Assembly: GCF_007833355.1 (NCBI RefSeq)
Contig: NZ_CP020914.1
Span: 1,412,047 to 1,476,046 of the forward strand
Length of the DNA: 64,000 nucleotides
Direction of reading: 5' to 3'
From: Denitratisoma sp. DHT3
GTDB lineage: Bacteria; Pseudomonadota; Gammaproteobacteria; Burkholderiales; Rhodocyclaceae
In this document: positions 1 to 64,000 of the stretch, piece by piece
Layout of the letters: each line of letters begins with the position of its first letter
How positions within the stretch are numbered: the first letter of the stretch is position 1
The notes under the pieces: model-generated
What the model was told of the DNA's origin: nothing
Database searches by the model: none
What the model saw: the letters and a program-made list of their open reading frames with translations, nothing else
Program-made: the position numbers and the translations under genes

Positions 1-1143
1 CGGCGCCCAAAGTTGTATCCAGAAGAGACTCGCCGCATAGGACTTGATGACCCCGGTCGCCTGGTGACCGCTCAGCACCACGAACAAGAGGAACACCGGA
101 AAGATAGCGTACTGCACCATCTCGATGGCATTCCTCACCTTCGGCATAGTCGACTCGGCGACGCGCGCCATCAGTTTGTAGGAATCGCTGGTCGAGCGTA
201 GCGATTGCGCCATCGCCAGATTGGTCTGGGCGCTGGCCGCATCGCCCAGTTGCGCCGGTAGCATGTACTGGGCATCGATCATGAAATTGGCGACGATGGC
301 CTGCTTCACCGTGTCCTGTGCCGACGACGAAATCCCGAGAAGATAGTTGGTCGAGGTCGCCAGCGATCCTGCAATAGCGACGCCGGCATCCGCGCTCGTC
401 ATGCGGGGATAGAGCCTGGAACCAAGCAAGGTCACTTGCCGACTCGTCTCGGCGGTGATTTGGGTTGTCAGCGACTGATAGCCCGCATCACAGCCCACAG
501 TGCTCATCAGTGTCGGATCAGCGAGATCGCGGATCGTCACCAACCTCGACGGATTGGTCTTGCCGTTCAGGCTGTCCCAGATGTTATTGACCTGGAGAAT
601 ATCTTCCTTCATGCGGATATAGCCGGTCGCGATGTCGGGCGCGACGCACTCCCGGTAGAACTCCAGCAGATTGCCGGTCAATACCGGATTTCCGCTCTTG
701 ATCGCCTGCCGTTCGGAAAGGACGCGATGCCCAAACAGTGTCCCGTTCCTGCGGAACTTCACATCGTCAGGCAACGAAAATACCGTCTCGAAAGAGCCGG
801 TGAGCCAATCCCCCACCTTGCTCATCGTGTGCGCGAACGCCCCGAGACCGATCGGCACATTCGCCACGGCCCGCGGCGGTTCGTTGCCCGTACGATCGAC
901 GATCATGACCGTCACTTTGGGAATCAGGAGCATCGACTGGAAAATGGCGAGGAAGAAAAGCCACTTCCACATGCCGTCAAGCCGCTCCCTCCCGGTCAAA
1001 GTGGCGATGACGACGACGATCATGCCGACGATGGCGATGGTTTGAAGCAGGCCACGGTAATCGCCACTGCCCATGAGCGAGGCAACCGCATTGAACATCG
1101 CCTCCAGCTCGACGACATTCCAGTAGGCATAGACCTCGTACAT
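1..1143 (-). CDS. traG: TraG, F-type mating-pair stabilisation protein (N-terminal part, cut by window edge)
   Basis: An open frame starts with ATG at 1143 (MYEVYAYWNVVE...) and runs off the left edge without a stop, giving 381 codons. The product is an inner-membrane protein: a hydrophobic stretch near residues 35-50, another near 60-75, and more around 345-370 (AIFPVFLLFVVLSG followed by HQATGVIKSYAASLFW). This matches the N-terminal domain of F-type TraG, needed for pilus assembly and mating-pair stabilisation. It begins 3 bases after the traH stop, so it is in the same operon. The C-terminal periplasmic half lies outside the window. Confidence 0.88.
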   Translation of the reverse strand, partial: MYEVYAYWNVVELEAMFNAVASLMGSGDYRGLLQTIAIVGMIVVVIATLTGRERLDGMWKWLFFLAIFQSMLLIPKVTVMIVDRTGNEPPRAVANVPIGLGAFAHTMSKVGDWLTGSFETVFSLPDDVKFRRNGTLFGHRVLSERQAIKSGNPVLTGNLLEFYRECVAPDIATGYIRMKEDILQVNNIWDSLNGKTNPSRLVTIRDLADPTLMSTVGCDAGYQSLTTQITAETSRQVTLLGSRLYPRMTSADAGVAIAGSLATSTNYLLGISSSAQDTVKQAIVANFMIDAQYMLPAQLGDAASAQTNLAMAQSLRSTSDSYKLMARVAESTMPKVRNAIEMVQYAIFPVFLLFVVLSGHQATGVIKSYAASLFWIQLWAP

Positions 1144-1146
1144 GGC

Positions 1147-2583
1147 TTACCGGTTGAAGACGGCCATCGACTGGAAGATGTTGGTCGGCATCCCGGAATT
1201 GAGGCTCTGGTGCATCAATTGCAGCGAACGGCTGAGTTCGGCGACCTGCATCCCTTTCTGATATTCGGCACGAAGCATGTCCCGCGCTTCCTGCTCGACC
1301 TCGGTCAGCCGAACAAGGATTTTTTCTGCAGCCATCACGGCATCCGGTCCGCTTTTACCGGCATCGTTCTGCAAGGCATTGCGCAGAGTCTTTGAAAGGT
1401 TCGTGAAGTACGCGTAGGCGACATCCACGGCGATCAGTTGGGCGTAATCCTCGGTGATTCGGTCACCGCCAGGGATACTGCTGGATACCGCGAGCATCTT
1501 CCAGACCGGCAACGAGGAGCTACCAATCAGAGCCGCATCCATGGAGGACTGTCCACCCGTGTCACGATTGACGATCTTGTCGCGCATGGTGGCAATCCGG
1601 GTACGGACCTGGCGGGAAAACGGCGCAACCGTGAATGCCGTTTCCGAAAAGCTCGGCGTCAGGCATTCGGCCAGATCCGTTCCACATTTGAGACCGGGGA
1701 GATTCACGGTGGCCGACGCGCCGTCGCCAACAAACTGGCGGAACGTCAGCTTGCCCCCGGGCAGGTAGGTCCATTTGGCTTTTTCATCGGCGTTTTCACC
1801 AGGTGGCGTGACGATGATGGTGCCGGTCAGACTCATCAACAATTCCCGTGTTTCGTCGGTGATGCCGGAAATGCGGTTGAGTGAGCGCCAGACAACGTTG
1901 CCGGGATCGAAGATTTCCCGCGCGCCCTGCGAGGTGGCTTTTGCGGCATTGCGAATGTTCTTCGCCGTGGTGCGACTCTTCTTCCATTCATCCCAGGACT
2001 CGAAGACGTCACCGAACATGTTGAGATTGGCTCCAGCCGTCTTGCCTTCCTTTTCCTGGACGCGATCAGTGACCATGCTGCCCACCGCGCTGACGATGCC
2101 CTCTGCCGCCTGGCAGGAATTGATGTTCAGGTTGTTCATCTTGGTGGCCTGGTCCTGCAGGTACTTCAGCAAATCGCAGAGATCAGGCGACATCGAGCAC
2201 AGGGCCATGTTGAAGGCGGCGCCAATGGCGTTATTGCCGATGTTCCGCAGCAGCGAGACAAACTGTTCCTTGTTGATGAAGGAAAACGACCCGGCGAAGA
2301 GATCAATGCCACCGCATCCAGCGCTGAAGGACGGCGGCGAAATGCTGGCCAGTTGATAGTTACGGACAGGGGTTCGCATGTACAGGCTGCCGCCGGTGTA
2401 CATGTTCATGGTTTGGCCGCGGTAGGCATTGGGGCCGGTGACGTTGCCGTAGGCACCGATCTCGTTGAACCAGTCCTGCATCGATTGGTTGACGGTAGAG
2501 TGCGCAGGAATGCAGGTCAGCGCCAGCACGAAGGCAACAAGCTGCGCACAGCGCCGTGATGAAAGTGCCATGCCAATCTCCAT
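1147..2583 (-). CDS. traH: TraH, F-type pilus assembly protein
   Basis: A protein of 478 residues with an N-terminal signal peptide (LVAFVLALTCIPAHS), hence periplasmic. The start of the mature protein, NQSMQDWFNEIGAYGNVTGP followed by a YRGQ segment and a GG(S/I)-rich stretch around SAGCGGIDLFAGSF, is typical of TraH, which works with TraF and TraG in F-pilus assembly at the outer membrane. Its ATG overlaps the traF stop (TGATG), so translation is probably coupled. Met5 is an alternative start that leaves a cleaner signal peptide. The length fits the family. Confidence 0.9.
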   Translation of the reverse strand: MEIGMALSSRRCAQLVAFVLALTCIPAHSTVNQSMQDWFNEIGAYGNVTGPNAYRGQTMNMYTGGSLYMRTPVRNYQLASISPPSFSAGCGGIDLFAGSFSFINKEQFVSLLRNIGNNAIGAAFNMALCSMSPDLCDLLKYLQDQATKMNNLNINSCQAAEGIVSAVGSMVTDRVQEKEGKTAGANLNMFGDVFESWDEWKKSRTTAKNIRNAAKATSQGAREIFDPGNVVWRSLNRISGITDETRELLMSLTGTIIVTPPGENADEKAKWTYLPGGKLTFRQFVGDGASATVNLPGLKCGTDLAECLTPSFSETAFTVAPFSRQVRTRIATMRDKIVNRDTGGQSSMDAALIGSSSLPVWKMLAVSSSIPGGDRITEDYAQLIAVDVAYAYFTNLSKTLRNALQNDAGKSGPDAVMAAEKILVRLTEVEQEARDMLRAEYQKGMQVAELSRSLQLMHQSLNSGMPTNIFQSMAVFNR

Positions 2584-3377
2584 CAGTAAAGTTCGCCTGG
2601 TTTGGTCTGGGTCAGGATGTAGATACGCTCGACAATCTCCTGCGCCGAGAGGACCCCGGAGCCAATGGGCAGCAGGCGCCGATCCCTGACATTACCGAGC
2701 ACGACCAGCGGCACAACCGATACTCCCAGCGCACGGGCCATCCCGTTATCTTTAGACGGCTTTGGATAGTCGGGAAGACCGCCGCCATCGAGCGAAACGG
2801 GGAACACGGTGATGCCGTATTGCTCGGACAGCAGCTTGAGCGTGGGCGCCAGGCGATGGCAGTAAGAGCAATCCGAGCGGAAGATGAAGAACAGGCCCCA
2901 TTCCTTCGCCAGCGCCGCCAGCGTGTCTGTCTCGCGCCGGTTGCGCTGACTGTCGCGCACCTGGATGGCCGCGTTGTTCGACGGATTACGCAGCTGATAG
3001 TTGATTTCTGGATTGGCCCAGACCACTCGCCGCCATACATCCGAAAACACCGAGGCCCGGTCCATCAGGGCTTCCTGAGCAACGATGTAGGTCTTCAGGT
3101 TTTCCGGGGTCGGCTTGAGGATAGCGATCGCCCGTTTCTGCTCGACCTCCTCGCGCAGATTCTTGAGCGCATCGACGGCTCGTTCGCCTTCGCTCTCTGC
3201 GCGGTCCGGAGTCTTCTTTGGACTGGCTTCGGCGGCTTCCTCTTCCGCCAGATCGCAATACCAGTGAAACCGTGCTTCATCGCACTGCCAGGAGGACGGA
3301 TAGTCCAACGCCTCGCGCGCTTGGGCGCTTGAGCAAAGAAGGACAGCAAGTAGCGCCAGCAAGCGTCTCATCGGCAT
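2583..3377 (-). CDS. traF: TraF, periplasmic thioredoxin-fold conjugation protein
   Basis: 264 residues with a signal peptide (RRLLALLAVLLCSSAQA). The C-terminal half is a thioredoxin-like fold with an intact CxxC pair (SDCSYCHRLAP, around residue 180) and the cis-Pro loop region (GVSVVPLVVLG). F-plasmid TraF lacks the CxxC, whereas many relatives keep it, so this one may be redox-active. It acts in the periplasm with TraH and DsbC on disulfide-rich transfer proteins. It lies between trbI and traH and its stop overlaps the traH start by one base. Confidence 0.88.
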   Translation of the reverse strand: MPMRRLLALLAVLLCSSAQAREALDYPSSWQCDEARFHWYCDLAEEEAAEASPKKTPDRAESEGERAVDALKNLREEVEQKRAIAILKPTPENLKTYIVAQEALMDRASVFSDVWRRVVWANPEINYQLRNPSNNAAIQVRDSQRNRRETDTLAALAKEWGLFFIFRSDCSYCHRLAPTLKLLSEQYGITVFPVSLDGGGLPDYPKPSKDNGMARALGVSVVPLVVLGNVRDRRLLPIGSGVLSAQEIVERIYILTQTKPGELY

Positions 3378-3380
3378 CGA

Positions 3381-3797
3381 TCACTTGGTCGTCGACGCCG
3401 GCAGGACAATACCAGTCGCCTGCGCAACCTGCTCGGTCAGGTCCGGAATTCGGGAATCGGAGGTCTTGAGCAGTGCCGCCGTATTTACCAAAGCACAGGC
3501 ACACCCCCGGCTGACCTGTTCGAGGGCCGCATCGAGCTTGGCGCCGAATCCCTTGGCCTCCTCGAAGAGTTTTGCTTGCTCCTGAGCATCCAGCCCGGGC
3601 TTGATCCGTTGCACCATGGATTGCTGTTGATGTGCGACCAGCCGAGCGATATCGACTCGCCCAAAACGGGGAATCTCTGGCGGATGGCGATACATCCAGA
3701 CGACCAGAAGCATGGCCCCCGCCAGCAAGGTGGCGATACCGGTCAGTACGTAGGGCTTGATCGATGGCATGACATGGCTCACTGGATCAGGTTGCAC
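3381..3797 (-). CDS. trbI: TrbI-type conjugation protein
   Basis: 138 residues: a short cytoplasmic head, one membrane anchor (VLTGIATLLAGAMLLVVWMY) and a periplasmic tail with the family pattern VDIARLV...QRI...LD...AL and a terminal PDLTEQVAQATGI. This fits F-type TrbI, an inner-membrane pilus-assembly factor next to traC. The listed start is GTG, overlapping the traC stop by 11 bases. An ATG at 3770 is also possible and no clear ribosome-binding site decides. In plasmid F, traW, traU, trbC and traN come next; here traF follows directly. Confidence 0.72.
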   Translation of the reverse strand: MQPDPVSHVMPSIKPYVLTGIATLLAGAMLLVVWMYRHPPEIPRFGRVDIARLVAHQQQSMVQRIKPGLDAQEQAKLFEEAKGFGAKLDAALEQVSRGCACALVNTAALLKTSDSRIPDLTEQVAQATGIVLPASTTK

Positions 3798-6357
3798 GTT
3801 GGGCTACCAGTTGTTCGATGGCCTCCGTCACAGACAATCCTTGATCACGCAGACGTTTGATCGCCTCGTAATCTTCAGCGCGTGTCGAATAAACCAGCAT
3901 TGAGAAGGGATCGAGCAGGAGACGCCCAAGGCCGGACCCCATCGGCGAATGAATGTAGATTTCGGAGAAGTTTCCATGCTCGGTACTGACTGAGCCAAGC
4001 TGGCGTTTCAGCCACTCGTCGAGGGAGAGCTTCCCTTCCTTGCCCAGCCGCTCGATGTTCTCCGCTTTCTGGCGCAGCAAGAACAGCCAGTCGGCATTGT
4101 TAATGGCGGCCTTGGTCGCTTCGTTCTTGTAGTAGTCGTCGACCGACTGGGTGATCGTGCCGAAGGCTCCGCCATACTTGCGGGCGCGCCGATAGCCGGC
4201 CTCGATAAAGCTGCCGCTTGACCCCGAGCCCATCAAATCCCAGCTTTCGTCGATGATGACCAGCTTGCGCCGAGATCGGTCGCGGTACATCTCCTGGGTG
4301 ATCCGGTACATGATGAGTTGCATCACCACCGATTGCAGATCTTTCTTGGACTTCAGTTCCTCCAGTTCGAGCACGACGAAATCCTTGTCGAACTGAATGT
4401 TGGCATCGCCCTCGAAGTAACTCGCATACACACCGTGGCGGGTATAAGGTTCCAGCGCCGTCGCCAAACGACTCAGATCCCGCTCGTATTCGCCTTCGCT
4501 GGAAAGGCGACCGGTCTGGAGCAGCTCGTAGATATCGGTGATCGTGGCCGAGCGCCCTTTGGCATCCCAGACGCGCTTGATGGCGGAACCCAGCGCCGTA
4601 TAGCCGTAGTTGTCGAGCGGTTCGCGCGGACTGGCCATCTGCGCCAGCAGCGGCAAAACCATCTCCATGTCGGCGTTGATATCGATGATCATGGAGAACG
4701 GGTTGAGGCAGATCGTGTTCTGTCGCTCGTCGGAGAATTCGATGAACTCGCCGTCCAGCAATTCGCACAGGTTCTTGTAGGAACGACCAACGTCAATGAT
4801 CCAGACCTTCGCGCCTGCGCCTAGGTAGCGATAAGTCATTTCATTGACGAACACCGACTTGCCGGAACCAGAGAGCGCCGCGACGGCAAAGTTGAAATTG
4901 CCGCCCGTGTTGTCGAACAGATCGAAGCCAATGATCTGGCCGCGTCGCCCGAACAGGGTCATGACCGGCGTTTGCGTACCCTTCCACTCGGCGATCAACG
5001 GCGATGTCATCACCGCGTTGTCGGCAGTTTTGGTATTGATTCGTCCGAACTGACGCAGGTCGCTTTGTAGTGCCGGGGTCAGTGTCATCGGCATGGTTGC
5101 AGTCAGCGCCTGATGCTGGAGGTAAAAATCCTTGGTCAGGTCAAAGCCGCGGGCACGCCAGACGGCACGCACGGAATGCTCGCAGCGCGAAGCTTCCGCC
5201 ACCCGCGAAACCAGGCACACCTGGTGATACATCCCGACCACGGTGCGCCCGCTGTCGAACGTCTTCAGCACCATGTCCCAGTCGCGTTTGCGTTCCTGAA
5301 GATCGGGCTGGAAATGAGCGAGATAGGAGCCTGCACTCTGGGTCGCCCGCGCGGCCTTCATCTGCGCCCGGGTACGTGCCGACTCGTAGTCCAGCGCCAC
5401 GGCTCCCATGGTGATGATGAAGGGACAGGGCATCGCCAGAGCCAACTGGTAGGGATCGCCGATCAGATAGTTCATGCCTGACAGTCGGAAGTACCGTGGG
5501 TACTGGCGCACCGAAAACAGCTGCAGGACGGACTCATCTCCGCCGGCCTTACGAAAACGGATGTCGCTATCGCCCACCCGCGAAGCGATTTCCAGGTTGG
5601 AAATCTGCTTACGCAGCGGCTGATCAGCATTCCAGACGATTGGCGTCACTGCTCCCCCGGAATGCAGTCGTGAATGATCGAAGAAGTCCCCGACAAAATT
5701 GAGAAGTTCATCCGGACCCCAGTCCTGACCAGGCAAATGAGCTGACTTCAGGGTGGCGTGAATGCTTTCCCGAATGCGCAGGGCTTCATCCACATCGGCC
5801 GGTAGTTCGGGATCGAGCGGCAATGTGACCGAGATGACAGACCGAAAATCACGCAGCAAATAGGTCTGGTGGCCAAAGATCGATTCGCTCGTGCCTTTCA
5901 GGTAGTGATCGATCCGGCGGCGCGCCAGCAGGCGGAAGATGTTGCCGTGCCGACGCTGAATACCCTCGTCATCGGAATCAATCGCAGAGGCTGGTAGCAA
6001 GTTGGCCTGATTCTTCAGCGTGGGCAGGATGTGCGGACTGCCATACAACGAGACTTGAATACCGGTGCCAGGTGGACAGGACACGAAGAGACTGGCCAGA
6101 ACCTTCTCCATTTCGTCATTGGCACCGGTCTGCGGCAGCGTCTCGATGCAAAAGCCGATGGCGTGTTCCTCACGCTCCCCAAAGCCTCCCTGATCCAGTG
6201 CGAAGAGTCGTGTGTCCTCCTGCCAGGCGAGATAGGGAAGAATTCCACTCAGGCGAGGCATCCGTGATATTTCCTGCAGCAGATGCCTTGGCAAACGATC
6301 GGCTTCCGCATCCCGTTCGGGCAAGAATGCCTCTCTCAAGATGTCAGCGAACCCCAT
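3787..6357 (-). CDS. traC: TraC, conjugation ATPase (VirB4-like)
   Basis: 856 residues from the ATG at 6357. The open frame extends further upstream, but the first 69 codons overlap traV and are not family-like; this ATG overlaps the traV stop (TAATG). The C-terminal half is an AAA+/HerA-type ATPase with Walker A (ALSGSGKSVF), Walker B (RRKLVIIDESWDLMG) and the GTITQSVDD sensor segment. TraC drives pilus assembly from the cytoplasmic face of the inner membrane. The N-terminal half matches the TraC_F domain. Confidence 0.93.
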   Translation of the reverse strand: MGFADILREAFLPERDAEADRLPRHLLQEISRMPRLSGILPYLAWQEDTRLFALDQGGFGEREEHAIGFCIETLPQTGANDEMEKVLASLFVSCPPGTGIQVSLYGSPHILPTLKNQANLLPASAIDSDDEGIQRRHGNIFRLLARRRIDHYLKGTSESIFGHQTYLLRDFRSVISVTLPLDPELPADVDEALRIRESIHATLKSAHLPGQDWGPDELLNFVGDFFDHSRLHSGGAVTPIVWNADQPLRKQISNLEIASRVGDSDIRFRKAGGDESVLQLFSVRQYPRYFRLSGMNYLIGDPYQLALAMPCPFIITMGAVALDYESARTRAQMKAARATQSAGSYLAHFQPDLQERKRDWDMVLKTFDSGRTVVGMYHQVCLVSRVAEASRCEHSVRAVWRARGFDLTKDFYLQHQALTATMPMTLTPALQSDLRQFGRINTKTADNAVMTSPLIAEWKGTQTPVMTLFGRRGQIIGFDLFDNTGGNFNFAVAALSGSGKSVFVNEMTYRYLGAGAKVWIIDVGRSYKNLCELLDGEFIEFSDERQNTICLNPFSMIIDINADMEMVLPLLAQMASPREPLDNYGYTALGSAIKRVWDAKGRSATITDIYELLQTGRLSSEGEYERDLSRLATALEPYTRHGVYASYFEGDANIQFDKDFVVLELEELKSKKDLQSVVMQLIMYRITQEMYRDRSRRKLVIIDESWDLMGSGSSGSFIEAGYRRARKYGGAFGTITQSVDDYYKNEATKAAINNADWLFLLRQKAENIERLGKEGKLSLDEWLKRQLGSVSTEHGNFSEIYIHSPMGSGLGRLLLDPFSMLVYSTRAEDYEAIKRLRDQGLSVTEAIEQLVAQRAT

Positions 6358-6923
6358 TACTCCCCCTCGCCAGGGATGGACGGTAACGACCGCGCAGACG
6401 ATCCGGGTGGTGCGGTCGGCGACATCGCGCCATTCGGTGGCGATGCACGCTCCATTTGCAGGGACTGTCCGCCCGTTGGTGGCGATTGCGGTGCGAACGT
6501 CTTCGGCGGCACGACCGGGCGGTAGCCTTCCGTCGCCTTGCGCCGAGAGTGCTCGATTTGCCAACGGCCGGAATCGACAACCATGTAGAAATAAGACTGA
6601 TCGTGCAGCACTTCGTCGTCATCTTCCCATGGGGCCAGCCACACGCGACGCACCTTCTGAGCACTACGCAAGGGATCGCCGGAGCGCGGAGCCATCGCAT
6701 CGATCCTGGCCTGAGCATTCAAGGCATTGACCGGTTTGACCGCAGGACGTTGCCCCGGCAGATTGTTCTGCACCGCATTGGCATAGACGCCAGATAGGGA
6801 GGCGCAGGAAATCCCGTCCGGCGCCTTGCAGGAAAAGCCTCCTTGTCCATCCAGGCCGGTCATGCCGGCACAGCCGGTCAGCCCGAGCATGAGCGGGACG
6901 AGCAGGGTCTGGCCGACGCTCAT
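6357..6923 (-). CDS. traV: TraV, outer-membrane lipoprotein of the F-type T4SS
   Basis: 188 residues. The start at 6923 overlaps the dsbC stop (ATGA) and gives a lipoprotein signal, LLVPLMLGLTGCAGM, with lipobox Cys at about residue 17. The segment FSCKAPDGISCASLSGVY has the paired cysteines of TraV. TraV multimers link TraK at the outer membrane to TraB. The C-terminal third is Pro/Ser-rich and low complexity. An upstream in-frame Met (6944) would bury the signal and is rejected. Confidence 0.88.
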   Translation of the reverse strand: MSVGQTLLVPLMLGLTGCAGMTGLDGQGGFSCKAPDGISCASLSGVYANAVQNNLPGQRPAVKPVNALNAQARIDAMAPRSGDPLRSAQKVRRVWLAPWEDDDEVLHDQSYFYMVVDSGRWQIEHSRRKATEGYRPVVPPKTFAPQSPPTGGQSLQMERASPPNGAMSPTAPPGSSARSLPSIPGEGE

Positions 6924-7645
6924 CGCCCAGCCTCCAGCAGCCACTGCTCGATGCGCTCCTTTGGTGCCGCGCCAGGCAGGATTCGTCCATCGGCGGACAG
7001 CAAGGTCGGCGTCCCCTGTATGCCCAGACGCTGGCCGAGCTGAATGTTCCGTTCGATTGGGTGATCACACTTGCGGCTGGCTGGCGCCTTACCCGATTTC
7101 ATCAACTCCGCCCACGCCTGCGCGCGATTCGCCGCGCACCAGACGGCGATCGACTTGTCCCTGGCCTCGGGGTGCAAACCTTCGAGCGGATAGGGGAAGG
7201 TATAGAGCGTGACGTTATCGAGCTTGTCGAGTTCCGATTCCAGGCGTCGACAATATGGGCAATCCGGATCAGAGAACACCGCCAGCACCCGTTCGCCCTT
7301 GCCACGCACGATCTTGATGGCGTCCGCCAGCGGCAATTCGCCAAATACAACTCGCGCTGCCTTCTCCACTCGTTCTGCCGTCAGATCGCGCTGTTCCTTC
7401 ATGTCGAACAGGTGCCCGAAAACGAAATAGCGGCCGGTCGCGTCGGTGTATGCCGCGTTCTTGCCCATCACGACTTCAAACAACGACGGGATTTCAGAGC
7501 GCTGCACCCGCTCGATCTTGGTGGCCGGATACATCTCCTTGAGACGGATCGAGAGTGCCTCGGCAGACTCATCGGCCGCCATGGTGGTCGGGCTGGCGAC
7601 GGCAAGAATGAGGCCGAGTACAGCCATGGGTAATTTGATGCACAT
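6920..7645 (-). CDS. dsbC: DsbC-like disulfide isomerase of the transfer operon
   Basis: 241 residues from the ATG at 7645, preceded by CAGGAG at good spacing. It has a signal peptide (PMAVLGLILAVASPTTMAA), an N-terminal dimerisation domain (residues about 25-90) and a thioredoxin domain with the CPYC active site (FSDPDCPYCRR) and cis-Pro (QGTPTLL). It is a periplasmic disulfide isomerase that would help fold cysteine-rich Tra proteins. Such a dsbC within traB-traV-traC is typical of SXT/R391, IncA/C and IncH elements. The open frame continues 125 codons upstream, but that part overlaps traB. Confidence 0.93.
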   Translation of the reverse strand: MCIKLPMAVLGLILAVASPTTMAADESAEALSIRLKEMYPATKIERVQRSEIPSLFEVVMGKNAAYTDATGRYFVFGHLFDMKEQRDLTAERVEKAARVVFGELPLADAIKIVRGKGERVLAVFSDPDCPYCRRLESELDKLDNVTLYTFPYPLEGLHPEARDKSIAVWCAANRAQAWAELMKSGKAPASRKCDHPIERNIQLGQRLGIQGTPTLLSADGRILPGAAPKERIEQWLLEAGR

Positions 7646-7667
7646 GTTGTCGTACTCCTGTTCGAGG

Positions 7668-8933
7668 TCAATTGGCTTGGTAGGGTTCAAGCGGCTTTTT
7701 CTGGATTTCCCTGCCGCGCCGCCAGATATCGGTGTAGGTATCGGGGTCTCTGCCTGCCGATTCGGTTTCCAACGAGAATCCCTTGGTGAACACCACATCC
7801 ACGGTGCGCCCGGCATCGACTTCGATGATTGGGAACATCTTTTCCGCCAGCGTGATGTAGTACTGGGACAGGCGGTCCAAGGCCTTGCCGACTCCGGTAC
7901 CGATACCGGCCTGGAACTGCTTGCCCGGATCGATGGTGCCGACGGAGCCCAGCGGATTGGTGGAGACCGTGGTTGCGCTTTGCTGAAAGGCTTGTCCGAT
8001 GCCAGCGCCGATGCCGGCAACCAGCGCGTTGGCCAGCACCTGTCCCTGTTTGCTCACCAGACGGCCGCGCATCCCAGCTTTGCCATCCTCGCCGACGACA
8101 TAGCCCTTTACCGGCACATCGATGGCCTTGCCATCGTGGCGGACGCAGGAAAGTGATTCGAGTCGGATATAGGCACGCTCCGAGCTGATGTCGCCATGGC
8201 TTGCACCCAATGCCAGGCATTCTTTGATCTTGAAGCGATAGCGATTGGGCAGGAAGGCGTTGTCCTGAACCCGCATCAGAATCGGGTGAGGATTGCTCTG
8301 CGCCTGCCCGCCGGTCGGCGCATCCAGTCCACCGAGTAGTGCTGCCCGGAAGAATGATCCCGAGGGCACATAACTGCGGGCGTCGCGTTTTGCATCTGCC
8401 TTGACTGTCGCTTCCGGAGGGGCCACGCGCGAATCGCTCACCTCAAAGGAGGCAATGCCAGGGGGGCGTGGCGGCGGTGGCGGTTCCGCAGCGCGGTCCT
8501 CCTTTGTGCCACTGAGCGAGGACGGCGTGGGCGGTGGCGGTAGCGGCAGCATGGATGCCTGTGCCGGCATCGGAACTGGCGGAGGCGGCAATGTCAGTAC
8601 AGGCGGCGCAACGGTCACGGGTTTCTTGTCGATCGTATCGACCTGCTGGCGCAGGCCCTGGATCATGTCCTCCATTTGCCGCATCTGTTCCGCGCTCTTG
8701 CTCATCCAGATATCTCTTGGATCTGCCTGAGCACCCGGAGTGGCAATCGGCATCGGCTGCGGTCGTGCCGTGTTGCCCTGGGGGAGCTGCACTGGCTTGT
8801 CCCAGATGGCTACGCCGCCAAATACCAACAACAGGAAAGCGCCGATTCCCAACCCGAGGATCAGGTATTGCCGATGCTTTGGCGACAGGCGGGAAATCGC
8901 TCCGGCGAGTCTGGACGGCTGCGGATTAGCCAT
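7668..8933 (-). CDS. traB: TraB, VirB10/TrbI-family T4SS scaffold protein
   Basis: 421 residues. One membrane anchor near residues 24-44 (YLILGLGIGAFLLLVFGGVA) is followed by a coiled-coil/linker, a proline-rich segment (about residues 105-165) that can span the periplasm, and a C-terminal VirB10-like beta domain (VKGYVVGEDGKAGMRGRLV, then the GIGAGIGQAFQQ antenna-like helix). It joins inner- and outer-membrane parts of the secretion channel and contacts TraK and TraV. It overlaps the end of traK by 8 bases. Confidence 0.93.
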   Translation of the reverse strand: MANPQPSRLAGAISRLSPKHRQYLILGLGIGAFLLLVFGGVAIWDKPVQLPQGNTARPQPMPIATPGAQADPRDIWMSKSAEQMRQMEDMIQGLRQQVDTIDKKPVTVAPPVLTLPPPPVPMPAQASMLPLPPPPTPSSLSGTKEDRAAEPPPPPRPPGIASFEVSDSRVAPPEATVKADAKRDARSYVPSGSFFRAALLGGLDAPTGGQAQSNPHPILMRVQDNAFLPNRYRFKIKECLALGASHGDISSERAYIRLESLSCVRHDGKAIDVPVKGYVVGEDGKAGMRGRLVSKQGQVLANALVAGIGAGIGQAFQQSATTVSTNPLGSVGTIDPGKQFQAGIGTGVGKALDRLSQYYITLAEKMFPIIEVDAGRTVDVVFTKGFSLETESAGRDPDTYTDIWRRGREIQKKPLEPYQAN

Positions 8934-9621
8934 CGCGGCCCTCCAGTACCACCATAATCTGGGTCGATTCGCCAGGCTCCAGCTCCAGCGTCTCGACCAT
9001 CACCGCGAGTACGCCACGGCGATAGAGTTCGCGCTCGTCAATCACCATCCGTTGCGTGGAAACATTGGTCAGCTGGTACTTTTCGCCGACGAGCGCGCCT
9101 TCCAGCGTACGCACCAGAACAAAGCGTGCCTCGTTCCAAAGCGGAACGATGTCCAGGACATCCTTGGCGATCATGTCCTCCGGCTCCGCATCCCGTACCA
9201 GGGCCAGCATGACGCGACGGATGGCGGCATTGCGCGATTCGTCGGCAGCAATCGCTTTGGGCTCCTGGCGCAGGCGGCTACGATCGCGGATCACGATCGT
9301 CTCGGCTGGTACATCGGCCACTTTGATATTCAGCTTCCAGTGTCGCCCGCCATCGTCGGCGACGAACAGGGTCAGAAAGGACTTGTCTGCGGCAGGCTTC
9401 ACGTAGGCCACTCCGCTGTCCTTGTCCGGCGTCACCTGGAATTCCCCCTCGACGCCCTGGATGCGCCGAATCTTCCGGCCCTCGATCCGGATCAGGTTGG
9501 GTTCGCTACGTGACATCGTGGCGATGAGTCCATCGTCGGGACTGCCGTCCAGCGTTTGACCCGCTAGCACAGCCACGCTGACGTTAGCGAGGCACAGTGC
9601 CAGTAGCAGCGACTTGAGCAT
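8926..9621 (-). CDS. traK: TraK, outer-membrane secretin-like T4SS protein
   Basis: 231 residues from the ATG at 9621, chosen because it opens a signal peptide (MLKSLLLALCLANVSVAVLAG); the longer frame overlaps traE without coding sense. The mature protein is beta-rich, with the TraK segments LIRIEGRKIRRIQGVEGEF and SFLTLFVADDGGRHWKLNIK. TraK is a VirB9-like component that forms the outer-membrane ring with TraV and TraB. It overlaps the end of traE by 38 bases. Confidence 0.88.
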   Translation of the reverse strand: MLKSLLLALCLANVSVAVLAGQTLDGSPDDGLIATMSRSEPNLIRIEGRKIRRIQGVEGEFQVTPDKDSGVAYVKPAADKSFLTLFVADDGGRHWKLNIKVADVPAETIVIRDRSRLRQEPKAIAADESRNAAIRRVMLALVRDAEPEDMIAKDVLDIVPLWNEARFVLVRTLEGALVGEKYQLTNVSTQRMVIDERELYRRGVLAVMVETLELEPGESTQIMVVLEGRDG

Positions 9622-10210
9622 TGGTAATAGCGCCGGCGGTTCCGAACGGATCCTGATCGCTGGTTTCCTTGAACTCGGATACATGAAGTCTCCCGTTGAG
9701 GTAACGAAAGCCGATGACATAGGTGGTCTGCTTCTCGGCGGCTTTCTTGTCGCTGACCCAGGTTTGCAACACGCCCGAGAGCGCCACCTTCATGGCCGAC
9801 TCGTCGACAGTCATGGCCTGCGTGGAGAACTGGGTCGAAGTGTTGTTCTTGCGGATGAAATCCGTCCGAGCGCCAAACTCGGCCTGTAGCCTGCCGTAGT
9901 CGCTGGGCGCGGTGTATTTGAGGAACTGGTCCTTCTGGTACTCGGCGACATGGGGCGTGATATTCAGTGCGAGCCCGGCGTACCAGTACGACATTTCCTT
10001 CAGATACTCCACGGAAACCTTCTGCCCGCTCACCCAGAAGGATTGGTGAATTTCAGGGGGGACAAGAATCGTCCGCTCCGAACCGGCCACGGTGAGCGAA
10101 GCCCCAGCATTTGCCAGCAGCGCCAGAACCAGGCCGGCGAGCGCGATTCTCATGAACAAGATCTCGTTGCGCTGGTTGTCCCGCTCGGCGGTGAATTTGC
10201 TGAACTTCAT
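9584..10210 (-). CDS. traE: TraE, VirB5/TraE-family inner-membrane T4SS protein
   Basis: 208 residues with one N-terminal membrane segment (MRIALAGLVLALLANAGASLTVAG). The conserved core TILVPPEIHQSFWVSGQKVS followed by YLKEMSYWYAGLALNITP is the TraE signature. It is a pilus-assembly component in the usual F order traA-L-E-K-B. It begins 3 bases after the traL stop. Confidence 0.93.
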   Translation of the reverse strand: MKFSKFTAERDNQRNEILFMRIALAGLVLALLANAGASLTVAGSERTILVPPEIHQSFWVSGQKVSVEYLKEMSYWYAGLALNITPHVAEYQKDQFLKYTAPSDYGRLQAEFGARTDFIRKNNTSTQFSTQAMTVDESAMKVALSGVLQTWVSDKKAAEKQTTYVIGFRYLNGRLHVSEFKETSDQDPFGTAGAITNAQVAATGTVPR

Positions 10211-10213
10211 GGG

Positions 10214-10504
10214 TCAGCCCAGAAAGAACCGATAGTGCGAAGGCGGTGTCGCTCGGGCACGAATCACGATCCAACTGGGCAGCCACCAATACAGGGCGTG
10301 CAGCGCGAACTTCGGATGCTTGCCCGTCTTGATACGCCCGTATTGCCAGGCGACCACACCGCCGAAGACCATCCCGGCGACCATCGCCCCGGAAACGACG
10401 CCCATGCCCATGACCAGCAGGAACAGGATCGCCTGGTCGAAATCCCACCACAGGAAGCGCTCCTGCGCTTCCAGGGATTTGGGGATGTAGCCGATCTCGT
10501 CCAT
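10214..10504 (-). CDS. traL: TraL, small inner-membrane pilus assembly protein
   Basis: 96 residues with a hydrophobic core (ILFLLVMGMGVVSGAMVAGM followed by VFGGVVAW) and the family ending HALYWWLPSWIV...PPSHYRFFLG. It is predicted to sit in the inner membrane as the VirB3-like partner of TraC/TraE. The order traA-traL-traE is intact. Confidence 0.93.
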   Translation of the reverse strand: MDEIGYIPKSLEAQERFLWWDFDQAILFLLVMGMGVVSGAMVAGMVFGGVVAWQYGRIKTGKHPKFALHALYWWLPSWIVIRARATPPSHYRFFLG

Positions 10505-10517
10505 GCCTTGACCAGCC

Positions 10518-10811
10518 TCAAATCGTCGCGGTCAGGATGCCCGAGGCGATCGTCGGGGCGTACTGGAGGAACACCGCGAAACCGATGCCCGACAAGATGG
10601 CGATCGGATTCAGCCGCGCCAAAGAAAACAGTGCGCCAAGACCGATAGCGGCGACTGCGGCGGCCTTTCCGAAGTAGCCCTGGACGAGGCCGGTGAGCCA
10701 GGTGTAGAGGCTCTGGAATTCCGTTCCGGTGGTACCCGCCATGGCGCCTGTAGCCGCGACCAGCAACATGAGCGCGAGCGCGCCCTTCAACGCATTACGA
10801 CTGCTTTGCAT
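10518..10811 (-). CDS. traA: TraA-like F-type pilin precursor
   Basis: 97 residues from the ATG at 10811, preceded by AAGGGGCAAG. It has a long leader (ALKGALALMLLVAATGAMAG) and a mature part of about 70 residues with two hydrophobic helices (AAAVAAIGLGALFSLARL and IAILSGIGFAVFLQYAP) separated by a short polar loop, as in F pilin. Size, position upstream of traL and the two-helix plan support a propilin. Sequence is poorly conserved in this family, so the call rests on layout. Confidence 0.78.
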   Translation of the reverse strand: MQSSRNALKGALALMLLVAATGAMAGTTGTEFQSLYTWLTGLVQGYFGKAAAVAAIGLGALFSLARLNPIAILSGIGFAVFLQYAPTIASGILTATI

Positions 10812-10998
10812 AACTTGCCCCTTGAAGATCGATAAAACACTTGATGAGCCAGCCGAGGCCCAACCCCACCGAAATACCACCCAGATGGGCTTCAAACCCG
10901 TTCTCGATGGGCGAGCCTGGCGCGAGGATGCCGATGGCGATGAATCCGCCGGCGATGGCGATGTCGCGGATAAATCCGCGGGTACGAGGTAACTTCAC
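10795..10998 (-). CDS. Small membrane protein between the OmpA-like gene and the pilin gene
   Basis: A 67-residue frame starting at a GTG (10998) with AAGGGAG about 9 bases upstream; the longer open frame above it overlaps the OmpA-like gene and is rejected. It has two hydrophobic segments (IAIAGGFIAIGILAP and LGGISVGLGLGWLIKCF). It overlaps both neighbours slightly, so it is probably translated as part of the operon. I do not recognise the family. A pilin-processing or pilus-base role is possible from position only. Confidence 0.6.
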   Translation of the reverse strand: MKLPRTRGFIRDIAIAGGFIAIGILAPGSPIENGFEAHLGGISVGLGLGWLIKCFIDLQGASYAKQS

Positions 10999-10999
10999 T

Positions 11000-11638
11000 T
11001 CATTGCACTCCCTTGTTGTTACTGCTGCTGACCACATCCCGCTTTGCAACGAGATGCACCAAACGGATTTCCGCGCGCCGGTTCTGACGGCGGGCTGCTT
11101 CGGTACGAGAACTCTCGACGTAGCAACACATGCCCGCAGCTTCCACCTTGACCGGTGCCGAAATTCCGTGTCGGACGAGCCAATCCCTGACGGTGTCGGC
11201 ACGTTGCCTCGCCAGACGATCATTGAACGCTCGGGTGCCAACGTCATCGGTGCGACCGACGACTTCGATACGGATCGATTTCTTTGCATCAGGCAGAAGA
11301 GCATTCATCTTCCTTGCCCCTGCCTCGGTCAGATGACTCTTTCCAAAATCGAAGTTGATGACATGCTCATCGGTCTGCTCACTTGTCAGCGGCGACGAAA
11401 GTGCCGGATCAAGTGGTGGTTGCGGCGAAACGCTGGTCGCATTTCTGGATCGCTCGATGACGGCCAAAGTCTTTTGGGTGGGACGGGGACAATTTGCCCC
11501 TGCGCACGTCGCGAATTGGCGATCTATCCAGCCAATGCCATGACGGATCTGGTCCGATGCCGGAAGTTCGGGTGCAGTACTACAGCCCGCCAGGGCGAAT
11601 ACCGATCCGATGCCCAGCATGCGCATCAGGATCGCCAT
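11000..11638 (-). CDS. OmpA-family lipoprotein of the transfer operon
   Basis: 212 residues. The N-terminus is a lipoprotein signal (LGIGSVFALAGCS). The C-terminal half is an OmpA/Pal peptidoglycan-binding domain: INFDFGKSHLTEAGARKMNAL, then IRIEVVGRTDDVGTRAFNDR and the ARQRADTVRDWLV helix, ending with NRRAEIRLV. It probably anchors the transfer apparatus to peptidoglycan. It lies between the lytic transglycosylase and the small protein before traA and shares an overlap of 13 bases with the former. Met5 or Met7 could also be the start. Confidence 0.85.
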   Translation of the reverse strand: MAILMRMLGIGSVFALAGCSTAPELPASDQIRHGIGWIDRQFATCAGANCPRPTQKTLAVIERSRNATSVSPQPPLDPALSSPLTSEQTDEHVINFDFGKSHLTEAGARKMNALLPDAKKSIRIEVVGRTDDVGTRAFNDRLARQRADTVRDWLVRHGISAPVKVEAAGMCCYVESSRTEAARRQNRRAEIRLVHLVAKRDVVSSSNNKGVQ

Positions 11639-12054
11639 GAGATGAGTCGTGCCGCTACCCGATGGGAATAGGCGTTACGCTTGGCCGGTGAGCGTGCGTT
11701 ATAGGCCCCTATTGCCTCCCAACCGTATCCATGCCGGCGAATGTTTTGCGCAAGTATCCAGGCGCCAACATAAGTGTTGAGGCAGGGATCAAGCAGCTTC
11801 TGTCGATCGATTCCGAAGGCGGCAAGAGTCTCCAGCCATCGACTGTTGATTTGCATGTGACCGAGATCTTCACTGCCGTCCCGGTTCAAATTCCGCGCCA
11901 GGGGATTTCCGCCGGACTCGACGGTCGAAATAGCTTCCAGCAATGCTGGAGCAACGCCATAGCGCGCCCCGGCCTGTTCAAAACAATGGGCTTGGCTTGA
12001 AAGCGAAAACAGCAGAAAGTAGGCTGCGACCAGAATGCGATTCATGGCCCGCAT
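11626..12054 (-). CDS. Lytic transglycosylase (VirB1/TrbN-like)
   Basis: 142 residues with a signal peptide (ILVAAYFLLFSLSSQA) and an SLT domain: catalytic Glu in AISTVESGGNPLARN, the GHMQINSRWL segment and NIRRHGYGWEAIGAYNA. It cuts peptidoglycan so the transfer channel can cross the wall. It is the first gene of the pilin operon, and box A (12085-12111) lies about 30 bases upstream. An ATG at 12045 is an equally likely start. Confidence 0.9.
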   Translation of the reverse strand: MRAMNRILVAAYFLLFSLSSQAHCFEQAGARYGVAPALLEAISTVESGGNPLARNLNRDGSEDLGHMQINSRWLETLAAFGIDRQKLLDPCLNTYVGAWILAQNIRRHGYGWEAIGAYNARSPAKRNAYSHRVAARLISWRS

Positions 12055-12084
12055 GGTAGGGAGCCATCAGCTGGCTGCGCGGCC

Positions 12085-12111
12085 GAAATGTGACCTTTAT
12101 GGGCGTATTTC
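12085..12111. promoter_or_regulatory. Box A: 27-bp near-palindrome, candidate SetCD/AcaCD-type activator box
   Basis: The half sites are GAAATGTG and CGTATTTC around a CCTTTATGGG core. It is one of six related copies (others at 15269, 16669, 17784, 24088 and 40961). This copy lies about 30 bases upstream of the lytic transglycosylase-to-traG operon. The link to the FlhDC-like activator at 19.2-20.0 kb is inferred. Confidence 0.6.
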
Positions 12112-12174
12112 GAAAGTCAACGACCGTTGAATGATCGTAGTGAAGCAAATCGGCATTAGCAGCGCGTCATCGAT

Positions 12175-12789
12175 TCACAATCGCTTCTGTAGGTTGCTCA
12201 CCCACAGCCAAAGCGAATAAGACAGAGACACCGTCAGCACAGGGGCAATCAGGGCTGGAAGCGGAACCGGAATCAACAACCAGCAGGAGAGCCCCACCAG
12301 TGCAACCCACATCACGCGAATACCCAACTTGTGCCGGACTGGGCTTTGGGCAACAAAGGAGAACTTGCGTATCTCCCGAATGTAATGTCCATCCAGATAG
12401 GCAACGATGGCAAGCGGAATACCTGGGACAAGCCACCCGATCAACACATGCAACCGGTACATCAATAGACCTATCCATAGCCAGGTCGCTTCGATACGCG
12501 AGCGCATCCATTGACTGAGACTCGCGTTCCCCAAGGGTCCTTTCCCCATGGATTCCGCTTCGGCCAGAAAGTCCTGAAAATCCTTCACCATCGAATCGTT
12601 GAGACCACGGACAGCCTGACCATAGACCACGTGCTCACTTTCACCTGCAAGGGCATATACCTCGCCACGCTCCTTCATCCAAGCCGACCGAATTGCGGCG
12701 GGAGAAATGACGACCCACGTGGCCACGACGACAATGAAAACGCCAATAGCCAGTACCGTAGCAACCCCGGAGTCATTTCTCCGAGCCAT
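12175..12789 (-). CDS. DUF4400 integrating-conjugative-element membrane protein
   Basis: 204 residues with four likely membrane segments (VATVLAIGVFIVVVATWVVI; WIGLLMYRLHVLIGWLVPGI; VMWVALVGLSCWLLIPVPL; LIAPVLTVSLSYSLWLWV) and the HYIREIRKFSFVAQSPVRH loop typical of DUF4400 (TIGR03747-like) proteins that accompany TraD in ICEs and some plasmids. Its ATG overlaps the traD stop (TAATG). Its role is unknown; it may be an entry-exclusion or coupling-protein partner. Confidence 0.8.
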   Translation of the reverse strand: MARRNDSGVATVLAIGVFIVVVATWVVISPAAIRSAWMKERGEVYALAGESEHVVYGQAVRGLNDSMVKDFQDFLAEAESMGKGPLGNASLSQWMRSRIEATWLWIGLLMYRLHVLIGWLVPGIPLAIVAYLDGHYIREIRKFSFVAQSPVRHKLGIRVMWVALVGLSCWLLIPVPLPALIAPVLTVSLSYSLWLWVSNLQKRL

Positions 12790-14609
12790 TAACGCTCCGT
12801 AACCAGAATCGGGATACGCCCTTTCAAGGTTCGACCACCTGACAATCGAGCAATGAAATGCAAGGGCGGCAACTCCCCCAGCATGGCCGCGGGAAACAAG
12901 TCGGCCTCCTCTTCGAGAATCTGTTCCTGATACGACGCGCTGTATTCGTCGTGAATATGCGTGTCCACATTGTGACCGTAGCGCAGCGCCATCGACCGCA
13001 CCTTGGTCTGTGGCATGCCTTCGGCGATGTACTTTTGTGTCTCTGAATCGAGTACCCGCAAGGCGATCTTGTTGTTGGTGTTGGCCAATACCTGGCGAGC
13101 CTTGTTCTCATCGCCGAGGCGGCTGGCAAAGTCGGCAAAGGTCTGTGTCGCTATCGTTACCCGGAAGTCCGCACCCCCGCCCTTGTTCATGAGCTGGATC
13201 GCCGGCTGATTGAGAACCTCGGCCGCCTCGTCAATGAATAGATTTACCGGCGTCAGCGTATCAATCCCGTAGTTGTAGCGATCCCCCGCCACAGCGGCAA
13301 GATCAGCCAGCATGATGGAACCGATGGCGCTACCAACCGTCGAATCCGCCAGAGAGTCGAGACCGATATAGACCACCTTGTTGCCGCAAATTATCTTGGA
13401 CATGTCGGTCACAAGGCGTTCATGACCAGGCTCGAAATCCGGCGACAGCAGCTCCTGCAACGGATCGCTGGTAAGCATTGAGAGAATCGGGATCAAGGAT
13501 GCCACCATCTTTTGAAAGTGATCCCGGTTGTGCTCGTAGGTCGAGATCAGGCCGTCCAGGTCAACCGACTGGGCTTCATGGATGGCGACCTCTTGGTAGA
13601 AGGCCACATAGGCCTGGAGCAAGCGGTCCTTGTACTTCCGAATGTAGGACGAGGCACGTGACTCCCAATCCCGGACATGCGCCACAAAATGGACTTTAAG
13701 CGCTCGTTGTAGAAGACTTTCCGGCCCACCTTCCACGTAGCGCCGAAGCTGGACCAGATTGGGACGATGGCCAGTGGCAATCATGCCGTTAGTGATGTCG
13801 TTCAACACCTTCCAGCCGAATGCAGTGAAGGGGTCGGCGCCGGTTTCGGAAGGAATCAGTGCGGCGACGCGGCTGGCCAACTCAGTCTTGCGGTTCCAGT
13901 TGCGCAGCGGGTCAATGCACGCTGATCGGTCTGGGTGCGCCGGATGGAAATAGACGAAGCGATCACCCTCTCCACTGGCATCGCAGGCAGCACGTGCATT
14001 CTGGGCGAGACCATGATCCCCTTTGGGGTCGATGATGATCACGGTTTCACCGCGGAAGATTGCCTGGGCGATCAAAATGTCGAACAGGCGAGTCTTGCCG
14101 ACCCGAGTGCTACCAACGATCAGGCTATGGCCCACCAGGTTTGCCAACTCGGAATAAATATCCTGCTCGGGGGCAAGGCCATGAACCCAATAGGAACCTT
14201 CTGCGTGCTGAGCGGCCGTTCCAAGTGTGCGAACCACCCCCATCGACATCAAGGTGTGCAGTTTTGTTGCTTCGATATCGGTCCAAGGAAAACCACGCCC
14301 CAACCAATACGACTTCGATGCGATGGCCTGTCGAGATTTGCACTGCAAGGCTTCCAGATCGATAAATTCCTTACCGAAAAATTTCAGACGTCGATCTTCG
14401 ACATTCCGGCGGTAGGCCTGAAAACTGCGTACCGCTGCACCGGCTAGGCAGCCGATACCAAGCACCATACCAAATCCCCGGAAGATCGGCGCCACAGCGG
14501 TCAGGAGAAAAATCGCAACTGCGCCAATAGTCCAGACTACCGCCATGCGTGCTTCGAAGTTCGGACGCCATGGGACTTCAAACTGGTAGGGAGAGGATGC
14601 ATTGGCCAT
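12789..14609 (-). CDS. traD: TraD, conjugative coupling protein (T4CP)
   Basis: 606 residues from the ATG at 14609 (MANASSPYQFEV). Two membrane segments lie near residues 25-60, then a VirD4/TraD-type ATPase: Walker A (IVGSTRVGKTRLFD), Walker B-like (LFIDEAAEVLNQP) and the ATQTFADF segment. It brings the relaxosome to the T4SS and pumps DNA. It closely resembles the SXT/R391-type TraD. It is followed by the coupled DUF4400 gene and preceded by a 139-residue membrane protein. Confidence 0.93.
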   Translation of the reverse strand: MANASSPYQFEVPWRPNFEARMAVVWTIGAVAIFLLTAVAPIFRGFGMVLGIGCLAGAAVRSFQAYRRNVEDRRLKFFGKEFIDLEALQCKSRQAIASKSYWLGRGFPWTDIEATKLHTLMSMGVVRTLGTAAQHAEGSYWVHGLAPEQDIYSELANLVGHSLIVGSTRVGKTRLFDILIAQAIFRGETVIIIDPKGDHGLAQNARAACDASGEGDRFVYFHPAHPDRSACIDPLRNWNRKTELASRVAALIPSETGADPFTAFGWKVLNDITNGMIATGHRPNLVQLRRYVEGGPESLLQRALKVHFVAHVRDWESRASSYIRKYKDRLLQAYVAFYQEVAIHEAQSVDLDGLISTYEHNRDHFQKMVASLIPILSMLTSDPLQELLSPDFEPGHERLVTDMSKIICGNKVVYIGLDSLADSTVGSAIGSIMLADLAAVAGDRYNYGIDTLTPVNLFIDEAAEVLNQPAIQLMNKGGGADFRVTIATQTFADFASRLGDENKARQVLANTNNKIALRVLDSETQKYIAEGMPQTKVRSMALRYGHNVDTHIHDEYSASYQEQILEEEADLFPAAMLGELPPLHFIARLSGGRTLKGRIPILVTER

Positions 14610-14628
14610 TATTTTTGACCATTCCCGT

Positions 14629-15048
14629 TCAGCGCCATGCTCCCGCGCCGTCTTGGGAAGCTTGGGAAATGAGGTGCATGACCGCAATTCCCGACCAGAT
14701 TGCTACCGGCCATTCTGTCACCGGCATCCAAGTCGACAGGATCAATCCCGCCTGGATCATGATCGAAAGGAGACCCAGTGCGAACGCCAAACGCCGGTTG
14801 ATTGCGCCGGCTTGCCGCGACGACCAAAGGAGAATCACGAGCCAGGAAACGGTAACAATGGCAGCGGTCAAGAGCTCATGTCCGCGCGAAAATTGCTCTG
14901 CCATCCCGCCAAGGAATACCAGGATCAACACAATGCCGAGAAAACTCCTGGAATCTGGCATCGACTTCCAGTCGCCGCGCAGTCGCAGAAGATTCCACCC
15001 ATGCCAACACAGTGTTGCCATCATCCCTGGTTTCGTCAGACTCATCAT
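14629..15048 (-). CDS. Small integral membrane protein upstream of traD
   Basis: 139 residues, ATG at 15048 with AAGGAG just upstream. It has three or four hydrophobic segments (FLGIVLILVFLGGMA; LLTAAIVTVSWLVILLW; LAFALGLLSIMIQAGLILS; WPVAIWSGIAVMHLI). It ends 19 bases before traD, so it is probably co-transcribed. I do not recognise the family; position suggests a transfer or exclusion role. Box F lies about 220 bases upstream. Confidence 0.65.
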   Translation of the reverse strand: MMSLTKPGMMATLCWHGWNLLRLRGDWKSMPDSRSFLGIVLILVFLGGMAEQFSRGHELLTAAIVTVSWLVILLWSSRQAGAINRRLAFALGLLSIMIQAGLILSTWMPVTEWPVAIWSGIAVMHLISQASQDGAGAWR

Positions 15049-15268
15049 GATCTCCTTGCTTAGAATTCGTTAAGCCCCGTATCGTGGAGCAAGCGATGCG
15101 ATCAGACCCGATGGAGGCACCGTATAGCGTGCGGTCAAGTCCTCGCATTGCCGGTGTTGATTGCGAGGCACCGCCGGCCGACCTCGGGCGGATATCCCCG
15201 ATGTCTGTCGAGGTGAAAACCTACCGCCTGAAATTCATCTTACGGATTTCCCAAAATATGCAACATCC

Positions 15269-15295
15269 GAAATCGATCCGAATCGGTCACATTTC
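15269..15295. promoter_or_regulatory. Box F: 27-bp near-palindrome, inverted copy
   Basis: Read on the minus strand it starts GAAATGTGACC and ends GATCGATTTC; the central CGATTCGGATCG is itself nearly palindromic. It is oriented opposite to the other five copies. It sits between the origin repeats and the membrane-protein/traD operon. Confidence 0.5.
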
Positions 15296-15304
15296 GAATG
15301 GCGG

Positions 15305-15600
15305 TTATCCACAGGTCGCCCGCCGATACAGAAGTTATCCACGTGAAATCTGTCTCACCGCCTAATTCAGCTAGATACTCGACTGGGTGGGGCATCTCCG
15401 GCGCCACGACATTTTTCCCACGTGAAATCTGTCCCGCGACCATGTGACATCTGTCCCCGGATTACGTGACAACTGTCCCGGCCATCGGCGGGAATCCCTT
15501 ACGGGACAAGGCATACAGCCTTGCCTCAAGTAGTTGCTTGTAGGTTTACAAGTAAATTGCAAGTAGTTCCCAATCATTTTCTGTGGAAAAGTCATCAAAG
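15305..15600. other. Putative origin of vegetative replication (DnaA boxes, 22-bp iterons, AT-rich stretch)
   Basis: Two DnaA-box-like sites, TTATCCACA (15305-15313) and TTATCCACG (15335-15343), are followed by four direct repeats of the form ACGTGAMAWCTGTCYC: 15341-15356, 15420-15435, 15442-15457 and 15464-15479. The last three are spaced exactly 22 bp apart, two turns of the helix, as in iteron origins. An AT-rich segment (15520-15600) with a repeated CAAGTAGTT follows. The region lies directly downstream of repA. Its use as oriV is inferred from these signs. Confidence 0.75.
15341..15479 (+). repeat. Iteron array (4 copies, three at 22-bp spacing)
   Basis: The copies are ACGTGAAATCTGTCTC, ACGTGAAATCTGTCCC, ATGTGACATCTGTCCC and ACGTGACAACTGTCCC. 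The first stands apart by 79 bp and directly abuts a DnaA-box-like site. They are likely binding sites for the RepA encoded next door. Confidence 0.8.
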
Positions 15601-15656
15601 ACCGGCATGGAGGAAGGCCCCCACGATCCCAGCAGGACTAGACCGAAAATCTGTCG

Positions 15657-16544
15657 TCAGAGTCTGGATAGTTTGGCGGCACCGGTATGCCGGGTATGCA
15701 ACCGACTTGCGCCCACAAACAGACCGGCATCCTGTGGCGTGGCATTGGCTTCTGGATAGAACAACTGCGCCTCCTTCAAGCGAAGAAGAAACCGCTTTTT
15801 GAAATCGATCAATCCTCGCGGGCTGTCGCCATAGTCCGCGCCGAATTGAAGCTTCAAGGCTGACCACGGAATCATCACGCCAGGCCGATTTTTGACTCGC
15901 AACAGAAATATTCGATAGACCAGCCAGGAATAGATATCCATTGCCAACGGCGATTTCGACAGAGCACGCAACACACGCATGTCGATCGGTACGGGAGAGT
16001 CAGTAATGTTCTTGAAAAATGAATTCGACAATCGCAAGCTGCTTTCCCATAGCATCCGATCATCGGGCCGGTGAGGATCCCAGAGCACAAATGCCTCATC
16101 CGCGATGGGCATGTTCTTGAGTCCGTACCGTCCCTCGATTTGGTACGTGATGGACAGCATGGACGAAAACAGTTTCAGCGATTGTGTGCGCAGGCGAATA
16201 CAGTCCCGACCGTCCGTGCGCATTCCAAGTTTTCTGAGAAATTCATTCTGACTTCGACCAAGTCCCAGCACGGGCGACTTGGTTCGCACCGCCTCGGTAC
16301 ATATCCACGCAAGCAGTAGTCTCGGCACCGTCCCGAAAGGCAATCCGAATTTCGGGTTGGCGATGATCGACAGCGACACGGCCCCGCTGGAGCGTTCGAA
16401 GTACGGAACACCGGGATCGCTATGTGGCAAGGTTGTTTGCACCAATGCCTGTCCCAGAAATCCAATGGACTCGGCATCGCTTTCACCGGCAGCAATGTCG
16501 GAGGCAAGCCCGATCAACTTATGGACCCGTTCCGAGCCTGTCAT
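15657..16544 (-). CDS. repA: RepA_C-family plasmid replication initiator
   Basis: 295 residues from the ATG at 16544 (MTGSERVHKLIGLASDIAAG). It carries the hallmarks of RepA_C (Pfam 'plasmid encoded RepA protein'): GFLGQALVQTTLPHSDPG near the N-terminus, then SIIANPKFGLPFGTVPRLLL followed by AWICTEAV, and LGRSQNEFLRKLGM. A C-terminal winged-helix-like part (MDIYSWLVYRIF...IPWSALKLQFG) would bind the iterons next to its 3' end. No strong ribosome-binding site is visible; the longer frame above this start does not look family-like. Box B lies 125 bases upstream. Confidence 0.88.
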   Translation of the reverse strand: MTGSERVHKLIGLASDIAAGESDAESIGFLGQALVQTTLPHSDPGVPYFERSSGAVSLSIIANPKFGLPFGTVPRLLLAWICTEAVRTKSPVLGLGRSQNEFLRKLGMRTDGRDCIRLRTQSLKLFSSMLSITYQIEGRYGLKNMPIADEAFVLWDPHRPDDRMLWESSLRLSNSFFKNITDSPVPIDMRVLRALSKSPLAMDIYSWLVYRIFLLRVKNRPGVMIPWSALKLQFGADYGDSPRGLIDFKKRFLLRLKEAQLFYPEANATPQDAGLFVGASRLHTRHTGAAKLSRL

Positions 16545-16668
16545 GGAAAATCTATGGCTCGCAACGGTAGGTGAATCCTCATGCAGCAGAAATTGAAAAT
16601 GGACATGGGAAGAAGGACATCGAAATCGTCCCCATGCTTGTAGCAGCACGGAAAGTTCACCGGCGACC

Positions 16669-16695
16669 GAAATGCGCCCTTCCTGGTCGCAATTT
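16669..16695. promoter_or_regulatory. Box B: near-palindrome upstream of repA
   Basis: The left half GAAATGCG and core CCCTTCCTGG match the other boxes; the right half CGCAATTT differs from CGCATTTC by one inserted base. It sits between the 96-residue gene and repA. Confidence 0.5.
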
Positions 16696-16739
16696 GAAAT
16701 AGGGCCGGGTTCCGGTATCCAACGATGTCCAAAGAAATC

Positions 16740-17030
16740 TCAGGCGACTATTTCCACCTGAACCCACCTCATCACCTCTCCTTGTGCCGTCTGTACTTGA
16801 TTTGCCACCAGCAGGATTGGTCCGTCGGGTGCCAATGCGGTCGCAAGCGGGTGCTTGAGACCATCTGCCCAGCCGCCATGAAGGCCCATACGCTGTTCCT
16901 GTTCCGCTCTCTCGATCAGATCGCAAACATCGTCCAGAGACAGCTCTTTCAGCGTAATGCCAACAGTCAACGATGCCAGCATGCGCAAGTCGAACGTATC
17001 GGTCACAAGATATCGTGGCTGCATGTTCAT
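16740..17030 (-). CDS. 96-residue protein coupled to mobI, faintly like DUF1874/AcrIII-1 proteins
   Basis: The ATG at 17030 overlaps the mobI stop (ATGA) and has AGAGGA upstream; an upstream in-frame start is less likely. The N-terminus PRYLVTDTFDLRMLASLTVG then ITLKELSLDDVCDLIERAE resembles the opening beta strand and 'LTNAFSINML..ITIDKL' pattern of DUF1874 (STIV B116/AcrIII-1 ring-nuclease fold), and GLKHPLATAL lies where that family has GHDSTI. The C-terminal half is shorter than in those proteins. The resemblance is weak; otherwise a hypothetical protein. Confidence 0.55.
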   Translation of the reverse strand: MNMQPRYLVTDTFDLRMLASLTVGITLKELSLDDVCDLIERAEQEQRMGLHGGWADGLKHPLATALAPDGPILLVANQVQTAQGEVMRWVQVEIVA

Positions 17031-17518
17031 GCTGCGTCCTCCTCTGGCAGCGACTCTCCGGTGCAATCGGCCAAATAGCGCTCCATTCGCCCGAGGATCA
17101 CGAGCATCGAGGAACAGTAATGTGCCTGACGGCGGAGCGATGCCGCTTCGGTCTCCACCTCCATAACCCGCTCACGGCTCCACTCAGGCGCGAACTTGAA
17201 CAGGTCGCCCATGTCATAGCTATAGACGAGATCGGTGCCGCGCTTGTTCTTGTTGCGCTTGCGAATGTAGTGATGCTCTGTGCTTCGATTGCCCTTGGCA
17301 TCGCGCTTCCATACCCGTTGATACCATTCCAGCATGAGCGTATTCTGCTTAAGCTGAACGCGATACTTCAGGGTGTTTTGGTCGTCCCAGCCCTTTCGCA
17401 GGGAATTTCCCTCTACGGTAAAAAGCTCAAATCTGACCGCCGTGTTGGAGGCTTGATCGAACAGATCACCAATGTAGTTTTTGAGTATCGTTCGAACCTG
17501 CCCGAGTCGTTCATCCAT
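17027..17518 (-). CDS. mobI: MobI-like transfer initiation protein
   Basis: 163 residues from the ATG at 17518, which has GGAGAG 5 bases upstream; the frame stays open to 17812 and an ATG at 17551 is possible. The core LKQNTLMLEWYQRVWKRD followed by basic HHYIRKRNKNKRGTDLVYSY and the C-terminal helix AASLRRQAHYCSSMLVILGR recall MobI(A/C) of SXT/R391 and IncA/C elements, which acts at oriT with the relaxase. In those elements oriT lies just upstream of mobI. No relaxase gene is in this window. Confidence 0.6.
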   Translation of the reverse strand: MDERLGQVRTILKNYIGDLFDQASNTAVRFELFTVEGNSLRKGWDDQNTLKYRVQLKQNTLMLEWYQRVWKRDAKGNRSTEHHYIRKRNKNKRGTDLVYSYDMGDLFKFAPEWSRERVMEVETEAASLRRQAHYCSSMLVILGRMERYLADCTGESLPEEDAA

Positions 17519-17783
17519 ACCATCTCTCCAAGCTTTAAGCTCCGGTTGCATCCCCCGCACAATCCACAGCGGGGCTTTCGACCTGTTTCTCGCCACGCCG
17601 AGAATTGGATCGCCCGTTGAATCCATCGGGAAGTACGCCGGACCCGGCATTCGGGGCAATCTGGCGTCGTTTGCGCCCGTCGTACCAGTGAAACCACAGC
17701 AAGCCCAGACATGACGCTGGAACCCTTGTTGTTCCGGATTCAACGGACGCCATCGTAAAAAGCATCCGTGTCTCTGGGCGTTC

Positions 17784-17810
17784 GAAATGTGACCTTTTTG
17801 GACGCATTTC
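17784..17810. promoter_or_regulatory. Box C: 27-bp near-palindrome between mobI and parM
   Basis: Half sites GAAATGTG and CGCATTTC enclose ACCTTTTTGGA, the best symmetrical copy with box E. It lies in the divergent gap between mobI (leftward) and parM (rightward), 266 bases from the mobI start. Confidence 0.62.
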
Positions 17811-17991
17811 AAAATCCACAGCTACAGAGCGCGCCATAGGATCAGGTGCTCTGGCGGTGCACTCGCGATATGCACTATCGCAATCCCAGGCATTACGTCC
17901 TGTCTCGGGGTGCCCTGCAGTGCTACTGCCAGGTCTCATGACCCAATGTCGGGCATGACAGCCACTGAAGTGCTACGGGAGAGAACCTGAA
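17811..17991. other. mobI-parM intergenic region: candidate oriT and/or par centromere
   Basis: 181 bases without a gene. It holds a perfect inverted repeat GCGATA/TATCGC with a TGCAC loop (17865-17881) and overlapping GTGCA/TGCAC repeats. By analogy with SXT/R391 and IncA/C, oriT would be upstream of mobI; by analogy with parMR loci, a centromere would precede parM. Neither is proven from sequence. Confidence 0.35.
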
Positions 17992-18966
17992 ATGAATGTG
18001 CTCGGAATCGATATTGGCTATTCCAATCTCAAGCTGGCGTTTGGTAAGGCGGGCCACAATCCACAAGTTCTGTTGCGCCCTGCCGGTGCGGCACCAGCAG
18101 ACCGTTTGGGCGAGAAAATTTCCGGCAAGGCAGAAGATGACTTTCTGCGCGTGATGGTCAACGGCAACCCGTTCGTTGCAGGACTATCGCCGGACCGTGC
18201 CGAATTGTGGAGTCGCGAACTTCATGAAGATTACCCATCGACAGAGTCGTATCGCGCACTCTTCCATGCCGGATTGCTGCTTTCTGAACTCGATCAGGTA
18301 GACATGCTCGTCACTGGCCTACCCGTCAATCAGTACTTGAACCCGGACCTCCGCGAACGGCTTCAATCGCAGATGCAGGGAGAACACCAGGTCACCCCGC
18401 GCCGACGGATCACCGTCCAACAAGTCAAAGTGGTGCCGCAGCCGGTAGGAGGATTTGTCGATCATGTCTGGAACTTGACTGACGCATCCGAGTTTGAAGA
18501 GTCGCGAGTCCTGGTGGTCGATCCAGGTTTCTTCTCCGTTGACTGGGTGCTGATCAGCCATGGAGAGCTACGTCGCCAATCCTGTGGCACCAGTCTCGAA
18601 GCATCTTCCGTCATCCTGGATGAAGCAGCGAAGCTCGTCGCCAATGACTTCGGGGGAAACATTGGACGCGAGCGGCTTGAAAACGCCATCAGGCAAAATC
18701 AGACTGAGGTTCGATTGTTTGGAGAGCGAATCGATTTCGCCTCCTACCTCAAAAAAGCTGCCGAAAAAGTGGGGCCGATTGTGGCCACACGACTACGGGA
18801 ATCTCTGCGCAAAGAAAACGCAGGTGCCGACATCGTACTGTTGGTCGGTGGCGGCGCAGGATTCTTCGAGCCATCGGTGAAGGAAGCGTTTCCTAACCTC
18901 AAGGTCTCCACATCTGATCTGCCAGTCTTTGCCAATGCCCGCGGCTTCTGGCGGATAGGAGCCTGA
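17992..18966 (+). CDS. parM: ParM/StbA-like actin-family segregation ATPase (possible PRTRC protein D)
   Basis: 324 residues with the actin-fold phosphate loops: NVLGIDIGYSNLKLAFG at the N-terminus, LVVDPGFFSVDW (phosphate 2, about residues 171-182) and VLLVGGGAGFFEP (adenosine motif, about 281-293). ParM filaments push sister plasmids apart. It is followed at once by a ParR-like gene. The PRTRC cassette usually includes an actin-like protein D; this gene could play that part although it lies 12 kb away. Confidence 0.85.
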   Translation: MNVLGIDIGYSNLKLAFGKAGHNPQVLLRPAGAAPADRLGEKISGKAEDDFLRVMVNGNPFVAGLSPDRAELWSRELHEDYPSTESYRALFHAGLLLSELDQVDMLVTGLPVNQYLNPDLRERLQSQMQGEHQVTPRRRITVQQVKVVPQPVGGFVDHVWNLTDASEFEESRVLVVDPGFFSVDWVLISHGELRRQSCGTSLEASSVILDEAAKLVANDFGGNIGRERLENAIRQNQTEVRLFGERIDFASYLKKAAEKVGPIVATRLRESLRKENAGADIVLLVGGGAGFFEPSVKEAFPNLKVSTSDLPVFANARGFWRIGA

Positions 18967-18967
18967 G

Positions 18968-19216
18968 ATGTCCTCGATCAGGGTCGTCGTCAAAATCCCG
19001 ACCAGTATTTATCCTGAACTCGTTGCAGATCTATCGAATGTTCAACTCCGAGACCGGGCCGAGCGACTTCGGATACTGGCTTTGCTCGGACTCAGAGATG
19101 TACAAAGACTGCCGCCACCGTCGGTCCGAGAACCTCCAGCAACCGAGGACGTTTCAAACCTGGATCAAAAGGTAACGGCGAACAAGCTGATACAGCGGCT
19201 CAAGGGCAGTTTGTAA
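18968..19216 (+). CDS. ParR/StbB-like partition adaptor
   Basis: 82 residues, starting 1 base after the parM stop. The N-terminus (SSIRVVVKIPTSIYPELVAD) followed by a basic helix RDRAERLRILALLGL fits a small ribbon-helix-helix DNA-binding adaptor, and the position after parM is that of ParR/StbB. The sequence itself is too short and variable to be sure. Confidence 0.65.
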   Translation: MSSIRVVVKIPTSIYPELVADLSNVQLRDRAERLRILALLGLRDVQRLPPPSVREPPATEDVSNLDQKVTANKLIQRLKGSL

Positions 19217-19247
19217 TTTGCCGCTCTGCTACCGACTGATGCCCTGA

Positions 19248-19781
19248 TCATCTTTTGCTGCTTAACTCGCAGTATGGGCAGTATCTGGCATGAAATTCGT
19301 TGATATCGAAGATGTAGTAGGTCTGGCAGCGACCGCATCTCCGCCACTCAACGATCTTGGCACGAACGTCTCGCACGGCAAAATAGGCGGCATTGATGTC
19401 GATTTCCCGATGCGCGATACGCAGATGCACCTCCCTCGCCCGTAACAGCATCGAGGCAGAAACCTTACTGTCATCGGCGCCACCAAGGCGTTGATACACT
19501 GCTGCGAAACTCGCCAGTTCTGCCGCCGAGAGGGCATCGACGATGAAAGGTCGAACCGACTCAGGGAGCCTGCCGTTTGGCGGGCTTTCGGCATGAATCA
19601 CACGCCAGCGAAGCCGGAGTGGCTTGATATGAATCTGGGTCAGATGATTCACGATCGGTAGCCTGAGCTTCAGCCTGACCAGCTCATGGGCTATCCGATG
19701 ATTTTCCAACTCCTCAGGGGAAAGTAGCGCCGCCACGACTATTGCCTGCCAGCGTTGCCTCGGCGTACGTACTTCGAGCAT
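19248..19781 (-). CDS. FlhC-like subunit of a SetCD/AcaCD-type master activator
   Basis: 177 residues from the ATG at 19781; a later start is possible because this one overlaps the FlhD-like gene by 68 bases. The N-terminal part IAHELVRLKLRLPIVNHLTQ is the FlhC-type helix region. The C-terminus carries a four-cysteine zinc site, CGRCQ then about 16 residues then CPYC, as in FlhC. SetC/AcaC with SetD/AcaD form the activator of transfer genes in SXT/R391 and IncA/C. The six 27-bp boxes in this window are its candidate targets. Confidence 0.8.
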   Translation of the reverse strand: MLEVRTPRQRWQAIVVAALLSPEELENHRIAHELVRLKLRLPIVNHLTQIHIKPLRLRWRVIHAESPPNGRLPESVRPFIVDALSAAELASFAAVYQRLGGADDSKVSASMLLRAREVHLRIAHREIDINAAYFAVRDVRAKIVEWRRCGRCQTYYIFDINEFHARYCPYCELSSKR

Positions 19782-20016
19782 CTCGTGGCAGTTGCAATAA
19801 CCTGGTGAATACCGGATCGGAGAACCGCAAGGTATAGAGCGAGACACCGACTGTCTCAGCCAACTCTTCGATCTCTTCCATATCCAGGGTGGCAATCTTG
19901 TCGATGACGGGCTTTGATAGACCTGTCATCAATTCGGCGGCATCGCTGTCGTTGGCCATTTGACGGGTCAGGAGGAGAAGCTGCCGGTTGATTTTGAGGA
20001 TGTCACGCTGTTCCAT
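19714..20016 (-). CDS. FlhD-like subunit of a SetCD/AcaCD-type master activator
   Basis: 100 residues. The helical pattern ILKINRQLLLLTRQMANDSD followed by GLSKPVIDKIATLDMEEIEE and LAETVGVSLYTLRFSDPVFTRLLQLPRD parallels FlhD (NLSYLLLAQ.., LAETNQLVCHFRFDD). It is translated just before the FlhC-like gene, as in setDC/acaDC operons, and divergently from the repressor gene. The ribosome-binding site is poor, which may keep expression low. Confidence 0.8.
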   Translation of the reverse strand: MEQRDILKINRQLLLLTRQMANDSDAAELMTGLSKPVIDKIATLDMEEIEELAETVGVSLYTLRFSDPVFTRLLQLPRDARSTYAEATLAGNSRGGATFP

Positions 20017-20097
20017 AATAAAAATTCCGATGAATGGTCACGAGTGCGCATTTTATATTACAATTATCACCAATGTAACCGCCGAGTGGAATAAATT
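20017..20097. promoter_or_regulatory. Divergent promoter/operator region between the FlhD-like gene and the SetR-like gene
   Basis: 81 AT-rich bases. Half sites TATTACA (20056-20062) and TGTAA (20074-20078) face each other, matching the arms of the perfect operator-like palindrome at 20766-20782. They are likely binding sites for the repressor encoded from 20098, controlling both its own gene and the activator operon. Confidence 0.6.
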
Positions 20098-20742
20098 ATG
20101 ACGACTACGATGGAAGCAACGCTCCTTGGGCAAAACCCCGTCGCGGAGATTCTGGAAGCGCTGATGGACAAGCACAGCCTGAATCAGACTGACCTAGCGC
20201 ATCGTTCAGGAGTCTCACAGCCTGCGATCAATCGCATCCTCAAGGAGCGCAGCAAGGCCAAGAAACCTCGCCGCGAGACTTTGGAGAAAATCGGCGGTGT
20301 GCTGGGCGTCACGCCTGAGCAGCTCACTGGGCAAGACCCTATTTCAGTCCGCTTGTTCGACAAGGGCGCCGTACCCATCGGACGCTGGGAAACGTTGACC
20401 CACACCCCGTACTCGGGAGACATTCCACCGGGCCGAGCTTTGATTTGCCCGATACCCCATAGCGACATGAGCTTCGCTCTACCGGTTATTGGGGAAGCCA
20501 TGGTGGGTGAAGACGGCTATCGGGAAGGTGAAGTGATTTTTGTTGATCCGGCCGTAAAACCCACGCACGGTTGTGATGTTGTTGCGGTCAGTCCGAAAGC
20601 CGGGCTATTCAGGCGATTCGTCGAGACACCGGAAGGTCAGTTTCTCAAGGCACTGAACCCGTGTTGGCCCAACCCAATCCTACCGCTCACATCAGACATC
20701 ATCCTGATGGGAACGGTGATTTTTTCCGGCCGAATTCGTTAG
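20098..20742 (+). CDS. SetR/CI-like repressor (XRE helix-turn-helix plus S24 peptidase domain)
   Basis: 214 residues. An HTH domain (residues about 14-75: NQTDLAHRSGVSQPAINRIL) is joined to a LexA/CI-type S24 domain (about 105-214) with the Ser in IGEAMVGEDGY and Lys region in CDVVAVSPKAGLFRRF. In SXT such a repressor (SetR) holds setDC off until RecA-triggered self-cleavage. Here the MV replaces the usual SM of the 'GDSM' motif, so the nucleophile serine is not obvious and cleavage ability is uncertain. It diverges from the FlhD/FlhC-like operon. Confidence 0.85.
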   Translation: MTTTMEATLLGQNPVAEILEALMDKHSLNQTDLAHRSGVSQPAINRILKERSKAKKPRRETLEKIGGVLGVTPEQLTGQDPISVRLFDKGAVPIGRWETLTHTPYSGDIPPGRALICPIPHSDMSFALPVIGEAMVGEDGYREGEVIFVDPAVKPTHGCDVVAVSPKAGLFRRFVETPEGQFLKALNPCWPNPILPLTSDIILMGTVIFSGRIR

Positions 20743-20765
20743 CCATTACGATAGCGTATCGTATA

Positions 20766-20782
20766 TGTAATACTCTATTACA
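20766..20782. promoter_or_regulatory. Perfect operator-like palindrome TGTAATA-CTC-TATTACA
   Basis: A 7-3-7 perfect inverted repeat directly after the repressor gene. Its arms recur in the intergenic region before the gene, so it looks like a repressor operator. Its position downstream of the gene is unusual. Confidence 0.5.
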
Positions 20783-20790
20783 AATAAAAT

Positions 20791-20820
20791 GGCCCTGCAC
20801 ACCAATTGGTGTGCAGGGCC
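20791..20820. terminator. Bidirectional terminator between the SetR-like gene and radC
   Basis: A perfect 30-bp palindrome: GGCCCTGCACACC, AATT at the centre, GGTGTGCAGGGCC. It is flanked by A-rich sequence on the left (AAATAAAAT) and AAGTTTT on the right. It separates the convergent repressor and radC genes. Confidence 0.85.
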
Positions 20821-20827
20821 AAGTTTT

Positions 20828-21427
20828 CTAAATCAGTCCCCGTTCTGCAAAGGACATGACCGAGGCATCGGTCACAATGAAGTGATCGAGCACCTTGACG
20901 TCGATCAGCGCAAGCGCCTGACGTAGCTGCTGCGTCAACATCTCATCGGCTCGTGATGGCTCAGCGCTGCCACTGGGGTGGTTATGCGCAACGATCACCG
21001 CCGACGCATTCAGTTTCAAACCGACACGCACCATTTCGCGCGGATACACCGATGTTTGCGTAGTCGTACCACGAAACATTTCCATACTTGCGATCAACCG
21101 GTTCTGGGCATCGAGCCATAGTGCAACGAAGCTCTCATACTCCTGACCACCTAGAAACAATCTCAAGTAGCTTTTCACGGCATCGGGAGATGCCAGAGAG
21201 TCCGAAGGTTCCCTTAAAGTTTCCTCCAGCGCACGTCGCAGCAGTTCCCGTGCAGCAAGCAGCCGGTCGGAAACGGCATACGCCGGAATCTCCTCGGCAA
21301 TACCGGGAACGGTTGCCGGGAAATTTCGCCGCAGGCCGAACAGCTCAGCCAGCGAATGATTGAGACAATTGGCCGCCGACGATCCGAGCAGGATGTCCAG
21401 TAGCTCACGGTTGGTTTGGTTCATCAT
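20828..21427 (-). CDS. radC: RadC-family JAB/MPN protein
   Basis: 199 residues from an ATG-ATG pair at 21427 with GGAGGC upstream; the longer open frame is not coding-like. The MPN domain is intact: catalytic Glu region ESFVALWLDAQNRLIASMEM, then IVAHNHPSGSAEPSRADEML with the HxHx7SxxD metal ligands. RadC proteins are common on mobile elements; their true activity is unclear (metalloprotease-fold, perhaps acting on DNA or protein). It is preceded by the structured leader at 21428-21497. Confidence 0.9.
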   Translation of the reverse strand: MMNQTNRELLDILLGSSAANCLNHSLAELFGLRRNFPATVPGIAEEIPAYAVSDRLLAARELLRRALEETLREPSDSLASPDAVKSYLRLFLGGQEYESFVALWLDAQNRLIASMEMFRGTTTQTSVYPREMVRVGLKLNASAVIVAHNHPSGSAEPSRADEMLTQQLRQALALIDVKVLDHFIVTDASVMSFAERGLI

Positions 21428-21497
21428 CTTGGGTGCCTCCAAAGAAATGCAGGACGGCCCCTCCCCATGCGGGCGATGAGTCGCCCCGCGGGGTGGA
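21428..21497 (-). ncRNA. radC-motif-like RNA leader, copy 1 (upstream of radC)
   Basis: In RNA order: hairpin P1 (CCCCGCGGGG, 21484-21493), a second C/G-rich hairpin, a U-rich linker and the GGAGGCACC ribosome-binding site. Pairing between the P2 3' arm region (GGGGCCGTCC) and the ribosome-binding site is only partial here (about 7 of 10). P2 is less regular than in other copies. Confidence 0.65.
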
Positions 21498-21512
21498 ATG
21501 AATGGATTCGGA

Positions 21513-22310
21513 TTACTGCAATACGCTCGCTTCGTCAGCGGCTTTTCCGGCAACAAGGATCTTCTGGCTTGCGCTGAAAATCCGTTGCGCCGACTTCTCC
21601 GGCAATACATCGCCATCGAGCCAGGACTGGATGTAGCCTCGCGACTCATCGCGTCCGGGCATTTCGAGGATGGAACACAGCAGGAAGGCCACGCCCTCCG
21701 CCTCGACCTCCTGAATGCTTCTCGGGATCGTCGCGGCGTCATGGCAATCGCCTTCTTCGGTATGGCCAAGCACCACATGCGCCATTTCGTGAAACCGGGT
21801 CTTGTGCGGATACTCGGCAATCGGGCTCACGGCAATTCGCCGTTTAACCGCATAGCCCTGCACATTCCCGTCCATGAGTTCGAATGGCTCCTGCGAGATA
21901 CCGAGTTCCGCCAAGGCAACTCCGGCATTCCACTGTGGCGATTCGATAGCTTCGACGTAATCTTCGCCTTCGGTCTGATCCAGGCTGAACCAGCGTGGTG
22001 CCAACCTGAATAGCGTCAGCAACCGACTGTTTTCTTCCATCGATCCGTCGTCGGACTCCGAGTCACGGCGTTTGACCGTGATCGGCATCCAGAGCGACAA
22101 CGCCTTCTGACCCTTGGTGACGGAGCGCCCCAGTTCCTTCCAGCGGAGGAAACTGGCGATTGGTGCCATGGGCAGATCGCGCTCTTGCAACTGAATGGCC
22201 GCCAGAATCTGGTTGCCGATGCTGAAGCGATGGAACCGGCCATAAGCGGCACTGACGATTCCGGGCTCCGAGAGCGCCTGCGTGAGCAGGGGTGCAAACT
22301 TATCATGCAT
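21513..22310 (-). CDS. ArdC-like antirestriction protein (ssDNA-binding plus zinc metallopeptidase fold)
   Basis: 265 residues from the ATG at 22310, placed after GGAGGC; the frame continues upstream through the RNA leader and is not coding there. The N-terminal domain (residues 1-120: SAAYGRFHRFSIGNQILAAI; FLRWKELGRSVTKGQKALSL) matches ArdC, and the C-terminal domain has the HExxH motif (FHEMAHVVLGH). ArdC-type proteins bind single-stranded DNA and protect incoming DNA from restriction. It is followed by radC. Confidence 0.8.
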   Translation of the reverse strand: MHDKFAPLLTQALSEPGIVSAAYGRFHRFSIGNQILAAIQLQERDLPMAPIASFLRWKELGRSVTKGQKALSLWMPITVKRRDSESDDGSMEENSRLLTLFRLAPRWFSLDQTEGEDYVEAIESPQWNAGVALAELGISQEPFELMDGNVQGYAVKRRIAVSPIAEYPHKTRFHEMAHVVLGHTEEGDCHDAATIPRSIQEVEAEGVAFLLCSILEMPGRDESRGYIQSWLDGDVLPEKSAQRIFSASQKILVAGKAADEASVLQ

Positions 22311-22376
22311 GATGCCTCCAAAGAAAAATGGGGAAGCACCGTCCCCGTCGGGGAGCAATGCATTCCCCGTGGGATG
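22311..22376 (-). ncRNA. radC-motif-like RNA leader, copy 2 (upstream of ardC-like gene)
   Basis: P1 is CCC-ACG-GGG. P2 has outer arms GCATTG and CGGTGC around CCCC-GAC-GGGG. The segment GGTGCTTCC (P2 3' arm plus following bases) is complementary to GGAGGCATC (ribosome-binding site plus spacer) over 9 of 9 positions counting G-U pairs. Confidence 0.8.
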
Positions 22377-22438
22377 AAGTTTCCGGTCGAAACCGGATGA
22401 CTGATGGAATGTCCGATGGACTTCCGGTTCTGCGACTG

Positions 22439-22702
22439 CTACTTCCTTCTTGCCGACCACACCGACAGGGCAAACTCTTTCGCCTCAACCGCATGCGGCC
22501 CAAGGAATTCGCTGGGCTTGCCTTCGATCTTGAAGAAGAGTCGTCGGCCAACCACTGCAATGTGCTGCCGTGCGCCGCAATCGGAGTCGAAGCGCGCGCG
22601 CAGGAATTGCCGATAATCGCCTTGCCATCCTGCAGGCGGGGCAAACGCGCCCTGCCCACCCGACATGGTGTCGATCAGACTGAAATCGATAACGCCGTAC
22701 AT
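22439..22702 (-). CDS. Hypothetical protein, 87 residues
   Basis: The ATG at 22702 follows TAGGAGAACGGTC, a good ribosome-binding site, and lies 11 bases after the primase stop, so it is probably the second gene of that transcript. The protein begins MYGVIDFSLIDTMSGGQGAF and has the centre RQHIAVVGRRLFFKIEGKP. It has no membrane segment or known motif that I recognise. The longer open frame in this register runs into the primase and is not used. Confidence 0.6.
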   Translation of the reverse strand: MYGVIDFSLIDTMSGGQGAFAPPAGWQGDYRQFLRARFDSDCGARQHIAVVGRRLFFKIEGKPSEFLGPHAVEAKEFALSVWSARRK

Positions 22703-22712
22703 GACCGTTCTC

Positions 22713-23777
22713 CTAGGCGGCTTGATGCAGCGCTTGTTCCACGCTGACCAAGGCGGGAAATCCCGCTTTACCCTCAAGAACGAACACGTCCAGCCAGTCG
22801 ATTCCCTTCTTGCCTTCCGGGATCTCCATGGCCGGTGCAATGGCGCCGGCACGGATACCCAGGGACCACAGCCGTTTGACCAGCTCACGCGCCGCTTCCT
22901 GCCCGTGACCGGATGGATGTTGGCGTGAGGGCCGGTCCTTGTCGGCAAAGACCAGAATCTGGTCGATCCCGGCCGGTGGCTGGAACGTCGCCAGCAGATG
23001 CGCGTTACCGGTGGCCCAAGCGGATATGCCCGTAGCCTCGGTGACGGCAAGTGCCGTCTCGATCCCCTCGGTGACTGCCAGGCGATGATTCGCCGGCACC
23101 AGTCGAATAGCGCCCCCGGTCATTTGACGCGCCAAGGGATGGCGCATCAGCTTCTTGGGGGAATCGACCGGCGCCTTGCGGCCCTCGGCGGTGAGATAGG
23201 TACGGTGGATGGTGACTGCATCGCCACCTTGCCCCGTCACTTGCGCAATCAGGGTCGGATAGTCGGCAAGGCGCCGGTTGTCTTCGTAGTATCCGAGTGC
23301 TGCATGAAACCGCAGCGTCTCGGGCACCTTGACCGACAGACCGCGACGAGCCAAATACAACCGTGCCGGCTCGGCGCTCGGGTGGGACAAAGCCACAGAC
23401 TCCCGCCAGGTGCGATTCAGCTGCTCCCGGCGCATCTCATCCTCGGATTTATCCGCCGCCGAATTGGCACTGCGCGACCGGCTGCCGACCTGTTCCGCCA
23501 CTTCGCGGATCGTCTGGCCAAAATCCCAGCCATTGATCCACATCAGCAGCGCAAACCCGTTGGCAAAACTGCCGCAGGTATTGCAAATGCCTCCCCCCGT
23601 ATCGGCGACATCCCGAAACAGGCGAAAGCCATCCCGACCGCCGTGAACCGGACAAGGCACATGCTTGCCTGTCCGTTCCATCGCGGCTTTCAGCGGTGGC
23701 GCGAGAGCTAGCAGAACCCGCTCCCAGCGACCACGCGCATCTTCCTTGACTTGCTGCGTCTCGTACTCGTGCTTCAT
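22713..23777 (-). CDS. DNA primase (zinc-binding plus Toprim domains)
   Basis: 354 residues from the ATG at 23777, with GGAGG 7 bases upstream. The N-terminus has a zinc-ribbon (CPVHGGRDGFRLFRD...ICNTCGSFANGFALL), the middle the segment AEPARLYLARRGLSV..LRFHAALGY, and the C-terminus a Toprim domain (LAVTEGIETALAV; ILVFADKDRP). This is the plasmid/phage P4-type primase layout. It would prime the transferred strand or plasmid replication. It carries the long form of the RNA leader. Confidence 0.85.
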   Translation of the reverse strand: MKHEYETQQVKEDARGRWERVLLALAPPLKAAMERTGKHVPCPVHGGRDGFRLFRDVADTGGGICNTCGSFANGFALLMWINGWDFGQTIREVAEQVGSRSRSANSAADKSEDEMRREQLNRTWRESVALSHPSAEPARLYLARRGLSVKVPETLRFHAALGYYEDNRRLADYPTLIAQVTGQGGDAVTIHRTYLTAEGRKAPVDSPKKLMRHPLARQMTGGAIRLVPANHRLAVTEGIETALAVTEATGISAWATGNAHLLATFQPPAGIDQILVFADKDRPSRQHPSGHGQEAARELVKRLWSLGIRAGAIAPAMEIPEGKKGIDWLDVFVLEGKAGFPALVSVEQALHQAA

Positions 23778-23925
23778 TGTCGATACCTCCATGTAACAAC
23801 TCCGTGTGGAAATCTCCGCGCGGCATGGAGCGATCCCGTCCGGGAATGGCTCCCCGGCGGGGTTGATGAATGCTGTTTGTTTTCTCGTGGCCAGCTACCA
23901 CGCGTCCGTCCAATGCCTTACGGCG
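23778..23925 (-). ncRNA. radC-motif-like RNA leader, copy 3, long form (upstream of primase)
   Basis: From the 5' end: hairpin H1 (GCCGTAAGGC, 23914-23923), hairpin H2 (CGTGG-TAGCTGG-CCACG, 23885-23901), the linker AAACAAACAGCATT (23869-23882), P1 (CCCCGCCGGGG) and P2 with arms GAGC/GCTC. GATCGCTCCATG can pair with CATGGAGGTATC at the ribosome-binding site over 10 of 12 positions. Confidence 0.8.
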
Positions 23926-23988
23926 TCAGACTGAATCCCATGTTCAGGCTTTGCACAGCAGGCTCGGAATACGCACCTAACCTGTTCT

Positions 23989-24022
23989 GAAAAACCCCGG
24001 CGCACAGAACGTGCGCGCCGGG
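23989..24022 (-). terminator. Rho-independent terminator downstream of the methylase-helicase gene
   Basis: On the minus strand, CCCGGCGCGCAC, a short loop, GTGCGCCGGGG and then TTTTT. It stands just upstream of the long leader of the primase gene and separates the two transcripts. It also lies between box D and the primase, so transcription from box D would meet it. Confidence 0.85.
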
Positions 24023-24087
24023 CAAGAGGACACAGGAGGGAGGAAACTGGATGCGATGCTACGCACCCGATCACCCTCTCGGATTTT

Positions 24088-24114
24088 GAAATGCGCCCTT
24101 TTGGGCTCGACTTC
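24088..24114. promoter_or_regulatory. Box D: near-palindrome between methylase-helicase and primase genes
   Basis: The left half GAAATGCG and a very symmetrical core GCCCTTTTGGGC match the series; the right half (TCGACTTC) is diverged. It lies 91 bases after the helicase stop. Confidence 0.5.
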
Positions 24115-24204
24115 GGCTGTTCGCTGAAACACTTCCATGCAGTGCAAGACAGGTATGTCCGCCGTCACCCATTTGGGCAACAGCGGCACACCCTAACAAC
24201 ACCT

Positions 24205-27200
24205 TCACGCGACTTCGGTTTCCGCTTCCATCGCGCCGGCATTGCCCTTGTCGAGATCGAGACTGGCATTGATCTCGCGTTGGCGCACCAGCAGTTGCGT
24301 CAATCGATCTTCCTTATCGAAGGGCTTGGATATCTCGCCTAGGATGTCGGCCAGGCGCTTTTCTGCCCGTGCCAGATCCTCATGGACTTCCGCCAGCCTG
24401 CCTTCCAGCGCATTGGCTACGTTTTCGATCACCCTGACCATCCCAATGGGATTATCGGAATGATGTGCCACGTAGGCTCGCCGCTTTTTCAGCAGAAAGC
24501 TCGGTCCATCGGCTGCCGCCGTCGGTATCGATACCGCCAGATCGAAGCCGGCAAACTGCCCGACGACGATCTCCCCCGCCGACGTTTTCCAGTTCCCGAT
24601 CTTCCGGGTTCTAGCTTTGGCTTCGACGTAATACCGGACAAGCACTTCGCCTGCTTCGGCACGTTCGACAAAATGCTGCCCGTCGATCACCATGCAAAAG
24701 CGTTGGCCACGCACATCCATCCGATCAGCAATGTCCGCTTCGATCGCCTCGATCCGTTGCCGGAGTTTCTCGATGCGACCGGGCAAGGTGGCCGACTCCC
24801 TCTGGTTTGACCATCGCTGGTTGTCCCATTGGGATTTGAGCAAGGACAGCTTGGCGACCTCGGCATCGATGCCAGCCTTTTCCATGACCAGCGGATTGCC
24901 CGACGCCAGTGCCTTCACTTCGGCATAGGACAGCGCCGCCAGTTCCACATCCTCCGCGCTACGCATCCCGGTATCCCCACGCATCACCTGGGCGATGAAA
25001 CGTGCCTTGGTTTCGAGGGTCTGCCAGATGTAGGCGTCGAACGATGCCTCTGTCACGTAACGGACGATACGCACTTCCTCATTCAGGTTGCCCTGACGAA
25101 TAATGCGTCCCTCCCGTTGCTCGACGTCGGACGGACGCCATGGCGCATCCAGATGATGCAATGCCGCCAGACGCGTCTGGATATTGGTGCCTACCCCCAT
25201 TTTCAGGGTGCTGCCCAACAGAACGCGAATCCGCCCTTCCCGCACGGCCTTGAACAACTCGGCCTTCGCGGTATCGCTCTCGAAGTCATGAATGAAGGCG
25301 ATTTCCGTTCCCGGAACCCCCATCTCCACGAGCTTCGCCCGTATGACGTGATAGACACTGAACCGTCCATCGTCCGTTGGCGTACTCAGATCACAAAACA
25401 CGGCCTGAGTGCCTCGGAATGCCGTCGTATCGCGCCAGATGCCATGAATCCGCTCGGCGCACAGGCTCACTTTCCCATCCGCTGCCTCCGGCTCACGAGG
25501 AGTCACCAGCCGCATGTCCAGCGCGGCCTTGCGGCCATCGTTGGTTACCGCCAGCATGTTGTCCTCGTTGGGCGACACCGTACCGTTGCGAATGGCTTCG
25601 GCACGTTCCACCAGCGTTGCCACAAACGCCTTCAGGGCCGCCGTGGGTTTCGCTGTCACCGTCTCCAAATGGAAACGCGGCACCGGTAGCTTCAACATGT
25701 CCGCCGTTCGAATGTCCGCCACTTCGCGGAACATCGTCATCAGCTCGGGCAGATTCACGAAGCGGGCGAACCGCGTGTTCATGCGGTATCCCCCGCCATC
25801 GGGCGACAACTCCAAGGCCGTCACCGACTCGCCGAAATTGCCCGCCCAGGTATCGAACTGCGCCACATGATTCCCCCGCAGCGTCGCGGGTTGCAGATAG
25901 CGTTGCATGGTCCACATCTCCGCCATCGAGTTCGATACCGGCGTTCCTGTTGCGAACACCACCCCCGACCGGCCACCATGCTTGTCCATCACATGCCGCG
26001 TCTTCACGAACATATCGAAGGCACGTTCCGAGTTGGCATTGGGCAGTCCTGCGACCCGTGCCATCTTTGTGAACCGGTAGAGGTTCTTGAAGTAGTGCGC
26101 CTCGTCGATGAACAGGAAATCGACGCCCAGTTCCTCGAAGGTGAGCATGTCATCCTTCTTCGACTTCGCCGCCAGCTTCTCCAACCGCGCGAGCCAGCTC
26201 TTCTTGGCCCGCTCCAGCTCCTTGACGATCCGATTCCCTCGCTTCTGTGATTTCGAGGCCCGAATGGCACACTCGATCTCATAGACACGCGCTTCGATGA
26301 ACGTGGTCATGGCCTCGTCGCTCATCTTGATCCTCTCGAAGGAGGCGTGGGTAATCAGCACGCCATCCCAATCCCCAGTGGCGATTCGTGACAACAATGT
26401 CCGGCGTTTGTCGCCGACCAGGTCGTCCTTGCTCGCCATCAGGATATTGGCCCCGGGATAGGCTCGCAAAAACTCCGCCGCAAACTGCTCCAGCATGTGG
26501 TTTGGCACCACATAGCACGGCTTGCTGGCCATTCCCAGACGCCTCAACTCCATACCGCCACAGATCATCGTCAGAGTTTTGCCAGCACCGACCACATGGG
26601 CCAGCAAGGTATTCACCCCGCCCGACACGATGCGCCAGATGGCGTCCTTCTGATGCCGATGAAGGTTGAACACTTCGGAGAAGCCCGGCAGAGCCAGGCC
26701 CGACCCATCAAACTCCCGCAAGCGCACAGAATTAAATTGGTCGTTGTACAGCCTGACCAAGCGCTCACAACGATTCGCATCGGCAAACACCCAGGCACCA
26801 AATGCTTCCTTGAGCGCCTGCTGCTTCTCACGTGCGGCAATGGTTTCCTCCGTGTTCACGAAGTACCGGTCTGTCACCGGATCGCGATCCCGAATCGTTG
26901 GCACCATCTGGTTCAGCGTCACGACAAACAACTCGCCTGCCGAGATACGTCCGGTACCGAAGGTTTGGGTCGATGCGACCGACCGTTCACCTTGCCAGGG
27001 CACATCGATGTTCCACGCCCCGGCTTCCGCACAGAACTCCACCGTGCATCCCTCGCACTCCAGCAACTGATCGAGGAATTCGGCATAGTCCCTCGCCGGT
27101 ATCCAGGTCGATCCGATCCGGGCATCGATTTCTCCCGGCCCCAGATCAGCAGGCACCACCGCTTTCAAGGCATCCACATTGCGAACAAATTCTCCGCCCG

Positions 27201-29205
27201 CTGCTTCTGCCATTTCCAGCTTGCTGCGCACGTTCCCGGCCAGGTAAGCATCCGCGGTTTCCCACTGCGATGTTTCCGGATTCAGGAAGATCAGACCGCG
27301 ATCCGCCATGTCCGGGAGGAACGCCGATGACGCCTGCCCAAGCAGGGATGCCATCAACGCAACATCCACACATCCCCGCTCATGCAGCGACACCAACAGG
27401 GCCTCTTCCGGCGTATTGCAGCGGTCGACCTTGCGGACGACCCCCACGGTCCGACGGAAGAACACATCGGCCTTTTCCGCCACGCCGCCCTCCGGATCGT
27501 AACTCTCCAGAGACAACAGCAATGGCAGGTCTGGGTCTCCCTTGAACGCCAGCTTGTTGGCCTTGGCATGCAGATAGCCATGCCGCGCCACAAAGCCGTC
27601 ATAGGCCATGTTGAGCATCATGCGGTAACTACCAAGACGGCTATCGTCATCCGTGAGATGCTGGACATGCAGCAATTTTCTCGCCGCATCACGAATCGCC
27701 ATCATGCCGACGATGCGCTTGGCAGCCGTTGCCGATACCGTTCCCTCGATGACCAGCAGCTCCTGGCCTTCCGAAACAGCCAAACGGCCATCGTCGGTGA
27801 GGCAGAATGCGCCCGGCTTCACGAACTCCGGCGCCGCGGCATGAATGTCGCGCTGCGGCTTGCCACTGGGCTGGGAATTTCTCTCCACCCGTGGGTGATG
27901 AACACCCTCTGGCAACCGCGCAATCCGTTCCCGTAAAGCAGTGCCGATATCGCCATCGAAAATGGCGGCATTCGACAAGCCATAGCCATTCGACTTCTGT
28001 CCCATGCGCCCGATCAGCATCTCCGGGTTCTGGACATACCAGTTCGAGACATACAAACGGCGGGAGCCATCGCACATCGCATAGGGCGCTTCGACCACGC
28101 TGATCCAGTCGTCGGTGGCCTTTTCGCCTGCCCCCAACTTCTGGAGAAAGACGATGTCGGTCGTGACGTCGGTATTTGCGATCTGCGAAAACGTCCCGGA
28201 CGGCAGACGGATCGCCCCCAGCAGCTTTGCCTGCGAAGCCATATGGCGCCGCGCCCGGTCTTCCCACTTGTCCAACGTTCCGGCCGACGTGATGAACGCC
28301 ACCAGACCACCCGGACGGGTCACTTCCAGGGCTCGCCCGAAGAAGTAATCGTGGATCAGGAAGTTTGCATAAGGCACGTTCCGATCGTCCGGCACCTGAT
28401 AGTTCCCGAACGGAACATTCGAGATCACCAGATCGAACCAGTCTTTGGGCAATCGCGCCTTCTCGAAGCCCACCGTCAAGGTACGAACCCCGTGTTGCCC
28501 ATACAGGCGCGACAGCATCCGTGACGACAGACGGTCGATTTCGATGGCCGTGATTTCCGATACTTCGGCCAGTTCCTTTGGCATGGCACCGATGAAATAC
28601 CCGGTACCTGCCGAGGGATCGAGGACGCGACCGCCCCGAAATCCGAGTCGGCGCACCGCCTCCCAGATAGCATCGATCACGAACACTGCCGTGTAATGGG
28701 CATTGACCACACTCCCCTTGGCGCTCGTGTAATCCTCGCCCAACAGGTCCGGCAATGACTCGGCTCTCGCCCGCCACGCTGGATCGTCCTGCTCAGGATT
28801 GAATGCTTTGGGAAGCCCGCCCCACCCCGTATAACGATTGAGAACGGATCGCTCTTCGTCAGTCGGGAATCGGTTTTCGGCATCCAGCAACGACAACACT
28901 GCGATCGCCGCCAGATTCGCCTCGAACTTCCCGACCTCCCCACGCAACATCGCATGCGGAGAGCCATCCAGCGCGGGCCATACCGATCGGATAGGCTTGA
29001 GTGCCGGAACGTCGGCCGCCACCTCGATAACCCGTTCTGCGATGTCGCCCGAACTTCCCTCGTCGATGACCGGAACGGCGTCATGTACTTCGTTGACTAA
29101 GGGAAAGGCGATAATTTCCGCCGTGCTTCTTGCCTCCGACAATGGATCGTCCGGGGCAAATCCGGGAAGCCACATAGTGACCTCCGCAAGTTTCTTGAGT
29201 TTCAT
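24205..29205 (-). CDS. Giant N6-adenine methylase / SNF2-type helicase fusion
   Basis: 1666 residues from the ATG at 29205 (CAGGAG upstream). The N-terminal third is a class I methyltransferase with motif I (VLDPSAGTGYFIGAMP) and motif IV NVPFG in place of the common NPPF/Y. The middle third is a superfamily 2 helicase: LAHVVGAGKTLTMICGG (Walker A), FLFIDEAHYFKN (DEAH box), FATGTPVSNSMAEM (motif III) and, near residue 1420, QREGRIIRQGN (motif VI). A long C-terminal coiled-coil follows. Similar 'DEAD/DEAH helicase-methylase' giants are frequent on plasmids and ICEs and are thought to protect or remodel incoming DNA; the function is not established. Confidence 0.88.
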   Translation of the reverse strand: MKLKKLAEVTMWLPGFAPDDPLSEARSTAEIIAFPLVNEVHDAVPVIDEGSSGDIAERVIEVAADVPALKPIRSVWPALDGSPHAMLRGEVGKFEANLAAIAVLSLLDAENRFPTDEERSVLNRYTGWGGLPKAFNPEQDDPAWRARAESLPDLLGEDYTSAKGSVVNAHYTAVFVIDAIWEAVRRLGFRGGRVLDPSAGTGYFIGAMPKELAEVSEITAIEIDRLSSRMLSRLYGQHGVRTLTVGFEKARLPKDWFDLVISNVPFGNYQVPDDRNVPYANFLIHDYFFGRALEVTRPGGLVAFITSAGTLDKWEDRARRHMASQAKLLGAIRLPSGTFSQIANTDVTTDIVFLQKLGAGEKATDDWISVVEAPYAMCDGSRRLYVSNWYVQNPEMLIGRMGQKSNGYGLSNAAIFDGDIGTALRERIARLPEGVHHPRVERNSQPSGKPQRDIHAAAPEFVKPGAFCLTDDGRLAVSEGQELLVIEGTVSATAAKRIVGMMAIRDAARKLLHVQHLTDDDSRLGSYRMMLNMAYDGFVARHGYLHAKANKLAFKGDPDLPLLLSLESYDPEGGVAEKADVFFRRTVGVVRKVDRCNTPEEALLVSLHERGCVDVALMASLLGQASSAFLPDMADRGLIFLNPETSQWETADAYLAGNVRSKLEMAEAAGGEFVRNVDALKAVVPADLGPGEIDARIGSTWIPARDYAEFLDQLLECEGCTVEFCAEAGAWNIDVPWQGERSVASTQTFGTGRISAGELFVVTLNQMVPTIRDRDPVTDRYFVNTEETIAAREKQQALKEAFGAWVFADANRCERLVRLYNDQFNSVRLREFDGSGLALPGFSEVFNLHRHQKDAIWRIVSGGVNTLLAHVVGAGKTLTMICGGMELRRLGMASKPCYVVPNHMLEQFAAEFLRAYPGANILMASKDDLVGDKRRTLLSRIATGDWDGVLITHASFERIKMSDEAMTTFIEARVYEIECAIRASKSQKRGNRIVKELERAKKSWLARLEKLAAKSKKDDMLTFEELGVDFLFIDEAHYFKNLYRFTKMARVAGLPNANSERAFDMFVKTRHVMDKHGGRSGVVFATGTPVSNSMAEMWTMQRYLQPATLRGNHVAQFDTWAGNFGESVTALELSPDGGGYRMNTRFARFVNLPELMTMFREVADIRTADMLKLPVPRFHLETVTAKPTAALKAFVATLVERAEAIRNGTVSPNEDNMLAVTNDGRKAALDMRLVTPREPEAADGKVSLCAERIHGIWRDTTAFRGTQAVFCDLSTPTDDGRFSVYHVIRAKLVEMGVPGTEIAFIHDFESDTAKAELFKAVREGRIRVLLGSTLKMGVGTNIQTRLAALHHLDAPWRPSDVEQREGRIIRQGNLNEEVRIVRYVTEASFDAYIWQTLETKARFIAQVMRGDTGMRSAEDVELAALSYAEVKALASGNPLVMEKAGIDAEVAKLSLLKSQWDNQRWSNQRESATLPGRIEKLRQRIEAIEADIADRMDVRGQRFCMVIDGQHFVERAEAGEVLVRYYVEAKARTRKIGNWKTSAGEIVVGQFAGFDLAVSIPTAAADGPSFLLKKRRAYVAHHSDNPIGMVRVIENVANALEGRLAEVHEDLARAEKRLADILGEISKPFDKEDRLTQLLVRQREINASLDLDKGNAGAMEAETEVA

Positions 29206-29268
29206 GCGGTTCTCCTGAAAAGCCGGAGACACGCTCCCCCTCCGGGGTGTGTCCCCGGAAGGGTTGAG
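29206..29268 (-). ncRNA. radC-motif-like RNA leader, copy 4 (upstream of methylase-helicase)
   Basis: P1 is CCCTTCCGGGG; P2 arms are GACAC/GTGTC around CCCC-GGAG-GGGG. Here the ribosome-binding segment is GGAGAACCGC and the P2-side segment has changed to GCGTGTCTCC, still complementary at 8 of 10 positions, a sign of covariation. Confidence 0.8.
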
Positions 29269-29337
29269 AAACTTTGGTGGATCGGATGTCGAAGGCGCGA
29301 GCCCTGACAACCGACCGGGTGATGCAAAGACGACTGT

Positions 29338-29913
29338 CTACATTTCGCCACGCCCGCCAACTTCGATCTTTCGCCACAGGGACTTGGAATCACTCAGCCA
29401 GTGATAGCGAACGAAGGCCGACAAATCGGCGTCATCGTCGATGGAAAGGATGAAGCGCTCGATACCGTCCCCGCTGCCGTTGAGCGCCAGACCGGTCCGG
29501 TTTTCGCGGAACTTGGCCAGACACTCGGCGTCGTAGCGGTCACGCATCTTCTGCGTGTCGATATCGATACAGAGCGAGACCCGGACACCCCGGTTTCTGG
29601 CTTCCTCCAATGAGACGGCGTCCGCCACCACCCGCCGCAGGCGAGCGATATAGGCTTCCGGCTTCATCCAGCGACCGTGTGGCTTGAGCGATCCGCCTTC
29701 GCAGGCGGCCGCAAACTCCACGACGGTTTGCATGACCTGCCAGGACATGCCGAGGGCCATGCAGGACCACCGACGCGGACGCTTGCCGTCCTGCCGATAG
29801 ACATTGTTGTCACCCCCCAGCGAAGCCAGAATGAAATGGTCTTCGTAGGCGGATTCGATACGTTCCTTGGGCAGACGAATTGCCACCCAGTCATACTCGA
29901 TGCGATACGACAT
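29338..29913 (-). CDS. Hypothetical protein, 191 residues
   Basis: The ATG at 29913 follows GGAGGCATCAC and a structured leader. The protein is acidic and soluble, with no clear membrane segment: it starts SYRIEYDWVAIRLPKERI and has the central segment RRWSCMALGMSWQVMQTVVE and a C-terminal RFILSIDDDADLSAFVRYHW. I do not recognise a family. It follows the PRTRC genes and precedes the helicase, each with its own leader copy. Confidence 0.7.
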   Translation of the reverse strand: MSYRIEYDWVAIRLPKERIESAYEDHFILASLGGDNNVYRQDGKRPRRWSCMALGMSWQVMQTVVEFAAACEGGSLKPHGRWMKPEAYIARLRRVVADAVSLEEARNRGVRVSLCIDIDTQKMRDRYDAECLAKFRENRTGLALNGSGDGIERFILSIDDDADLSAFVRYHWLSDSKSLWRKIEVGGRGEM

Positions 29914-29980
29914 GTGATGCCTCCAGAATTGAATGCCGGAGACACCTATCCCTTCCGGGCGATGTCCCCGGACGGGTGAT
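29914..29980 (-). ncRNA. radC-motif-like RNA leader, copy 5
   Basis: P1 is CCCGTCCGGGG; P2 arms GACATC/GGTGTC. GGTGTCTCC pairs with GGAGGCATC at the ribosome-binding site at 9 of 9 positions counting G-U, so P2 and the ribosome-binding-site helix are mutually exclusive. This is the clearest example of the switch. Confidence 0.82.
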
Positions 29981-30000
29981 GGCCGTGAGGCCGAATGGAT

Positions 30001-30360
30001 TTACAACTGCTCGGCCTTGGCTTGCGAACACAGGTAGAGCAGACAGCTCGAATTGCGCGGCCCCCACCAGCGATGCCAGCGGACCTGTACTTTGGCTTTC
30101 TGCTCCGCCGGCAAACCGAAATAGGTCTGCCGGGCGATTCGCCACCATTTGGCGGTGAATTGGCGCCGTTCGACCTCGACGACGTCTGCACGCTGCGCAC
30201 GGCGGGACATGACTTCATCCACCGATGGCTGCAATGCCGCGACCTGATCCGCGAAAAGCGGTAAGGCCTCGCGTTCTGCCTTCTGCTTGCGCAAAACGGC
30301 GGAGCGTTTTCTCGGGGTATCCCGAAAACCTTCATAGCGGGGATAGTGATCGAACATCAT
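30001..30360 (-). CDS. Hypothetical basic protein, 119 residues
   Basis: The ATG at 30360 overlaps the stop of a 19-codon upstream ORF (ATGA), so translation is probably coupled to it. The protein starts MMFDHYPRYEGFRDTPRKRS and is basic and Trp-rich towards the C-terminus (TAKWWRIARQTYFGLP, VRWHRWWGPRNSSCLLYL). I know no family. The longer open frame above the start runs through the leader peptide and RNA element and is rejected. Confidence 0.6.
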   Translation of the reverse strand: MMFDHYPRYEGFRDTPRKRSAVLRKQKAEREALPLFADQVAALQPSVDEVMSRRAQRADVVEVERRQFTAKWWRIARQTYFGLPAEQKAKVQVRWHRWWGPRNSSCLLYLCSQAKAEQL

Positions 30361-30416
30361 GACCATCCCCTGGCCACGCGAATCGCTTCGCGCAGCATTC
30401 GTACATCGTGCTTCAT
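30357..30416 (-). CDS. 19-residue leader peptide MKHDVRMLREAIRVARGWS
   Basis: A short ORF with a strong ribosome-binding site (GGAGGCACC) directly after RNA leader copy 6. Its TGA overlaps the ATG of the 119-residue gene. Its place, where every other leader copy has a full gene start, suggests that it is translated and passes ribosomes on to the next gene. Alternatively the peptide itself could be functional. Confidence 0.55.
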   Translation of the reverse strand: MKHDVRMLREAIRVARGWS

Positions 30417-30540
30417 GGTGCCTCCAGTAAAAAATCGGGAGGCAGCGACCCTGTCGGGAGCGAGCCCCCACAGGGTTGAGAAATGCTGTTTGTTTCCAGC
30501 GGCCAGCTACCGCCTTTCAGTCGTTCCCCTATGGGAACGG
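30417..30540 (-). ncRNA. radC-motif-like RNA leader, copy 6, long form
   Basis: H1 is CGTTCCC-ATAG-GGGAACG (30522-30539); H2 is GCGG-TAGCTGG-CCGC (30499-30513); then AAACAAACAGCATTT, P1 and P2. GCTGCCTCC can pair with GGAGGCACC at 8 of 9 positions. Confidence 0.8.
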
Positions 30541-30592
30541 CCAAACTCGGGTTTTCCACAGCGGGCTACAGTAATGCGCAACCCGTTCCGGA

Positions 30593-30630
30593 AAGCCCGG
30601 CACACGCAACTGCGCGTGCACCGGAAAAAT
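30593..30630 (-). terminator. Terminator after the PRTRC ThiF gene
   Basis: On the minus strand CCGGTGCACGCGC, a short loop, GCGTGTGCCGGGC, then TTTC. It lies directly after the ThiF stop and just before the long-form leader copy 6. Confidence 0.7.
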
Positions 30631-30640
30631 GATCCAGCCA

Positions 30641-31447
30641 TCAGTTCCCTTGAGCCTTGCGCTTACGGCTGCGCGCAGGCTTGGGATAACCGAAACGGGA
30701 CCATGCCGCCGGATCGACGGGAAGCGGTGTCGTCCGGGCATTTTTGAGATTCACGAAAACACCGTGATAGGCGATCTGGCCGTAGCGGAACAACTCCCAC
30801 AGCAGATTCAGCGCATACATCGAGACCCCGCGATTGACGAATAGCGACTGCTTGTCGAGGGCATCGGCCAGCGAGCAGGACGGCGTGTCATCTTCGGCTT
30901 CCTGCGACTCATCGACGATCTCCGGGAGAAGATCGCCGGCATGAGGCAGCCGGTTCGCATCGGGCTTGGCCCAACGCGCCGGTACGACACCGAGAATGAC
31001 CTGACCATCATGCAAGCGGTTGCCCATGTCGAGCCAGTACCCGCCGCCAGCGCGTCCCACCGATTCCAGGATCGCTTTGCGCGCCAGACGATTGTCCACA
31101 CAACCAATCGCCAGATCGGTGCGCAAACTCTCGCCCGCGGTGAGACGCCGTATCTGCGCCTTCCAGCCGGTGCCCATCGCCATGTTGATGCGATTGACGA
31201 GTACCGATGCCTTGGAGAGCCCCACGTCGGACGGATAAAACATCTGCCGCCCGACATTGGCTTCCGACACCTGGTCGGCGTCCACAACGGTCACATCCAG
31301 TCCCCCGGGGTGACCCAAGGCAAGCATGGCCGTATGCAGCTGGGCCAGTCCCATCAACATCTGGGAACCCGACCCGCCGGCCCCGATGACGGTGACGCGT
31401 ACCTCCCGCGTGAGCAGTTCAGGCACAAGATGATGGATAGCCATCAT
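30641..31447 (-). CDS. PRTRC system ThiF (E1-like adenylating enzyme)
   Basis: 268 residues; the ATG at 31447 is followed at once by a second ATG that is better spaced from GGAGGG. The nucleotide-binding motif VTVIGAGGSGSQML, then VVDADQVSEANVGRQMFYP with the Asp/Asn/Arg/Gln set of E1 enzymes, and LAIGCVDNRLARK, identify a ThiF/MoeB/E1-like fold. In the PRTRC cassette it is the E1-like partner of the ubiquitin-like protein C. The C-terminal tail is basic. Confidence 0.9.
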   Translation of the reverse strand: MMAIHHLVPELLTREVRVTVIGAGGSGSQMLMGLAQLHTAMLALGHPGGLDVTVVDADQVSEANVGRQMFYPSDVGLSKASVLVNRINMAMGTGWKAQIRRLTAGESLRTDLAIGCVDNRLARKAILESVGRAGGGYWLDMGNRLHDGQVILGVVPARWAKPDANRLPHAGDLLPEIVDESQEAEDDTPSCSLADALDKQSLFVNRGVSMYALNLLWELFRYGQIAYHGVFVNLKNARTTPLPVDPAAWSRFGYPKPARSRKRKAQGN

Positions 31448-32072
31448 TCCCTCCTGTCTGGCCGCTCAGGCCGGTCTCATCGAATGCCAGCGGCAAGAAC
31501 AGCCCGTTGGCGCATAAACGAAACGCCGTCGAACATTGCCCGCGATCGCAGTTGCCGATCACGCCAGCAATCTTGAACTCCCCGCGATCATCCCGATCGT
31601 CCTGCGTCGAGAAGAAGGCCGAGAGGCGACCATGGGAATGCAGGTCGACCACCAGATGCTCGTCGTCGTCGAGGAGCGGCCGGCAATAACGTACATGCGT
31701 GCATCCCGTCGATTCTTCCGTCGGAAACACCAGACGCATCTCGCCGGAAACGGCATTCCACACGACCCAACCCACACACTCTTCCGGGCAGCGATCAAGC
31801 GCGAACCGGTAGAACTCGATGACCAGATGGCGAGGAATCTTGCCAAAGGTCAGGGAGAGCTCACGGCCCACCCAGCCATACGGCATGGGGACGCTTTTCT
31901 GGCAGACCAGCGGCACCCGCAGGTACATCCAGGGACGCCGTGCTTCGAGCCAGAGTCCGTCACCGGTCACCAGAAAGCGATGACCATTCTCGGCCAGGGG
32001 CGTGAATCCACCATAGCGCGGTACCGTCACGACAGGCGCCGAGTGTTGCAAGGCGACATCTCTCGCGTCCAT
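31419..32072 (-). CDS. PRTRC system protein A (JAB/JAMM-domain)
   Basis: 217 residues from the ATG at 32072, which overlaps the protein B stop and has GGAG 7 bases upstream. Near residue 145 the sequence DLHSHGRLSAFFSTQDD contains a complete JAMM motif, H-x-H-x7-S-x2-D, so it should be a zinc metalloprotease of the deubiquitinase/RadC fold. In PRTRC it is the likely isopeptidase or processing enzyme for ubiquitin-like protein C. It overlaps the ThiF start by 29 bases. Confidence 0.88.
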   Translation of the reverse strand: MDARDVALQHSAPVVTVPRYGGFTPLAENGHRFLVTGDGLWLEARRPWMYLRVPLVCQKSVPMPYGWVGRELSLTFGKIPRHLVIEFYRFALDRCPEECVGWVVWNAVSGEMRLVFPTEESTGCTHVRYCRPLLDDDEHLVVDLHSHGRLSAFFSTQDDRDDRGEFKIAGVIGNCDRGQCSTAFRLCANGLFLPLAFDETGLSGQTGGNDGYPSSCA

Positions 32073-32809
32073 CACGCATCTCCTTCCAGCACCGCGGCCT
32101 CAAATGCTTGCCGTAGCGTCCAACCCGTCGGAACGAGCGTGCGCGTTGGAAAGCGACTCAGGCGAGCGTCCAGCAGATCCCGCCACAAGGCAAACGGACC
32201 GGCCCGGTAACGGGTCAGCCCCCTTGGGGTATGGATGTTCGGATGCGTGAAGTAGGACCGGAAGAAGGCTTCCTCCCAGGCTAGGTGGTTATGTGCCTGA
32301 TCGCCTTTCGGCAAGCGGGCACTGCCGACACAGATCGTGCCGTTTTGCCAGACGTTGAAGAATGGCGCAACAAACAGCGGTGTGTCGGCATCGGGACGTT
32401 GCCGCCCCTTGAACGCAAACACCTTCCATGCCTTCGTGGTCACTACGAACACCAGCCCCGGACAGGGAACCCGTGAGGTTCGCGCACCGAGTTCCTTGCA
32501 GTCGAACCAGACCTGTCTGTCCTGTGGATCGCAGTACCAGACGAAGAAACCCGATCCTTCCGCGAGCACATGCGCCGGCTTGATGGCCGGCTTGAGCATC
32601 GTTTCCGGATCGAGAATCCGCATCAGCGCCATGAGTCCCGCCTTGCTGGCCGGAACCCCTGCTTGAATCACCGGACGATTGCCATCGTCCGATCCCACAT
32701 CATGAATCGACACGAACGCCGGCTTGCGTTGCGCATCCTGATAGACCAGGACGGCATGGGTCAGCCGGTACGACTGTTCGCTGGAAAACGTACTGACATT
32801 GATCGCCAT
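32072..32809 (-). CDS. PRTRC system protein B (E2-like)
   Basis: 245 residues from the ATG at 32809, which follows AAGGAGGTCGCG. The segment PFFNVWQNGTICVGSARLP has the form of the E2 flap and catalytic-cysteine region (N...NGxIC), supporting an E2-like fold with Cys in GTICVGS. The rest matches the PRTRC_B family (LTHAVLVYQ near the N-terminus). It would receive ubiquitin-like protein C from ThiF. No target is known. Confidence 0.85.
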   Translation of the reverse strand: MAINVSTFSSEQSYRLTHAVLVYQDAQRKPAFVSIHDVGSDDGNRPVIQAGVPASKAGLMALMRILDPETMLKPAIKPAHVLAEGSGFFVWYCDPQDRQVWFDCKELGARTSRVPCPGLVFVVTTKAWKVFAFKGRQRPDADTPLFVAPFFNVWQNGTICVGSARLPKGDQAHNHLAWEEAFFRSYFTHPNIHTPRGLTRYRAGPFALWRDLLDARLSRFPTRTLVPTGWTLRQAFEAAVLEGDA

Positions 32810-32880
32810 CGCGACCTCCTTGTTGAAATGGTGCAGGCGTGTCGAGCCCGGCGGGCAGGACATCACCCGCTCCGGGTTAA
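32810..32880 (-). ncRNA. radC-motif-like RNA leader, copy 7 (upstream of PRTRC B)
   Basis: P1 is CCCGGAGCGGG; P2 has arms TGTC/GACA around GCCC-GCC-GGGC. Pairing of CGAC..CCT with the AAGGAGGTCG ribosome-binding site is possible but interrupted. Confidence 0.65.
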
Positions 32881-32886
32881 TGGAAC

Positions 32887-33963
32887 TCACAGGGGTTCGG
32901 CGATCAGGGCGATCAACCGATCCAGTGATGACAGCAACTGCAACCCCAGGCCGGTCTTATGGAGCCAGACATGGAACCCCTCGGCATCGAGAGGTACTGC
33001 CCCGGCGCCAAAGAGATCGGTATAGCCATCGCTGGCGCAGTTCGCGTATTCGATGAAGTCATCGAACACCCGATCCATGGGGTCATCGGCATCCCATCTC
33101 AGGTAAGCCCCGAAATAGACAGACTCGACTTCCATGCCGTCCAGGCCGGGAAGCTGCCCGCCATCCGCCATCAATTGTTCGATGTCGAGCAACACGGCGG
33201 CTACCGGCGCAACTTCTGGCATGGAGGACTGGATGCGGGACAAGGCCTCCTCATCCAGCACCGGCTTGGCGCGAAGCACCCAGTTCGGGAAATGACCGTC
33301 ATACCAATCCGGAGAAATTGCATCCCCCAGATCCTCGTCGGTCATGCCCATCGAACGCATCTCATCCAGCCATTCGGCTTGGTCGCTACTCCCTTGCCAG
33401 TGGATGTACTCGCACAGATCGCGCGCCGATTGTGGCGTCAGGGCATACAGCGTGCGCCCCGAAGCCCGTTGCAGCCAATACAGCGCCGTCTCGCCCAAAC
33501 CGGGACAGAGCGTCTCGATCCGGGTCAGCCGATCCTTCATGCCCAACCACTCGACCTGCTCGGACTGGATGGCCCAGTACCACTGGTCATCGTCCTCACT
33601 GGCATCCGGAAACAGCGATCCGTAGCCCAATGCCACGGGCGATGCCGCGACATGAGCCTCGAAGCCGATGTGCTGCAACTGCCCGACCATACGGTTGATC
33701 CACGTAACCAACGCTTGTTGCACCAGCGTAGGCGGCAGACCGATCGCAGACTCGGGAAGCTCCCCAATCTCCAGCCAGCGCAAGGCCAGCATCGCCCAGC
33801 GACGAACATCGAGGCTGGGATTGAGGCTGACCGTGAGCCCACGGCCAAACTGCGGCAGACTCAGAGGATCAGGGCCTGGACGGAAGCGGCCACCTGACAA
33901 CGATCGCCGGGAGCCACGGTTGCTTGAGACCGGAGCACCAAGCGTTGCAAGGCTTGTACGCAT
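32887..33963 (-). CDS. PRTRC system protein F
   Basis: 358 residues; ATG at 33963 with GAGGAG eight bases upstream. The N-terminal DPLSLPQFGRGLTVSLNPSL and the acidic, Trp-rich body agree with PRTRC_F, a protein of unknown role found only in this cassette. It overlaps the preceding 70-residue gene by about 100 bases and ends just before protein B. Confidence 0.8.
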   Translation of the reverse strand: MRTSLATLGAPVSSNRGSRRSLSGGRFRPGPDPLSLPQFGRGLTVSLNPSLDVRRWAMLALRWLEIGELPESAIGLPPTLVQQALVTWINRMVGQLQHIGFEAHVAASPVALGYGSLFPDASEDDDQWYWAIQSEQVEWLGMKDRLTRIETLCPGLGETALYWLQRASGRTLYALTPQSARDLCEYIHWQGSSDQAEWLDEMRSMGMTDEDLGDAISPDWYDGHFPNWVLRAKPVLDEEALSRIQSSMPEVAPVAAVLLDIEQLMADGGQLPGLDGMEVESVYFGAYLRWDADDPMDRVFDDFIEYANCASDGYTDLFGAGAVPLDAEGFHVWLHKTGLGLQLLSSLDRLIALIAEPL

Positions 33964-34073
33964 CGTTTCATCTCCTCGTGATCGAAAGCGGGAATCCCGG
34001 GAGGGATTCCGCCTTCAAAGTGCGAGAAGTCGCCATCGGCAACGGCTTGAAGCCGTTCCTTGAGCGACACCAT
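33861..34073 (-). CDS. Small acidic/neutral protein between PRTRC C and F, 70 residues
   Basis: ATG at 34073 (GGAG eight bases upstream), directly after the protein C stop. The sequence starts VSLKERLQAVADGDFSHFEG and has GIPAFDHEEMKRCVQALQRL, a likely helix pair. The 100-base overlap with protein F is unusual, but the ribosome-binding site and position support a real gene. The family is not recognised. Confidence 0.6.
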   Translation of the reverse strand: MVSLKERLQAVADGDFSHFEGGIPPGIPAFDHEEMKRCVQALQRLVLRSQATVAPGDRCQVAASVQALIL

Positions 34074-34076
34074 GGC

Positions 34077-34463
34077 CTACTCCTTGCGGAGGACAACAGG
34101 CCAACGCCGATCGATCCACCTGACCCATCGTCCCAAGGCGATGGTCAAGCGAGCCACCGGCGTTACAACCGCCGATTGCGGTTCGACATAGCTCAGGCCG
34201 TCATCCCGCCGCCGCACCACGACCCGGGAGGTTCGCTGTGCATTGGCCGATAGGCTGCCCTTGGTGCCGACCGCACGCCGGAAGGTATAGATCAACCGAT
34301 CCCCCTTCTGCTCCGGCCCCTCGATCGAGGCCGTCGTGATCTCCGGATACGTCGCGGAATAGACATCCCGCACCTGCTCCGGCGACAACTCGCAGCCGGG
34401 ATCGGGCAAGGCAATGCCGTTGTAGGCAAACGAACGCTGCAGCTTCTGAACGGTAATGGTCAT
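34077..34463 (-). CDS. PRTRC system protein C (ubiquitin-like) with a C-terminal extension
   Basis: 128 residues from the ATG at 34463 (GAGGAGGGCGTC upstream). Residues 1 to about 70 (TITVQKLQRSFAYNGIALPD to IYTFRRAVGTKG) match PRTRC_C, a ubiquitin-like beta-grasp protein, and end in a GTKG that could stand for the Gly-Gly tail. About 55 more residues follow (including a hydrophobic, Trp-rich end: LTIALGRWVRWIDRRWPVVL). As I recall the family, most members stop near the GTKG, so this form may need processing. Confidence 0.82.
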   Translation of the reverse strand: MTITVQKLQRSFAYNGIALPDPGCELSPEQVRDVYSATYPEITTASIEGPEQKGDRLIYTFRRAVGTKGSLSANAQRTSRVVVRRRDDGLSYVEPQSAVVTPVARLTIALGRWVRWIDRRWPVVLRKE

Positions 34464-34473
34464 GACGCCCTCC

Positions 34474-34884
34474 TCATGCGAAAAGGTTGTCTTCGACCGG
34501 AACGTCGGCGGCTGCCGGCGTCTCGGTCTCATCATCATCGTCATCAGCTGGCGCCGCTACCTTGGCCGTGCCTTTCCTGAGTGCGCCTTCCGCTTTCTTG
34601 CTGGCGTCCTTTTTGGCTGCCTCAAGAATGTTGCGGGTGGCTTCCAGTTGCTCGGCCAGCGATTGATGCTCGTCGGCAAAGCTGCGAAGCAATCCGACGA
34701 ATTGCGCATCCAGCTCCTCCGCCGTTCCAGTCAGGACCAGCGGGATCGCCAACGCCTCGGCATCCTTGGCATCCTTCGGGGTGGGTCGCACCGTGACGGT
34801 GATCAGTCCTTCCCTGGCCGATGACAAAGTGACCGCCAGTGCTGCGCAGCCGTCCAACAACGATTTCAGTTCCTGAAAAAACAT
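34474..34884 (-). CDS. PRTRC system protein E
   Basis: 136 residues, ATG at 34884. The N-terminal FFQELKSLLDGCAALAVTLS followed by LITVTVRPTPKDAKD, a helical middle and an acidic end (DDDDDETETP, finishing DNLFA) agree with PRTRC_E. Role unknown. It overlaps nothing and precedes protein C by 10 bases. Confidence 0.82.
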   Translation of the reverse strand: MFFQELKSLLDGCAALAVTLSSAREGLITVTVRPTPKDAKDAEALAIPLVLTGTAEELDAQFVGLLRSFADEHQSLAEQLEATRNILEAAKKDASKKAEGALRKGTAKVAAPADDDDDETETPAAADVPVEDNLFA

Positions 34885-34960
34885 GGTGGTACCTCCAAAG
34901 AGAAAAATTGCAGGCGCACCACGCCCCGTGCGGGGAACGTGGTCCCCGCATGGGTGGAAA
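34885..34960 (-). ncRNA. radC-motif-like RNA leader, copy 8 (upstream of PRTRC E)
   Basis: P1 is CCCATGCGGGG; P2 has six-base outer arms ACCACG/CGTGGT around CCCC-GCAC-GGGG. The arm segment GTGGT can instead pair with ACCAC next to the GGAGGT ribosome-binding site. Confidence 0.78.
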
Positions 34961-34969
34961 GAAACTGTC

Positions 34970-36661
34970 TTACGCGATGTTGAAGCGCATCGACCGCGGC
35001 ACCTTGCCCTCGTAGGGGAAAGCCGCCACGTTTAACAGCGCCTTGACGATGTCGTCTTTCTTGCCGCTCATGGCCTTGGCAAATGTCCCGCCCATGGCGA
35101 CCTTCAAGCCGATTTCGTCGCACATCGCCTCGATTTCGCTCTTGGTGAGCAGCTTGAGAAACTCTTCGCAGAGCTTCCAGTGCCGCCCGAGATCGATCTC
35201 GAGATAGGTGAGGATCTGGACCAGAGTCTTCTCCTCGATGCCATCCGCTGCCGATGCCGCCAGTCCGAGGAACAACTTGTCCCGAACGGCTTCATCCGAC
35301 TGCGCCACCAGGCGTGCTGCCTCGTCCGCCTTGAACACGAAGCTGGTGAACTCCTGCTTGGTGATCGCGGCGAATGCCTTGCCCAGCTTGGTATCGCTGA
35401 TATGGCGGGCATTGCCCGATAACGCCAGGGCGATGAGTACCGTGAGATTGTTGTCACGATTGCCCATCAACTCCCGACGCAGCGCCTTGCGCCAGACTGT
35501 CAGCCGGTAGTCCTTGACCCGTTGCGAGTCCTGGACCTTGGCATCCGACTTGGTATCTGGCTGAGATGCGGCCTTGCCGGATGACTTGGCAGGGGTTGCC
35601 GACTTGCCTGACGCTGTCTTTGCAGAACCTTCCGCCGGCGTTGCCTTGTCCTTTTCCAGCTTGATGCGCGCTGCCACCTTCTTGGCATTGCAGCTCGCAT
35701 CGAAGCACAGGTCGGGATAGACATTGCCCAGCTTGCCGGGCACAGCCGAGATCGCGGCACCGAAGTTCTTGCAGGCGCGGCAGGCTTTTGCCTGTTCGTC
35801 GCCTACCCCGGTATCGCCCTCCGCCAGCAGTCGCAGGAGCGTGAAGTTCTCGCCGGGCCGAACGATCCGAATGGTCGGATAGTCGTCAGCCAGCGATGCC
35901 TTCTTTGCGTCCAGCGCCGCCTCGGTCTTGCCATCGAAACACGCACCGTGGGTGCAGTGTCCGGCGGCAATCGCCTCGCCAAAGAGCGCCTGCTGATTCC
36001 CCGAGTTATGGGAACACGACGTGCACTCGCCCTTGTCGAAGATGGCGCTGCTCAACGCCCGTGAGATCTGCTCAAGCTGCCCGCGAAACTGGGCGACCGT
36101 CGGCAGACTGGCCTGTGACAGCAACTTCTCCAACACGGCATCCTGCTTGTCGCGGGTGACCGCAGCCAACAGCTCGGCGTGACCCAGCTGGATGCGCCGC
36201 TCGGACAAGGCCCGACGGACCCGTTCCGAACAGTTCATCAGTGCCAGGCGCTTGTCGAGCGTGGTTCGCGACCATCCCAGACGACGTGAGGCCTCGTCCC
36301 GATCTCCCTGACAGCGGCCAAGAATCTTGGCGGCCGCTTCGGCTTCTTCGGTCGGACTCATGTCCGCACGCTGGATGTTTTCGATCAGCGCCGCCTCGTC
36401 GGCTTCGCCATCGTCCAGGTCGCGCACCAGTGCCGGGATTTCATACTCATCCCCAAACACCTTCTTTGCCGCACGCCAGCGACGCTCGCCGGCAACGATC
36501 TCGTAACGCCCCGCATCGCGGGGACGCACGAGGATCGCCTGCAGCACGCCCTTGGATTTCACGGAATCTTCCAACGCCGTCATTTCCGAGGGATCGAAGT
36601 AGCCTCGGGGATTGCGGCCGGGAAGGATGTTCCCGACCTTGATTGATGCTTGCAGTTGCAT
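34970..36661 (-). CDS. PRTRC system ParB-family protein
   Basis: 563 residues from the ATG at 36661 (GGAGGCATC upstream). The N-terminal 200 residues are a ParB/Srx-like domain with the GERRWRAAKK and ALIENIQRADMSPTEEAEAA motifs and an HTH (DRDEASRRLGWSRTTLDKRL). The middle has several cysteines (CTSCSHN, HCTHGACFD, CRACKNFG, CFDASCN) that could bind zinc, then a low-complexity Lys/Ala/Ser linker (about 370-410). It is the first gene of the PRTRC cassette, presumably a DNA-binding segregation or regulatory protein. Confidence 0.9.
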   Translation of the reverse strand: MQLQASIKVGNILPGRNPRGYFDPSEMTALEDSVKSKGVLQAILVRPRDAGRYEIVAGERRWRAAKKVFGDEYEIPALVRDLDDGEADEAALIENIQRADMSPTEEAEAAAKILGRCQGDRDEASRRLGWSRTTLDKRLALMNCSERVRRALSERRIQLGHAELLAAVTRDKQDAVLEKLLSQASLPTVAQFRGQLEQISRALSSAIFDKGECTSCSHNSGNQQALFGEAIAAGHCTHGACFDGKTEAALDAKKASLADDYPTIRIVRPGENFTLLRLLAEGDTGVGDEQAKACRACKNFGAAISAVPGKLGNVYPDLCFDASCNAKKVAARIKLEKDKATPAEGSAKTASGKSATPAKSSGKAASQPDTKSDAKVQDSQRVKDYRLTVWRKALRRELMGNRDNNLTVLIALALSGNARHISDTKLGKAFAAITKQEFTSFVFKADEAARLVAQSDEAVRDKLFLGLAASAADGIEEKTLVQILTYLEIDLGRHWKLCEEFLKLLTKSEIEAMCDEIGLKVAMGGTFAKAMSGKKDDIVKALLNVAAFPYEGKVPRSMRFNIA

Positions 36662-36734
36662 GATGCCTCCATTGAAAAATGGCAGGCAGCCGCATCCCCG
36701 GACGGGAATGCAACTGTCCCGCCAGGGGTGAAAT
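36662..36734 (-). ncRNA. radC-motif-like RNA leader, copy 9 (upstream of PRTRC parB)
   Basis: P1 is CCCCTGGCGGGA. P2 has the longest outer stem of the set, CAGTTGCAT/ATGCGGCTG (nine pairs with G-U). TGCCT after P2 can pair with AGGCA of the ribosome-binding site. Confidence 0.75.
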
Positions 36735-36740
36735 GAATCG

Positions 36741-37082
36741 TCAATGAGTGTGTCGCCGCCGGTAACGTTCCAGCACCCGATCCCGAATTTCTTCGTCATC
36801 GAGGCCAAACAGACGGCAACACGCCCGGTAGGTAAAAGCACCGGACTCCGAACGTGGCGCCCGCATCCAATCGAGAATGTCTGCCCGTGTTCTGGCGGAC
36901 ACCCTCAGATCGAACAGGTCGTGCAGCGATTTCTCCAGAAGGAGACCATGCAGCCGCAGGATGTCATCCTCGGTCCATGGAATCACCTCATCAAACTTTG
37001 CTTCACGTCCTGCCATGCGAGCTGGATCAGGCCGATGGTCCTGACCGCTTTCCTTGTGCATGGCCATCTCCGTCATCAGCAC
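36741..37082 (-). CDS. Hypothetical protein, up to 113 residues
   Basis: The first possible start is a GTG at 37082; ATGs at 37076, 37067 and 37061 follow, the last with GGAG at good spacing. The core TEDDILRLHGLLLEKSLHDL then SARTRADILDWMRAP and FTYRACCRLFGLDDEEIRD is helical and looks like a small DNA- or protein-binding module, repeated in form in other PRTRC plasmids as far as I can recall. No function known. Confidence 0.6.
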   Translation of the reverse strand: MLMTEMAMHKESGQDHRPDPARMAGREAKFDEVIPWTEDDILRLHGLLLEKSLHDLFDLRVSARTRADILDWMRAPRSESGAFTYRACCRLFGLDDEEIRDRVLERYRRRHTH

Positions 37083-37096
37083 GCGAATTGCCTGCG

Positions 37097-37309
37097 CTAG
37101 TGGCGGTCGTCGGCCTTGACCAGGCGGTAGCTGTCGTACTCCAACTGATAGCCGTTGCCCTGAATCACGCTCAGAAGTTCGTTACGCGCCAGTACCACAG
37201 CGGCATCGTCTTCCTTGCTCAGGGTCAGGAAACCGACCTTGTCGAGCACTTGCACCGCCCGCGCACAGATCCGGATGGCTCCGAACTCCGTGTCACCGAG
37301 CATGGTCAT
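37097..37309 (-). CDS. Hypothetical protein, 70 residues
   Basis: ATG at 37309 overlaps the recT stop, so it is co-translated with recT. The sequence (MLGDTEFGAIRICARAVQVL; NELLSVIQGNGYQLEYDSYR) predicts a small mixed alpha/beta protein. Family not recognised. Confidence 0.6.
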   Translation of the reverse strand: MTMLGDTEFGAIRICARAVQVLDKVGFLTLSKEDDAAVVLARNELLSVIQGNGYQLEYDSYRLVKADDRH

Positions 37310-38403
37310 TTGCCATCCTCCCCGAAAATGTCATTCGCCGAGGAAGACGGATTGGCCAGTGCAGACTTGCGGCTGCGATAGGCGCGCAGCACCTGTTCCA
37401 GCTCGGTGCCCTCGAACGAGCCTTCAGCCCGGACATAGACTTCATCCAGTTCGTCGGTCGTTGCCGTCCTGCCGATGATGGCCAGGGTGTCCTGCAGCAG
37501 CTTGCCAGTGGCGTGAGGCTCGACGCCTTTGGGCGACTCCGCCTTGTCAGACTTGCTACCCTTATCACCGGACTCGGTCGTGGGTTGAATGATCTCCCCC
37601 GTTTCCTCGTCGATGATCGGTGCCCAGGAGCCTTCGATGGCTTCGGTGATTCCGATGTTCTGGTTTTCACCTCGCTCGGTCACCTCATCGAGCGCCAGCG
37701 CCATCGCCAGTTCAGGCGACTTCGGCAACAGGTTGCACAGCCGCCGAATCACGGTCTTGAGGCCCATCGGGACGAAATGCGTATCCCATGGACTTTCCTT
37801 GCCGTACTTCTTGGCCATCTGGTAGCCCCGCGAGTTATCGCGCACCTGTTCGATCTGTTCCTTCGACAGGGCGTGAAACGTGCGAGTGCCGTCCTTGAAA
37901 ACCGCAACCGCATAGAAGCCCACGATCACACCGCGCTCCTCGTCGGAGGCAGGGAATCCGTTCTTCTTCAACGGTTCGTGCATCAGGGTCCGGTTAAGGC
38001 CCAGGACGATGTCGAACTTGTCGTTGATGCGAACTTCGTGACCGTAGATGTCCTGCACGATGCCGCTGTTGCGGGCCAGCTTCATGAGTCCCTGATAACC
38101 GGGGATCAACTGGCACTGATTGCCGAAAGGAACGAGGTGGGCTTCGCCCATCAAGCCGACTTCGAGCCCGAGCTGGCTGGACTGGATCACCGCCGCAAAG
38201 ACGCTGCGGGGATCGGTCTGGGCCAGTTTCGGGTTCATGCGGAACGCGGTCAGTGCGATGCGCACCATGCGATCCGGACTCAAGTGCTTGGGCAGTGCGC
38301 GGGCAATTTCGCCTTTGAACTGCTCCAGCATGGCCGGGAACGGCACCACGTTGGACTGCACGCCTTGGCGGGACTTCTGGATGTTGCGTAGGGTTTGAGA
38401 CAT
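37306..38403 (-). CDS. recT: RecT-family single-strand annealing protein
   Basis: 365 residues from the ATG at 38403 (GGAGAAAACC upstream). The central region is the RecT fold: FAAVIQSSQLGLEVGLMGEA, then LVPFGNQCQLIPGYQGLMKL and SPWDTHFVPMGLKTVIRRLC. RecT anneals complementary single strands and works with a RecE-like exonuclease, encoded next door (38500-39333), and SSB. SXT/R391 and IncA/C elements carry comparable bet/exo pairs that drive recombination between elements. Confidence 0.93.
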   Translation of the reverse strand: MSQTLRNIQKSRQGVQSNVVPFPAMLEQFKGEIARALPKHLSPDRMVRIALTAFRMNPKLAQTDPRSVFAAVIQSSQLGLEVGLMGEAHLVPFGNQCQLIPGYQGLMKLARNSGIVQDIYGHEVRINDKFDIVLGLNRTLMHEPLKKNGFPASDEERGVIVGFYAVAVFKDGTRTFHALSKEQIEQVRDNSRGYQMAKKYGKESPWDTHFVPMGLKTVIRRLCNLLPKSPELAMALALDEVTERGENQNIGITEAIEGSWAPIIDEETGEIIQPTTESGDKGSKSDKAESPKGVEPHATGKLLQDTLAIIGRTATTDELDEVYVRAEGSFEGTELEQVLRAYRSRKSALANPSSSANDIFGEDGK

Positions 38404-38476
38404 GGTTTTCTCCAAAGAAGAATGGCGAAGACACCTGTCTCCCTGGACGGGGATGTGTATCCCCGCCGGGGTTGAT
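38404..38476 (-). ncRNA. radC-motif-like RNA leader, copy 10 (upstream of recT)
   Basis: P1 is CCCCGGCGGGG; P2 arms GATAC/GTGTC. GGTGTCTTC can pair with the altered ribosome-binding segment GGAGAAAACC at about 7 positions. Confidence 0.75.
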
Positions 38477-38499
38477 GACCTACAAAGAAATGCCGCGGA

Positions 38500-39333
38500 T
38501 TAGGCGGCGTCCAGCTCGAAGGCTTCTGTGTTGGCTGCCCAGCGTGGCAGGGAGATCAGTTCAATCTCGCCACCCGGTTGGTATGCCGGCCAGTTGTTTG
38601 ATGCCTGGCACCACTTCAAGAGCTGAAGCGCCGCCCGGTATTTCTTGCGCCCGATCTCGATCACGTCGGGATCGGCGCGATACACCGCTACCGCATGCGG
38701 CGCGTCCTTCTCCACGGCGACAAACAGGAACGGAAGCTCCATTCCGGTCACGGCCTTGATCCCGTCGACGTAGTACGCCGCCTGGATGTCGTAGCCGAAG
38801 TTCGCAATGGATTTGGAGAACCCGCTACTGCTGGCATCGACGCAGGTCTTGAGATCAACGATGGCTTCACCGTTGAACCAATCCGGCCGACACTTGCAGT
38901 TGAGGCCCGTGTCCGCATCCGTCCAGAACGCCGAGAGCTCGGCGTCACCAACGGACAGAAGTCGTGCCGCCCCTTGATGGGCAAACACGGCACGCTGCAC
39001 CAGGGTGAGCGTGGCCATCTCCTCGGAAGTAATCACGATCTTGCCCTGATTGGCTTCCTCGAAGCGTGCTGCTGCTTCCTTGCCTTCCTTCGTGCGACGG
39101 TCGAACTTCTCGGCCACCACGAATTCCTCGGCAAAGCGATCCTGCTCCAGTACATAGGTATGCACTGCAGTACCGAACGCCATGGCAGGTGTCGGTTGAT
39201 GCGGATGATCCAGATACTCGCGCAGGTGGGCCGGGCTTTTGAGCATCTTGACGATACCCGAATGGCCGATGGCTTTCTCCGCGTGATACTGCGTGGCCGG
39301 CATGACGAGCAGGCCGGGATGATTGAGTTTCAT
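38500..39333 (-). CDS. RecE-like PD-(D/E)xK exonuclease
   Basis: 277 residues, ATG at 39333 (GGAGGCATC upstream). The nuclease core is MAFGTAVHTYVLEQDRF (first helix, Glu), NCKCRPDWFNGEAIVDLKTC (the D...DxK catalytic centre) and YDIQAAYYVDGI (Gln motif), the arrangement of RecE/lambda-exo-like and PDDEXK_1 nucleases. It would resect DNA ends for RecT. It starts the recombination operon and has a long-form RNA leader. Confidence 0.88.
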   Translation of the reverse strand: MKLNHPGLLVMPATQYHAEKAIGHSGIVKMLKSPAHLREYLDHPHQPTPAMAFGTAVHTYVLEQDRFAEEFVVAEKFDRRTKEGKEAAARFEEANQGKIVITSEEMATLTLVQRAVFAHQGAARLLSVGDAELSAFWTDADTGLNCKCRPDWFNGEAIVDLKTCVDASSSGFSKSIANFGYDIQAAYYVDGIKAVTGMELPFLFVAVEKDAPHAVAVYRADPDVIEIGRKKYRAALQLLKWCQASNNWPAYQPGGEIELISLPRWAANTEAFELDAA

Positions 39334-39460
39334 GATGCCTCCAGAGTGAATGCCGGAAGCACCGACCCGAACCGGGGCGTTGTCCCCGGCTGGGTTGGAA
39401 AATGCTGTTTGTTTCGCGCGGCCAGCTACCGCTTTTCAATCGAACGGATAACCGTCCGAT
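39334..39460 (-). ncRNA. radC-motif-like RNA leader, copy 11, long form (upstream of exonuclease)
   Basis: H1 is CGGACGG-TTAT-CCGTTCG (39441-39458); H2 GCGG-TAGCTGG-CCGC (39418-39432); the AAACAAACAGCATT linker; P1 CCCAGCCGGGG; P2. GGTGCTTCC is complementary to GGAGGCATC at 9 of 9 positions counting G-U. Confidence 0.82.
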
Positions 39461-39504
39461 CAAATCTGTCTTTCCGCAGGACGCTCGGGGCGAACGCCCT
39501 CGGG

Positions 39505-39527
39505 AAAGCCCCGGAGGTCCGGGGCGA
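39505..39527 (-). terminator. Terminator-like hairpin after the 53-residue gene
   Basis: On the minus strand GCCCCGGACCTCCGGGGC followed by TTTCC. It lies just after the stop of the 53-residue gene and before long leader copy 11. Confidence 0.6.
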
Positions 39528-39532
39528 TGGGA

Positions 39533-39694
39533 TCATTCGATGGTTCCGGCTTTGCGCGCCATGTCGAGTGCCTTCAGCAACATGTCGCGGGTTTCCATGT
39601 CCCGCTTGCCTTCCCTCAGCCGTTGGTAGAGATCGCAGGCAAAGGCCATGGGCAGCGGGTCGAACAATCGAACGAGATAGGGATTGAGTTTCAT
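39533..39694 (-). CDS. Hypothetical protein, 53 residues
   Basis: ATG at 39694 after CTGGAGAAAATC. The small protein begins MKLNPYLVRLFDPLPMAFAC and ends DMLLKALDMARKAGTIE; it is mainly helical with a hydrophobic patch. It is too short to place. The open frame continues upstream through an RNA hairpin region and is not coding there. Confidence 0.55.
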   Translation of the reverse strand: MKLNPYLVRLFDPLPMAFACDLYQRLREGKRDMETRDMLLKALDMARKAGTIE

Positions 39695-39810
39695 GATTTT
39701 CTCCAGAGGTTGTTGAGATTCCCTGGCGAAAACCGCATCCAAAATGGAGCGATCCCCGCAGGACAAAGGGCTCTTCGAGAAAAGCGCTTTGTGCTGCGGG
39801 GAAGACCCCC
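39695..39810 (-). ncRNA. Diverged radC-motif-like leader, copy 12
   Basis: The ATGGAGCGATCCC stretch seen in copy 3 recurs, but the hairpin is replaced by a much longer one (39753-39801, arms CCCCGCAG and CTGCGGGG with ACAAAG/CTTTGT inside). P1 is not clear. Assigned to the set by position and partial similarity only. Confidence 0.4.
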
Positions 39811-39827
39811 ACAGGCAATACTGCGAA

Positions 39828-39905
39828 CTACAGACCGAGCGCGCGAACGATCGGACGGCTGATGATCCAGCCAGAGATGCAGCATGCGAGAAGAACGAGT
39901 TCCAT
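39828..39905 (-). CDS. 25-residue membrane peptide
   Basis: A short ORF from the ATG at 39905 to the TAG at 39828-39830, with a strong ribosome-binding site (AGGAGGCACCTC) and its own RNA leader (copy 13). The peptide begins MELVLLACCISGWIISRP: a single hydrophobic segment with a Cys pair and a basic end. The leader and ribosome-binding site argue that it is expressed. Function unknown. Confidence 0.55.
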   Translation of the reverse strand: MELVLLACCISGWIISRPIVRALGL

Positions 39906-39974
39906 GAGGTGCCTCCTGAAATGAAAAAAGGGGCACCGATCCCCTTGCGGAGGCGATGCCCCCGCTGGGGTGGA
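39906..39974 (-). ncRNA. radC-motif-like RNA leader, copy 13 (upstream of 25-residue peptide)
   Basis: P1 is CCCCAGCGGGG; P2 has seven-base arms GGCATCG/CGGTGCC. GGTGCCCCT can pair with GGAGGCACC at 8 of 9 positions. Confidence 0.8.
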
Positions 39975-39978
39975 AATT

Positions 39979-40251
39979 TCAGGCAATGACTTCGAAGGAA
40001 GCCTTTGCCGTGTGGCCGGAATCGTTGCCGGTCCCGTTGCGGCGTAGATACGCCGGTATGTCGTACTGCCGCCAATCCGTGATCACTTCCTCGGCCGGTA
40101 CTTCATCTGCCTCTGCCACCACCTCCTCGACCTTGGCCTGGAGGCGAACACGCAGGAATGAGCCACGAATGGCTTCCAGCGCAAACTGAAGAAACGAAAG
40201 GATCAGATGCAGGCCTGCCAGCATGGCCAGGACAAGAATGACGCGTTCCAC
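39979..40251 (-). CDS. Small membrane-anchored protein, 90 residues
   Basis: The GTG at 40251 is spaced 7 bases from GGAGG; a TTG at 40257 is less likely. An N-terminal membrane anchor (VILVLAMLAGLHLILSFLQF) is followed by a basic helix and an acidic stretch (VEEVVAEADEVPAEEV) and a C-terminal tail. It follows ssb in the same direction. Family not recognised. Confidence 0.62.
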   Translation of the reverse strand: MERVILVLAMLAGLHLILSFLQFALEAIRGSFLRVRLQAKVEEVVAEADEVPAEEVITDWRQYDIPAYLRRNGTGNDSGHTAKASFEVIA

Positions 40252-40316
40252 GAACAAACCTCCAAAGGTGATGGAGGTCCTTCCCCCAGGGGAGGAAGGA
40301 CCTCCCGGTGGGGAAA
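40252..40316 (-). ncRNA. radC-motif-like RNA leader, copy 14
   Basis: P1 is CCCCACCGGG. P2 is a perfect 12-bp hairpin, GGAGGTCCTTCC/GGAAGGACCTCC. The end of its 3' arm, ACCTCC, is also exactly complementary to the GGAGGT ribosome-binding site downstream, so the two foldings exclude each other. Confidence 0.8.
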
Positions 40317-40331
40317 CAAGAAACGTGCGAC

Positions 40332-40784
40332 TCAGAACGGCTCGATGTCGGGTACATCCTCGAATGCAGGACCCGTAGCAGCTGCAGGCTTGCCTTTACC
40401 GTTGCCGGTACGCTTGCCTTTGCCTGCGTCGGGTGCATCATCATCCGCTGGACGCGTGCCGAGCATCTTCATCTCGCTGGCGAGAATTTCGACGACATAA
40501 CGATCCTGCCCCGCCTTGTCCTGCCATTTGCGGGTCTGGATGCGACCTTCGACGTAGACGGGCGAGCCCTTCTTCAGGTACTCGCCTACGACCTCCGCCG
40601 TGCGACCAAAAAAGACGACACGGTGCCATTCAGTGATTTCCTTCTTTTCACCGGACGACTTGTCCTTGTACGTCTCCGTCGTTGCGATCCGAATCGTTGC
40701 GATCGCTTCGCGGTTCTGCGTGTAACGAACCTCAGGGTCGGCACCCAAGTTGCCGATGAGGGTGACTCTGTTTAGTGATGCCAT
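40332..40784 (-). CDS. ssb: Single-stranded DNA-binding protein
   Basis: 150 residues, ATG at 40784 after AGGAGGTAGTC. The OB-fold is standard ([60 protein letters not shown]). A Gly/Lys-rich linker leads to the acidic C-terminal tip VPDIEPF, a variant of the usual DDDIPF. It protects single strands during transfer and recombination and works with RecT. It is the first gene after box E. Confidence 0.95.
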
Positions 40785-40916
40785 GACTACCTCCTGACAA
40801 AAGTTGAAATTGGCAGGAAGGCCGTCATCACCTGACGGGGTATCCCCGCCGGGGTTTGAAATGCTGTTTGTTTGGGAAGGCCAGCTACCTTCACCGTGTC
40901 CGCCATAAGGAGGACA
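40785..40916 (-). ncRNA. radC-motif-like RNA leader, copy 15, long form (upstream of ssb)
   Basis: H1 GTCCTCC-TTAT-GGCGGAC (40898-40915); H2 GAAGG-TAGCTGG-CCTTC (40876-40892); linker AAACAAACAGCATT (40860-40873); P1 CCCCGGCGGGG; P2 core CCGTCA/TGACGG. CCTTCCTG can pair with CAGGAGGT at 7 of 8 positions. Confidence 0.8.
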
Positions 40917-40960
40917 TGAGATGGGCGCATTCTGGCCATCTGGAAAGTTTTCAGGCTGTT

Positions 40961-40987
40961 GAAATATGCCCTTTTTGGACGCATTTC
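40961..40987. promoter_or_regulatory. Box E: 27-bp near-palindrome between ssb and the AcaB-like gene
   Basis: Half sites GAAATATG and CGCATTTC around CCCTTTTTGGA. It sits in the divergent gap, 177 bases from the ssb start and 62 bases from the start of the plus-strand gene. Confidence 0.6.
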
Positions 40988-41017
40988 AGACGCCATAGAT
41001 GATTCGTCCTGACTACT

Positions 41018-41042
41018 CTCCCGAGGCTATTCCAATCGGGAG
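41018..41042 (+). promoter_or_regulatory. Hairpin covering the ribosome-binding site of the AcaB-like gene
   Basis: CTCCCGA (41018-41024) and TCGGGAG (41036-41042) form a 7-bp stem with an 11-base loop. The right arm contains the GGGAG ribosome-binding site for the ATG at 41049, so the stem should limit translation. Confidence 0.5.
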
Positions 41043-41048
41043 ACAGTC

Positions 41049-41705
41049 ATGGCCACACGGCAGTACAAACTTTCAACCAACATACCCACCGTCAGGCTGA
41101 GCAATAGCCGACCGTTCATTACCCAGAAGGCTCTGCTGAATTCCTTACATGCCCAGCAGATATTCGAGCGTGGCTACGACATGTGCGCCAATAGCCTGTT
41201 CTCGCTGACTGTCGTTTTGCGCTTCATCGGCACCGAAGAACAGGCCCAGGCGGTAGAAGCAATGGTTGATGACCTTCTCAACAAGACCCTGGAGGAGATT
41301 CGCCAGGAGATCAAGCGCATGCAGGATATGAGCGAAGCCAATGGCTGCGAGACGATGATCGGCTATACCAATGCCCGTACCGTCGAGATTCAGATCACGT
41401 CGCCGCGCTCGATACGGTTTCTCGCCATCATCCGCGAGTTCGATCAGTTGATCGCCGCGATGGATACCCTATGGCTTGCCTGTCTCATCGACGACACGCA
41501 CTACGCCATCGAGGCATATCAATGGAAACGCAGGATTCTTCGAGTAGCCGGGCAAATTCGCACCCTTGCCACGCGCGCGATTCTGGCGGCACGCAAGAAG
41601 GAAACCGTGGAACTTGCAGCGGAGGAAAAAGAGTCGGTGGTCGTCAGAGAGTTCGCAACGCCAAACAATGACACGAGCAAAGCCGGGGATAACGTTGATT
41701 CGTGA
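41049..41705 (+). CDS. AcaB/DUF1845-like (TIGR03761) integrating-conjugative-element protein
   Basis: 218 residues. The pattern LHAQQIFERGYDMCANSLFS, then a helical centre with SPRSIRFLAIIREFDQLIAA and a C-terminal WKRRILRVAGQIRTLATRAI, is that of the DUF1845/PFL_4669 proteins of ICEs, of which AcaB of IncA/C plasmids is an activator of the acaDC operon. If so, it belongs to the same control circuit as the FlhDC-like genes at 19.2-20.0 kb. It is the only plus-strand gene in this part and is next to box E. Confidence 0.65.
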   Translation: MATRQYKLSTNIPTVRLSNSRPFITQKALLNSLHAQQIFERGYDMCANSLFSLTVVLRFIGTEEQAQAVEAMVDDLLNKTLEEIRQEIKRMQDMSEANGCETMIGYTNARTVEIQITSPRSIRFLAIIREFDQLIAAMDTLWLACLIDDTHYAIEAYQWKRRILRVAGQIRTLATRAILAARKKETVELAAEEKESVVVREFATPNNDTSKAGDNVDS

Positions 41706-41795
41706 TTGCGGGAGCCGTTTTCAATCACATTTTCGGCAATGCTGACTTGCCGCAGATCGAATGATCGTGACGTTTTTTTTCTGGGCATTCCGCCA

Positions 41796-44144
41796 TCAAA
41801 TATCCAACTTGCGCAAGCGCAGCGCATTGAGTACCACCGAGAGCGACGAGGCGCTCATGGCGAAGGCGGCAAAGATAGGGCTGATCAGGATGCCGAAGAA
41901 GGGATAGAGCGCTCCGGCTGCGATGGGGACTCCCGCCGCGTTATAAATCAGCGCAAAAAACAGGTTCTGCTTGATATTGCGCATGGTTGCACGGGACAAG
42001 CGCCGCGCCCGCACGATACCGCCGAGGTTTCCCTTGACCAGCGTGAAGCCGGCACTTTCGATGGCGACATCCGCCCCCGTGCCCATGGCGATACCGACAT
42101 CGGCTTGAGCCAGTGCGGGTGCGTCGTTCACCCCGTCGCCGGCCATGGCCACCTTGCGGCCCTGTGCTTGCAGTTCCTGGATGATGCGCGCCTTGTCGGC
42201 CGGCAGCACGTCTGCGCGAATTTCGTCGATTCCCAGCCGTGCCGCCACGGCGCGTGCCGTACGCTCGTTGTCGCCGGTCGCCATGATGATGCGAAATCCC
42301 AGGTCGTGGAGTGCCTTGAGCACCGCCGGCGTCGTCTCCTTGATCGGGTCGGCAACGCTCAACAGGCCGGCAACCGCTCCGTCGAGAACGACGTACATCA
42401 CCGTCTCTCCCTGATCGCGACGGGCATCGGCATCCGCAGAGTGCTGCTGCGCCGAAAGCCCCAAGTCGTCGAGCAGCCTCGCGTTTCCCAGCGCGACGTC
42501 GCGGCCATCGATCCGGCCCTTGACGCCTTTGCCGGTGATGGCTTCGAAATCCTCGGCACGGGCCGGCGCAATTCCGCGCTCCTCGGCACCGACGACGATG
42601 GCCTCGGCCAGCGGGTGTTCGGAACCGCGCTCCAGGCTCGCCGCGAGTCTCAATACCTCGTTCTCATCATGCCCTTCGGCCGGCAGCACGGCAATAAGCT
42701 TGGGTTTCCCGACGGTAAGCGTGCCGGTCTTGTCCACGATCAGCGTATCTACCTTGGCGAAACGCTCAAGCGCTTCGGCGTTTTTGATCAGCACGCCTGC
42801 CTGGGCGCCACGGCCGGTCGCGGTCATGATCGACATGGGCGTGGCCAGCCCGAGCGCACAGGGACAGGCGATGATCAGAACCGCGACCGCCGCCACCAGC
42901 GCATAGGCGAACGCCGGCGCCGGTCCCCACAGGGCCCAGGCGATGAAGGCCAACACGGCGCTGCCGATCACCGCCGGCACGAATCGACCGGCAACCATGT
43001 CGGCAAATTTCTGGATCGGGGCGCGCGATCGTTGGGCATTGGCCACCATATCGACGATCTGCGCAAGCAGGGTGTCAGCCCCAACCCGCACGGCTTCCAT
43101 GACGAAGGTCCCGTTACCGTTGAAGGTGGCACCGGTCACCGCTTCGCCCGCCACCTTCTCCACCGGCACCGGTTCGCCGGTGACCATCGACTCGTCGACC
43201 GAGGAGTGCCCCTCGATCACCACACCATCCACCGGCACCTTGTCGCCGGGGCGCACCCGCAGGCGGTCGCCCACGCGGACCTGCTCCAGGGGTATCTCCT
43301 CCTCGCTGCCATCCGGGCGGATCACCCGAGCCGTTTTGGCAGCCAGGTCGAGCAGTGCGCGGATGGCTCTGCCGGTACCTTCCCGGGCCTGCAGTTCCAT
43401 TACCTGGCCGAGCAGGACCAGGGTGACGATGACCGCTGCAGCCTCGAAATAGACGCCGACCGTGCCATCCTCCATACGAAATCCAGCCGGAAAGACACCC
43501 GGTGCCGTCACCGCGACGATGCTGAAAAGATAGGCCGCGCCAACCCCCATGGCGATCAGGCTGAACATGTTGAGGTTCTTCGTGACGAAGGATGTCACCC
43601 CGCGCGTGAAGAAAGGCCATCCGGCCCACAGGATCACCGGCGATGAAAGAAGCACCTCCGCCCATTGTGCCGTGCGTTCGCCCAGCCCTTCGCGAATGAA
43701 CCCCAGGCCAATCAAAGGTCCCATGGTCAGGATCAGCAGCGGGATGCTGAACGCCGTGCCGACCCACAGTCGGCGAGTGAAATCGACCAGTTCCGGATTG
43801 GGACCGTCGGCGGCTGTCGGCACCCCCATCGGTTCCAGCGCCATGCCGCACTTGGGACATTCGCCGGGTGTGTCGCGGATGATCTCCGGATGCATCGGGC
43901 AGGTCCATTTCGTACCCTTCGGGACATCCGGAACCGCCGGTCGATTAGCCGTGTACCGATCGGGGCTGGCGACAAACTTGTCGTGACATTTCTGCGAGCA
44001 AAAATGATAGACGACCCCTTCGTGCTCGGCACTGGGCTTGCCGGCATCCAGCGTCACGTTCATGCCACACACCGGATCTTTCGAGTTCGCGGCGCCATGC
44101 TCGTGATGATGGTGCTCATGCCGCGGCGCGGATTTGTCGGTCAT
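41796..44144 (-). CDS. copA: Copper/silver P1B-type ATPase with YHS and heavy-metal-binding domains
   Basis: 782 residues from the ATG at 44144 (AAGGAGC upstream). Order: a His-rich start ([10 protein letters not shown]), a YHS domain ([21 protein letters not shown]), a heavy-metal-binding domain ([20 protein letters not shown]), eight membrane segments, the CPC metal site ([13 protein letters not shown]), phosphorylation site DKTGTLT, HP motif SEHPLAEAI and [10 protein letters not shown]. It exports Cu(I) or Ag(I) across the inner membrane. The symbol is given in the ATPase sense; the multicopper oxidase below is a different CopA. Confidence 0.93.
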
Positions 44145-44192
44145 GGTCGTTTGCTCCTTGTCCATTTCATCCCCTTCGATTCACGACGACGC

Positions 44193-44864
44193 TCATCTGA
44201 CGGGTGAATCCGGCGCGCCCGGGTCGTTGGATGTGCGCCGATGCGGAAAGAAGGCCGGGGTCGCTTGCACATAGCGTGTCCACGCCTCGCCAAAGGCGGC
44301 AGCGGAATCGCGTTCCTCGCGCCGGGCGAGACGCACATACACGATGAGCAGGATGGGAAACATCACCAGCGTAATCAGCGTCGGCCATTGAAGCAGGAAC
44401 CCGGCCATGATCAGGACGAAGGCGACGTACTGCGGATGGCGCACACGCGCGTAAGGGCCGCTGGTCGCCAGCCGATTGCTTGCCTGCGCCGCATAGAGCA
44501 CGTGCCATGCGGCCGCGAGCAACCAGAAGCCGCCGCCGATGAACGCGGCAGACAACAGGTGGAACGGCCCGAAGTGCGGGTTGGCGCGCCAGCCGAACAT
44601 CACTTCCAGAAGATGACCCGAATCGTGGGCGAGGAAGTCCACGCCGGGGAACTGCTTGGTCAGCCAGCCCGAGAGCAGATAGATGGTGAGCGGAAATCCA
44701 TACATCTCCGTGAACAGCGCAACCACGAAGGCCGAAAACATGCCCAGGGTGCGCCAGTCGCGAGCACTATGAGGCTTGAAGAAGCTGAAGGCAAAGAAGA
44801 TGAACAGCGCCGAGTTGATCAGCACCAGCGACCACAGGCCATAGGCGGGAACAGCTTCTGTCAT
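44193..44864 (-). CDS. Isoprenylcysteine methyltransferase-like membrane protein
   Basis: 223 residues with five or six membrane segments and the C-terminal SAM-binding signature of the ICMT/PEMT family: [20 protein letters not shown] and, later, [20 protein letters not shown]. Such genes are common neighbours of copper and other metal ATPases; the methylated substrate is unknown. Its ATG overlaps the stop of the DUF2933 gene (ATGA). Confidence 0.8.
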
Positions 44865-45124
44865 TTTCCTGTTCCATCGTTGGACCTGCCGTCGCCTCCG
44901 CCATGGCCATGGCCGCCGTGCATGAACAGGTGCATCAGCGGACAGGCGAGAAGGATCAGGTAGGGCAGCCAGCCGATCAGGCCGGAGAGATGCATCCTGT
45001 GCTCAAAGGCCAGGAGCAGAACCGCGAGGAGTGCGAAACCGCCGAAGACCCAACGGGAGCGACGGCTTGTCCTGACGGGAGTCGCATGCGGTGTCCCGTG
45101 CGCGGAATGGTCATGGGTTTGCAT
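44861..45124 (-). CDS. DUF2933-like small His-rich membrane protein
   Basis: 87 residues from the ATG at 45124; an upstream in-frame extension overlaps the YHS gene and is rejected. Two membrane segments ([40 protein letters not shown]) lead to a C-terminal His/Gly tail ([11 protein letters not shown]). This is the DUF2933 pattern, regularly found with copper ATPases and YHS proteins. Confidence 0.8.
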
Positions 45125-45341
45125 CGTATTCTTCTGTAGGCATTGACTTGGGTGGCATGCCGTGCTGGCGGTGCGCCCGAAGATAGCTTTTCGGGTCGGC
45201 CAGGAAGGCATCCCGGCACACCTGTGCGCAAAAGTAATAGGTCTTGCGCTGATGCTCCGCTTCTGCGACCGCAGTGAGTCGGCTGACGACCATGCCGCAA
45301 ACGGGATCCTTGTAGTTCGTGTCGTCGGAACGATGTTTCAT
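45111..45341 (-). CDS. YHS-domain protein
   Basis: 76 residues from the ATG at 45341 (AGGAGGGCAA upstream). The body is one YHS domain: YKDPVCGMVVSRLTAVAEAE then TYYFCAQVCRDAFLADPKSY, with the two cysteine clusters that bind metal. It is the first gene of the operon towards the copper ATPase. A copper-regulator-like box lies 89 bases upstream and the mer transposon begins just beyond that. Confidence 0.85.
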   Translation of the reverse strand: MKHRSDDTNYKDPVCGMVVSRLTAVAEAEHQRKTYYFCAQVCRDAFLADPKSYLRAHRQHGMPPKSMPTEEYDANP

Positions 45342-45429
45342 TTGCCCTCCTGGATGTTGATCGATTTCGATGAACTTCACGTCACTGTCACTATGCCCGC
45401 GACAACCTGACGCGAACATGACGCCGAAA

Positions 45430-45443
45430 TGACATTTTCGTCA
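45430..45443. promoter_or_regulatory. Copper-regulator-like box (TGACATTTTCGTCA)
   Basis: Palindromic arms TGACG and TGTCA with a four-base gap, read on the minus strand. A sister site occurs at 53955-53968 before the DUF411-copA operon. It resembles CusR/CopR-type response-regulator boxes. No copper two-component gene pair is in the window. Confidence 0.45.
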
Positions 45444-45464
45444 GCAGGGCCGGACTATCCCTTA

Positions 45465-45502
45465 GGGGTCGTCTCAGAATTCGGAAAATAAAGCACGTTA
45501 AG
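45465..45502 (+). repeat. Left terminal inverted repeat of the mer element (38 bp)
   Basis: Starts with GGGGTCGTCTC and ends GCACGTTAAG. It differs from the usual Tn21 end by a few bases in the middle. The merR stop codon lies inside it. Confidence 0.85.
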
Positions 45503-45953
45503 GCCTAGTCGCCCTGTGACCACCCCGCGCCGGCGTCGCGAGGTTCGCTCCGTCTTGCAGTGACGCAATCAGTGGGCAGGAAACGTTCCCCTTTCGCGCA
45601 TGGCAGGCGCACACCAACTCAGACAACACGGCCTCCATGCGCGCCAGGTCAGCCATCTTCTCGCGCACATCCTTGAGCTTGTGCTCGGCCAGACTACTGG
45701 CTTCCTCGCAATGGGTGCCGTCCTCCAGTTTCAGAAGCTGGCCGATCTCGTCCAGGCTGAATCCCAGGCGCTGGGCTGACTTCACGAACTTCACCCGCGC
45801 CACGTTCGCCTGCCCGTAGCGGCGGATGCTCCCATACGGCCGCTCTGGCTGGGGCAGCAAGCCCTTAAGTTGGTAGAACCGGATGGTCTCCACATTGACC
45901 CCGGCCGCCTTGGCGAAAACACCAATGGTCAGGTTCTCCAAATTGTTTTCCAT
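45498..45953 (-). CDS. merR: MerR, mercury-responsive regulator
   Basis: 151 residues. N-terminal HTH ([20 protein letters not shown]), coupling helix and the three Hg-binding cysteines: HCEEA (about residue 82), then [14 protein letters not shown] (about 117 and 126). MerR represses without Hg(II) and activates with it by untwisting the promoter. The last 20 residues are unlike canonical MerR and the stop codon falls inside the terminal repeat. It is divergent from merT. Confidence 0.95.
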
Positions 45954-45958
45954 TTCGC

Positions 45959-45989
45959 TTGACTCCGTACATAACTACGGAAGTAAGGT
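45959..45989 (+). promoter_or_regulatory. mer promoter/operator
   Basis: A -35 TTGACT (45959-45964), a 19-bp spacer and a -10 TAAGGT (45984-45989). The operator dyad CCGTA (45965-45969) / TACGG (45976-45980) fills the spacer. The long spacer is the classic arrangement that MerR with Hg(II) corrects. Confidence 0.93.
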
Positions 45990-46024
45990 TACGCTATCCA
46001 ATTCAAATTCGAAAGGACAAGCGC

Positions 46025-46375
46025 ATGTCTGAATCACAAAACCGGCGCGGGGCGCTCTTCACCGGAGGGCTGGCCGCCATCCTCGCCTCAACTTGCTGCC
46101 TCGGGCCGCTGGTTCTGGTCGCCCTGGGGTTCAGCGGCGCTTGGATCGGCAACCTGACGGTGCTGGAGCCGTATCGGCCGATATTCATTGGCGCAGCGCT
46201 CATCGCGCTTTTCTTCGCCTGGCGCAGCATCTTCCGACCTGCCCATGCCTGCAAGCCCGGCGACGTCTGCGCCGTGCCCCAGGTGCGGACGGCCTACAAG
46301 GTAATTTTCTGGATCGTCGCGGCGCTGGTCCTGGTGGCTCTCGCGTTTCCCTACATCCTGCCGCTGTTCTACTGA
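46025..46375 (+). CDS. merT: MerT, mercuric ion transporter
   Basis: 116 residues from the ATG at 46025 (AAAGGACAAGCGC upstream). Three membrane segments; the first carries the Cys pair (ILASTCCLGPLVL) and the loop after the second carries HACKPGDVCAVP. It brings Hg(II) from MerP to cytoplasmic MerA. Confidence 0.95.
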   Translation: MSESQNRRGALFTGGLAAILASTCCLGPLVLVALGFSGAWIGNLTVLEPYRPIFIGAALIALFFAWRSIFRPAHACKPGDVCAVPQVRTAYKVIFWIVAALVLVALAFPYILPLFY

Positions 46376-46387
46376 AAGGAGATCACC

Positions 46388-48371
<1,984 letters not shown>

Positions 48372-48389
48372 GGAAAAAGGTGGTGTTCA

Positions 48390-48539
48390 ACGAGCGCCTA
48401 CACGGTGTCCCGGCTGGCCCTTGATGCCGGGGTGAGCGTGCATATCGTGCGCGACTATCTGCTGAGCGGATTGGTGCGGCCGGTGGCGTGCCCCCCAGGC
48501 GGCTACAGACTGTTCTCGGCTGGTAATACATCAACCTGA
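48390..48539 (+). pseudogene. merD: merD remnant, start codon changed to ACG and 3' end lost
   Basis: Codons from 48390 read [20 protein letters not shown] then [20 protein letters not shown], the N-terminal HTH of MerD, but the expected ATG is ACG. The frame stops at TGA 48537-48539 after joining foreign sequence. About 49 of some 120 codons remain. It cannot encode working MerD. Confidence 0.88.
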
Positions 48540-48619
48540 CCGGCGATTATCTGTGGCGCAGCAGCGCCAAGGTCGACGTGGGCAAGTTCAGGCCGCTACG
48601 ACCGCTGCAACCGGTTTAG
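48527..48619 (+). pseudogene. C-terminal remnant of a Tn3-family transposase (tnpA)
   Basis: In the frame from 48527 the codons read [20 protein letters not shown] then [10 protein letters not shown] and stop at 48617-48619. This is the conserved end of Tn3-family TnpA proteins, placed as expected next to the right inverted repeat. About 970 codons of tnpA are gone, fused by deletion to the merD remnant. Confidence 0.8.
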
Positions 48620-48652
48620 CGTGCTCTATTTTCCGTTATCCGAGCCCCCCCC
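48616..48652 (-). repeat. Right terminal inverted repeat of the mer element (damaged)
   Basis: Plus strand TTAGCGTGCTCTATTTTCCG GTTATCCGAG in sequence, then a run of eight C. Compared with the left end it keeps about 29 bases and has lost the GTCGTCTC part near the tip. Confidence 0.72.
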
Positions 48653-48654
48653 TC

Positions 48655-49158
48655 TTAGCGCGACCGCGCTGGCGGACGGTTGCAGCAAGCGCCGCTCATC
48701 GGATGCGCCTCGTTTTCGATTTCGTTGCCCTCGATGAATTTCCACAGATTGCGGCGCCAGCGATGCAAACCGCCGCGAAGAATGAGGCCCGCTTCGGCAA
48801 CGACACCTTCAATCTGTGCAAGCGTCGCCTGGCGTAGGTCGTATTCGACCGTGATGCCATCGAGATCGGGAGTGGCGGCAGCGACTCCCATCATGCTCAG
48901 GAGTTTGCCGCATGCGACACGAAGCGCCTCCCGTGTCGGCGCGACGAAGCGGAGCCTATGTCTCCGGACGATGGGAACGATATTCTGGACACCTCTTGGC
49001 ACGGTGTAGAGCGCTGGGGTGGCAATGAAGCGCTCTTGACATTGCGCTGAACAGAAATGGAACTCGAGCCCTTGCCACGTCGTCGAGTACGGTGATGCGG
49101 CAACGCCTACAACCATTCCACACACAGGGTCGCGGCTCGTTTCGGGTCTCCTGGTCAT
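48655..49158 (-). CDS. YHS-domain protein with a C-terminal metal-associated-like domain
   Basis: 167 residues, ATG at 49158 (AGGAGGGGGCC upstream). The N-terminal YHS domain is SRDPVCGMVVGVAASPYSTT..FHFCSAQCQERF. The middle (RVACGKLLSMMGVAAATPDL then DGITVEYDLRQATLAQIEGV) resembles an HMA-type ferredoxin-like fold without the CxxC. The tail has a Cys pair (GACCNRPP). Its stop codon lies right at the right edge of the mer element, so its end may have been shaped by that insertion. Confidence 0.75.
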   Translation of the reverse strand: MTRRPETSRDPVCGMVVGVAASPYSTTWQGLEFHFCSAQCQERFIATPALYTVPRGVQNIVPIVRRHRLRFVAPTREALRVACGKLLSMMGVAAATPDLDGITVEYDLRQATLAQIEGVVAEAGLILRGGLHRWRRNLWKFIEGNEIENEAHPMSGACCNRPPARSR

Positions 49159-49253
49159 GGCCCCCTCCTGTCAAAGCAGAGCATGGAGATGCTGAAAGTC
49201 AGCGACGTGCCGGTTATGCGCCGTCCCGCCAGCGCCGACTTTCTGGGCATCCG

Positions 49254-49646
49254 TCAGATCGCCTGCATGACCCGCTCAAGTTTGCCGCGCACCGTTGCGG
49301 CGAGAGGCTCGATGTTCGGGTTGTCGACGAGTTGAAGCACGGCAGCGGGATCCATGAACTCGACAAACACGGCCCCGGCGGCATCCTGGCGGACGACGAC
49401 ATTGCAGGGCAACAGGAGGCCGATGGACGGTTCGGCGGTCATCGCCTGGTGCGCCAGCTTTGGGTTGCAAGCGCCGAGGATGCGATACGGAGGCATGTCC
49501 TCATCCAGCTTCTTCTTCATCGTGGCCGAAACATCGATGTCGGTCAGTACGCCGAAGCCTTCTTTCTGCAACTCGGCGGTGACGCATTCGATGGCCTGAT
49601 CGAATGCAAGCGCGACCTTTTTGCCGAAACCGTAGCGTGTATTCAT
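49254..49646 (-). CDS. DUF302 protein
   Basis: 130 residues, ATG at 49646 (AAGGAGAGAGCA upstream). The DUF302 pattern is clear: FDQAIECVTAELQKEGFGVL near the N-terminus, YRILGACNPKLAHQAM, then IGLLLPCNVVVRQDAAGAVF. DUF302 proteins are common next to copper genes; the single conserved Cys may bind metal. Function unknown. Confidence 0.88.
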   Translation of the reverse strand: MNTRYGFGKKVALAFDQAIECVTAELQKEGFGVLTDIDVSATMKKKLDEDMPPYRILGACNPKLAHQAMTAEPSIGLLLPCNVVVRQDAAGAVFVEFMDPAAVLQLVDNPNIEPLAATVRGKLERVMQAI

Positions 49647-49682
49647 TGCTCTCTCCTTGTTAAGGGCATGCCCATGCGCGGC

Positions 49683-49919
49683 TCATCGTTTGTTGTGTCC
49701 TTCAAGGTCGGCGCGACGCTCCTGATACTCGTCGCGCCCGATCTCGCCGCGCGCGTAGCGCGCATCCAGAATCTCATGCGGGGACTGCTGTGTTTCGTCC
49801 TTGGCACCGCGACTGGAAGCCGCTTTGGCGAACAGCCAGACCAGCAAGATGATCGGCAGTCCCCAGAGCAGGATCATGCCGATACCCATCGGCCAGCCAC
49901 CGTGATCGTATCCCCACAT
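49683..49919 (-). CDS. SHOCT-domain membrane protein
   Basis: 78 residues. A Gly/Trp/Met-rich start (MWGYDHGGWPMGIGM), one membrane segment (ILLWGLPIILLVWLFAKAA) and a C-terminal SHOCT motif (HEILDARYARGEIGRDEYQE). Such proteins are frequent in copper-resistance clusters; role unknown. Confidence 0.85.
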   Translation of the reverse strand: MWGYDHGGWPMGIGMILLWGLPIILLVWLFAKAASSRGAKDETQQSPHEILDARYARGEIGRDEYQERRADLEGHNKR

Positions 49920-49941
49920 GGCGATTTCTCCGCAGATGCCG

Positions 49942-50415
49942 TCAATTGGCTGGCTTGGCCGCGCCGCCTTGCTGCATCGTGCCCATGCCGCCCTGCATCA
50001 TCATTTGCATCATGTCCATGCGCTTTTCCATCATCTCCATGCGCTTGGCCATCATGTCGTCCGCACCCGCCATGCCTTGGCTACCGCCCATCATGCCCAT
50101 GCCACCGCGCTCCATCATCGGACAGCCCATCATCCCGGACTGCATGCCGCGCGCCATGCCTATGTTCTCCTGCATCGTCTGCATGTGCTCGGCCATGGCC
50201 TTTTGCCGCTCGGCGTCGGTTTTGGCATTGGCGATGCGGTCGAGCTGTGGCTGCATCTTCTTGACGTTGTCCTGCATTTTCTTCACCTGCGGCCCGATCT
50301 GCGCGGGGGCGCTCTTGGCTTCAGCCGCCTTTTCCGGGTGGTGCGCATCATCGGCGAAAGCCGGCATGGTCAGGGCGAGCGATGCGGCAAGAACGGATAT
50401 CGTGATCGTTTTCAT
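49942..50415 (-). CDS. Periplasmic Met-rich protein
   Basis: 157 residues from the ATG at 50415 (AAGGAGCACTACC upstream). A signal peptide (ISVLAASLALTMPAFA) leads to a helical middle and a strongly methionine-rich C-terminal half (GMMGCPMMERGGMGMMGG; MEMMEKRMDMMQMMMQGGMG). Met clusters bind Cu(I)/Ag(I), so it is probably a periplasmic copper sponge or chaperone working with CopA and CopB. Confidence 0.8.
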   Translation of the reverse strand: MKTITISVLAASLALTMPAFADDAHHPEKAAEAKSAPAQIGPQVKKMQDNVKKMQPQLDRIANAKTDAERQKAMAEHMQTMQENIGMARGMQSGMMGCPMMERGGMGMMGGSQGMAGADDMMAKRMEMMEKRMDMMQMMMQGGMGTMQQGGAAKPAN

Positions 50416-50492
50416 GGTAGTGCTCCTTGGGTAGTTGACGTGGGTGTTACTTTGATCGGACATTGCTTTTCAATTGACTATTCGGCGACTCT

Positions 50493-51572
50493 CTAGAACC
50501 AGAAGCGCAGGCCAGCCACCCAGCGCGTTTCGCCGGTTACTCCTCCGGCATTGCGCGCCAAATCAGCGGTCTTGCCATATTTCGCAATCCGCTCCACGCC
50601 GAAATACGGCGCAAACTGTCGTGAAAACTCATAACGCAGGCGCAGACCGAATACACCATCCGACAGCCCGCTGCCGACATCGCGGGCCAGATCGCTTTTG
50701 CCGTAAAGATTGAATTCGGCACGCGGCTGCAGGACCAGCCGCTGCGTCAGCAGCAGTTCGTATTCCGCGCCTAGACGCAGCGCGGTCCGGCCATTGCCGC
50801 CGAGATAGGCGGTGGCGTCCACTTCGAACCAATAGGGCGCCATGCCCTGTACGCCGAAGGCCAGCCAGCTACGGTCCGGCCCGACGCCGCTGTCCTGGCG
50901 CAGGCCGACCTGAGCATCCCAGTAGCTCGCGATTGCGTGGCTCCACAACAGTTCGGTGCGGGCCTCCTGTAACCGTCCCCGGGCATGCTCGCCCTCGGCT
51001 TTGACGACGAACCGGTCGTAATCGCGACCGAACCAGGCCTGGATGTCATAGGCGGTTTCGGTCGATCCGCTGTGGCGGGGCCGGACATGTTCGAGACGAT
51101 CGACCAGCAGGCTGCCGAAACTGTGCTCGTCCGCCAGCTTGAGCTGGCGCGGCCCGGGCAGGACGTAGTCACCGCTTTCCAGCGTATAGCCGCCGGAATA
51201 GGCATGCGGATCGCGTGCGTCGGCAGGAGCGTCGCCACCCTGAGCCTTTATGTCGCCATGATCCATTCCGGCCATTCCCTCAGTTGCGCCGGATGGCAAG
51301 GTGCCCATTGCCCCATGATCCATGCCCGGCATCGATTCTGCCGGCATTGCAGCCGAGTCAGCCGGCATTGCACCGTGATTCATCTTGGAGTGATCCATCG
51401 CCGGCATTGCTTCCGCGGGCATCGCTGCTTCGTCGGCCTTCATTTCCCCTTGGTTCATCCTGGAATGGTCCATGCCCGACATTGAATCTTGGGCGCCTTG
51501 CGCCTGAGCCGACAGGGGGGCGATGCTGAGTGTCGCCAGGATCAGTGCCAACCAGTTCTTCCGCGTATTCAT
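50493..51572 (-). CDS. copB: CopB, outer-membrane copper resistance protein
   Basis: 359 residues from the ATG at 51572 (AGAGGAACACAGGC upstream). Signal peptide, then a Met/His-rich region with repeated MDHSxM and PxMDHGAM units (residues about 35-110), then a beta-barrel CopB domain (DIQAWFGRDYDRFVVKAEGE to GETRWVAGLRFWF with terminal Phe). It binds copper and works with CopA in the outer membrane. It overlaps nothing and follows the multicopper oxidase by 30 bases. Confidence 0.92.
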   Translation of the reverse strand: MNTRKNWLALILATLSIAPLSAQAQGAQDSMSGMDHSRMNQGEMKADEAAMPAEAMPAMDHSKMNHGAMPADSAAMPAESMPGMDHGAMGTLPSGATEGMAGMDHGDIKAQGGDAPADARDPHAYSGGYTLESGDYVLPGPRQLKLADEHSFGSLLVDRLEHVRPRHSGSTETAYDIQAWFGRDYDRFVVKAEGEHARGRLQEARTELLWSHAIASYWDAQVGLRQDSGVGPDRSWLAFGVQGMAPYWFEVDATAYLGGNGRTALRLGAEYELLLTQRLVLQPRAEFNLYGKSDLARDVGSGLSDGVFGLRLRYEFSRQFAPYFGVERIAKYGKTADLARNAGGVTGETRWVAGLRFWF

Positions 51573-51602
51573 GCCTGTGTTCCTCTCGAATTGGTCCATG
51601 TC

Positions 51603-53429
51603 TCAAGCCACCACCACTTCGCGGAACATGCCCGAGTGCATGTGAAACATCAGATGGCAATGCCAGGCCCAGCGTCCCAATGCATCTGCCGTAACGAGGA
51701 AGCTGATGCGCTGGGCAGGCTGCACCGAGAGGGTGTGGCGTCGTGCCTGGAACCGTCCCTCGGCGGTTTCCAGTTCGCTCCACAGGCCATGCATGTGCAT
51801 GGGATGGGTCATCATCGTGTCGTTCTGCAGAATGACGCGAACCCGCTCTCCATGCTCGAAATGCACGGGCGTGCTGCCGCCGAATTCGAGTCCGTCGAAT
51901 GACCAGACATAGCGTTCCATGTTGCCGGTCAGGTGCAATTCGATTTCACGTGCCGGCCCGCGCGTATCGAGCGGGCCGCCGATCGTGGCCAGATCCGCCA
52001 AGGTCAGCACCCTGCGGCCGTTGTTGCGTAAGCCGATGCCGGGGTCGTCGAGGTTGGTGCGCGGCGTATTGACGCGCATGTCCGTGCCTGGCCCGTATTC
52101 GGTCCGGGCGTGCCGGACTTCTTGCGTCGGTTTGGCGAGCGGGTTGCCGCCCATCATGTGCTGGCTGTGATCCATGGCCATGGCGCCATGATTCATCCCG
52201 GGCATGGCACCTTGCATGGGCATGGGCATCGCACCATGATCCATGCCCGGCATCGCGCCGTGGTCCATGCCCCCCATGTCGCCCATCATGTCGGCCATGG
52301 TCAGCCATTCGACCTTGTCCGTTGCCTGCACCGCTGCCTCCAGACCGGCACGCACTGCCAGCGTACCGCGCGCATAGCCACTCCGATCCATCGACTGGGC
52401 AAAGATCGTATGGGCATCATCCTTCGGCTCGACCAGCACGTCGTAAGTCTCGCCCGGCCCGAAGCGGAATTCATCGACCGAAACAGGTTCGACATTGACG
52501 CCATCGGACTGGACGACCGTCATTTTCAGGCCCGGAATGCGCACGTCGTAGAAAGAATTGGCCGCTCCGTTGATGAAACGCAGGCGCACCCGCTCGCCGG
52601 GGTTGAACAGCCCCGTCCAGTTGCCGGATGGCGTCGTGCCATTCATCAGGTAGGTATAGGTCGCGGCCGACAGATCGGCGAGATCGGTCGGATTCATGCG
52701 CATCTCGTTCCACATCCGGCGCTTGTCGAGCGCCGCCGCCATGCCGTCGCGGGAGACGTCGTCGAAGAAGTCGGCGACTGTCGGTTTGCTGAAGTTGTAG
52801 TAGTCGCTCTGCGCCTTCAGCTTGGCGAATACCCGTGCTGGATCCTCGTCCGTCCAATCGGACAAATGCACCACGTAGTCGCGATCCGCCCGGATGGTTT
52901 CGCCTTGGCGCGGCTCGACGATGATCGCGCCATACATGCCCGTTTGCTCCTGATGACCGGAATGCGAGTGGTACCAGTAGGTGCCGCTTTGCCGCAGTTG
53001 AAAACGGTAAGTGAAGGTTTCGCCCGGCGCGATGCCGCCGAAGCTGATGCCGGGAACGCCGTCCATCTGGTAGGGCAGGATGATGCCGTGCCAGTGAATC
53101 GAGGTGGATACCGCCAGGCGATTGGTAACCCGAATGGTCACGGTGTCGCCCTCGCGCAGGCGCAGCGTGGGGGCCGGTAGCGAACCGTTGATGGTGGTCG
53201 CCATGCGCTGACTGCCGGTGAAATTCGCCGGGGTTTCGGCGACGACGAGCTGGATGTCGGTGCCCGTTATGACGGGGGCGCTGCCCGTGGCAGTCATTCG
53301 TCCTGCATCGAAAGCGGCACGCACGAGGGGCGACATGCCGGCCAGCACGCCGCCCGCCGCCAGGCCCTGCACGAAACGCCGCCGAGCAGGGTGCGCCGGC
53401 AGGGCGCTCAGGAAAGGGGAAAGATTCAT
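51603..53429 (-). CDS. copA: CopA-type multicopper oxidase
   Basis: 608 residues. A twin-arginine signal (ARRRFVQGLAAGGVLAGMSP) sends the folded enzyme to the periplasm. Copper ligands are intact: HWHG, HSHSGHQ, HPMHMHG and HCHLMFHMHSGM. A Met-rich insert (MGDMGGMDHGAMPGMDHGAM and on) precedes the third cupredoxin domain, as in PcoA/CopA. It oxidises Cu(I) and sequesters copper. It forms an operon with copB and the Met-rich protein. Confidence 0.94.
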   Translation of the reverse strand: MNLSPFLSALPAHPARRRFVQGLAAGGVLAGMSPLVRAAFDAGRMTATGSAPVITGTDIQLVVAETPANFTGSQRMATTINGSLPAPTLRLREGDTVTIRVTNRLAVSTSIHWHGIILPYQMDGVPGISFGGIAPGETFTYRFQLRQSGTYWYHSHSGHQEQTGMYGAIIVEPRQGETIRADRDYVVHLSDWTDEDPARVFAKLKAQSDYYNFSKPTVADFFDDVSRDGMAAALDKRRMWNEMRMNPTDLADLSAATYTYLMNGTTPSGNWTGLFNPGERVRLRFINGAANSFYDVRIPGLKMTVVQSDGVNVEPVSVDEFRFGPGETYDVLVEPKDDAHTIFAQSMDRSGYARGTLAVRAGLEAAVQATDKVEWLTMADMMGDMGGMDHGAMPGMDHGAMPMPMQGAMPGMNHGAMAMDHSQHMMGGNPLAKPTQEVRHARTEYGPGTDMRVNTPRTNLDDPGIGLRNNGRRVLTLADLATIGGPLDTRGPAREIELHLTGNMERYVWSFDGLEFGGSTPVHFEHGERVRVILQNDTMMTHPMHMHGLWSELETAEGRFQARRHTLSVQPAQRISFLVTADALGRWAWHCHLMFHMHSGMFREVVVA

Positions 53430-53447
53430 CTATTTATCCTTCAAGGT

Positions 53448-53885
53448 TCAATGACGCGCATAAGTGGCGGTGCTGCCGTCGGCGCGCACCAGCAACACCT
53501 CGTAGGGAACCTTCCCGGGCAGGTCCATGCCGGGTGCGCTCTGGGGCATGCCGGGCGAAACCAGGCCCTTCGCCTGCGGCTTCTCGGCGAGCAGCCGCTT
53601 GACGTCCTCCGCCGGAACGTGGCCCTCGACCAGATAGCCGCCGACCTCGGCGGTGTGGCAGGACCCCATGCCGACCGGCACGCCCAGTCGCTGCTTGTGC
53701 GGCGTGACGTCGTTCATTTCGTGGGTGACGACCTTGAAGCCGTTCGCCTTCATGTGATCGACCCACTTGCCGCAGCATCCGCAGGTCGGGCTTTTGTAAA
53801 CTTCGACGGTAGGGAGGGCTCCCGCCGCCCAGACGGCGGGAGAGAACAGGGCAAGCAGGACGGCAGTGCGGATTGCGGATTTCAT
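53448..53885 (-). CDS. DUF411 metal-binding protein
   Basis: 145 residues with a signal peptide (AVLLALFSPAVWAAG) and the DUF411 pattern VEVYKSPTCGCCGKWVDHMK (CxCC metal site), MNDVTPHKQRLGVPVGMGSC and GYLVEGHVPAEDVKRLLAEK. It is a periplasmic copper-binding protein often next to copA/copB. It starts the operon; a copper-regulator-like box lies about 70 bases upstream. Confidence 0.9.
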   Translation of the reverse strand: MKSAIRTAVLLALFSPAVWAAGALPTVEVYKSPTCGCCGKWVDHMKANGFKVVTHEMNDVTPHKQRLGVPVGMGSCHTAEVGGYLVEGHVPAEDVKRLLAEKPQAKGLVSPGMPQSAPGMDLPGKVPYEVLLVRADGSTATYARH

Positions 53886-53954
53886 GCGGGACTCCTTTCT
53901 GATTCGACGAGTCCAGTATGAACTACTAACGCTAACGCCAGCCTGACTGCAACA

Positions 53955-53968
53955 TTACATTTCTGTCA
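53955..53968. promoter_or_regulatory. Copper-regulator-like box (TTACATTTCTGTCA)
   Basis: Minus-strand arms TGACA and TGTAA, four-base gap. It matches the site at 45430-45443 in 11 of 14 positions and lies upstream of the DUF411-copA-copB operon. Confidence 0.48.
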
Positions 53969-53988
53969 CTTTGGGGCGAGACGGTGTG

Positions 53989-55254
53989 TCAGAAATAGTC
54001 GGCTATCGCGGCATGCAGTCTGCGGCGCAAGTCTGCATCGTTCGCAGCATCGAGTGCCGCGTACAAACCGCCGGCAATCGATCCGAAAGCATCGACCATC
54101 ACGGGATCGAAATGCTTTCCCGAATCGCGCCTGAGAATTGACAGAGCCATTTCGGGAGGCATCGGCGCCTTGTAGGGGCGCGCCGAGACCAGCGCATCAA
54201 ACACATCGACGACAGCGAACAGACGTGCGATTCTGGGAATCCGGTCACCCGCGAGCCCGTCGGGGTAACCCGTCCCATCGAGCTTTTCGTGATGATGCCG
54301 GATGACGTCTCCTGCCTTCGCCATCCACTCGTTGCCCGCGACAATGTCCAGACCATGCAGAACATGGGTTTTCATGATCTCGAACTCGTCTGCGGTCAGC
54401 CGTCCGGGTTTGAGCAAAATCGCATCCGGTATGCCGATCTTGCCGACGTCGTGGAGAAATGCCCCCGTAATGAGCTCTGCGATCTCGTCATGAGGCAAGC
54501 GCAAGGACTCAGCCAACGCAACCGCGTATAACGTGACGCGGTAATTGTGCGCATCTGTATCCGAATCGCGCTTGGCGATGGCGCTGCCAAGCGAAACCAG
54601 CAAGGAAAGATTGGATACCAAAAGCCGGGATGCCAGACCTGTGGCATGACGCAGCAGTCTCAACAGCACGGGATAGAGCGCGATGGCCGCGCCAAGCACC
54701 GCTACCACGACCATGCCGACGGTTCTGGAAATCTGCTCTCGCCATTGATCGAGCGTTGCGGCATCGGCGCGGTAGAACCCTTCGAGTTGCCCGACTTGCC
54801 GGCCCGCCGGGTCCGACAGGCGATGTTGCAAACGAATCAGGTAATCGGCCCCGATCGTAATCTGCTCATGCCAATAGTCCGATGTACTGACATTCTTTGT
54901 CCTTGGAAGTGCGCTTAGCCGAGATCGGGTGGATTCGGAGATATCTCCCCAGGCTTCATACCTTGGCCTTTCCCCCTCGCCATAAACGCGCAGCCCGACC
55001 AGATTGTCCTTCCTGAGCAACTCCTCGATTTCCCCGTGTTCGTTGCCCATCATGCCGCCGCCAAGCATTTGCATAGCCGACACCTGGAAATGGCGAACTG
55101 CGACTGCCACAGCGGCTGCGGCAGTCGCTTCGATTCGTCTCGATTCGAGCCAGTAAGCCCCGCCGCCGGCGAATACGCCCAGAAATGCTGCCGCCACAAC
55201 AATCCGGAAGAGAAGTATGCGGTTCAGGTGGTGAATATTATGTGGAATGGACAA
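53989..55254 (-). CDS. Membrane-bound HD-GYP protein (c-di-GMP phosphodiesterase type)
   Basis: 421 residues. Membrane segments near residues 12-33 and 177-200 flank a periplasmic sensor region that contains a Met-rich patch (QVSAMQMLGGGMMGNEHGE). The C-terminal HD-GYP domain is complete: FLHDVGKIGIPDAILLKPGR, then HHHEKLDGTGYPDGLAGDRI. It would degrade c-di-GMP. The Met-rich sensor part and place in a copper island suggest metal sensing, which is inference. Confidence 0.85.
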   Translation of the reverse strand: MSIPHNIHHLNRILLFRIVVAAAFLGVFAGGGAYWLESRRIEATAAAAVAVAVRHFQVSAMQMLGGGMMGNEHGEIEELLRKDNLVGLRVYGEGERPRYEAWGDISESTRSRLSALPRTKNVSTSDYWHEQITIGADYLIRLQHRLSDPAGRQVGQLEGFYRADAATLDQWREQISRTVGMVVVAVLGAAIALYPVLLRLLRHATGLASRLLVSNLSLLVSLGSAIAKRDSDTDAHNYRVTLYAVALAESLRLPHDEIAELITGAFLHDVGKIGIPDAILLKPGRLTADEFEIMKTHVLHGLDIVAGNEWMAKAGDVIRHHHEKLDGTGYPDGLAGDRIPRIARLFAVVDVFDALVSARPYKAPMPPEMALSILRRDSGKHFDPVMVDAFGSIAGGLYAALDAANDADLRRRLHAAIADYF

Positions 55255-55275
55255 GGTATTACCTGGGTACTGAAT

Positions 55276-56856
55276 TCAAACGACAAACCGGGATGTCGCT
55301 TTCTGAAGCGACTCCGCTACGGATACCACGTTCGACACAGAGGTCATCAGGCTGTTAACGGCCAAACTGTTCTGCCTGACTTTTTGTGAAACCGTGTCCA
55401 CATTGCGCGCCACATCGTCGGTTGCCAGCCTTTGTTCATCGAGCGCACTTGATATTTCGCTGACCGAGGCAACAACACCCCGTGATCCAGCCTGAATGGC
55501 GGCCATGGAGCGTGCCGCATCGGCCGCCTTATCGACGCCATGGCTGACTCTTTGCGTGCCTTCGTCCATGCTCTCAACGGCCTGACAGGTAGTATTCTCA
55601 ATCGAGCTGATCATCGAGCTGATTTCCTGCGTTGCCTGGGTCGTTCTTTCGGCCAGCTTCCTTACTTCATCGGCCACCACGGCAAATCCGCGCCCCTGCT
55701 CCCCGGCACGAGCTGCTTCGATTGCCGCGTTTAACGCAAGAAGATTCGTCTGATCAGCAATCTCCCGAATCGCGCCGACGATCTCGAATATCTGACGCGA
55801 TGCCTCACCCAATCGAGCGACATGCGACGCAGCCGCAGTGACGGTTGCGGCAATTTCCTCCATTTCCCGCTTCGCATTGGAGACTGTACTTTCACCAAGT
55901 GTCGACAGATCCCCCGATTCGCATGCCCTGATTTCCGCATCCCTGGCACTTTCGGCAATCTTGCCAATCCTGGCGGTAATCCGGCTTACCGCTTCGCCCG
56001 TTTCTTCGGCAGCCTGGTTTTGCGCGACCGACGTGGCGGCGAGTTCGTGACTGGTGGTGGTCAACTCGCGCGCCGAATCAATCAGCGCATTCGATCCGTT
56101 GCGGACTTCAGCAACGGCATCGCGAATACTCTGCTGCATGCGCTTCATCGAAGCCATCAAACTGGTTTGGTCCCCGCTCGCCACGGAGACTTCGAAGTTC
56201 AGTTCCCCCGACGATATGCGCTGGGCAATCAGCGCGGCGGCATCGGGCTCGCCGCCCAGTTGCCGTAACAAACCGCGAATGATGAGAAAAGATATCAGCA
56301 ACGAAAGCCCGCCACCAACCACGATCAGTGTGCCGAATATACTTATCGTCCGTACGTAGATTCCGTTGCCCTCTGTTATTGCACTTGAAGCCAATGAGCG
56401 GGCATGGTCTTCAATCTTGCGCAACAGATCGTCTGCCTTGGACAGAGGACTTACCTCGATCCCGAACACAAGATCATCAACCTCATGGCCTGCATTGTGG
56501 TTATTGGGATTGAAATTCTTGAGCGCTTCTCGATACCGCTTACCCATATCCAGGTGTTCGGCATGCAGCGATTCCGCAGATGAAACAGACATGCCTTGCG
56601 CGTTGAGTTTTTCAATACCCTTTTCAAGATAGCGAGATACTTGCACTTCCTCCGAATCAAACTCGGCAAGATGGCGGTTGAAGTTCTCGGTGCCATGACC
56701 GCGCAGCAGAATGTTTTTCCACGCGACGACCTGCGAGTGTAAATGAGATTGCGCGTGCTGAAAATCGACAAGTACCTCGATTTCGCTGCCCATGGATTTC
56801 AGCGCAATGCCCATCCCCCTGTTCAGATAGTTCAGTCCATAAAATCCCGCGCCTAG
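55276..56856 (-). pseudogene. Methyl-accepting chemotaxis protein gene, 3' part (interrupted by IS)
   Basis: Codons in this part encode the ligand region, HAMP and signalling domain of a chemoreceptor; the hairpin tip [20 protein letters not shown] then [20 protein letters not shown] is intact. The longest ORF starts at the ATG at 56814, but the frame is open back to the IS end and reads [17 protein letters not shown]. Joining it across the IS to 58430-58498 restores a full N-terminus with the first membrane segment. As it stands the protein lacks TM1 and is probably non-functional as a sensor. Confidence 0.85.
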
Positions 56857-58425
56857 CCCGGATATTTCACCAGCCCTATGATTTGGGCGCGTAGATATGC
56901 TGGACGGGTTGATCGTGATGCGTGTGGAGGCATTTGATCAAATCTTGATCAAATAAGCGAATTTCAGACGGACTTCCCCCAACCCCCGAAGCTCACCATG
57001 TCGGGGACGCACTCGGTTGCGGCTATGGAGACGCCAAGGCGTTGGCGGCGATGAAGTAGATATCGCGCAGCGGATGGTGCGACGCCAGCAGGATGCGAAT
57101 GCGCCGCGTATTGCGAATCACCGCCGCCCCGATCTTGAGCAGTTTTACGCGAATCGTCGCCGCCGTGGCCTTCGCCAGATCGGTGTGCCGGAGCGCGATC
57201 TCGCGCAGGCGTTGCATCAGCGTGTAAGCCAATGCCGAGAACAAGATGCGCAGCCAGTTGGCCAGGAACTTGTGGCAACTGGCGCGCGTACCGAACAGAT
57301 CCAACTGGGTTTCCTTGATCCGGTTCTCGGCCTCGCCCCGCTGGCAGTAGAGGTCGTCATACAGCTCCTCGGCAGGACGGTCGAGGTTGGTCACGATGAA
57401 ACGCGGATTGGTGCCCTGGACGCCAAACTCCAGGCGGGTGATCAGGCGTCGTTCCCGATCCCAGCTCTTGGCGGCGTAGGAGAATTGCCGGATCAGTCGC
57501 TGCTTGACCCCGGTGTCGTGGAAAGCCTGCGCCATCGTCTGCTCCCAGTCAGCTACGTGGCGATGCAGACGGGCATTCCTCGCCATCCCGATGATGTAGC
57601 CGACGCCGTGGCGTTCGCACCAGCGGATCAGGCGCTGGCGGCAGAATCCCGAATCCCCGCGCACAATGATCCGCAGGGCCGGCCAGGTCTGGCGTAGCCG
57701 GGTCACGATCAGCTTGATTACGGCGGCCGCATGCTTGGCACCGTCGATCCGGCTGCGGCGCAGGACGCAGGCGAGCATGGCCTTGCCAGCGAACACATAC
57801 AGGGGCAGGTAGCAGTAGTGGTCGTAGTAGGCGTGGAACTCGGTCTGTTCCTGTTCCCCGTGCAGCGGGATGTCGGAGGCGTCGATGTCCAGCACCAGTT
57901 CCTCCGGACAGGTCGCCTGGCTAGCAATGAACTGGTCGACCAGTACCCGGTTCAAGGCCACGATGTCCGATCGCGTGGCCCGCTGCTCCAGCCGACACAG
58001 GGTCGGGCTGCTGCCCAATTCATCACCCGTGCCGACGGCGGTTTGCATCAGCGGGTCGTTGCGCAGGGCGGCATGGTCGTTCAGATCCTCGTACCCGCAG
58101 CACAGGGCATACAGGCGCTGGGCGACCAGGTCGCGCATCCCATGCGTGATGCGATCCTGATCCCGTGGGTCGTGCAGTGCTTCCGCTACCGCACGTGACA
58201 ATCCAATGCGCCGGTCGACTTGCCGCAGCAGCATCAGGCCGCCATCGGAACTGAGCGCGCCACCCTCAAAATTCGCCTCAATCGTGCAACGACCCAGGCG
58301 CCCAAACTCCATGTCCCCACGCGTACAATTTGGCATCGGCGGAATACTCCGTTAACCCTGTCTCGACACCAGTATTAACGCGCCTCACGGCGATTCCGCC
58401 GACCTACTTTCGTGAAATATTCGGG
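56857..58425 (-). mobile_element. IS1380-family insertion sequence (1569 bp)
   Basis: The ends are inverted repeats CCCGGATATTTCAC (56857-56870) and GTGAAATATTCGGG (58412-58425), 13 of 14 matching. CTAG flanks both sides (56853-56856 and 58426-58429) and fits a 4-bp target duplication. It holds one transposase gene. It interrupts a chemoreceptor gene, and removing it with one CTAG restores that reading frame. Confidence 0.9.
57023..58336 (-). CDS. IS1380-family transposase
   Basis: 437 residues, full length. DDE-type transposase with the family blocks LSSDGGLMLLRQVDRRIGLS, LVLDIDASDIPLHGEQEQTE (first Asp), IIVRGDSGFCRQRLIRWCER (second Asp) and YCQRGEAENRIKETQLDLFG (Glu). No frameshift, so it may be active. 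Confidence 0.93.
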   Translation of the reverse strand: MPNCTRGDMEFGRLGRCTIEANFEGGALSSDGGLMLLRQVDRRIGLSRAVAEALHDPRDQDRITHGMRDLVAQRLYALCCGYEDLNDHAALRNDPLMQTAVGTGDELGSSPTLCRLEQRATRSDIVALNRVLVDQFIASQATCPEELVLDIDASDIPLHGEQEQTEFHAYYDHYCYLPLYVFAGKAMLACVLRRSRIDGAKHAAAVIKLIVTRLRQTWPALRIIVRGDSGFCRQRLIRWCERHGVGYIIGMARNARLHRHVADWEQTMAQAFHDTGVKQRLIRQFSYAAKSWDRERRLITRLEFGVQGTNPRFIVTNLDRPAEELYDDLYCQRGEAENRIKETQLDLFGTRASCHKFLANWLRILFSALAYTLMQRLREIALRHTDLAKATAATIRVKLLKIGAAVIRNTRRIRILLASHHPLRDIYFIAANALASP

Positions 58426-58498
58426 CTAGCAGTGAAAGCATTGTGCATAAACTCAATGCTGCCAGCAGCCAAAGGCGAACGCTTGCTTTTTTGAACAT
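58426..58498 (-). pseudogene. Methyl-accepting chemotaxis protein gene, 5' part
   Basis: The ATG at 58498 follows GGGGAGC. The codons read MFKKASVRLWLLAALSLCTM then LSLL up to the IS edge, i.e. the cytoplasmic start and first membrane segment of the receptor whose remainder lies at 55276-56856. Confidence 0.85.
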
Positions 58499-58569
58499 TC
58501 AAAGCTCCCCTAAAAGTATGCCATGCAGTCCGAACCCGGCCAATAGACCATGTGCAACGATGTCCAGGG

Positions 58570-59751
58570 TTACGCTCCTGGAGTGGTGTGCCGTGCAATC
58601 GTGCCACGGTCTGCTACCGAGGATGCATCGATCATCGCGGGCACCACCCGGTTGCGTCCGTCCGCCTTGGCGTGGTACAGACGCTCGTCAGCCCGTGCAA
58701 TCAGTTGTTCCGCACTTGTTCCATCTTCGGGAAACGTCGCAACCCCGATGCTGACGGTTACCTGGCCGCCCGGGCCTGCGCCGTCGGAGAAATGCTGTTC
58801 GATGGCGCTCCGCAGCTTTTCGGCGGCCGTCACTCCCGCACCAAGTGCCGTCTCGGGAAGGATCACCACGAACTCCTCACCGCCGTACCGGGCAATGCGA
58901 TCTTCCGCGCGGGTGTTCTGCCGCATAACCTGCGTCAGCGCACGAAGCAGCTGATCACCGGCCTGGTGGCCCTTGGTGTCATTGAAACGTTTGAAATGGT
59001 CGATATCGATCATGGCGATGGTCATTGATCGCCCGTGGCGTCCGGTACGGCCCAGTTCCTCCTCCAGAGCACTATCGAGATAACGGCGGTTGAACACGCC
59101 GGTAAGTCCGTCAGTGATCGCCATGCGTTCCGCATCCGAGAGGAAAGCCTGGATGATCCGTTCGAGATAAAGCAGACCGACTACGCTGAAAAGTACAGTG
59201 AGACCCAGTTGCGCAAAGAACAGGCCCTCGGTCCAGAATTGGATACGATGGGCTGACTGCGCCGCCTGCTCTATGTCCGCTCTGTGCCGCAAATGCAGAT
59301 CGGAATAGAAATGAAAAAAGGTGCTGTCGAAAAGTTTTTGCGCATGTGCCAGCCCCGATCTGTCCGCTCCCCCGGGTGGGGATGACACCACGCCACCGAG
59401 AATCAGGCTGTAGGCTTCGAAATCGGTCTCCAGCTTGCCCGATGCGTTCGATCCGTGTCGCGTCCCCAGCACAGGGAGGGCGGACCGCGCAACATCCAGT
59501 TCGCGGACGAAGTCAGTCCGAAGCGACTCGTTGCCGGTCTCGGCGTAGCGGGTGGCGGCCATCAGCATCAAATGCAGCGCCGAGTGAAATTTCTCCGATG
59601 CATGCATTTGCTCGGCGATGGCCGCCGCAGACAATAATTGGTCATGGAGCCGGATTATGCTGCTGCGATATACCATCTGAGAGGCGATGAATGCCGTCAA
59701 CAACATCAGGATGCCTGCCCCCCACTTTGTTCGGAACGTGGTCTTTTTCAT
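58570..59751 (-). CDS. Membrane-anchored diguanylate cyclase (GGDEF)
   Basis: 393 residues. Two membrane segments (about 12-30 and 190-212) flank a helical periplasmic sensor region. The C-terminal GGDEF domain has the active site RYGGEEFVVILPE, substrate-binding AMIDIDHFKRFNDTKGHQAG and no obvious I-site RxxD just upstream. It would make c-di-GMP, opposing the HD-GYP protein 3 kb away. The intervening chemoreceptor completes a signalling group inside the metal island. Confidence 0.88.
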   Translation of the reverse strand: MKKTTFRTKWGAGILMLLTAFIASQMVYRSSIIRLHDQLLSAAAIAEQMHASEKFHSALHLMLMAATRYAETGNESLRTDFVRELDVARSALPVLGTRHGSNASGKLETDFEAYSLILGGVVSSPPGGADRSGLAHAQKLFDSTFFHFYSDLHLRHRADIEQAAQSAHRIQFWTEGLFFAQLGLTVLFSVVGLLYLERIIQAFLSDAERMAITDGLTGVFNRRYLDSALEEELGRTGRHGRSMTIAMIDIDHFKRFNDTKGHQAGDQLLRALTQVMRQNTRAEDRIARYGGEEFVVILPETALGAGVTAAEKLRSAIEQHFSDGAGPGGQVTVSIGVATFPEDGTSAEQLIARADERLYHAKADGRNRVVPAMIDASSVADRGTIARHTTPGA

Positions 59752-59839
59752 CGGGCCGAGTATAGGCGGACGCAGTGCCTCAATTCTTTCCTATCACGAA
59801 ATGAGTCCCTTCAACGCCGCGTTCAACGGCTCACCCTGC

Positions 59840-60292
59840 TCAGTGCGAGTGTCCGGAATGTCCGTCCTGAGCCGACTGCATCGGCACAGCCAGCGGCGTG
59901 AAGCGCGCCTGCTCGGGCGACTTGCCCGGCAGCGTTACTGACACGATTGCCTTCATGTCCGGCGTCGAGGCGTAGGCGCCCGAGCCCTTCAGCCGGTTGT
60001 CGCCATCCGGTAGCAGGTTAACGGTGGCCTTGGCCTTGCCGGAGAGGATGGTTGCCGTGCCCTTCGCGCCCACCGTCGGCACCTTCGTGCCGGCATGGTC
60101 GGTGACATAGACGACCACCGGGTTGTCTTTCGCTTCCTGGCTGTCCTTGCTCACCACCAGCTCGAAGTGGTACACCCCTGCCATGCGCAGCTGACCGCCG
60201 TTGGCGGATTTCTGCGTATCGAGGTATTCGTCGGTATGGGCGAAAGCGGTAGAAGCGATCAGGGCGGCGGCGAGGAAGGGAATGAACTTCAT
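59840..60292 (-). CDS. Periplasmic protein associated with RND metal efflux
   Basis: 150 residues with a signal peptide (FIPFLAAALIASTAFA) and a beta-rich body (GVYHFELVVSKDSQEAKDNP; VVYVTDHAGTKVPTVGAKGT), ending in a His-rich tail (DGHSGHSH). It is downstream of the RND pump gene and probably in one operon. A periplasmic metal-binding role is likely from composition; I cannot name the family. Confidence 0.7.
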   Translation of the reverse strand: MKFIPFLAAALIASTAFAHTDEYLDTQKSANGGQLRMAGVYHFELVVSKDSQEAKDNPVVVYVTDHAGTKVPTVGAKGTATILSGKAKATVNLLPDGDNRLKGSGAYASTPDMKAIVSVTLPGKSPEQARFTPLAVPMQSAQDGHSGHSH

Positions 60293-60319
60293 GGTGTGTC
60301 TCCTTGGGTTGAACGAGGG

Positions 60320-63300
60320 TCAGAAACTTTCGGTATCGCGGTTTTCCAGCAGGCGCTGCAGCGGCTTTTCGCCCCACAGCCAGAACATCAGCGGTGTCAA
60401 AACGGTGTCGAGCAGGGTCGAACTCACCAGGCCGCCGAAGATGACGACTGCCACCGGGTGCAAGACTTCCTTGCCCGGGGCGTCGGCGGAGAGCAGCAGC
60501 GGCATCAGTGCGAAGGCGGCCACCAGCGCGGTCATCAGCACCGGGGTAAGGCGTTCGAGCGAGCCGCGCACGATCATGTGCTGGCCGAAGGTTTCGCCTT
60601 CGAAGGCGCACAGGTTGATGTAATGGCTGATCTTGAGAATGCCGTTGCGCGTGGCGATGCCCGTCAGCGTGATGAAGCCGACCAGCGCCGCCACCGATAG
60701 CGGCTGCCCGGAAATCCACAGCGCGATCACGCTGCCGATCAGCGCCAGCGGGATGTTGCCCATGATGATCAGGGTCAGCGCCATCGAGCGATAGCGGCTG
60801 TACAGCACCATGAAGATCATCGTCAGCGACACCAGCGCAAGCAAGGTGATCAGCCTGGCCGCCTGCTCCTGCGCCTGGAACTGGCCTTCGAGCGCGGTGA
60901 AATAGCCCTCGGGCAAGGGCTTGGCGGCCAGTTCGGCGCGGATGTCGGCGATCACCTTGGACATGTCGCGGCCGTCGGTGTTGGCGGAAAGCACGATGCG
61001 TCGGCGCGAGTTCTCGCGGCTGACCTGGTTGGGGCCGTCGCTTTCCTCGACGCTCGCGATCTTGGACAGGGGCACGTAGCCGGTCGGCGTCTCGATCAGC
61101 AGGTCGGCCAATGCCTGCGGCCCGCGCGCGGACTCCGGCAAGCGCACCAGCAGGTCGAAGCGGCGGTTGCCTTCGATGATCTGGGTGATTTTCTCGCCCT
61201 CGATCATCTGCTCCAGACCGCGCAGCAGGTTGCCGGGCGCCACGCCGTAGCGTGCCGCCTGCTCGTAGTCGAGGCGGATCTTGACCTGCGGGATCAGCAC
61301 CTGTTTTTCGATTTGCAAGTCGGTGATGCCAGGAATCCGCGCCAGCCTGTCGCGCATCCCGGCTGCCAGACCGCGCAGGGTATCGAGGTCATCACCATAG
61401 ATCTTCAGCGCGATCTGCGCGCGCACGCCGGACAGCAGGTGGTCGAGCCGGTGCGAAATCGGCTGGCCGACGTTGGAGGCGGCCGGCAGGCTGGCCAGGC
61501 GCTGGCGGATGTCGGCGATGATCTGCTCGCGGTTACGCTCGGACGCCTTGAGATCCACATCCATCTCGGTGTAGTGCACGCCTTCCGCATGCTCGTCCAA
61601 CTCGGCACGGCCGGTACGCCGCCCGACCTGCGTGACTTCAGGGACTTGCATCACCAGCTGCTCGGCCAGGGTGCCGATGCTGTTGGATTCGGCTAGCGAG
61701 GTGCCGGGGTTGAGCAGGACATTGACCGTCAGCGTGCCCTCGTTGAACGGCGGCAGGAAGGAACGCGGGAAGAAGGGCACGCTGGCGCCCACCAGCAGCA
61801 CCACGCCCAATGCGCCCGCCAGCAGGCTGCGTGCGCGGCCGAACGACCAGTGCAGCAGCTTCGCATCCCAGCGCTTGAGCCAGATCACCAACGGGCTGTC
61901 GCCGGCGTGCAGCTGCTTCATCTGAGGCAAGAGGTAATAGGCCATCACCGGCGTCAGCGTCACCGAGACAATCATGCTGGCGAGAATCGAGACGATGTAG
62001 GCGATGCCGAGCGGGGTAAACAACCGCCCCTCGATACCGGGCAGGACGAACAGCGGCACGAACACCAGAACGATGATCACGGTCGCATAGACGATGGCGG
62101 AGCGCACTTCCAGCGTCGCGGCGGCGATGACTTCGGCCACGGGACGCGGCGAATCCATGGTCCGGTTCAGCTTCAGGCGCCGCAGCACGTTCTCCACACC
62201 GACTACCGCGTCATCCACCAGCTCGCCGATGGCGATGGCCAGTCCGCCCAGCGTCATGGTGTTGATCGACAGGCCGAAGTAATGGAAGACCAGCGCCGTG
62301 ACCAGCAGCGACACCGGAATCGCCATCAGCGAAATCAGCGTGGTGCGCACGTTGAGCAGGAACATGAAGAGGATCACGGCGACCAGGATGGCGCCGTCGC
62401 GCAGTGCCTCCTCGACGTTGGTCACCGAGTGCTCGATGAAGTCGGCCTGTTTGAACAGGAAGGACGGCGTCTCGAAACCTTCAGGCAGACTCTTGCCGAG
62501 CTCGGTGATCGCCTTCTCGACCTCGCGGGTCAGCTGGACGCTGTCGGCAGCCGGCTGTTTCTGCACCGAGAGGATGACCGCCGGCTTGCCCTTGTAGCTG
62601 CCGTCGCCGCGCTTGATGGCCGGCGCCAGTTTCACGTCCGCCACCTGCTTGAGCAGGATCGGCTGGCTGTTCTTCACGCTCACCACCAGATTCTGCAAAT
62701 CCTCGATGCGCGAACTGCGGCCGATCTGGCGGATCAGCCATTCGCGGCCCTGGGCTTCGAGAAAGCCGCCGCTGGTGTTGGCGCCGAAGTCGCGCAGCGC
62801 GGCTTCCAGCTTCTCGCGCTCGATGCCCAATGCCTGCAACTGCGCCGGTTTGATCTCGACGCGGTATTGCCGCACTTCGCCGCCGATCGGGATGACCTGG
62901 GCGACGCCGGGAATCGTCAGCAGTCGTGGACGCATCACCCAGTCCGCGTATTCGCGGACTGTCATCGGGCTGATCTTGTCGGGATCGGCCGGCAACGCAA
63001 TCAGCAGGATTTCGCCCATGATCGACGAGATCGGCCCGAGTTGCGGAACGATGCCGGGTGGCAGGGCTTCGCGCACCAGATTCAGCCGTTCGGCGATCTG
63101 CTGGCGGTTGCGGTAGATGTCCGAACCCCATTCGAACTCGACATAGATGATCGACAGTCCGATCCCCGACACCGAACGCACGCGGGTCACGCCCGGCATG
63201 CCGTTCATGCTCGACTCGACCGGGAAGGTCACCAGTTGTTCGACTTCTTCCGGGGCCATGCCGCCGGCCTCGGTCATCAGCGTTACGGTCGGTTTGTTGA

Positions 63301-63424
63301 GATCGGGGAAGACGTCGACCGGCATCTGGCGCAGCGTGATCGCGCCATAGATGATCAGCAGTAGCGAAATGCCGAGAACGATCAGCCGCTGCTTGAGCGC
63401 GGCGTGAATGATGTAGTCAAACAT
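60320..63424 (-). CDS. Heavy-metal efflux RND pump (CzcA/CusA family)
   Basis: 1034 residues. The RND plan is complete: N-terminal membrane helix (LIVLGISLLLIIYGAITLRQ), VDVFPDLNKPTV, two large periplasmic loops and the TM4 proton-relay segment GGLAIAIGELVDDAVVGVEN. The Met triad typical of CusA is not evident to me, so the metal cannot be set between Cu/Ag and divalent ions. It takes metal from the periplasm to an outer-membrane channel with the adaptor encoded just upstream. Confidence 0.9.
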   Translation of the reverse strand: MFDYIIHAALKQRLIVLGISLLLIIYGAITLRQMPVDVFPDLNKPTVTLMTEAGGMAPEEVEQLVTFPVESSMNGMPGVTRVRSVSGIGLSIIYVEFEWGSDIYRNRQQIAERLNLVREALPPGIVPQLGPISSIMGEILLIALPADPDKISPMTVREYADWVMRPRLLTIPGVAQVIPIGGEVRQYRVEIKPAQLQALGIEREKLEAALRDFGANTSGGFLEAQGREWLIRQIGRSSRIEDLQNLVVSVKNSQPILLKQVADVKLAPAIKRGDGSYKGKPAVILSVQKQPAADSVQLTREVEKAITELGKSLPEGFETPSFLFKQADFIEHSVTNVEEALRDGAILVAVILFMFLLNVRTTLISLMAIPVSLLVTALVFHYFGLSINTMTLGGLAIAIGELVDDAVVGVENVLRRLKLNRTMDSPRPVAEVIAAATLEVRSAIVYATVIIVLVFVPLFVLPGIEGRLFTPLGIAYIVSILASMIVSVTLTPVMAYYLLPQMKQLHAGDSPLVIWLKRWDAKLLHWSFGRARSLLAGALGVVLLVGASVPFFPRSFLPPFNEGTLTVNVLLNPGTSLAESNSIGTLAEQLVMQVPEVTQVGRRTGRAELDEHAEGVHYTEMDVDLKASERNREQIIADIRQRLASLPAASNVGQPISHRLDHLLSGVRAQIALKIYGDDLDTLRGLAAGMRDRLARIPGITDLQIEKQVLIPQVKIRLDYEQAARYGVAPGNLLRGLEQMIEGEKITQIIEGNRRFDLLVRLPESARGPQALADLLIETPTGYVPLSKIASVEESDGPNQVSRENSRRRIVLSANTDGRDMSKVIADIRAELAAKPLPEGYFTALEGQFQAQEQAARLITLLALVSLTMIFMVLYSRYRSMALTLIIMGNIPLALIGSVIALWISGQPLSVAALVGFITLTGIATRNGILKISHYINLCAFEGETFGQHMIVRGSLERLTPVLMTALVAAFALMPLLLSADAPGKEVLHPVAVVIFGGLVSSTLLDTVLTPLMFWLWGEKPLQRLLENRDTESF

Positions 63425-63425
63425 G

Positions 63426-64000
63426 TCAGCGCACCTGCGAGAGCAGTCCGGCGCCGACGGTCACCACGCGGTCACCGTCATGCAGGCCATCGAGGATGGC
63501 GACGTTGGCGGCATCGAGCGACTGGTGCCGAATCTTGCGGGCCACGAAACGCTCAGCCTCGGTATGGACCCAGACCGCCGTCTCGCCAGCGCCGACTTTT
63601 GTCAGCGCCGTCCGGGGCGCGGTTGCGCCCTTGACGCCTTGCTCGGTACGGGCGATCACTTTGACCGGCTGACCAACGGCGACTGCCGCATTCCGGTTGG
63701 TAATGCGAAACAGCAGGGGCAAAGCCTGTTCGCGCAGTTGCTGGCCGCCGCCGACGAACTTGAGTTCCAGCGCCGTCTGGTCCGCCAGGGCGCTGGCGGA
63801 AACCAGCGTCTTGGCGATGCCGACGTCGTAGGCCAGCGCTTCCACGGCAAGACGGGCAGGATCGACGATCTCGAACAACACATCTTTGGCATCGACCACC
63901 TGTCCGGCCAGCAGATGATGAGAGGCGCTGACGATGCCGGCCACCGGCGCCACCAGCGGCTCGGCGGAGTCGATGCTGGCGCGGACGTAAGCGCGCCGTT
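63426..64000 (-). CDS. RND efflux periplasmic adaptor (CusB/CzcB family), C-terminal part, cut by window edge
   Basis: The frame is open through the right edge; codons there read RRAYVRASIDSAEPLVAPVA. The visible 191 residues contain the second lipoyl half (GIVSASHHLLAGQVVDAKDV) and beta-barrel/membrane-proximal domains (AVAVGQPVKVIARTEQGVKG; RVVTVGAGLLSQVR). It ends 1 base before the pump start, so they form one operon. Confidence 0.88.
   Translation of the reverse strand, partial: RRAYVRASIDSAEPLVAPVAGIVSASHHLLAGQVVDAKDVLFEIVDPARLAVEALAYDVGIAKTLVSASALADQTALELKFVGGGQQLREQALPLLFRITNRNAAVAVGQPVKVIARTEQGVKGATAPRTALTKVGAGETAVWVHTEAERFVARKIRHQSLDAANVAILDGLHDGDRVVTVGAGLLSQVR

Follow-up and report, generated by a model that had tools for sequence, protein, structure and literature searches.

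Repeated leaders on a PRTRC-type element, each with two mutually exclusive and co-varying pairings, resemble a translational on/off switch

Control of translation through mRNA leaders is known in several forms. The translational riboswitches preQ1-II and SAM-II use a logic of Shine-Dalgarno (SD), anti-SD and anti-anti-SD segments. In phage T4, RegA and gp32 are examples in which one factor represses translation of several DNA-metabolism genes via their leaders. CsrA/Rsm and ProQ also both act on mRNA leaders, and Csr-like genes are known on integrative elements (csrT). To our knowledge, control of integrative elements has mostly been described at the level of transcription.

The DNA analysed here (the window) is a stretch of 64,000 nucleotides from Denitratisoma sp. 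DHT3. On the minus strand of its PRTRC-type element, 14 copies of a leader precede 14 gene starts; they were found with a covariance model made from 13 training copies, in which the helix P2 was the sole structure given, and a divergent leader near 39693 was missed by this model. Each copy consists of six alternating segments, Y1 R1 Y2 R2 Y3 R3, and lies directly 5' of a start codon. R3 is the SD region of the downstream gene, with which the leader can pair, and Y3 is the 3' arm of P2, the helix R1:Y3. The strand Y3 can either mask the ribosome-binding site of its own gene or be bound by the upstream strand R1, so that this second conserved helix excludes the SD pairing.

The minus-strand series of leader-bearing genes begins with ssb (40332-40784; Pfam), whose leader at 40782-40862 holds the arms CCTTCCTG...CAGGAGGT. 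A short ORF is preceded by the copy at 40251-40321, with ACCTCC...GGAGGT, a perfect 12-bp P2 and an SD helix of 9 bp in the predicted fold, and a 25-aa ORF (39828-39905) by the one at 39904-39978. The top-scoring copy, 39330-39402, belongs to a DUF3799 gene (38500-39333; Pfam); its segments are Y1 39395-39392, R1 39389-39380, Y2 39377-39372, R2 39369-39365, Y3 39363-39353 and R3/SD 39342-39334, followed by the ATG at 39333-39331, and its arms GGTGCTTCC...GGAGGCATC recur in the copy at 22307-22382 before ORF 21513-22310. Further copies precede a RecT-family gene (38401-38479; Pfam), a ParB-family gene (36658-36735, where P2 has, by eye, 13 bp with one base bulged), PRTRC E (34884-34962; Pfam) and PRTRC B (32807-32885, the weakest SD pairing within the window). 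Behind the leader at 30413-30483, the first start codon, placed by eye at 30416, opens a very short ORF that overlaps the next start codon. The copy at 29912-29984, with the arm GGTGTCTCC, precedes ORF 29338-29913, and that at 29204-29271, with GCGTGTCTCC...GGAGAACCGC, precedes a helicase/methylase-domain ORF of 1666 aa (24205-29205; Pfam). In the leader at 23778-23870, which holds GATCGCTCCATG...CATGGAGGTATC and precedes a weakly DnaG-like ORF with a likely start codon at 23779-23777, an additional hairpin separates Y3 from the SD. The copy before radC (21428-21501; ORF 20828-21427) falls outside 22311-40916, the segment treated in the initial annotation. All arms quoted there are present on the minus strand, the pairing counts given for its copies 3, 4 and 15 hold on a recount by eye, and its observation that the 3' arm of P2 is complementary to the gene's own SD is confirmed as real.

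Within the window, the mean energy of Y3:R3 over the 14 leaders is -13.6 kcal/mol for own partners vs -11.6 for swapped ones (z -3.4), and 1 of 5000 permutations equalled the own fit. Part of this complementarity is trivial because all SDs are alike, and in only 2 of 14 leaders does Y3 pair best with its own R3. With a 14-nt Y3 window, which clips some arms, the own Y3 beats shuffled Y3 at p<=0.05 in 10 of 14; the copies that did not pass are 32807 (p 0.40), 23778 (0.27), 40782 (0.09) and 36658 (0.06). A longer Y3 window gives -17.7 kcal/mol for the 40782 leader and -15.3 for the 36658 leader. A lesser fit had been claimed for copies 1 and 7; it is borne out for copy 7 (32807) but not for the presumed copy 1 (21428, p 0.023).

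Homologous leaders were collected in two sets. For the first, 67 of 80 loci and the window were searched, and 150 of 177 matches were aligned and thinned to 60 non-redundant leaders. The second, mostly from other elements, included matches up to E 0.3 and holds 90 leaders, thinned to 86; in its search, 7 of 97 matches were without recognisable SD and start, three of them opposite-strand partial matches, and the repeated pairing tests on this set omitted 4 of the 90 rows. Own Y3:R3 pairing is stronger than swapped pairing in both: -13.8 vs -9.9 kcal/mol (z -12.2; 0 of 2000 permutations; n=60) and -15.1 vs -11.05 kcal/mol (z -14.4; 0 of 5000; n=86). At second-set loci with at least 4 leaders, the mean own pairing is superior in 11 of 11, barely so in one (L126). 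In the first set, at least 8 Y3:R3 pairs are found in 55 of 60 leaders, the own-pairing signal persists outside the SD core (z -9.7), and pair types vary at R3 positions 3' of the SD. The signal for R1:Y3 (z -14.4, n=60; -17.1, n=86) makes P2 the strongest-conserved pairing among those tested, and R1:Y2 gives z -8.7, -7.3 and -9.7 in three tests. No own-pairing effect is seen for the control R1:R3 in either set (n=60, n=86), nor for the controls linker:R3 and Y1:R3 in the first (n=60), and a reversed-Y3 control has a small signal exceeding chance (z -2.2 and -2.6 in the two sets). Y1:R2 (z -2.8) and Y2:R2 (z -2.2) show no gain over the control (-2.8) in the first set, whereas both exceed it in the second (-6.0 and -4.7 vs -2.1). 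R1 is also similar to its own R3 (z 5.2, first set); because it pairs with Y2 in the upstream hairpin and resembles R3, R1 has the character of an anti-anti-SD.

Ortholog pairs with both arms differing, in which every leader was entered once, give the same picture: own Y3:R3 is better in 55 of 74 and worse in 12, own R1:Y3 better in 70 of 74 and worse in 3, and the control R1:R3 better in 33 of 73 and worse in 28. Among ortholog pairs that are 75-97% alike, the Y3:R3 signal is absent (11 better, 10 worse and 46 ties of 67), and an ungapped ortholog count with register shifts disallowed finds, in 125 comparisons, 308 changed pairs broken and 169 preserved. From the own-pairing signals of Y3:R3 and R1:Y3 and the null result for R1:R3, it follows that both mutually exclusive helices are maintained by compensatory change. 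Thus the exclusion of the SD helix by P2, as originally proposed, is upheld, and a random loss of complementarity among homologous leaders is not what was found. Since both pairings are kept by matched changes in related leaders, the leader resembles a hitherto undescribed switch that turns protein synthesis on and off.

A reading at the level of transcription takes P2 and the T-rich linker as an intrinsic terminator, with the upstream hairpin R1:Y2 as antiterminator. A four-T run lies just 3' of Y3 in 42 of 60 first-set and 32 of 90 second-set leaders, and a terminator scan picks up 3 of the 14 window leaders; however, the run is absent from 76 of 150 leaders, the scan of the window is near chance (19 sites vs 14.8, sd 4.9, in shuffles), and the conserved Y3:R3 pairing comes too late to affect termination, since the T run has already been transcribed when R3 is made. 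A stem followed by a T run is thus no feature of all copies, and a terminator-based attenuator is rejected as their common description; termination is quite unlikely to be what the leaders serve.

The predicted folds, which rest on approximate segment borders, pseudoknot-free folding and 60 plus the unthinned 90 leaders, favour the masked form. An SD helix of at least 5 pairs is held in the minimum-free-energy fold of 51 of 60 first-set and 80 of 90 second-set leaders, and the alternative fold costs a median of 8.9 kcal/mol (60 leaders) and 7.0 kcal/mol (90 leaders). In the alternative fold, P2 of at least 6 pairs appears in only 49 of 60 leaders of the first set and in 87 of 90 of the second; the SD helix and R1:Y2 occur together in the OFF fold of only 21 of 60 leaders in the first set and 75 of 90 in the second. 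When the upstream part is folded alone, R1 pairs downstream in 54 of 59 first-set and 82 of 87 second-set leaders, with Y1 additionally outside the R1 hairpin in only 45 (first set) and 21 (second set) of the same 59 and 87. Single-sequence folding places most copies in the OFF form and returns the P2 form only as a higher-energy alternative. The models suggest a resting fold that hides the SD, which P2 would free.

A static or kinetic timer acting without a ligand would also fit the prediction that most copies have an SD helix in their ground state: the SD helix would set low or delayed translation and P2 would be a folding intermediate. The maturation gene of phage MS2 is reportedly a precedent for such delayed translation. 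In line with this reading, no shared regulator was found. RadC and ParB relatives are shared between elements, and four other genomes also share the block at window positions 1-12066, but in the partly covered regions none of the proteins was recognised as a shared RNA-binding protein, and no trans RNA complementary to the conserved flank was found (26 sites vs 18.2 expected by chance, some of them the antisense strands of the leaders themselves). Against it, R1:Y2 would be expected to form while Y3 is still untranscribed, so that P2 would not be a natural intermediate, and of the pairings tested R1:Y3 is the most strongly conserved. We regard a timer as unlikely, and a self-contained cis-acting translational switch with exclusive SD-masking and P2 folds as the probable nature of each leader.

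As for distribution, the 177 matches at E<=0.01, in 68 sources, all lie on the strand of the PRTRC genes. The plasmids pHG1 and pMOL28 carry leaders as well, one of them before the ParB-family gene of pHG1 (L128:6898-6969, Cupriavidus necator H16), as do STY4534-type elements that lack PRTRC; the leaders thus occur in several kinds of mobile element. The genes that bear them are replication, recombination and anti-restriction genes. Conservation in the 5' half of the leader is highest in the AACCC flank and the G-rich R1: with CCC as alignment anchor, the base at -1 is A in 88-89% of 59 and 89 leaders, and G makes up only 0-6% at -6 to -1. The window has no Rfam match above the gathering score, matches at seven loci are limited to group II intron pieces, and a permissive search of 38300-41000 gave one sub-cut-off miRNA-type match, off the leaders. 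No title among the open-licence papers listed in literature searches reports such leaders, which does not prove that no description exists, and the word 'conjugative' occurs 0 times in the main texts of the ncRNA-discovery papers PMC11109978 and PMC6429828.

A further reading is translational coupling, in which a ribosome finishing the upstream gene would cover Y1, free R2 and permit P2. Over 197 leader pairs, a total that includes related loci, 124 stop-to-Y1 distances fall within -60 to 400 nt, of which none is negative and 17 are shorter than 15 nt. Yet the distances scatter to nearly 400 nt, though intervening leaderless genes may inflate them, and the series opens with the ssb leader, which leaves coupling very improbable. 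CsrA/Rsm-type or ProQ-type control could draw on the GGA present in R1 and R3; however, a CsrA-family match is absent in 3 of 13 leader-bearing genomes, that of the window among them, and only 2 of the 13 have a ProQ-family gene; the one in this genome, at 1.977 Mb, lies beyond both the window and the second-element region. As one common regulator, both CsrA and ProQ/FinO are unlikely, and control of either type is extremely doubtful.

For the cis-acting switch, we infer OFF as the resting state and P2 as ON. In the OFF state, R1 would pair with Y2 in a hairpin that Y1:R2 closes, and Y3 would pair with the SD region R3, often extending toward the start codon, so that ribosome loading would be blocked. 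In the ON state, the SD-mimicking R1 would capture Y3, leaving R3 and the linker, which is often T-rich, single-stranded. Because the same architecture recurs before many gene starts with copy-specific arms, our guess is that a shared trans-acting factor acts on all copies; a single such factor might bind what the copies have in common, namely the G-rich hairpin together with the 5' flank, which is unpaired and ends in AACCC, and flip them together. Tentatively, and with less than even confidence, the leaders may form a large, so far undescribed class of translational switch RNAs on conjugative plasmids and integrative elements, an element-wide translational regulon in which a single signal or trans factor (perhaps excision or arrival in a new cell) switches the replication, recombination and anti-restriction set on together while every copy keeps a private arm. 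A repeated RNA switch before such genes would add a translational layer common to otherwise different elements. The leaders, including the pHG1 and pMOL28 copies, are sequence-defined and easily mutated test objects and offer a handle for seeking the regulator.

Compared with RNA thermometers, the leaders would likewise mask the SD in a hairpin containing G-U pairs, whereas thermometers need no conserved competing anti-anti-SD arm. With CsrA/RsmA leaders and the ICE-borne CsrT they would have in common many-gene post-transcriptional control and a link to integrative elements; they differ in that their SD is part of a predicted stem rather than of a hairpin loop, and in that this genome has no CsrA-family match. 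The proposal of one factor for several DNA-metabolism genes of a mobile element resembles T4 RegA and gp32, a system that is not known to have a conserved two-helix switch. Like preQ1-II and SAM-II riboswitches, the leaders would act in cis through exclusive helices that set SD access, and a pseudoknot is possible in them (Y1:R2 with R1:Y3). Unlike these riboswitches, they number 14 in one element, each with its own arm sequence and no recognised ligand pocket, and stand without Rfam match before replication, recombination and anti-restriction genes.

The genome holding the window is a single contig of 3.66 Mb. On the minus strand of the window, a gene set running from 40.8 kb to 20.8 kb contains ssb, a DUF3799 gene, a RecT gene, a ParB-family gene, genes for PRTRC proteins E, C, F, B, A and ThiF, a 1666-aa ORF with helicase and methylase domains, a weakly DnaG-like gene and radC. 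Fourteen gene starts of this set are preceded by a leader of about 75 nt, composed from its 5' end of Y1 (ACCC), R1 (about CGGGGACA), Y2 (CCCCG), R2 (GGGG), Y3 (about GGTGTCTCC), a linker that is often rich in T, and R3, the Shine-Dalgarno (SD) region, in which GGAG is followed by 5-10 bases reaching the start codon. The possible helices are Y1:R2 enclosing R1:Y2 (an upstream hairpin), R1:Y3 (P2) and Y3:R3 (the SD helix). P2 excludes the SD helix because both need Y3, and R1:Y2 excludes P2 because both need R1. The initial annotation had proposed a two-state switch, with the SD free (ON) when P2 forms and hidden (OFF) in Y3:R3, and the pairings it quoted are present in the window sequence. Since the SDs are alike, each Y3 was compared with its own R3 and with R3 swapped from other leaders. 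In the 14 copies the pairing energy was -13.6 kcal/mol with the own arm vs -11.6 with swapped arms (z -3.4, 1 of 5000 permutations), and the control R1:R3 gave z -0.5. The own R3 was the single best partner of Y3 in only 2 of 14 leaders. The signal from the window alone is suggestive, not strong.

A first covariance model, trained on 13 leaders and containing no structure but P2, recovers the 14 leaders. At E ≤ 1 it adds 7 weaker ones at 2.07-2.08 Mb of the same genome, in what is apparently a second element. On its plus strand, this region (G000:C1:2066000-2085900) holds weaker copies of the leader, 8 by a second model at E ≤ 0.3, and it also has a gene resembling STY4534. Of 80 loci fetched via PRTRC ThiF proteins, 67 were scanned together with the window and gave 177 leaders at E ≤ 0.01, every one on the same strand as the PRTRC genes. 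From 150 aligned matches, 60 leaders less than 75% alike were drawn as a first set. Y3:R3 reached -13.8 with own vs -9.9 with swapped arms (z -12.2, 0 of 2000 permutations), R1:Y3 -16.5 vs -11.4 (z -14.4), and R1:Y2 z -8.7. The controls R1:R3, Y1:R3 and linker:R3 were no different from swapped in these 60 leaders, and reversed Y3 gave z -2.2. Without the SD core (Y3 bases 1-9 against R3 after GGAG), Y3:R3 still gave z -9.7. Its pair types differ from position to position, and R1 is similar to the R3 of its own leader (z 5.2).

The second model was run against whole genomes; neither model includes Y3:R3 pairs. A match at E ≤ 0.001 was found in 28 of 369 genomes of the class, DHT3 among them. 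PRTRC ThiF is above the family cut-off in just 2 of these 28, and therefore the leaders are not tied to PRTRC. In a wider draw, 10 of 398 genomes of the phylum match at E ≤ 1e-4, two of which belong to other classes with one match each. The second set came from 12 regions of 11 other genomes, one of them (G107) with PRTRC, and two regions of DHT3, with 97 matches at E ≤ 0.3, 8 of them in the second element of DHT3. In its 86 non-redundant leaders, Y3:R3 gave z -14.4 and R1:Y3 z -17.1, and the R1:R3 control had no effect. Compensatory change in the SD helix across homologous leaders, as the proposed switch implies, is thus supported in both sets. Carriers include Cupriavidus necator H16 pHG1, C. 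metallidurans pMOL28 and an Azonexus hydrophilus plasmid. Further carriers are plasmids from Pseudomonas veronii and from Stutzerimonas stutzeri; in each of these, a leader precedes the STY4534-family gene. Of 10 proteins encoded downstream of such leaders, six have a Pfam match (DUF3577 (STY4534), DUF3275, DUF6094, SNF2-like helicase, RecT or ArdC) and four have none. Group II intron pieces lie in another genome's leader-bearing region (L118:2774-2923 and 568-645, minus strand), and the Stutzerimonas plasmid region (L148) has a group II intron maturase.

As a safeguard against effects of common descent, leaders of orthologous genes were also compared in 74 pairs, with no leader reused and both arms different. 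For Y3:R3 the own arm paired better in 55 pairs and worse in 12, for R1:Y3 better in 70 and worse in 3, and for the R1:R3 control better in 33 and worse in 28 of 73. Pairs 75-97% alike gave no Y3:R3 signal (11 better, 10 worse, 46 ties). A cruder count without gaps, which allows no register shift, had 308 changed pairs broken vs 169 preserved.

In predicted folds, with pseudoknots not modelled, the minimum free energy structure contains an SD helix of at least 5 pairs in 51 of 60 leaders of the first set and 80 of 90 of the second. When the SD helix and R1:Y2 are both barred, the median energy penalty is 8.9 kcal/mol in the first set and 7.0 kcal/mol in the second, and 49 of 60 and 87 of 90 leaders, respectively, then have a P2 of at least 6 pairs. 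The complete OFF fold including R1:Y2 is predicted in 21 of 60 and 75 of 90 leaders, with approximate segment borders. R1:Y2 is backed by the swap test in both sets, Y1:R2 and Y2:R2 in the second only. Because of these folds, and because R1:Y2 would be the earliest to form in transcription, OFF is likely the default state, so that some influence must favour P2. The best-conserved portion of the 5' half is an unpaired flank ending AACCC together with the G-rich R1; in both sets, A occupies flank position -1 in 88-89% and G occurs at positions -6 to -1 in 0-6%. This portion would suit a candidate binding site. Among 13 leader-bearing genomes checked, CsrA had no match in DHT3 and two others, and ProQ none in 11. 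Coupling to the upstream gene as the trigger leaves the scatter of distances unexplained, and termination at the T run fails to explain the Y3:R3 covariation or the copies that lack T.

A second conserved RNA element, in which AAACAAACAGCA follows the hairpin GG-UAGCUG-GCC, occurs on the minus strand at 40889, 39430, 30511 and 23899, 27-29 nt upstream of the leaders at 40782, 39330, 30413 and 23778; CAGC of AAACAAACAGCA could pair with the hairpin loop in a small pseudoknot. The form GCTGGCCAATC..AAACAAACAGAA, or a near form, is found at the distant loci L016, L018, L023, L024, L026, L030, L031 and L038. Read by eye, about 19 codons on the minus strand (30416-30357) form an ORF headed by the leader at 30413-30483. 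This ORF overlaps the following start codon, an arrangement that resembles translational coupling to the gene whose end is at 29946; the scripted start-codon choice differs from this start. At about 39693-39800 (minus strand), a divergent leader, missed by the covariance model scan, precedes a small ORF. Its SD is complementary to a segment upstream of it (GGTTTTC with GAAAATC), but in its 5' part it has a long hairpin unlike that of the other leaders.

At the leader positions there is no match to any Rfam family, and no description was found in the open-licence papers searched, a scope that does not prove absence; as a family, the leaders appear to be new. Their repetition before so many gene starts, each with individual arms, is unusual, and in logic the leader would work like a translational riboswitch.
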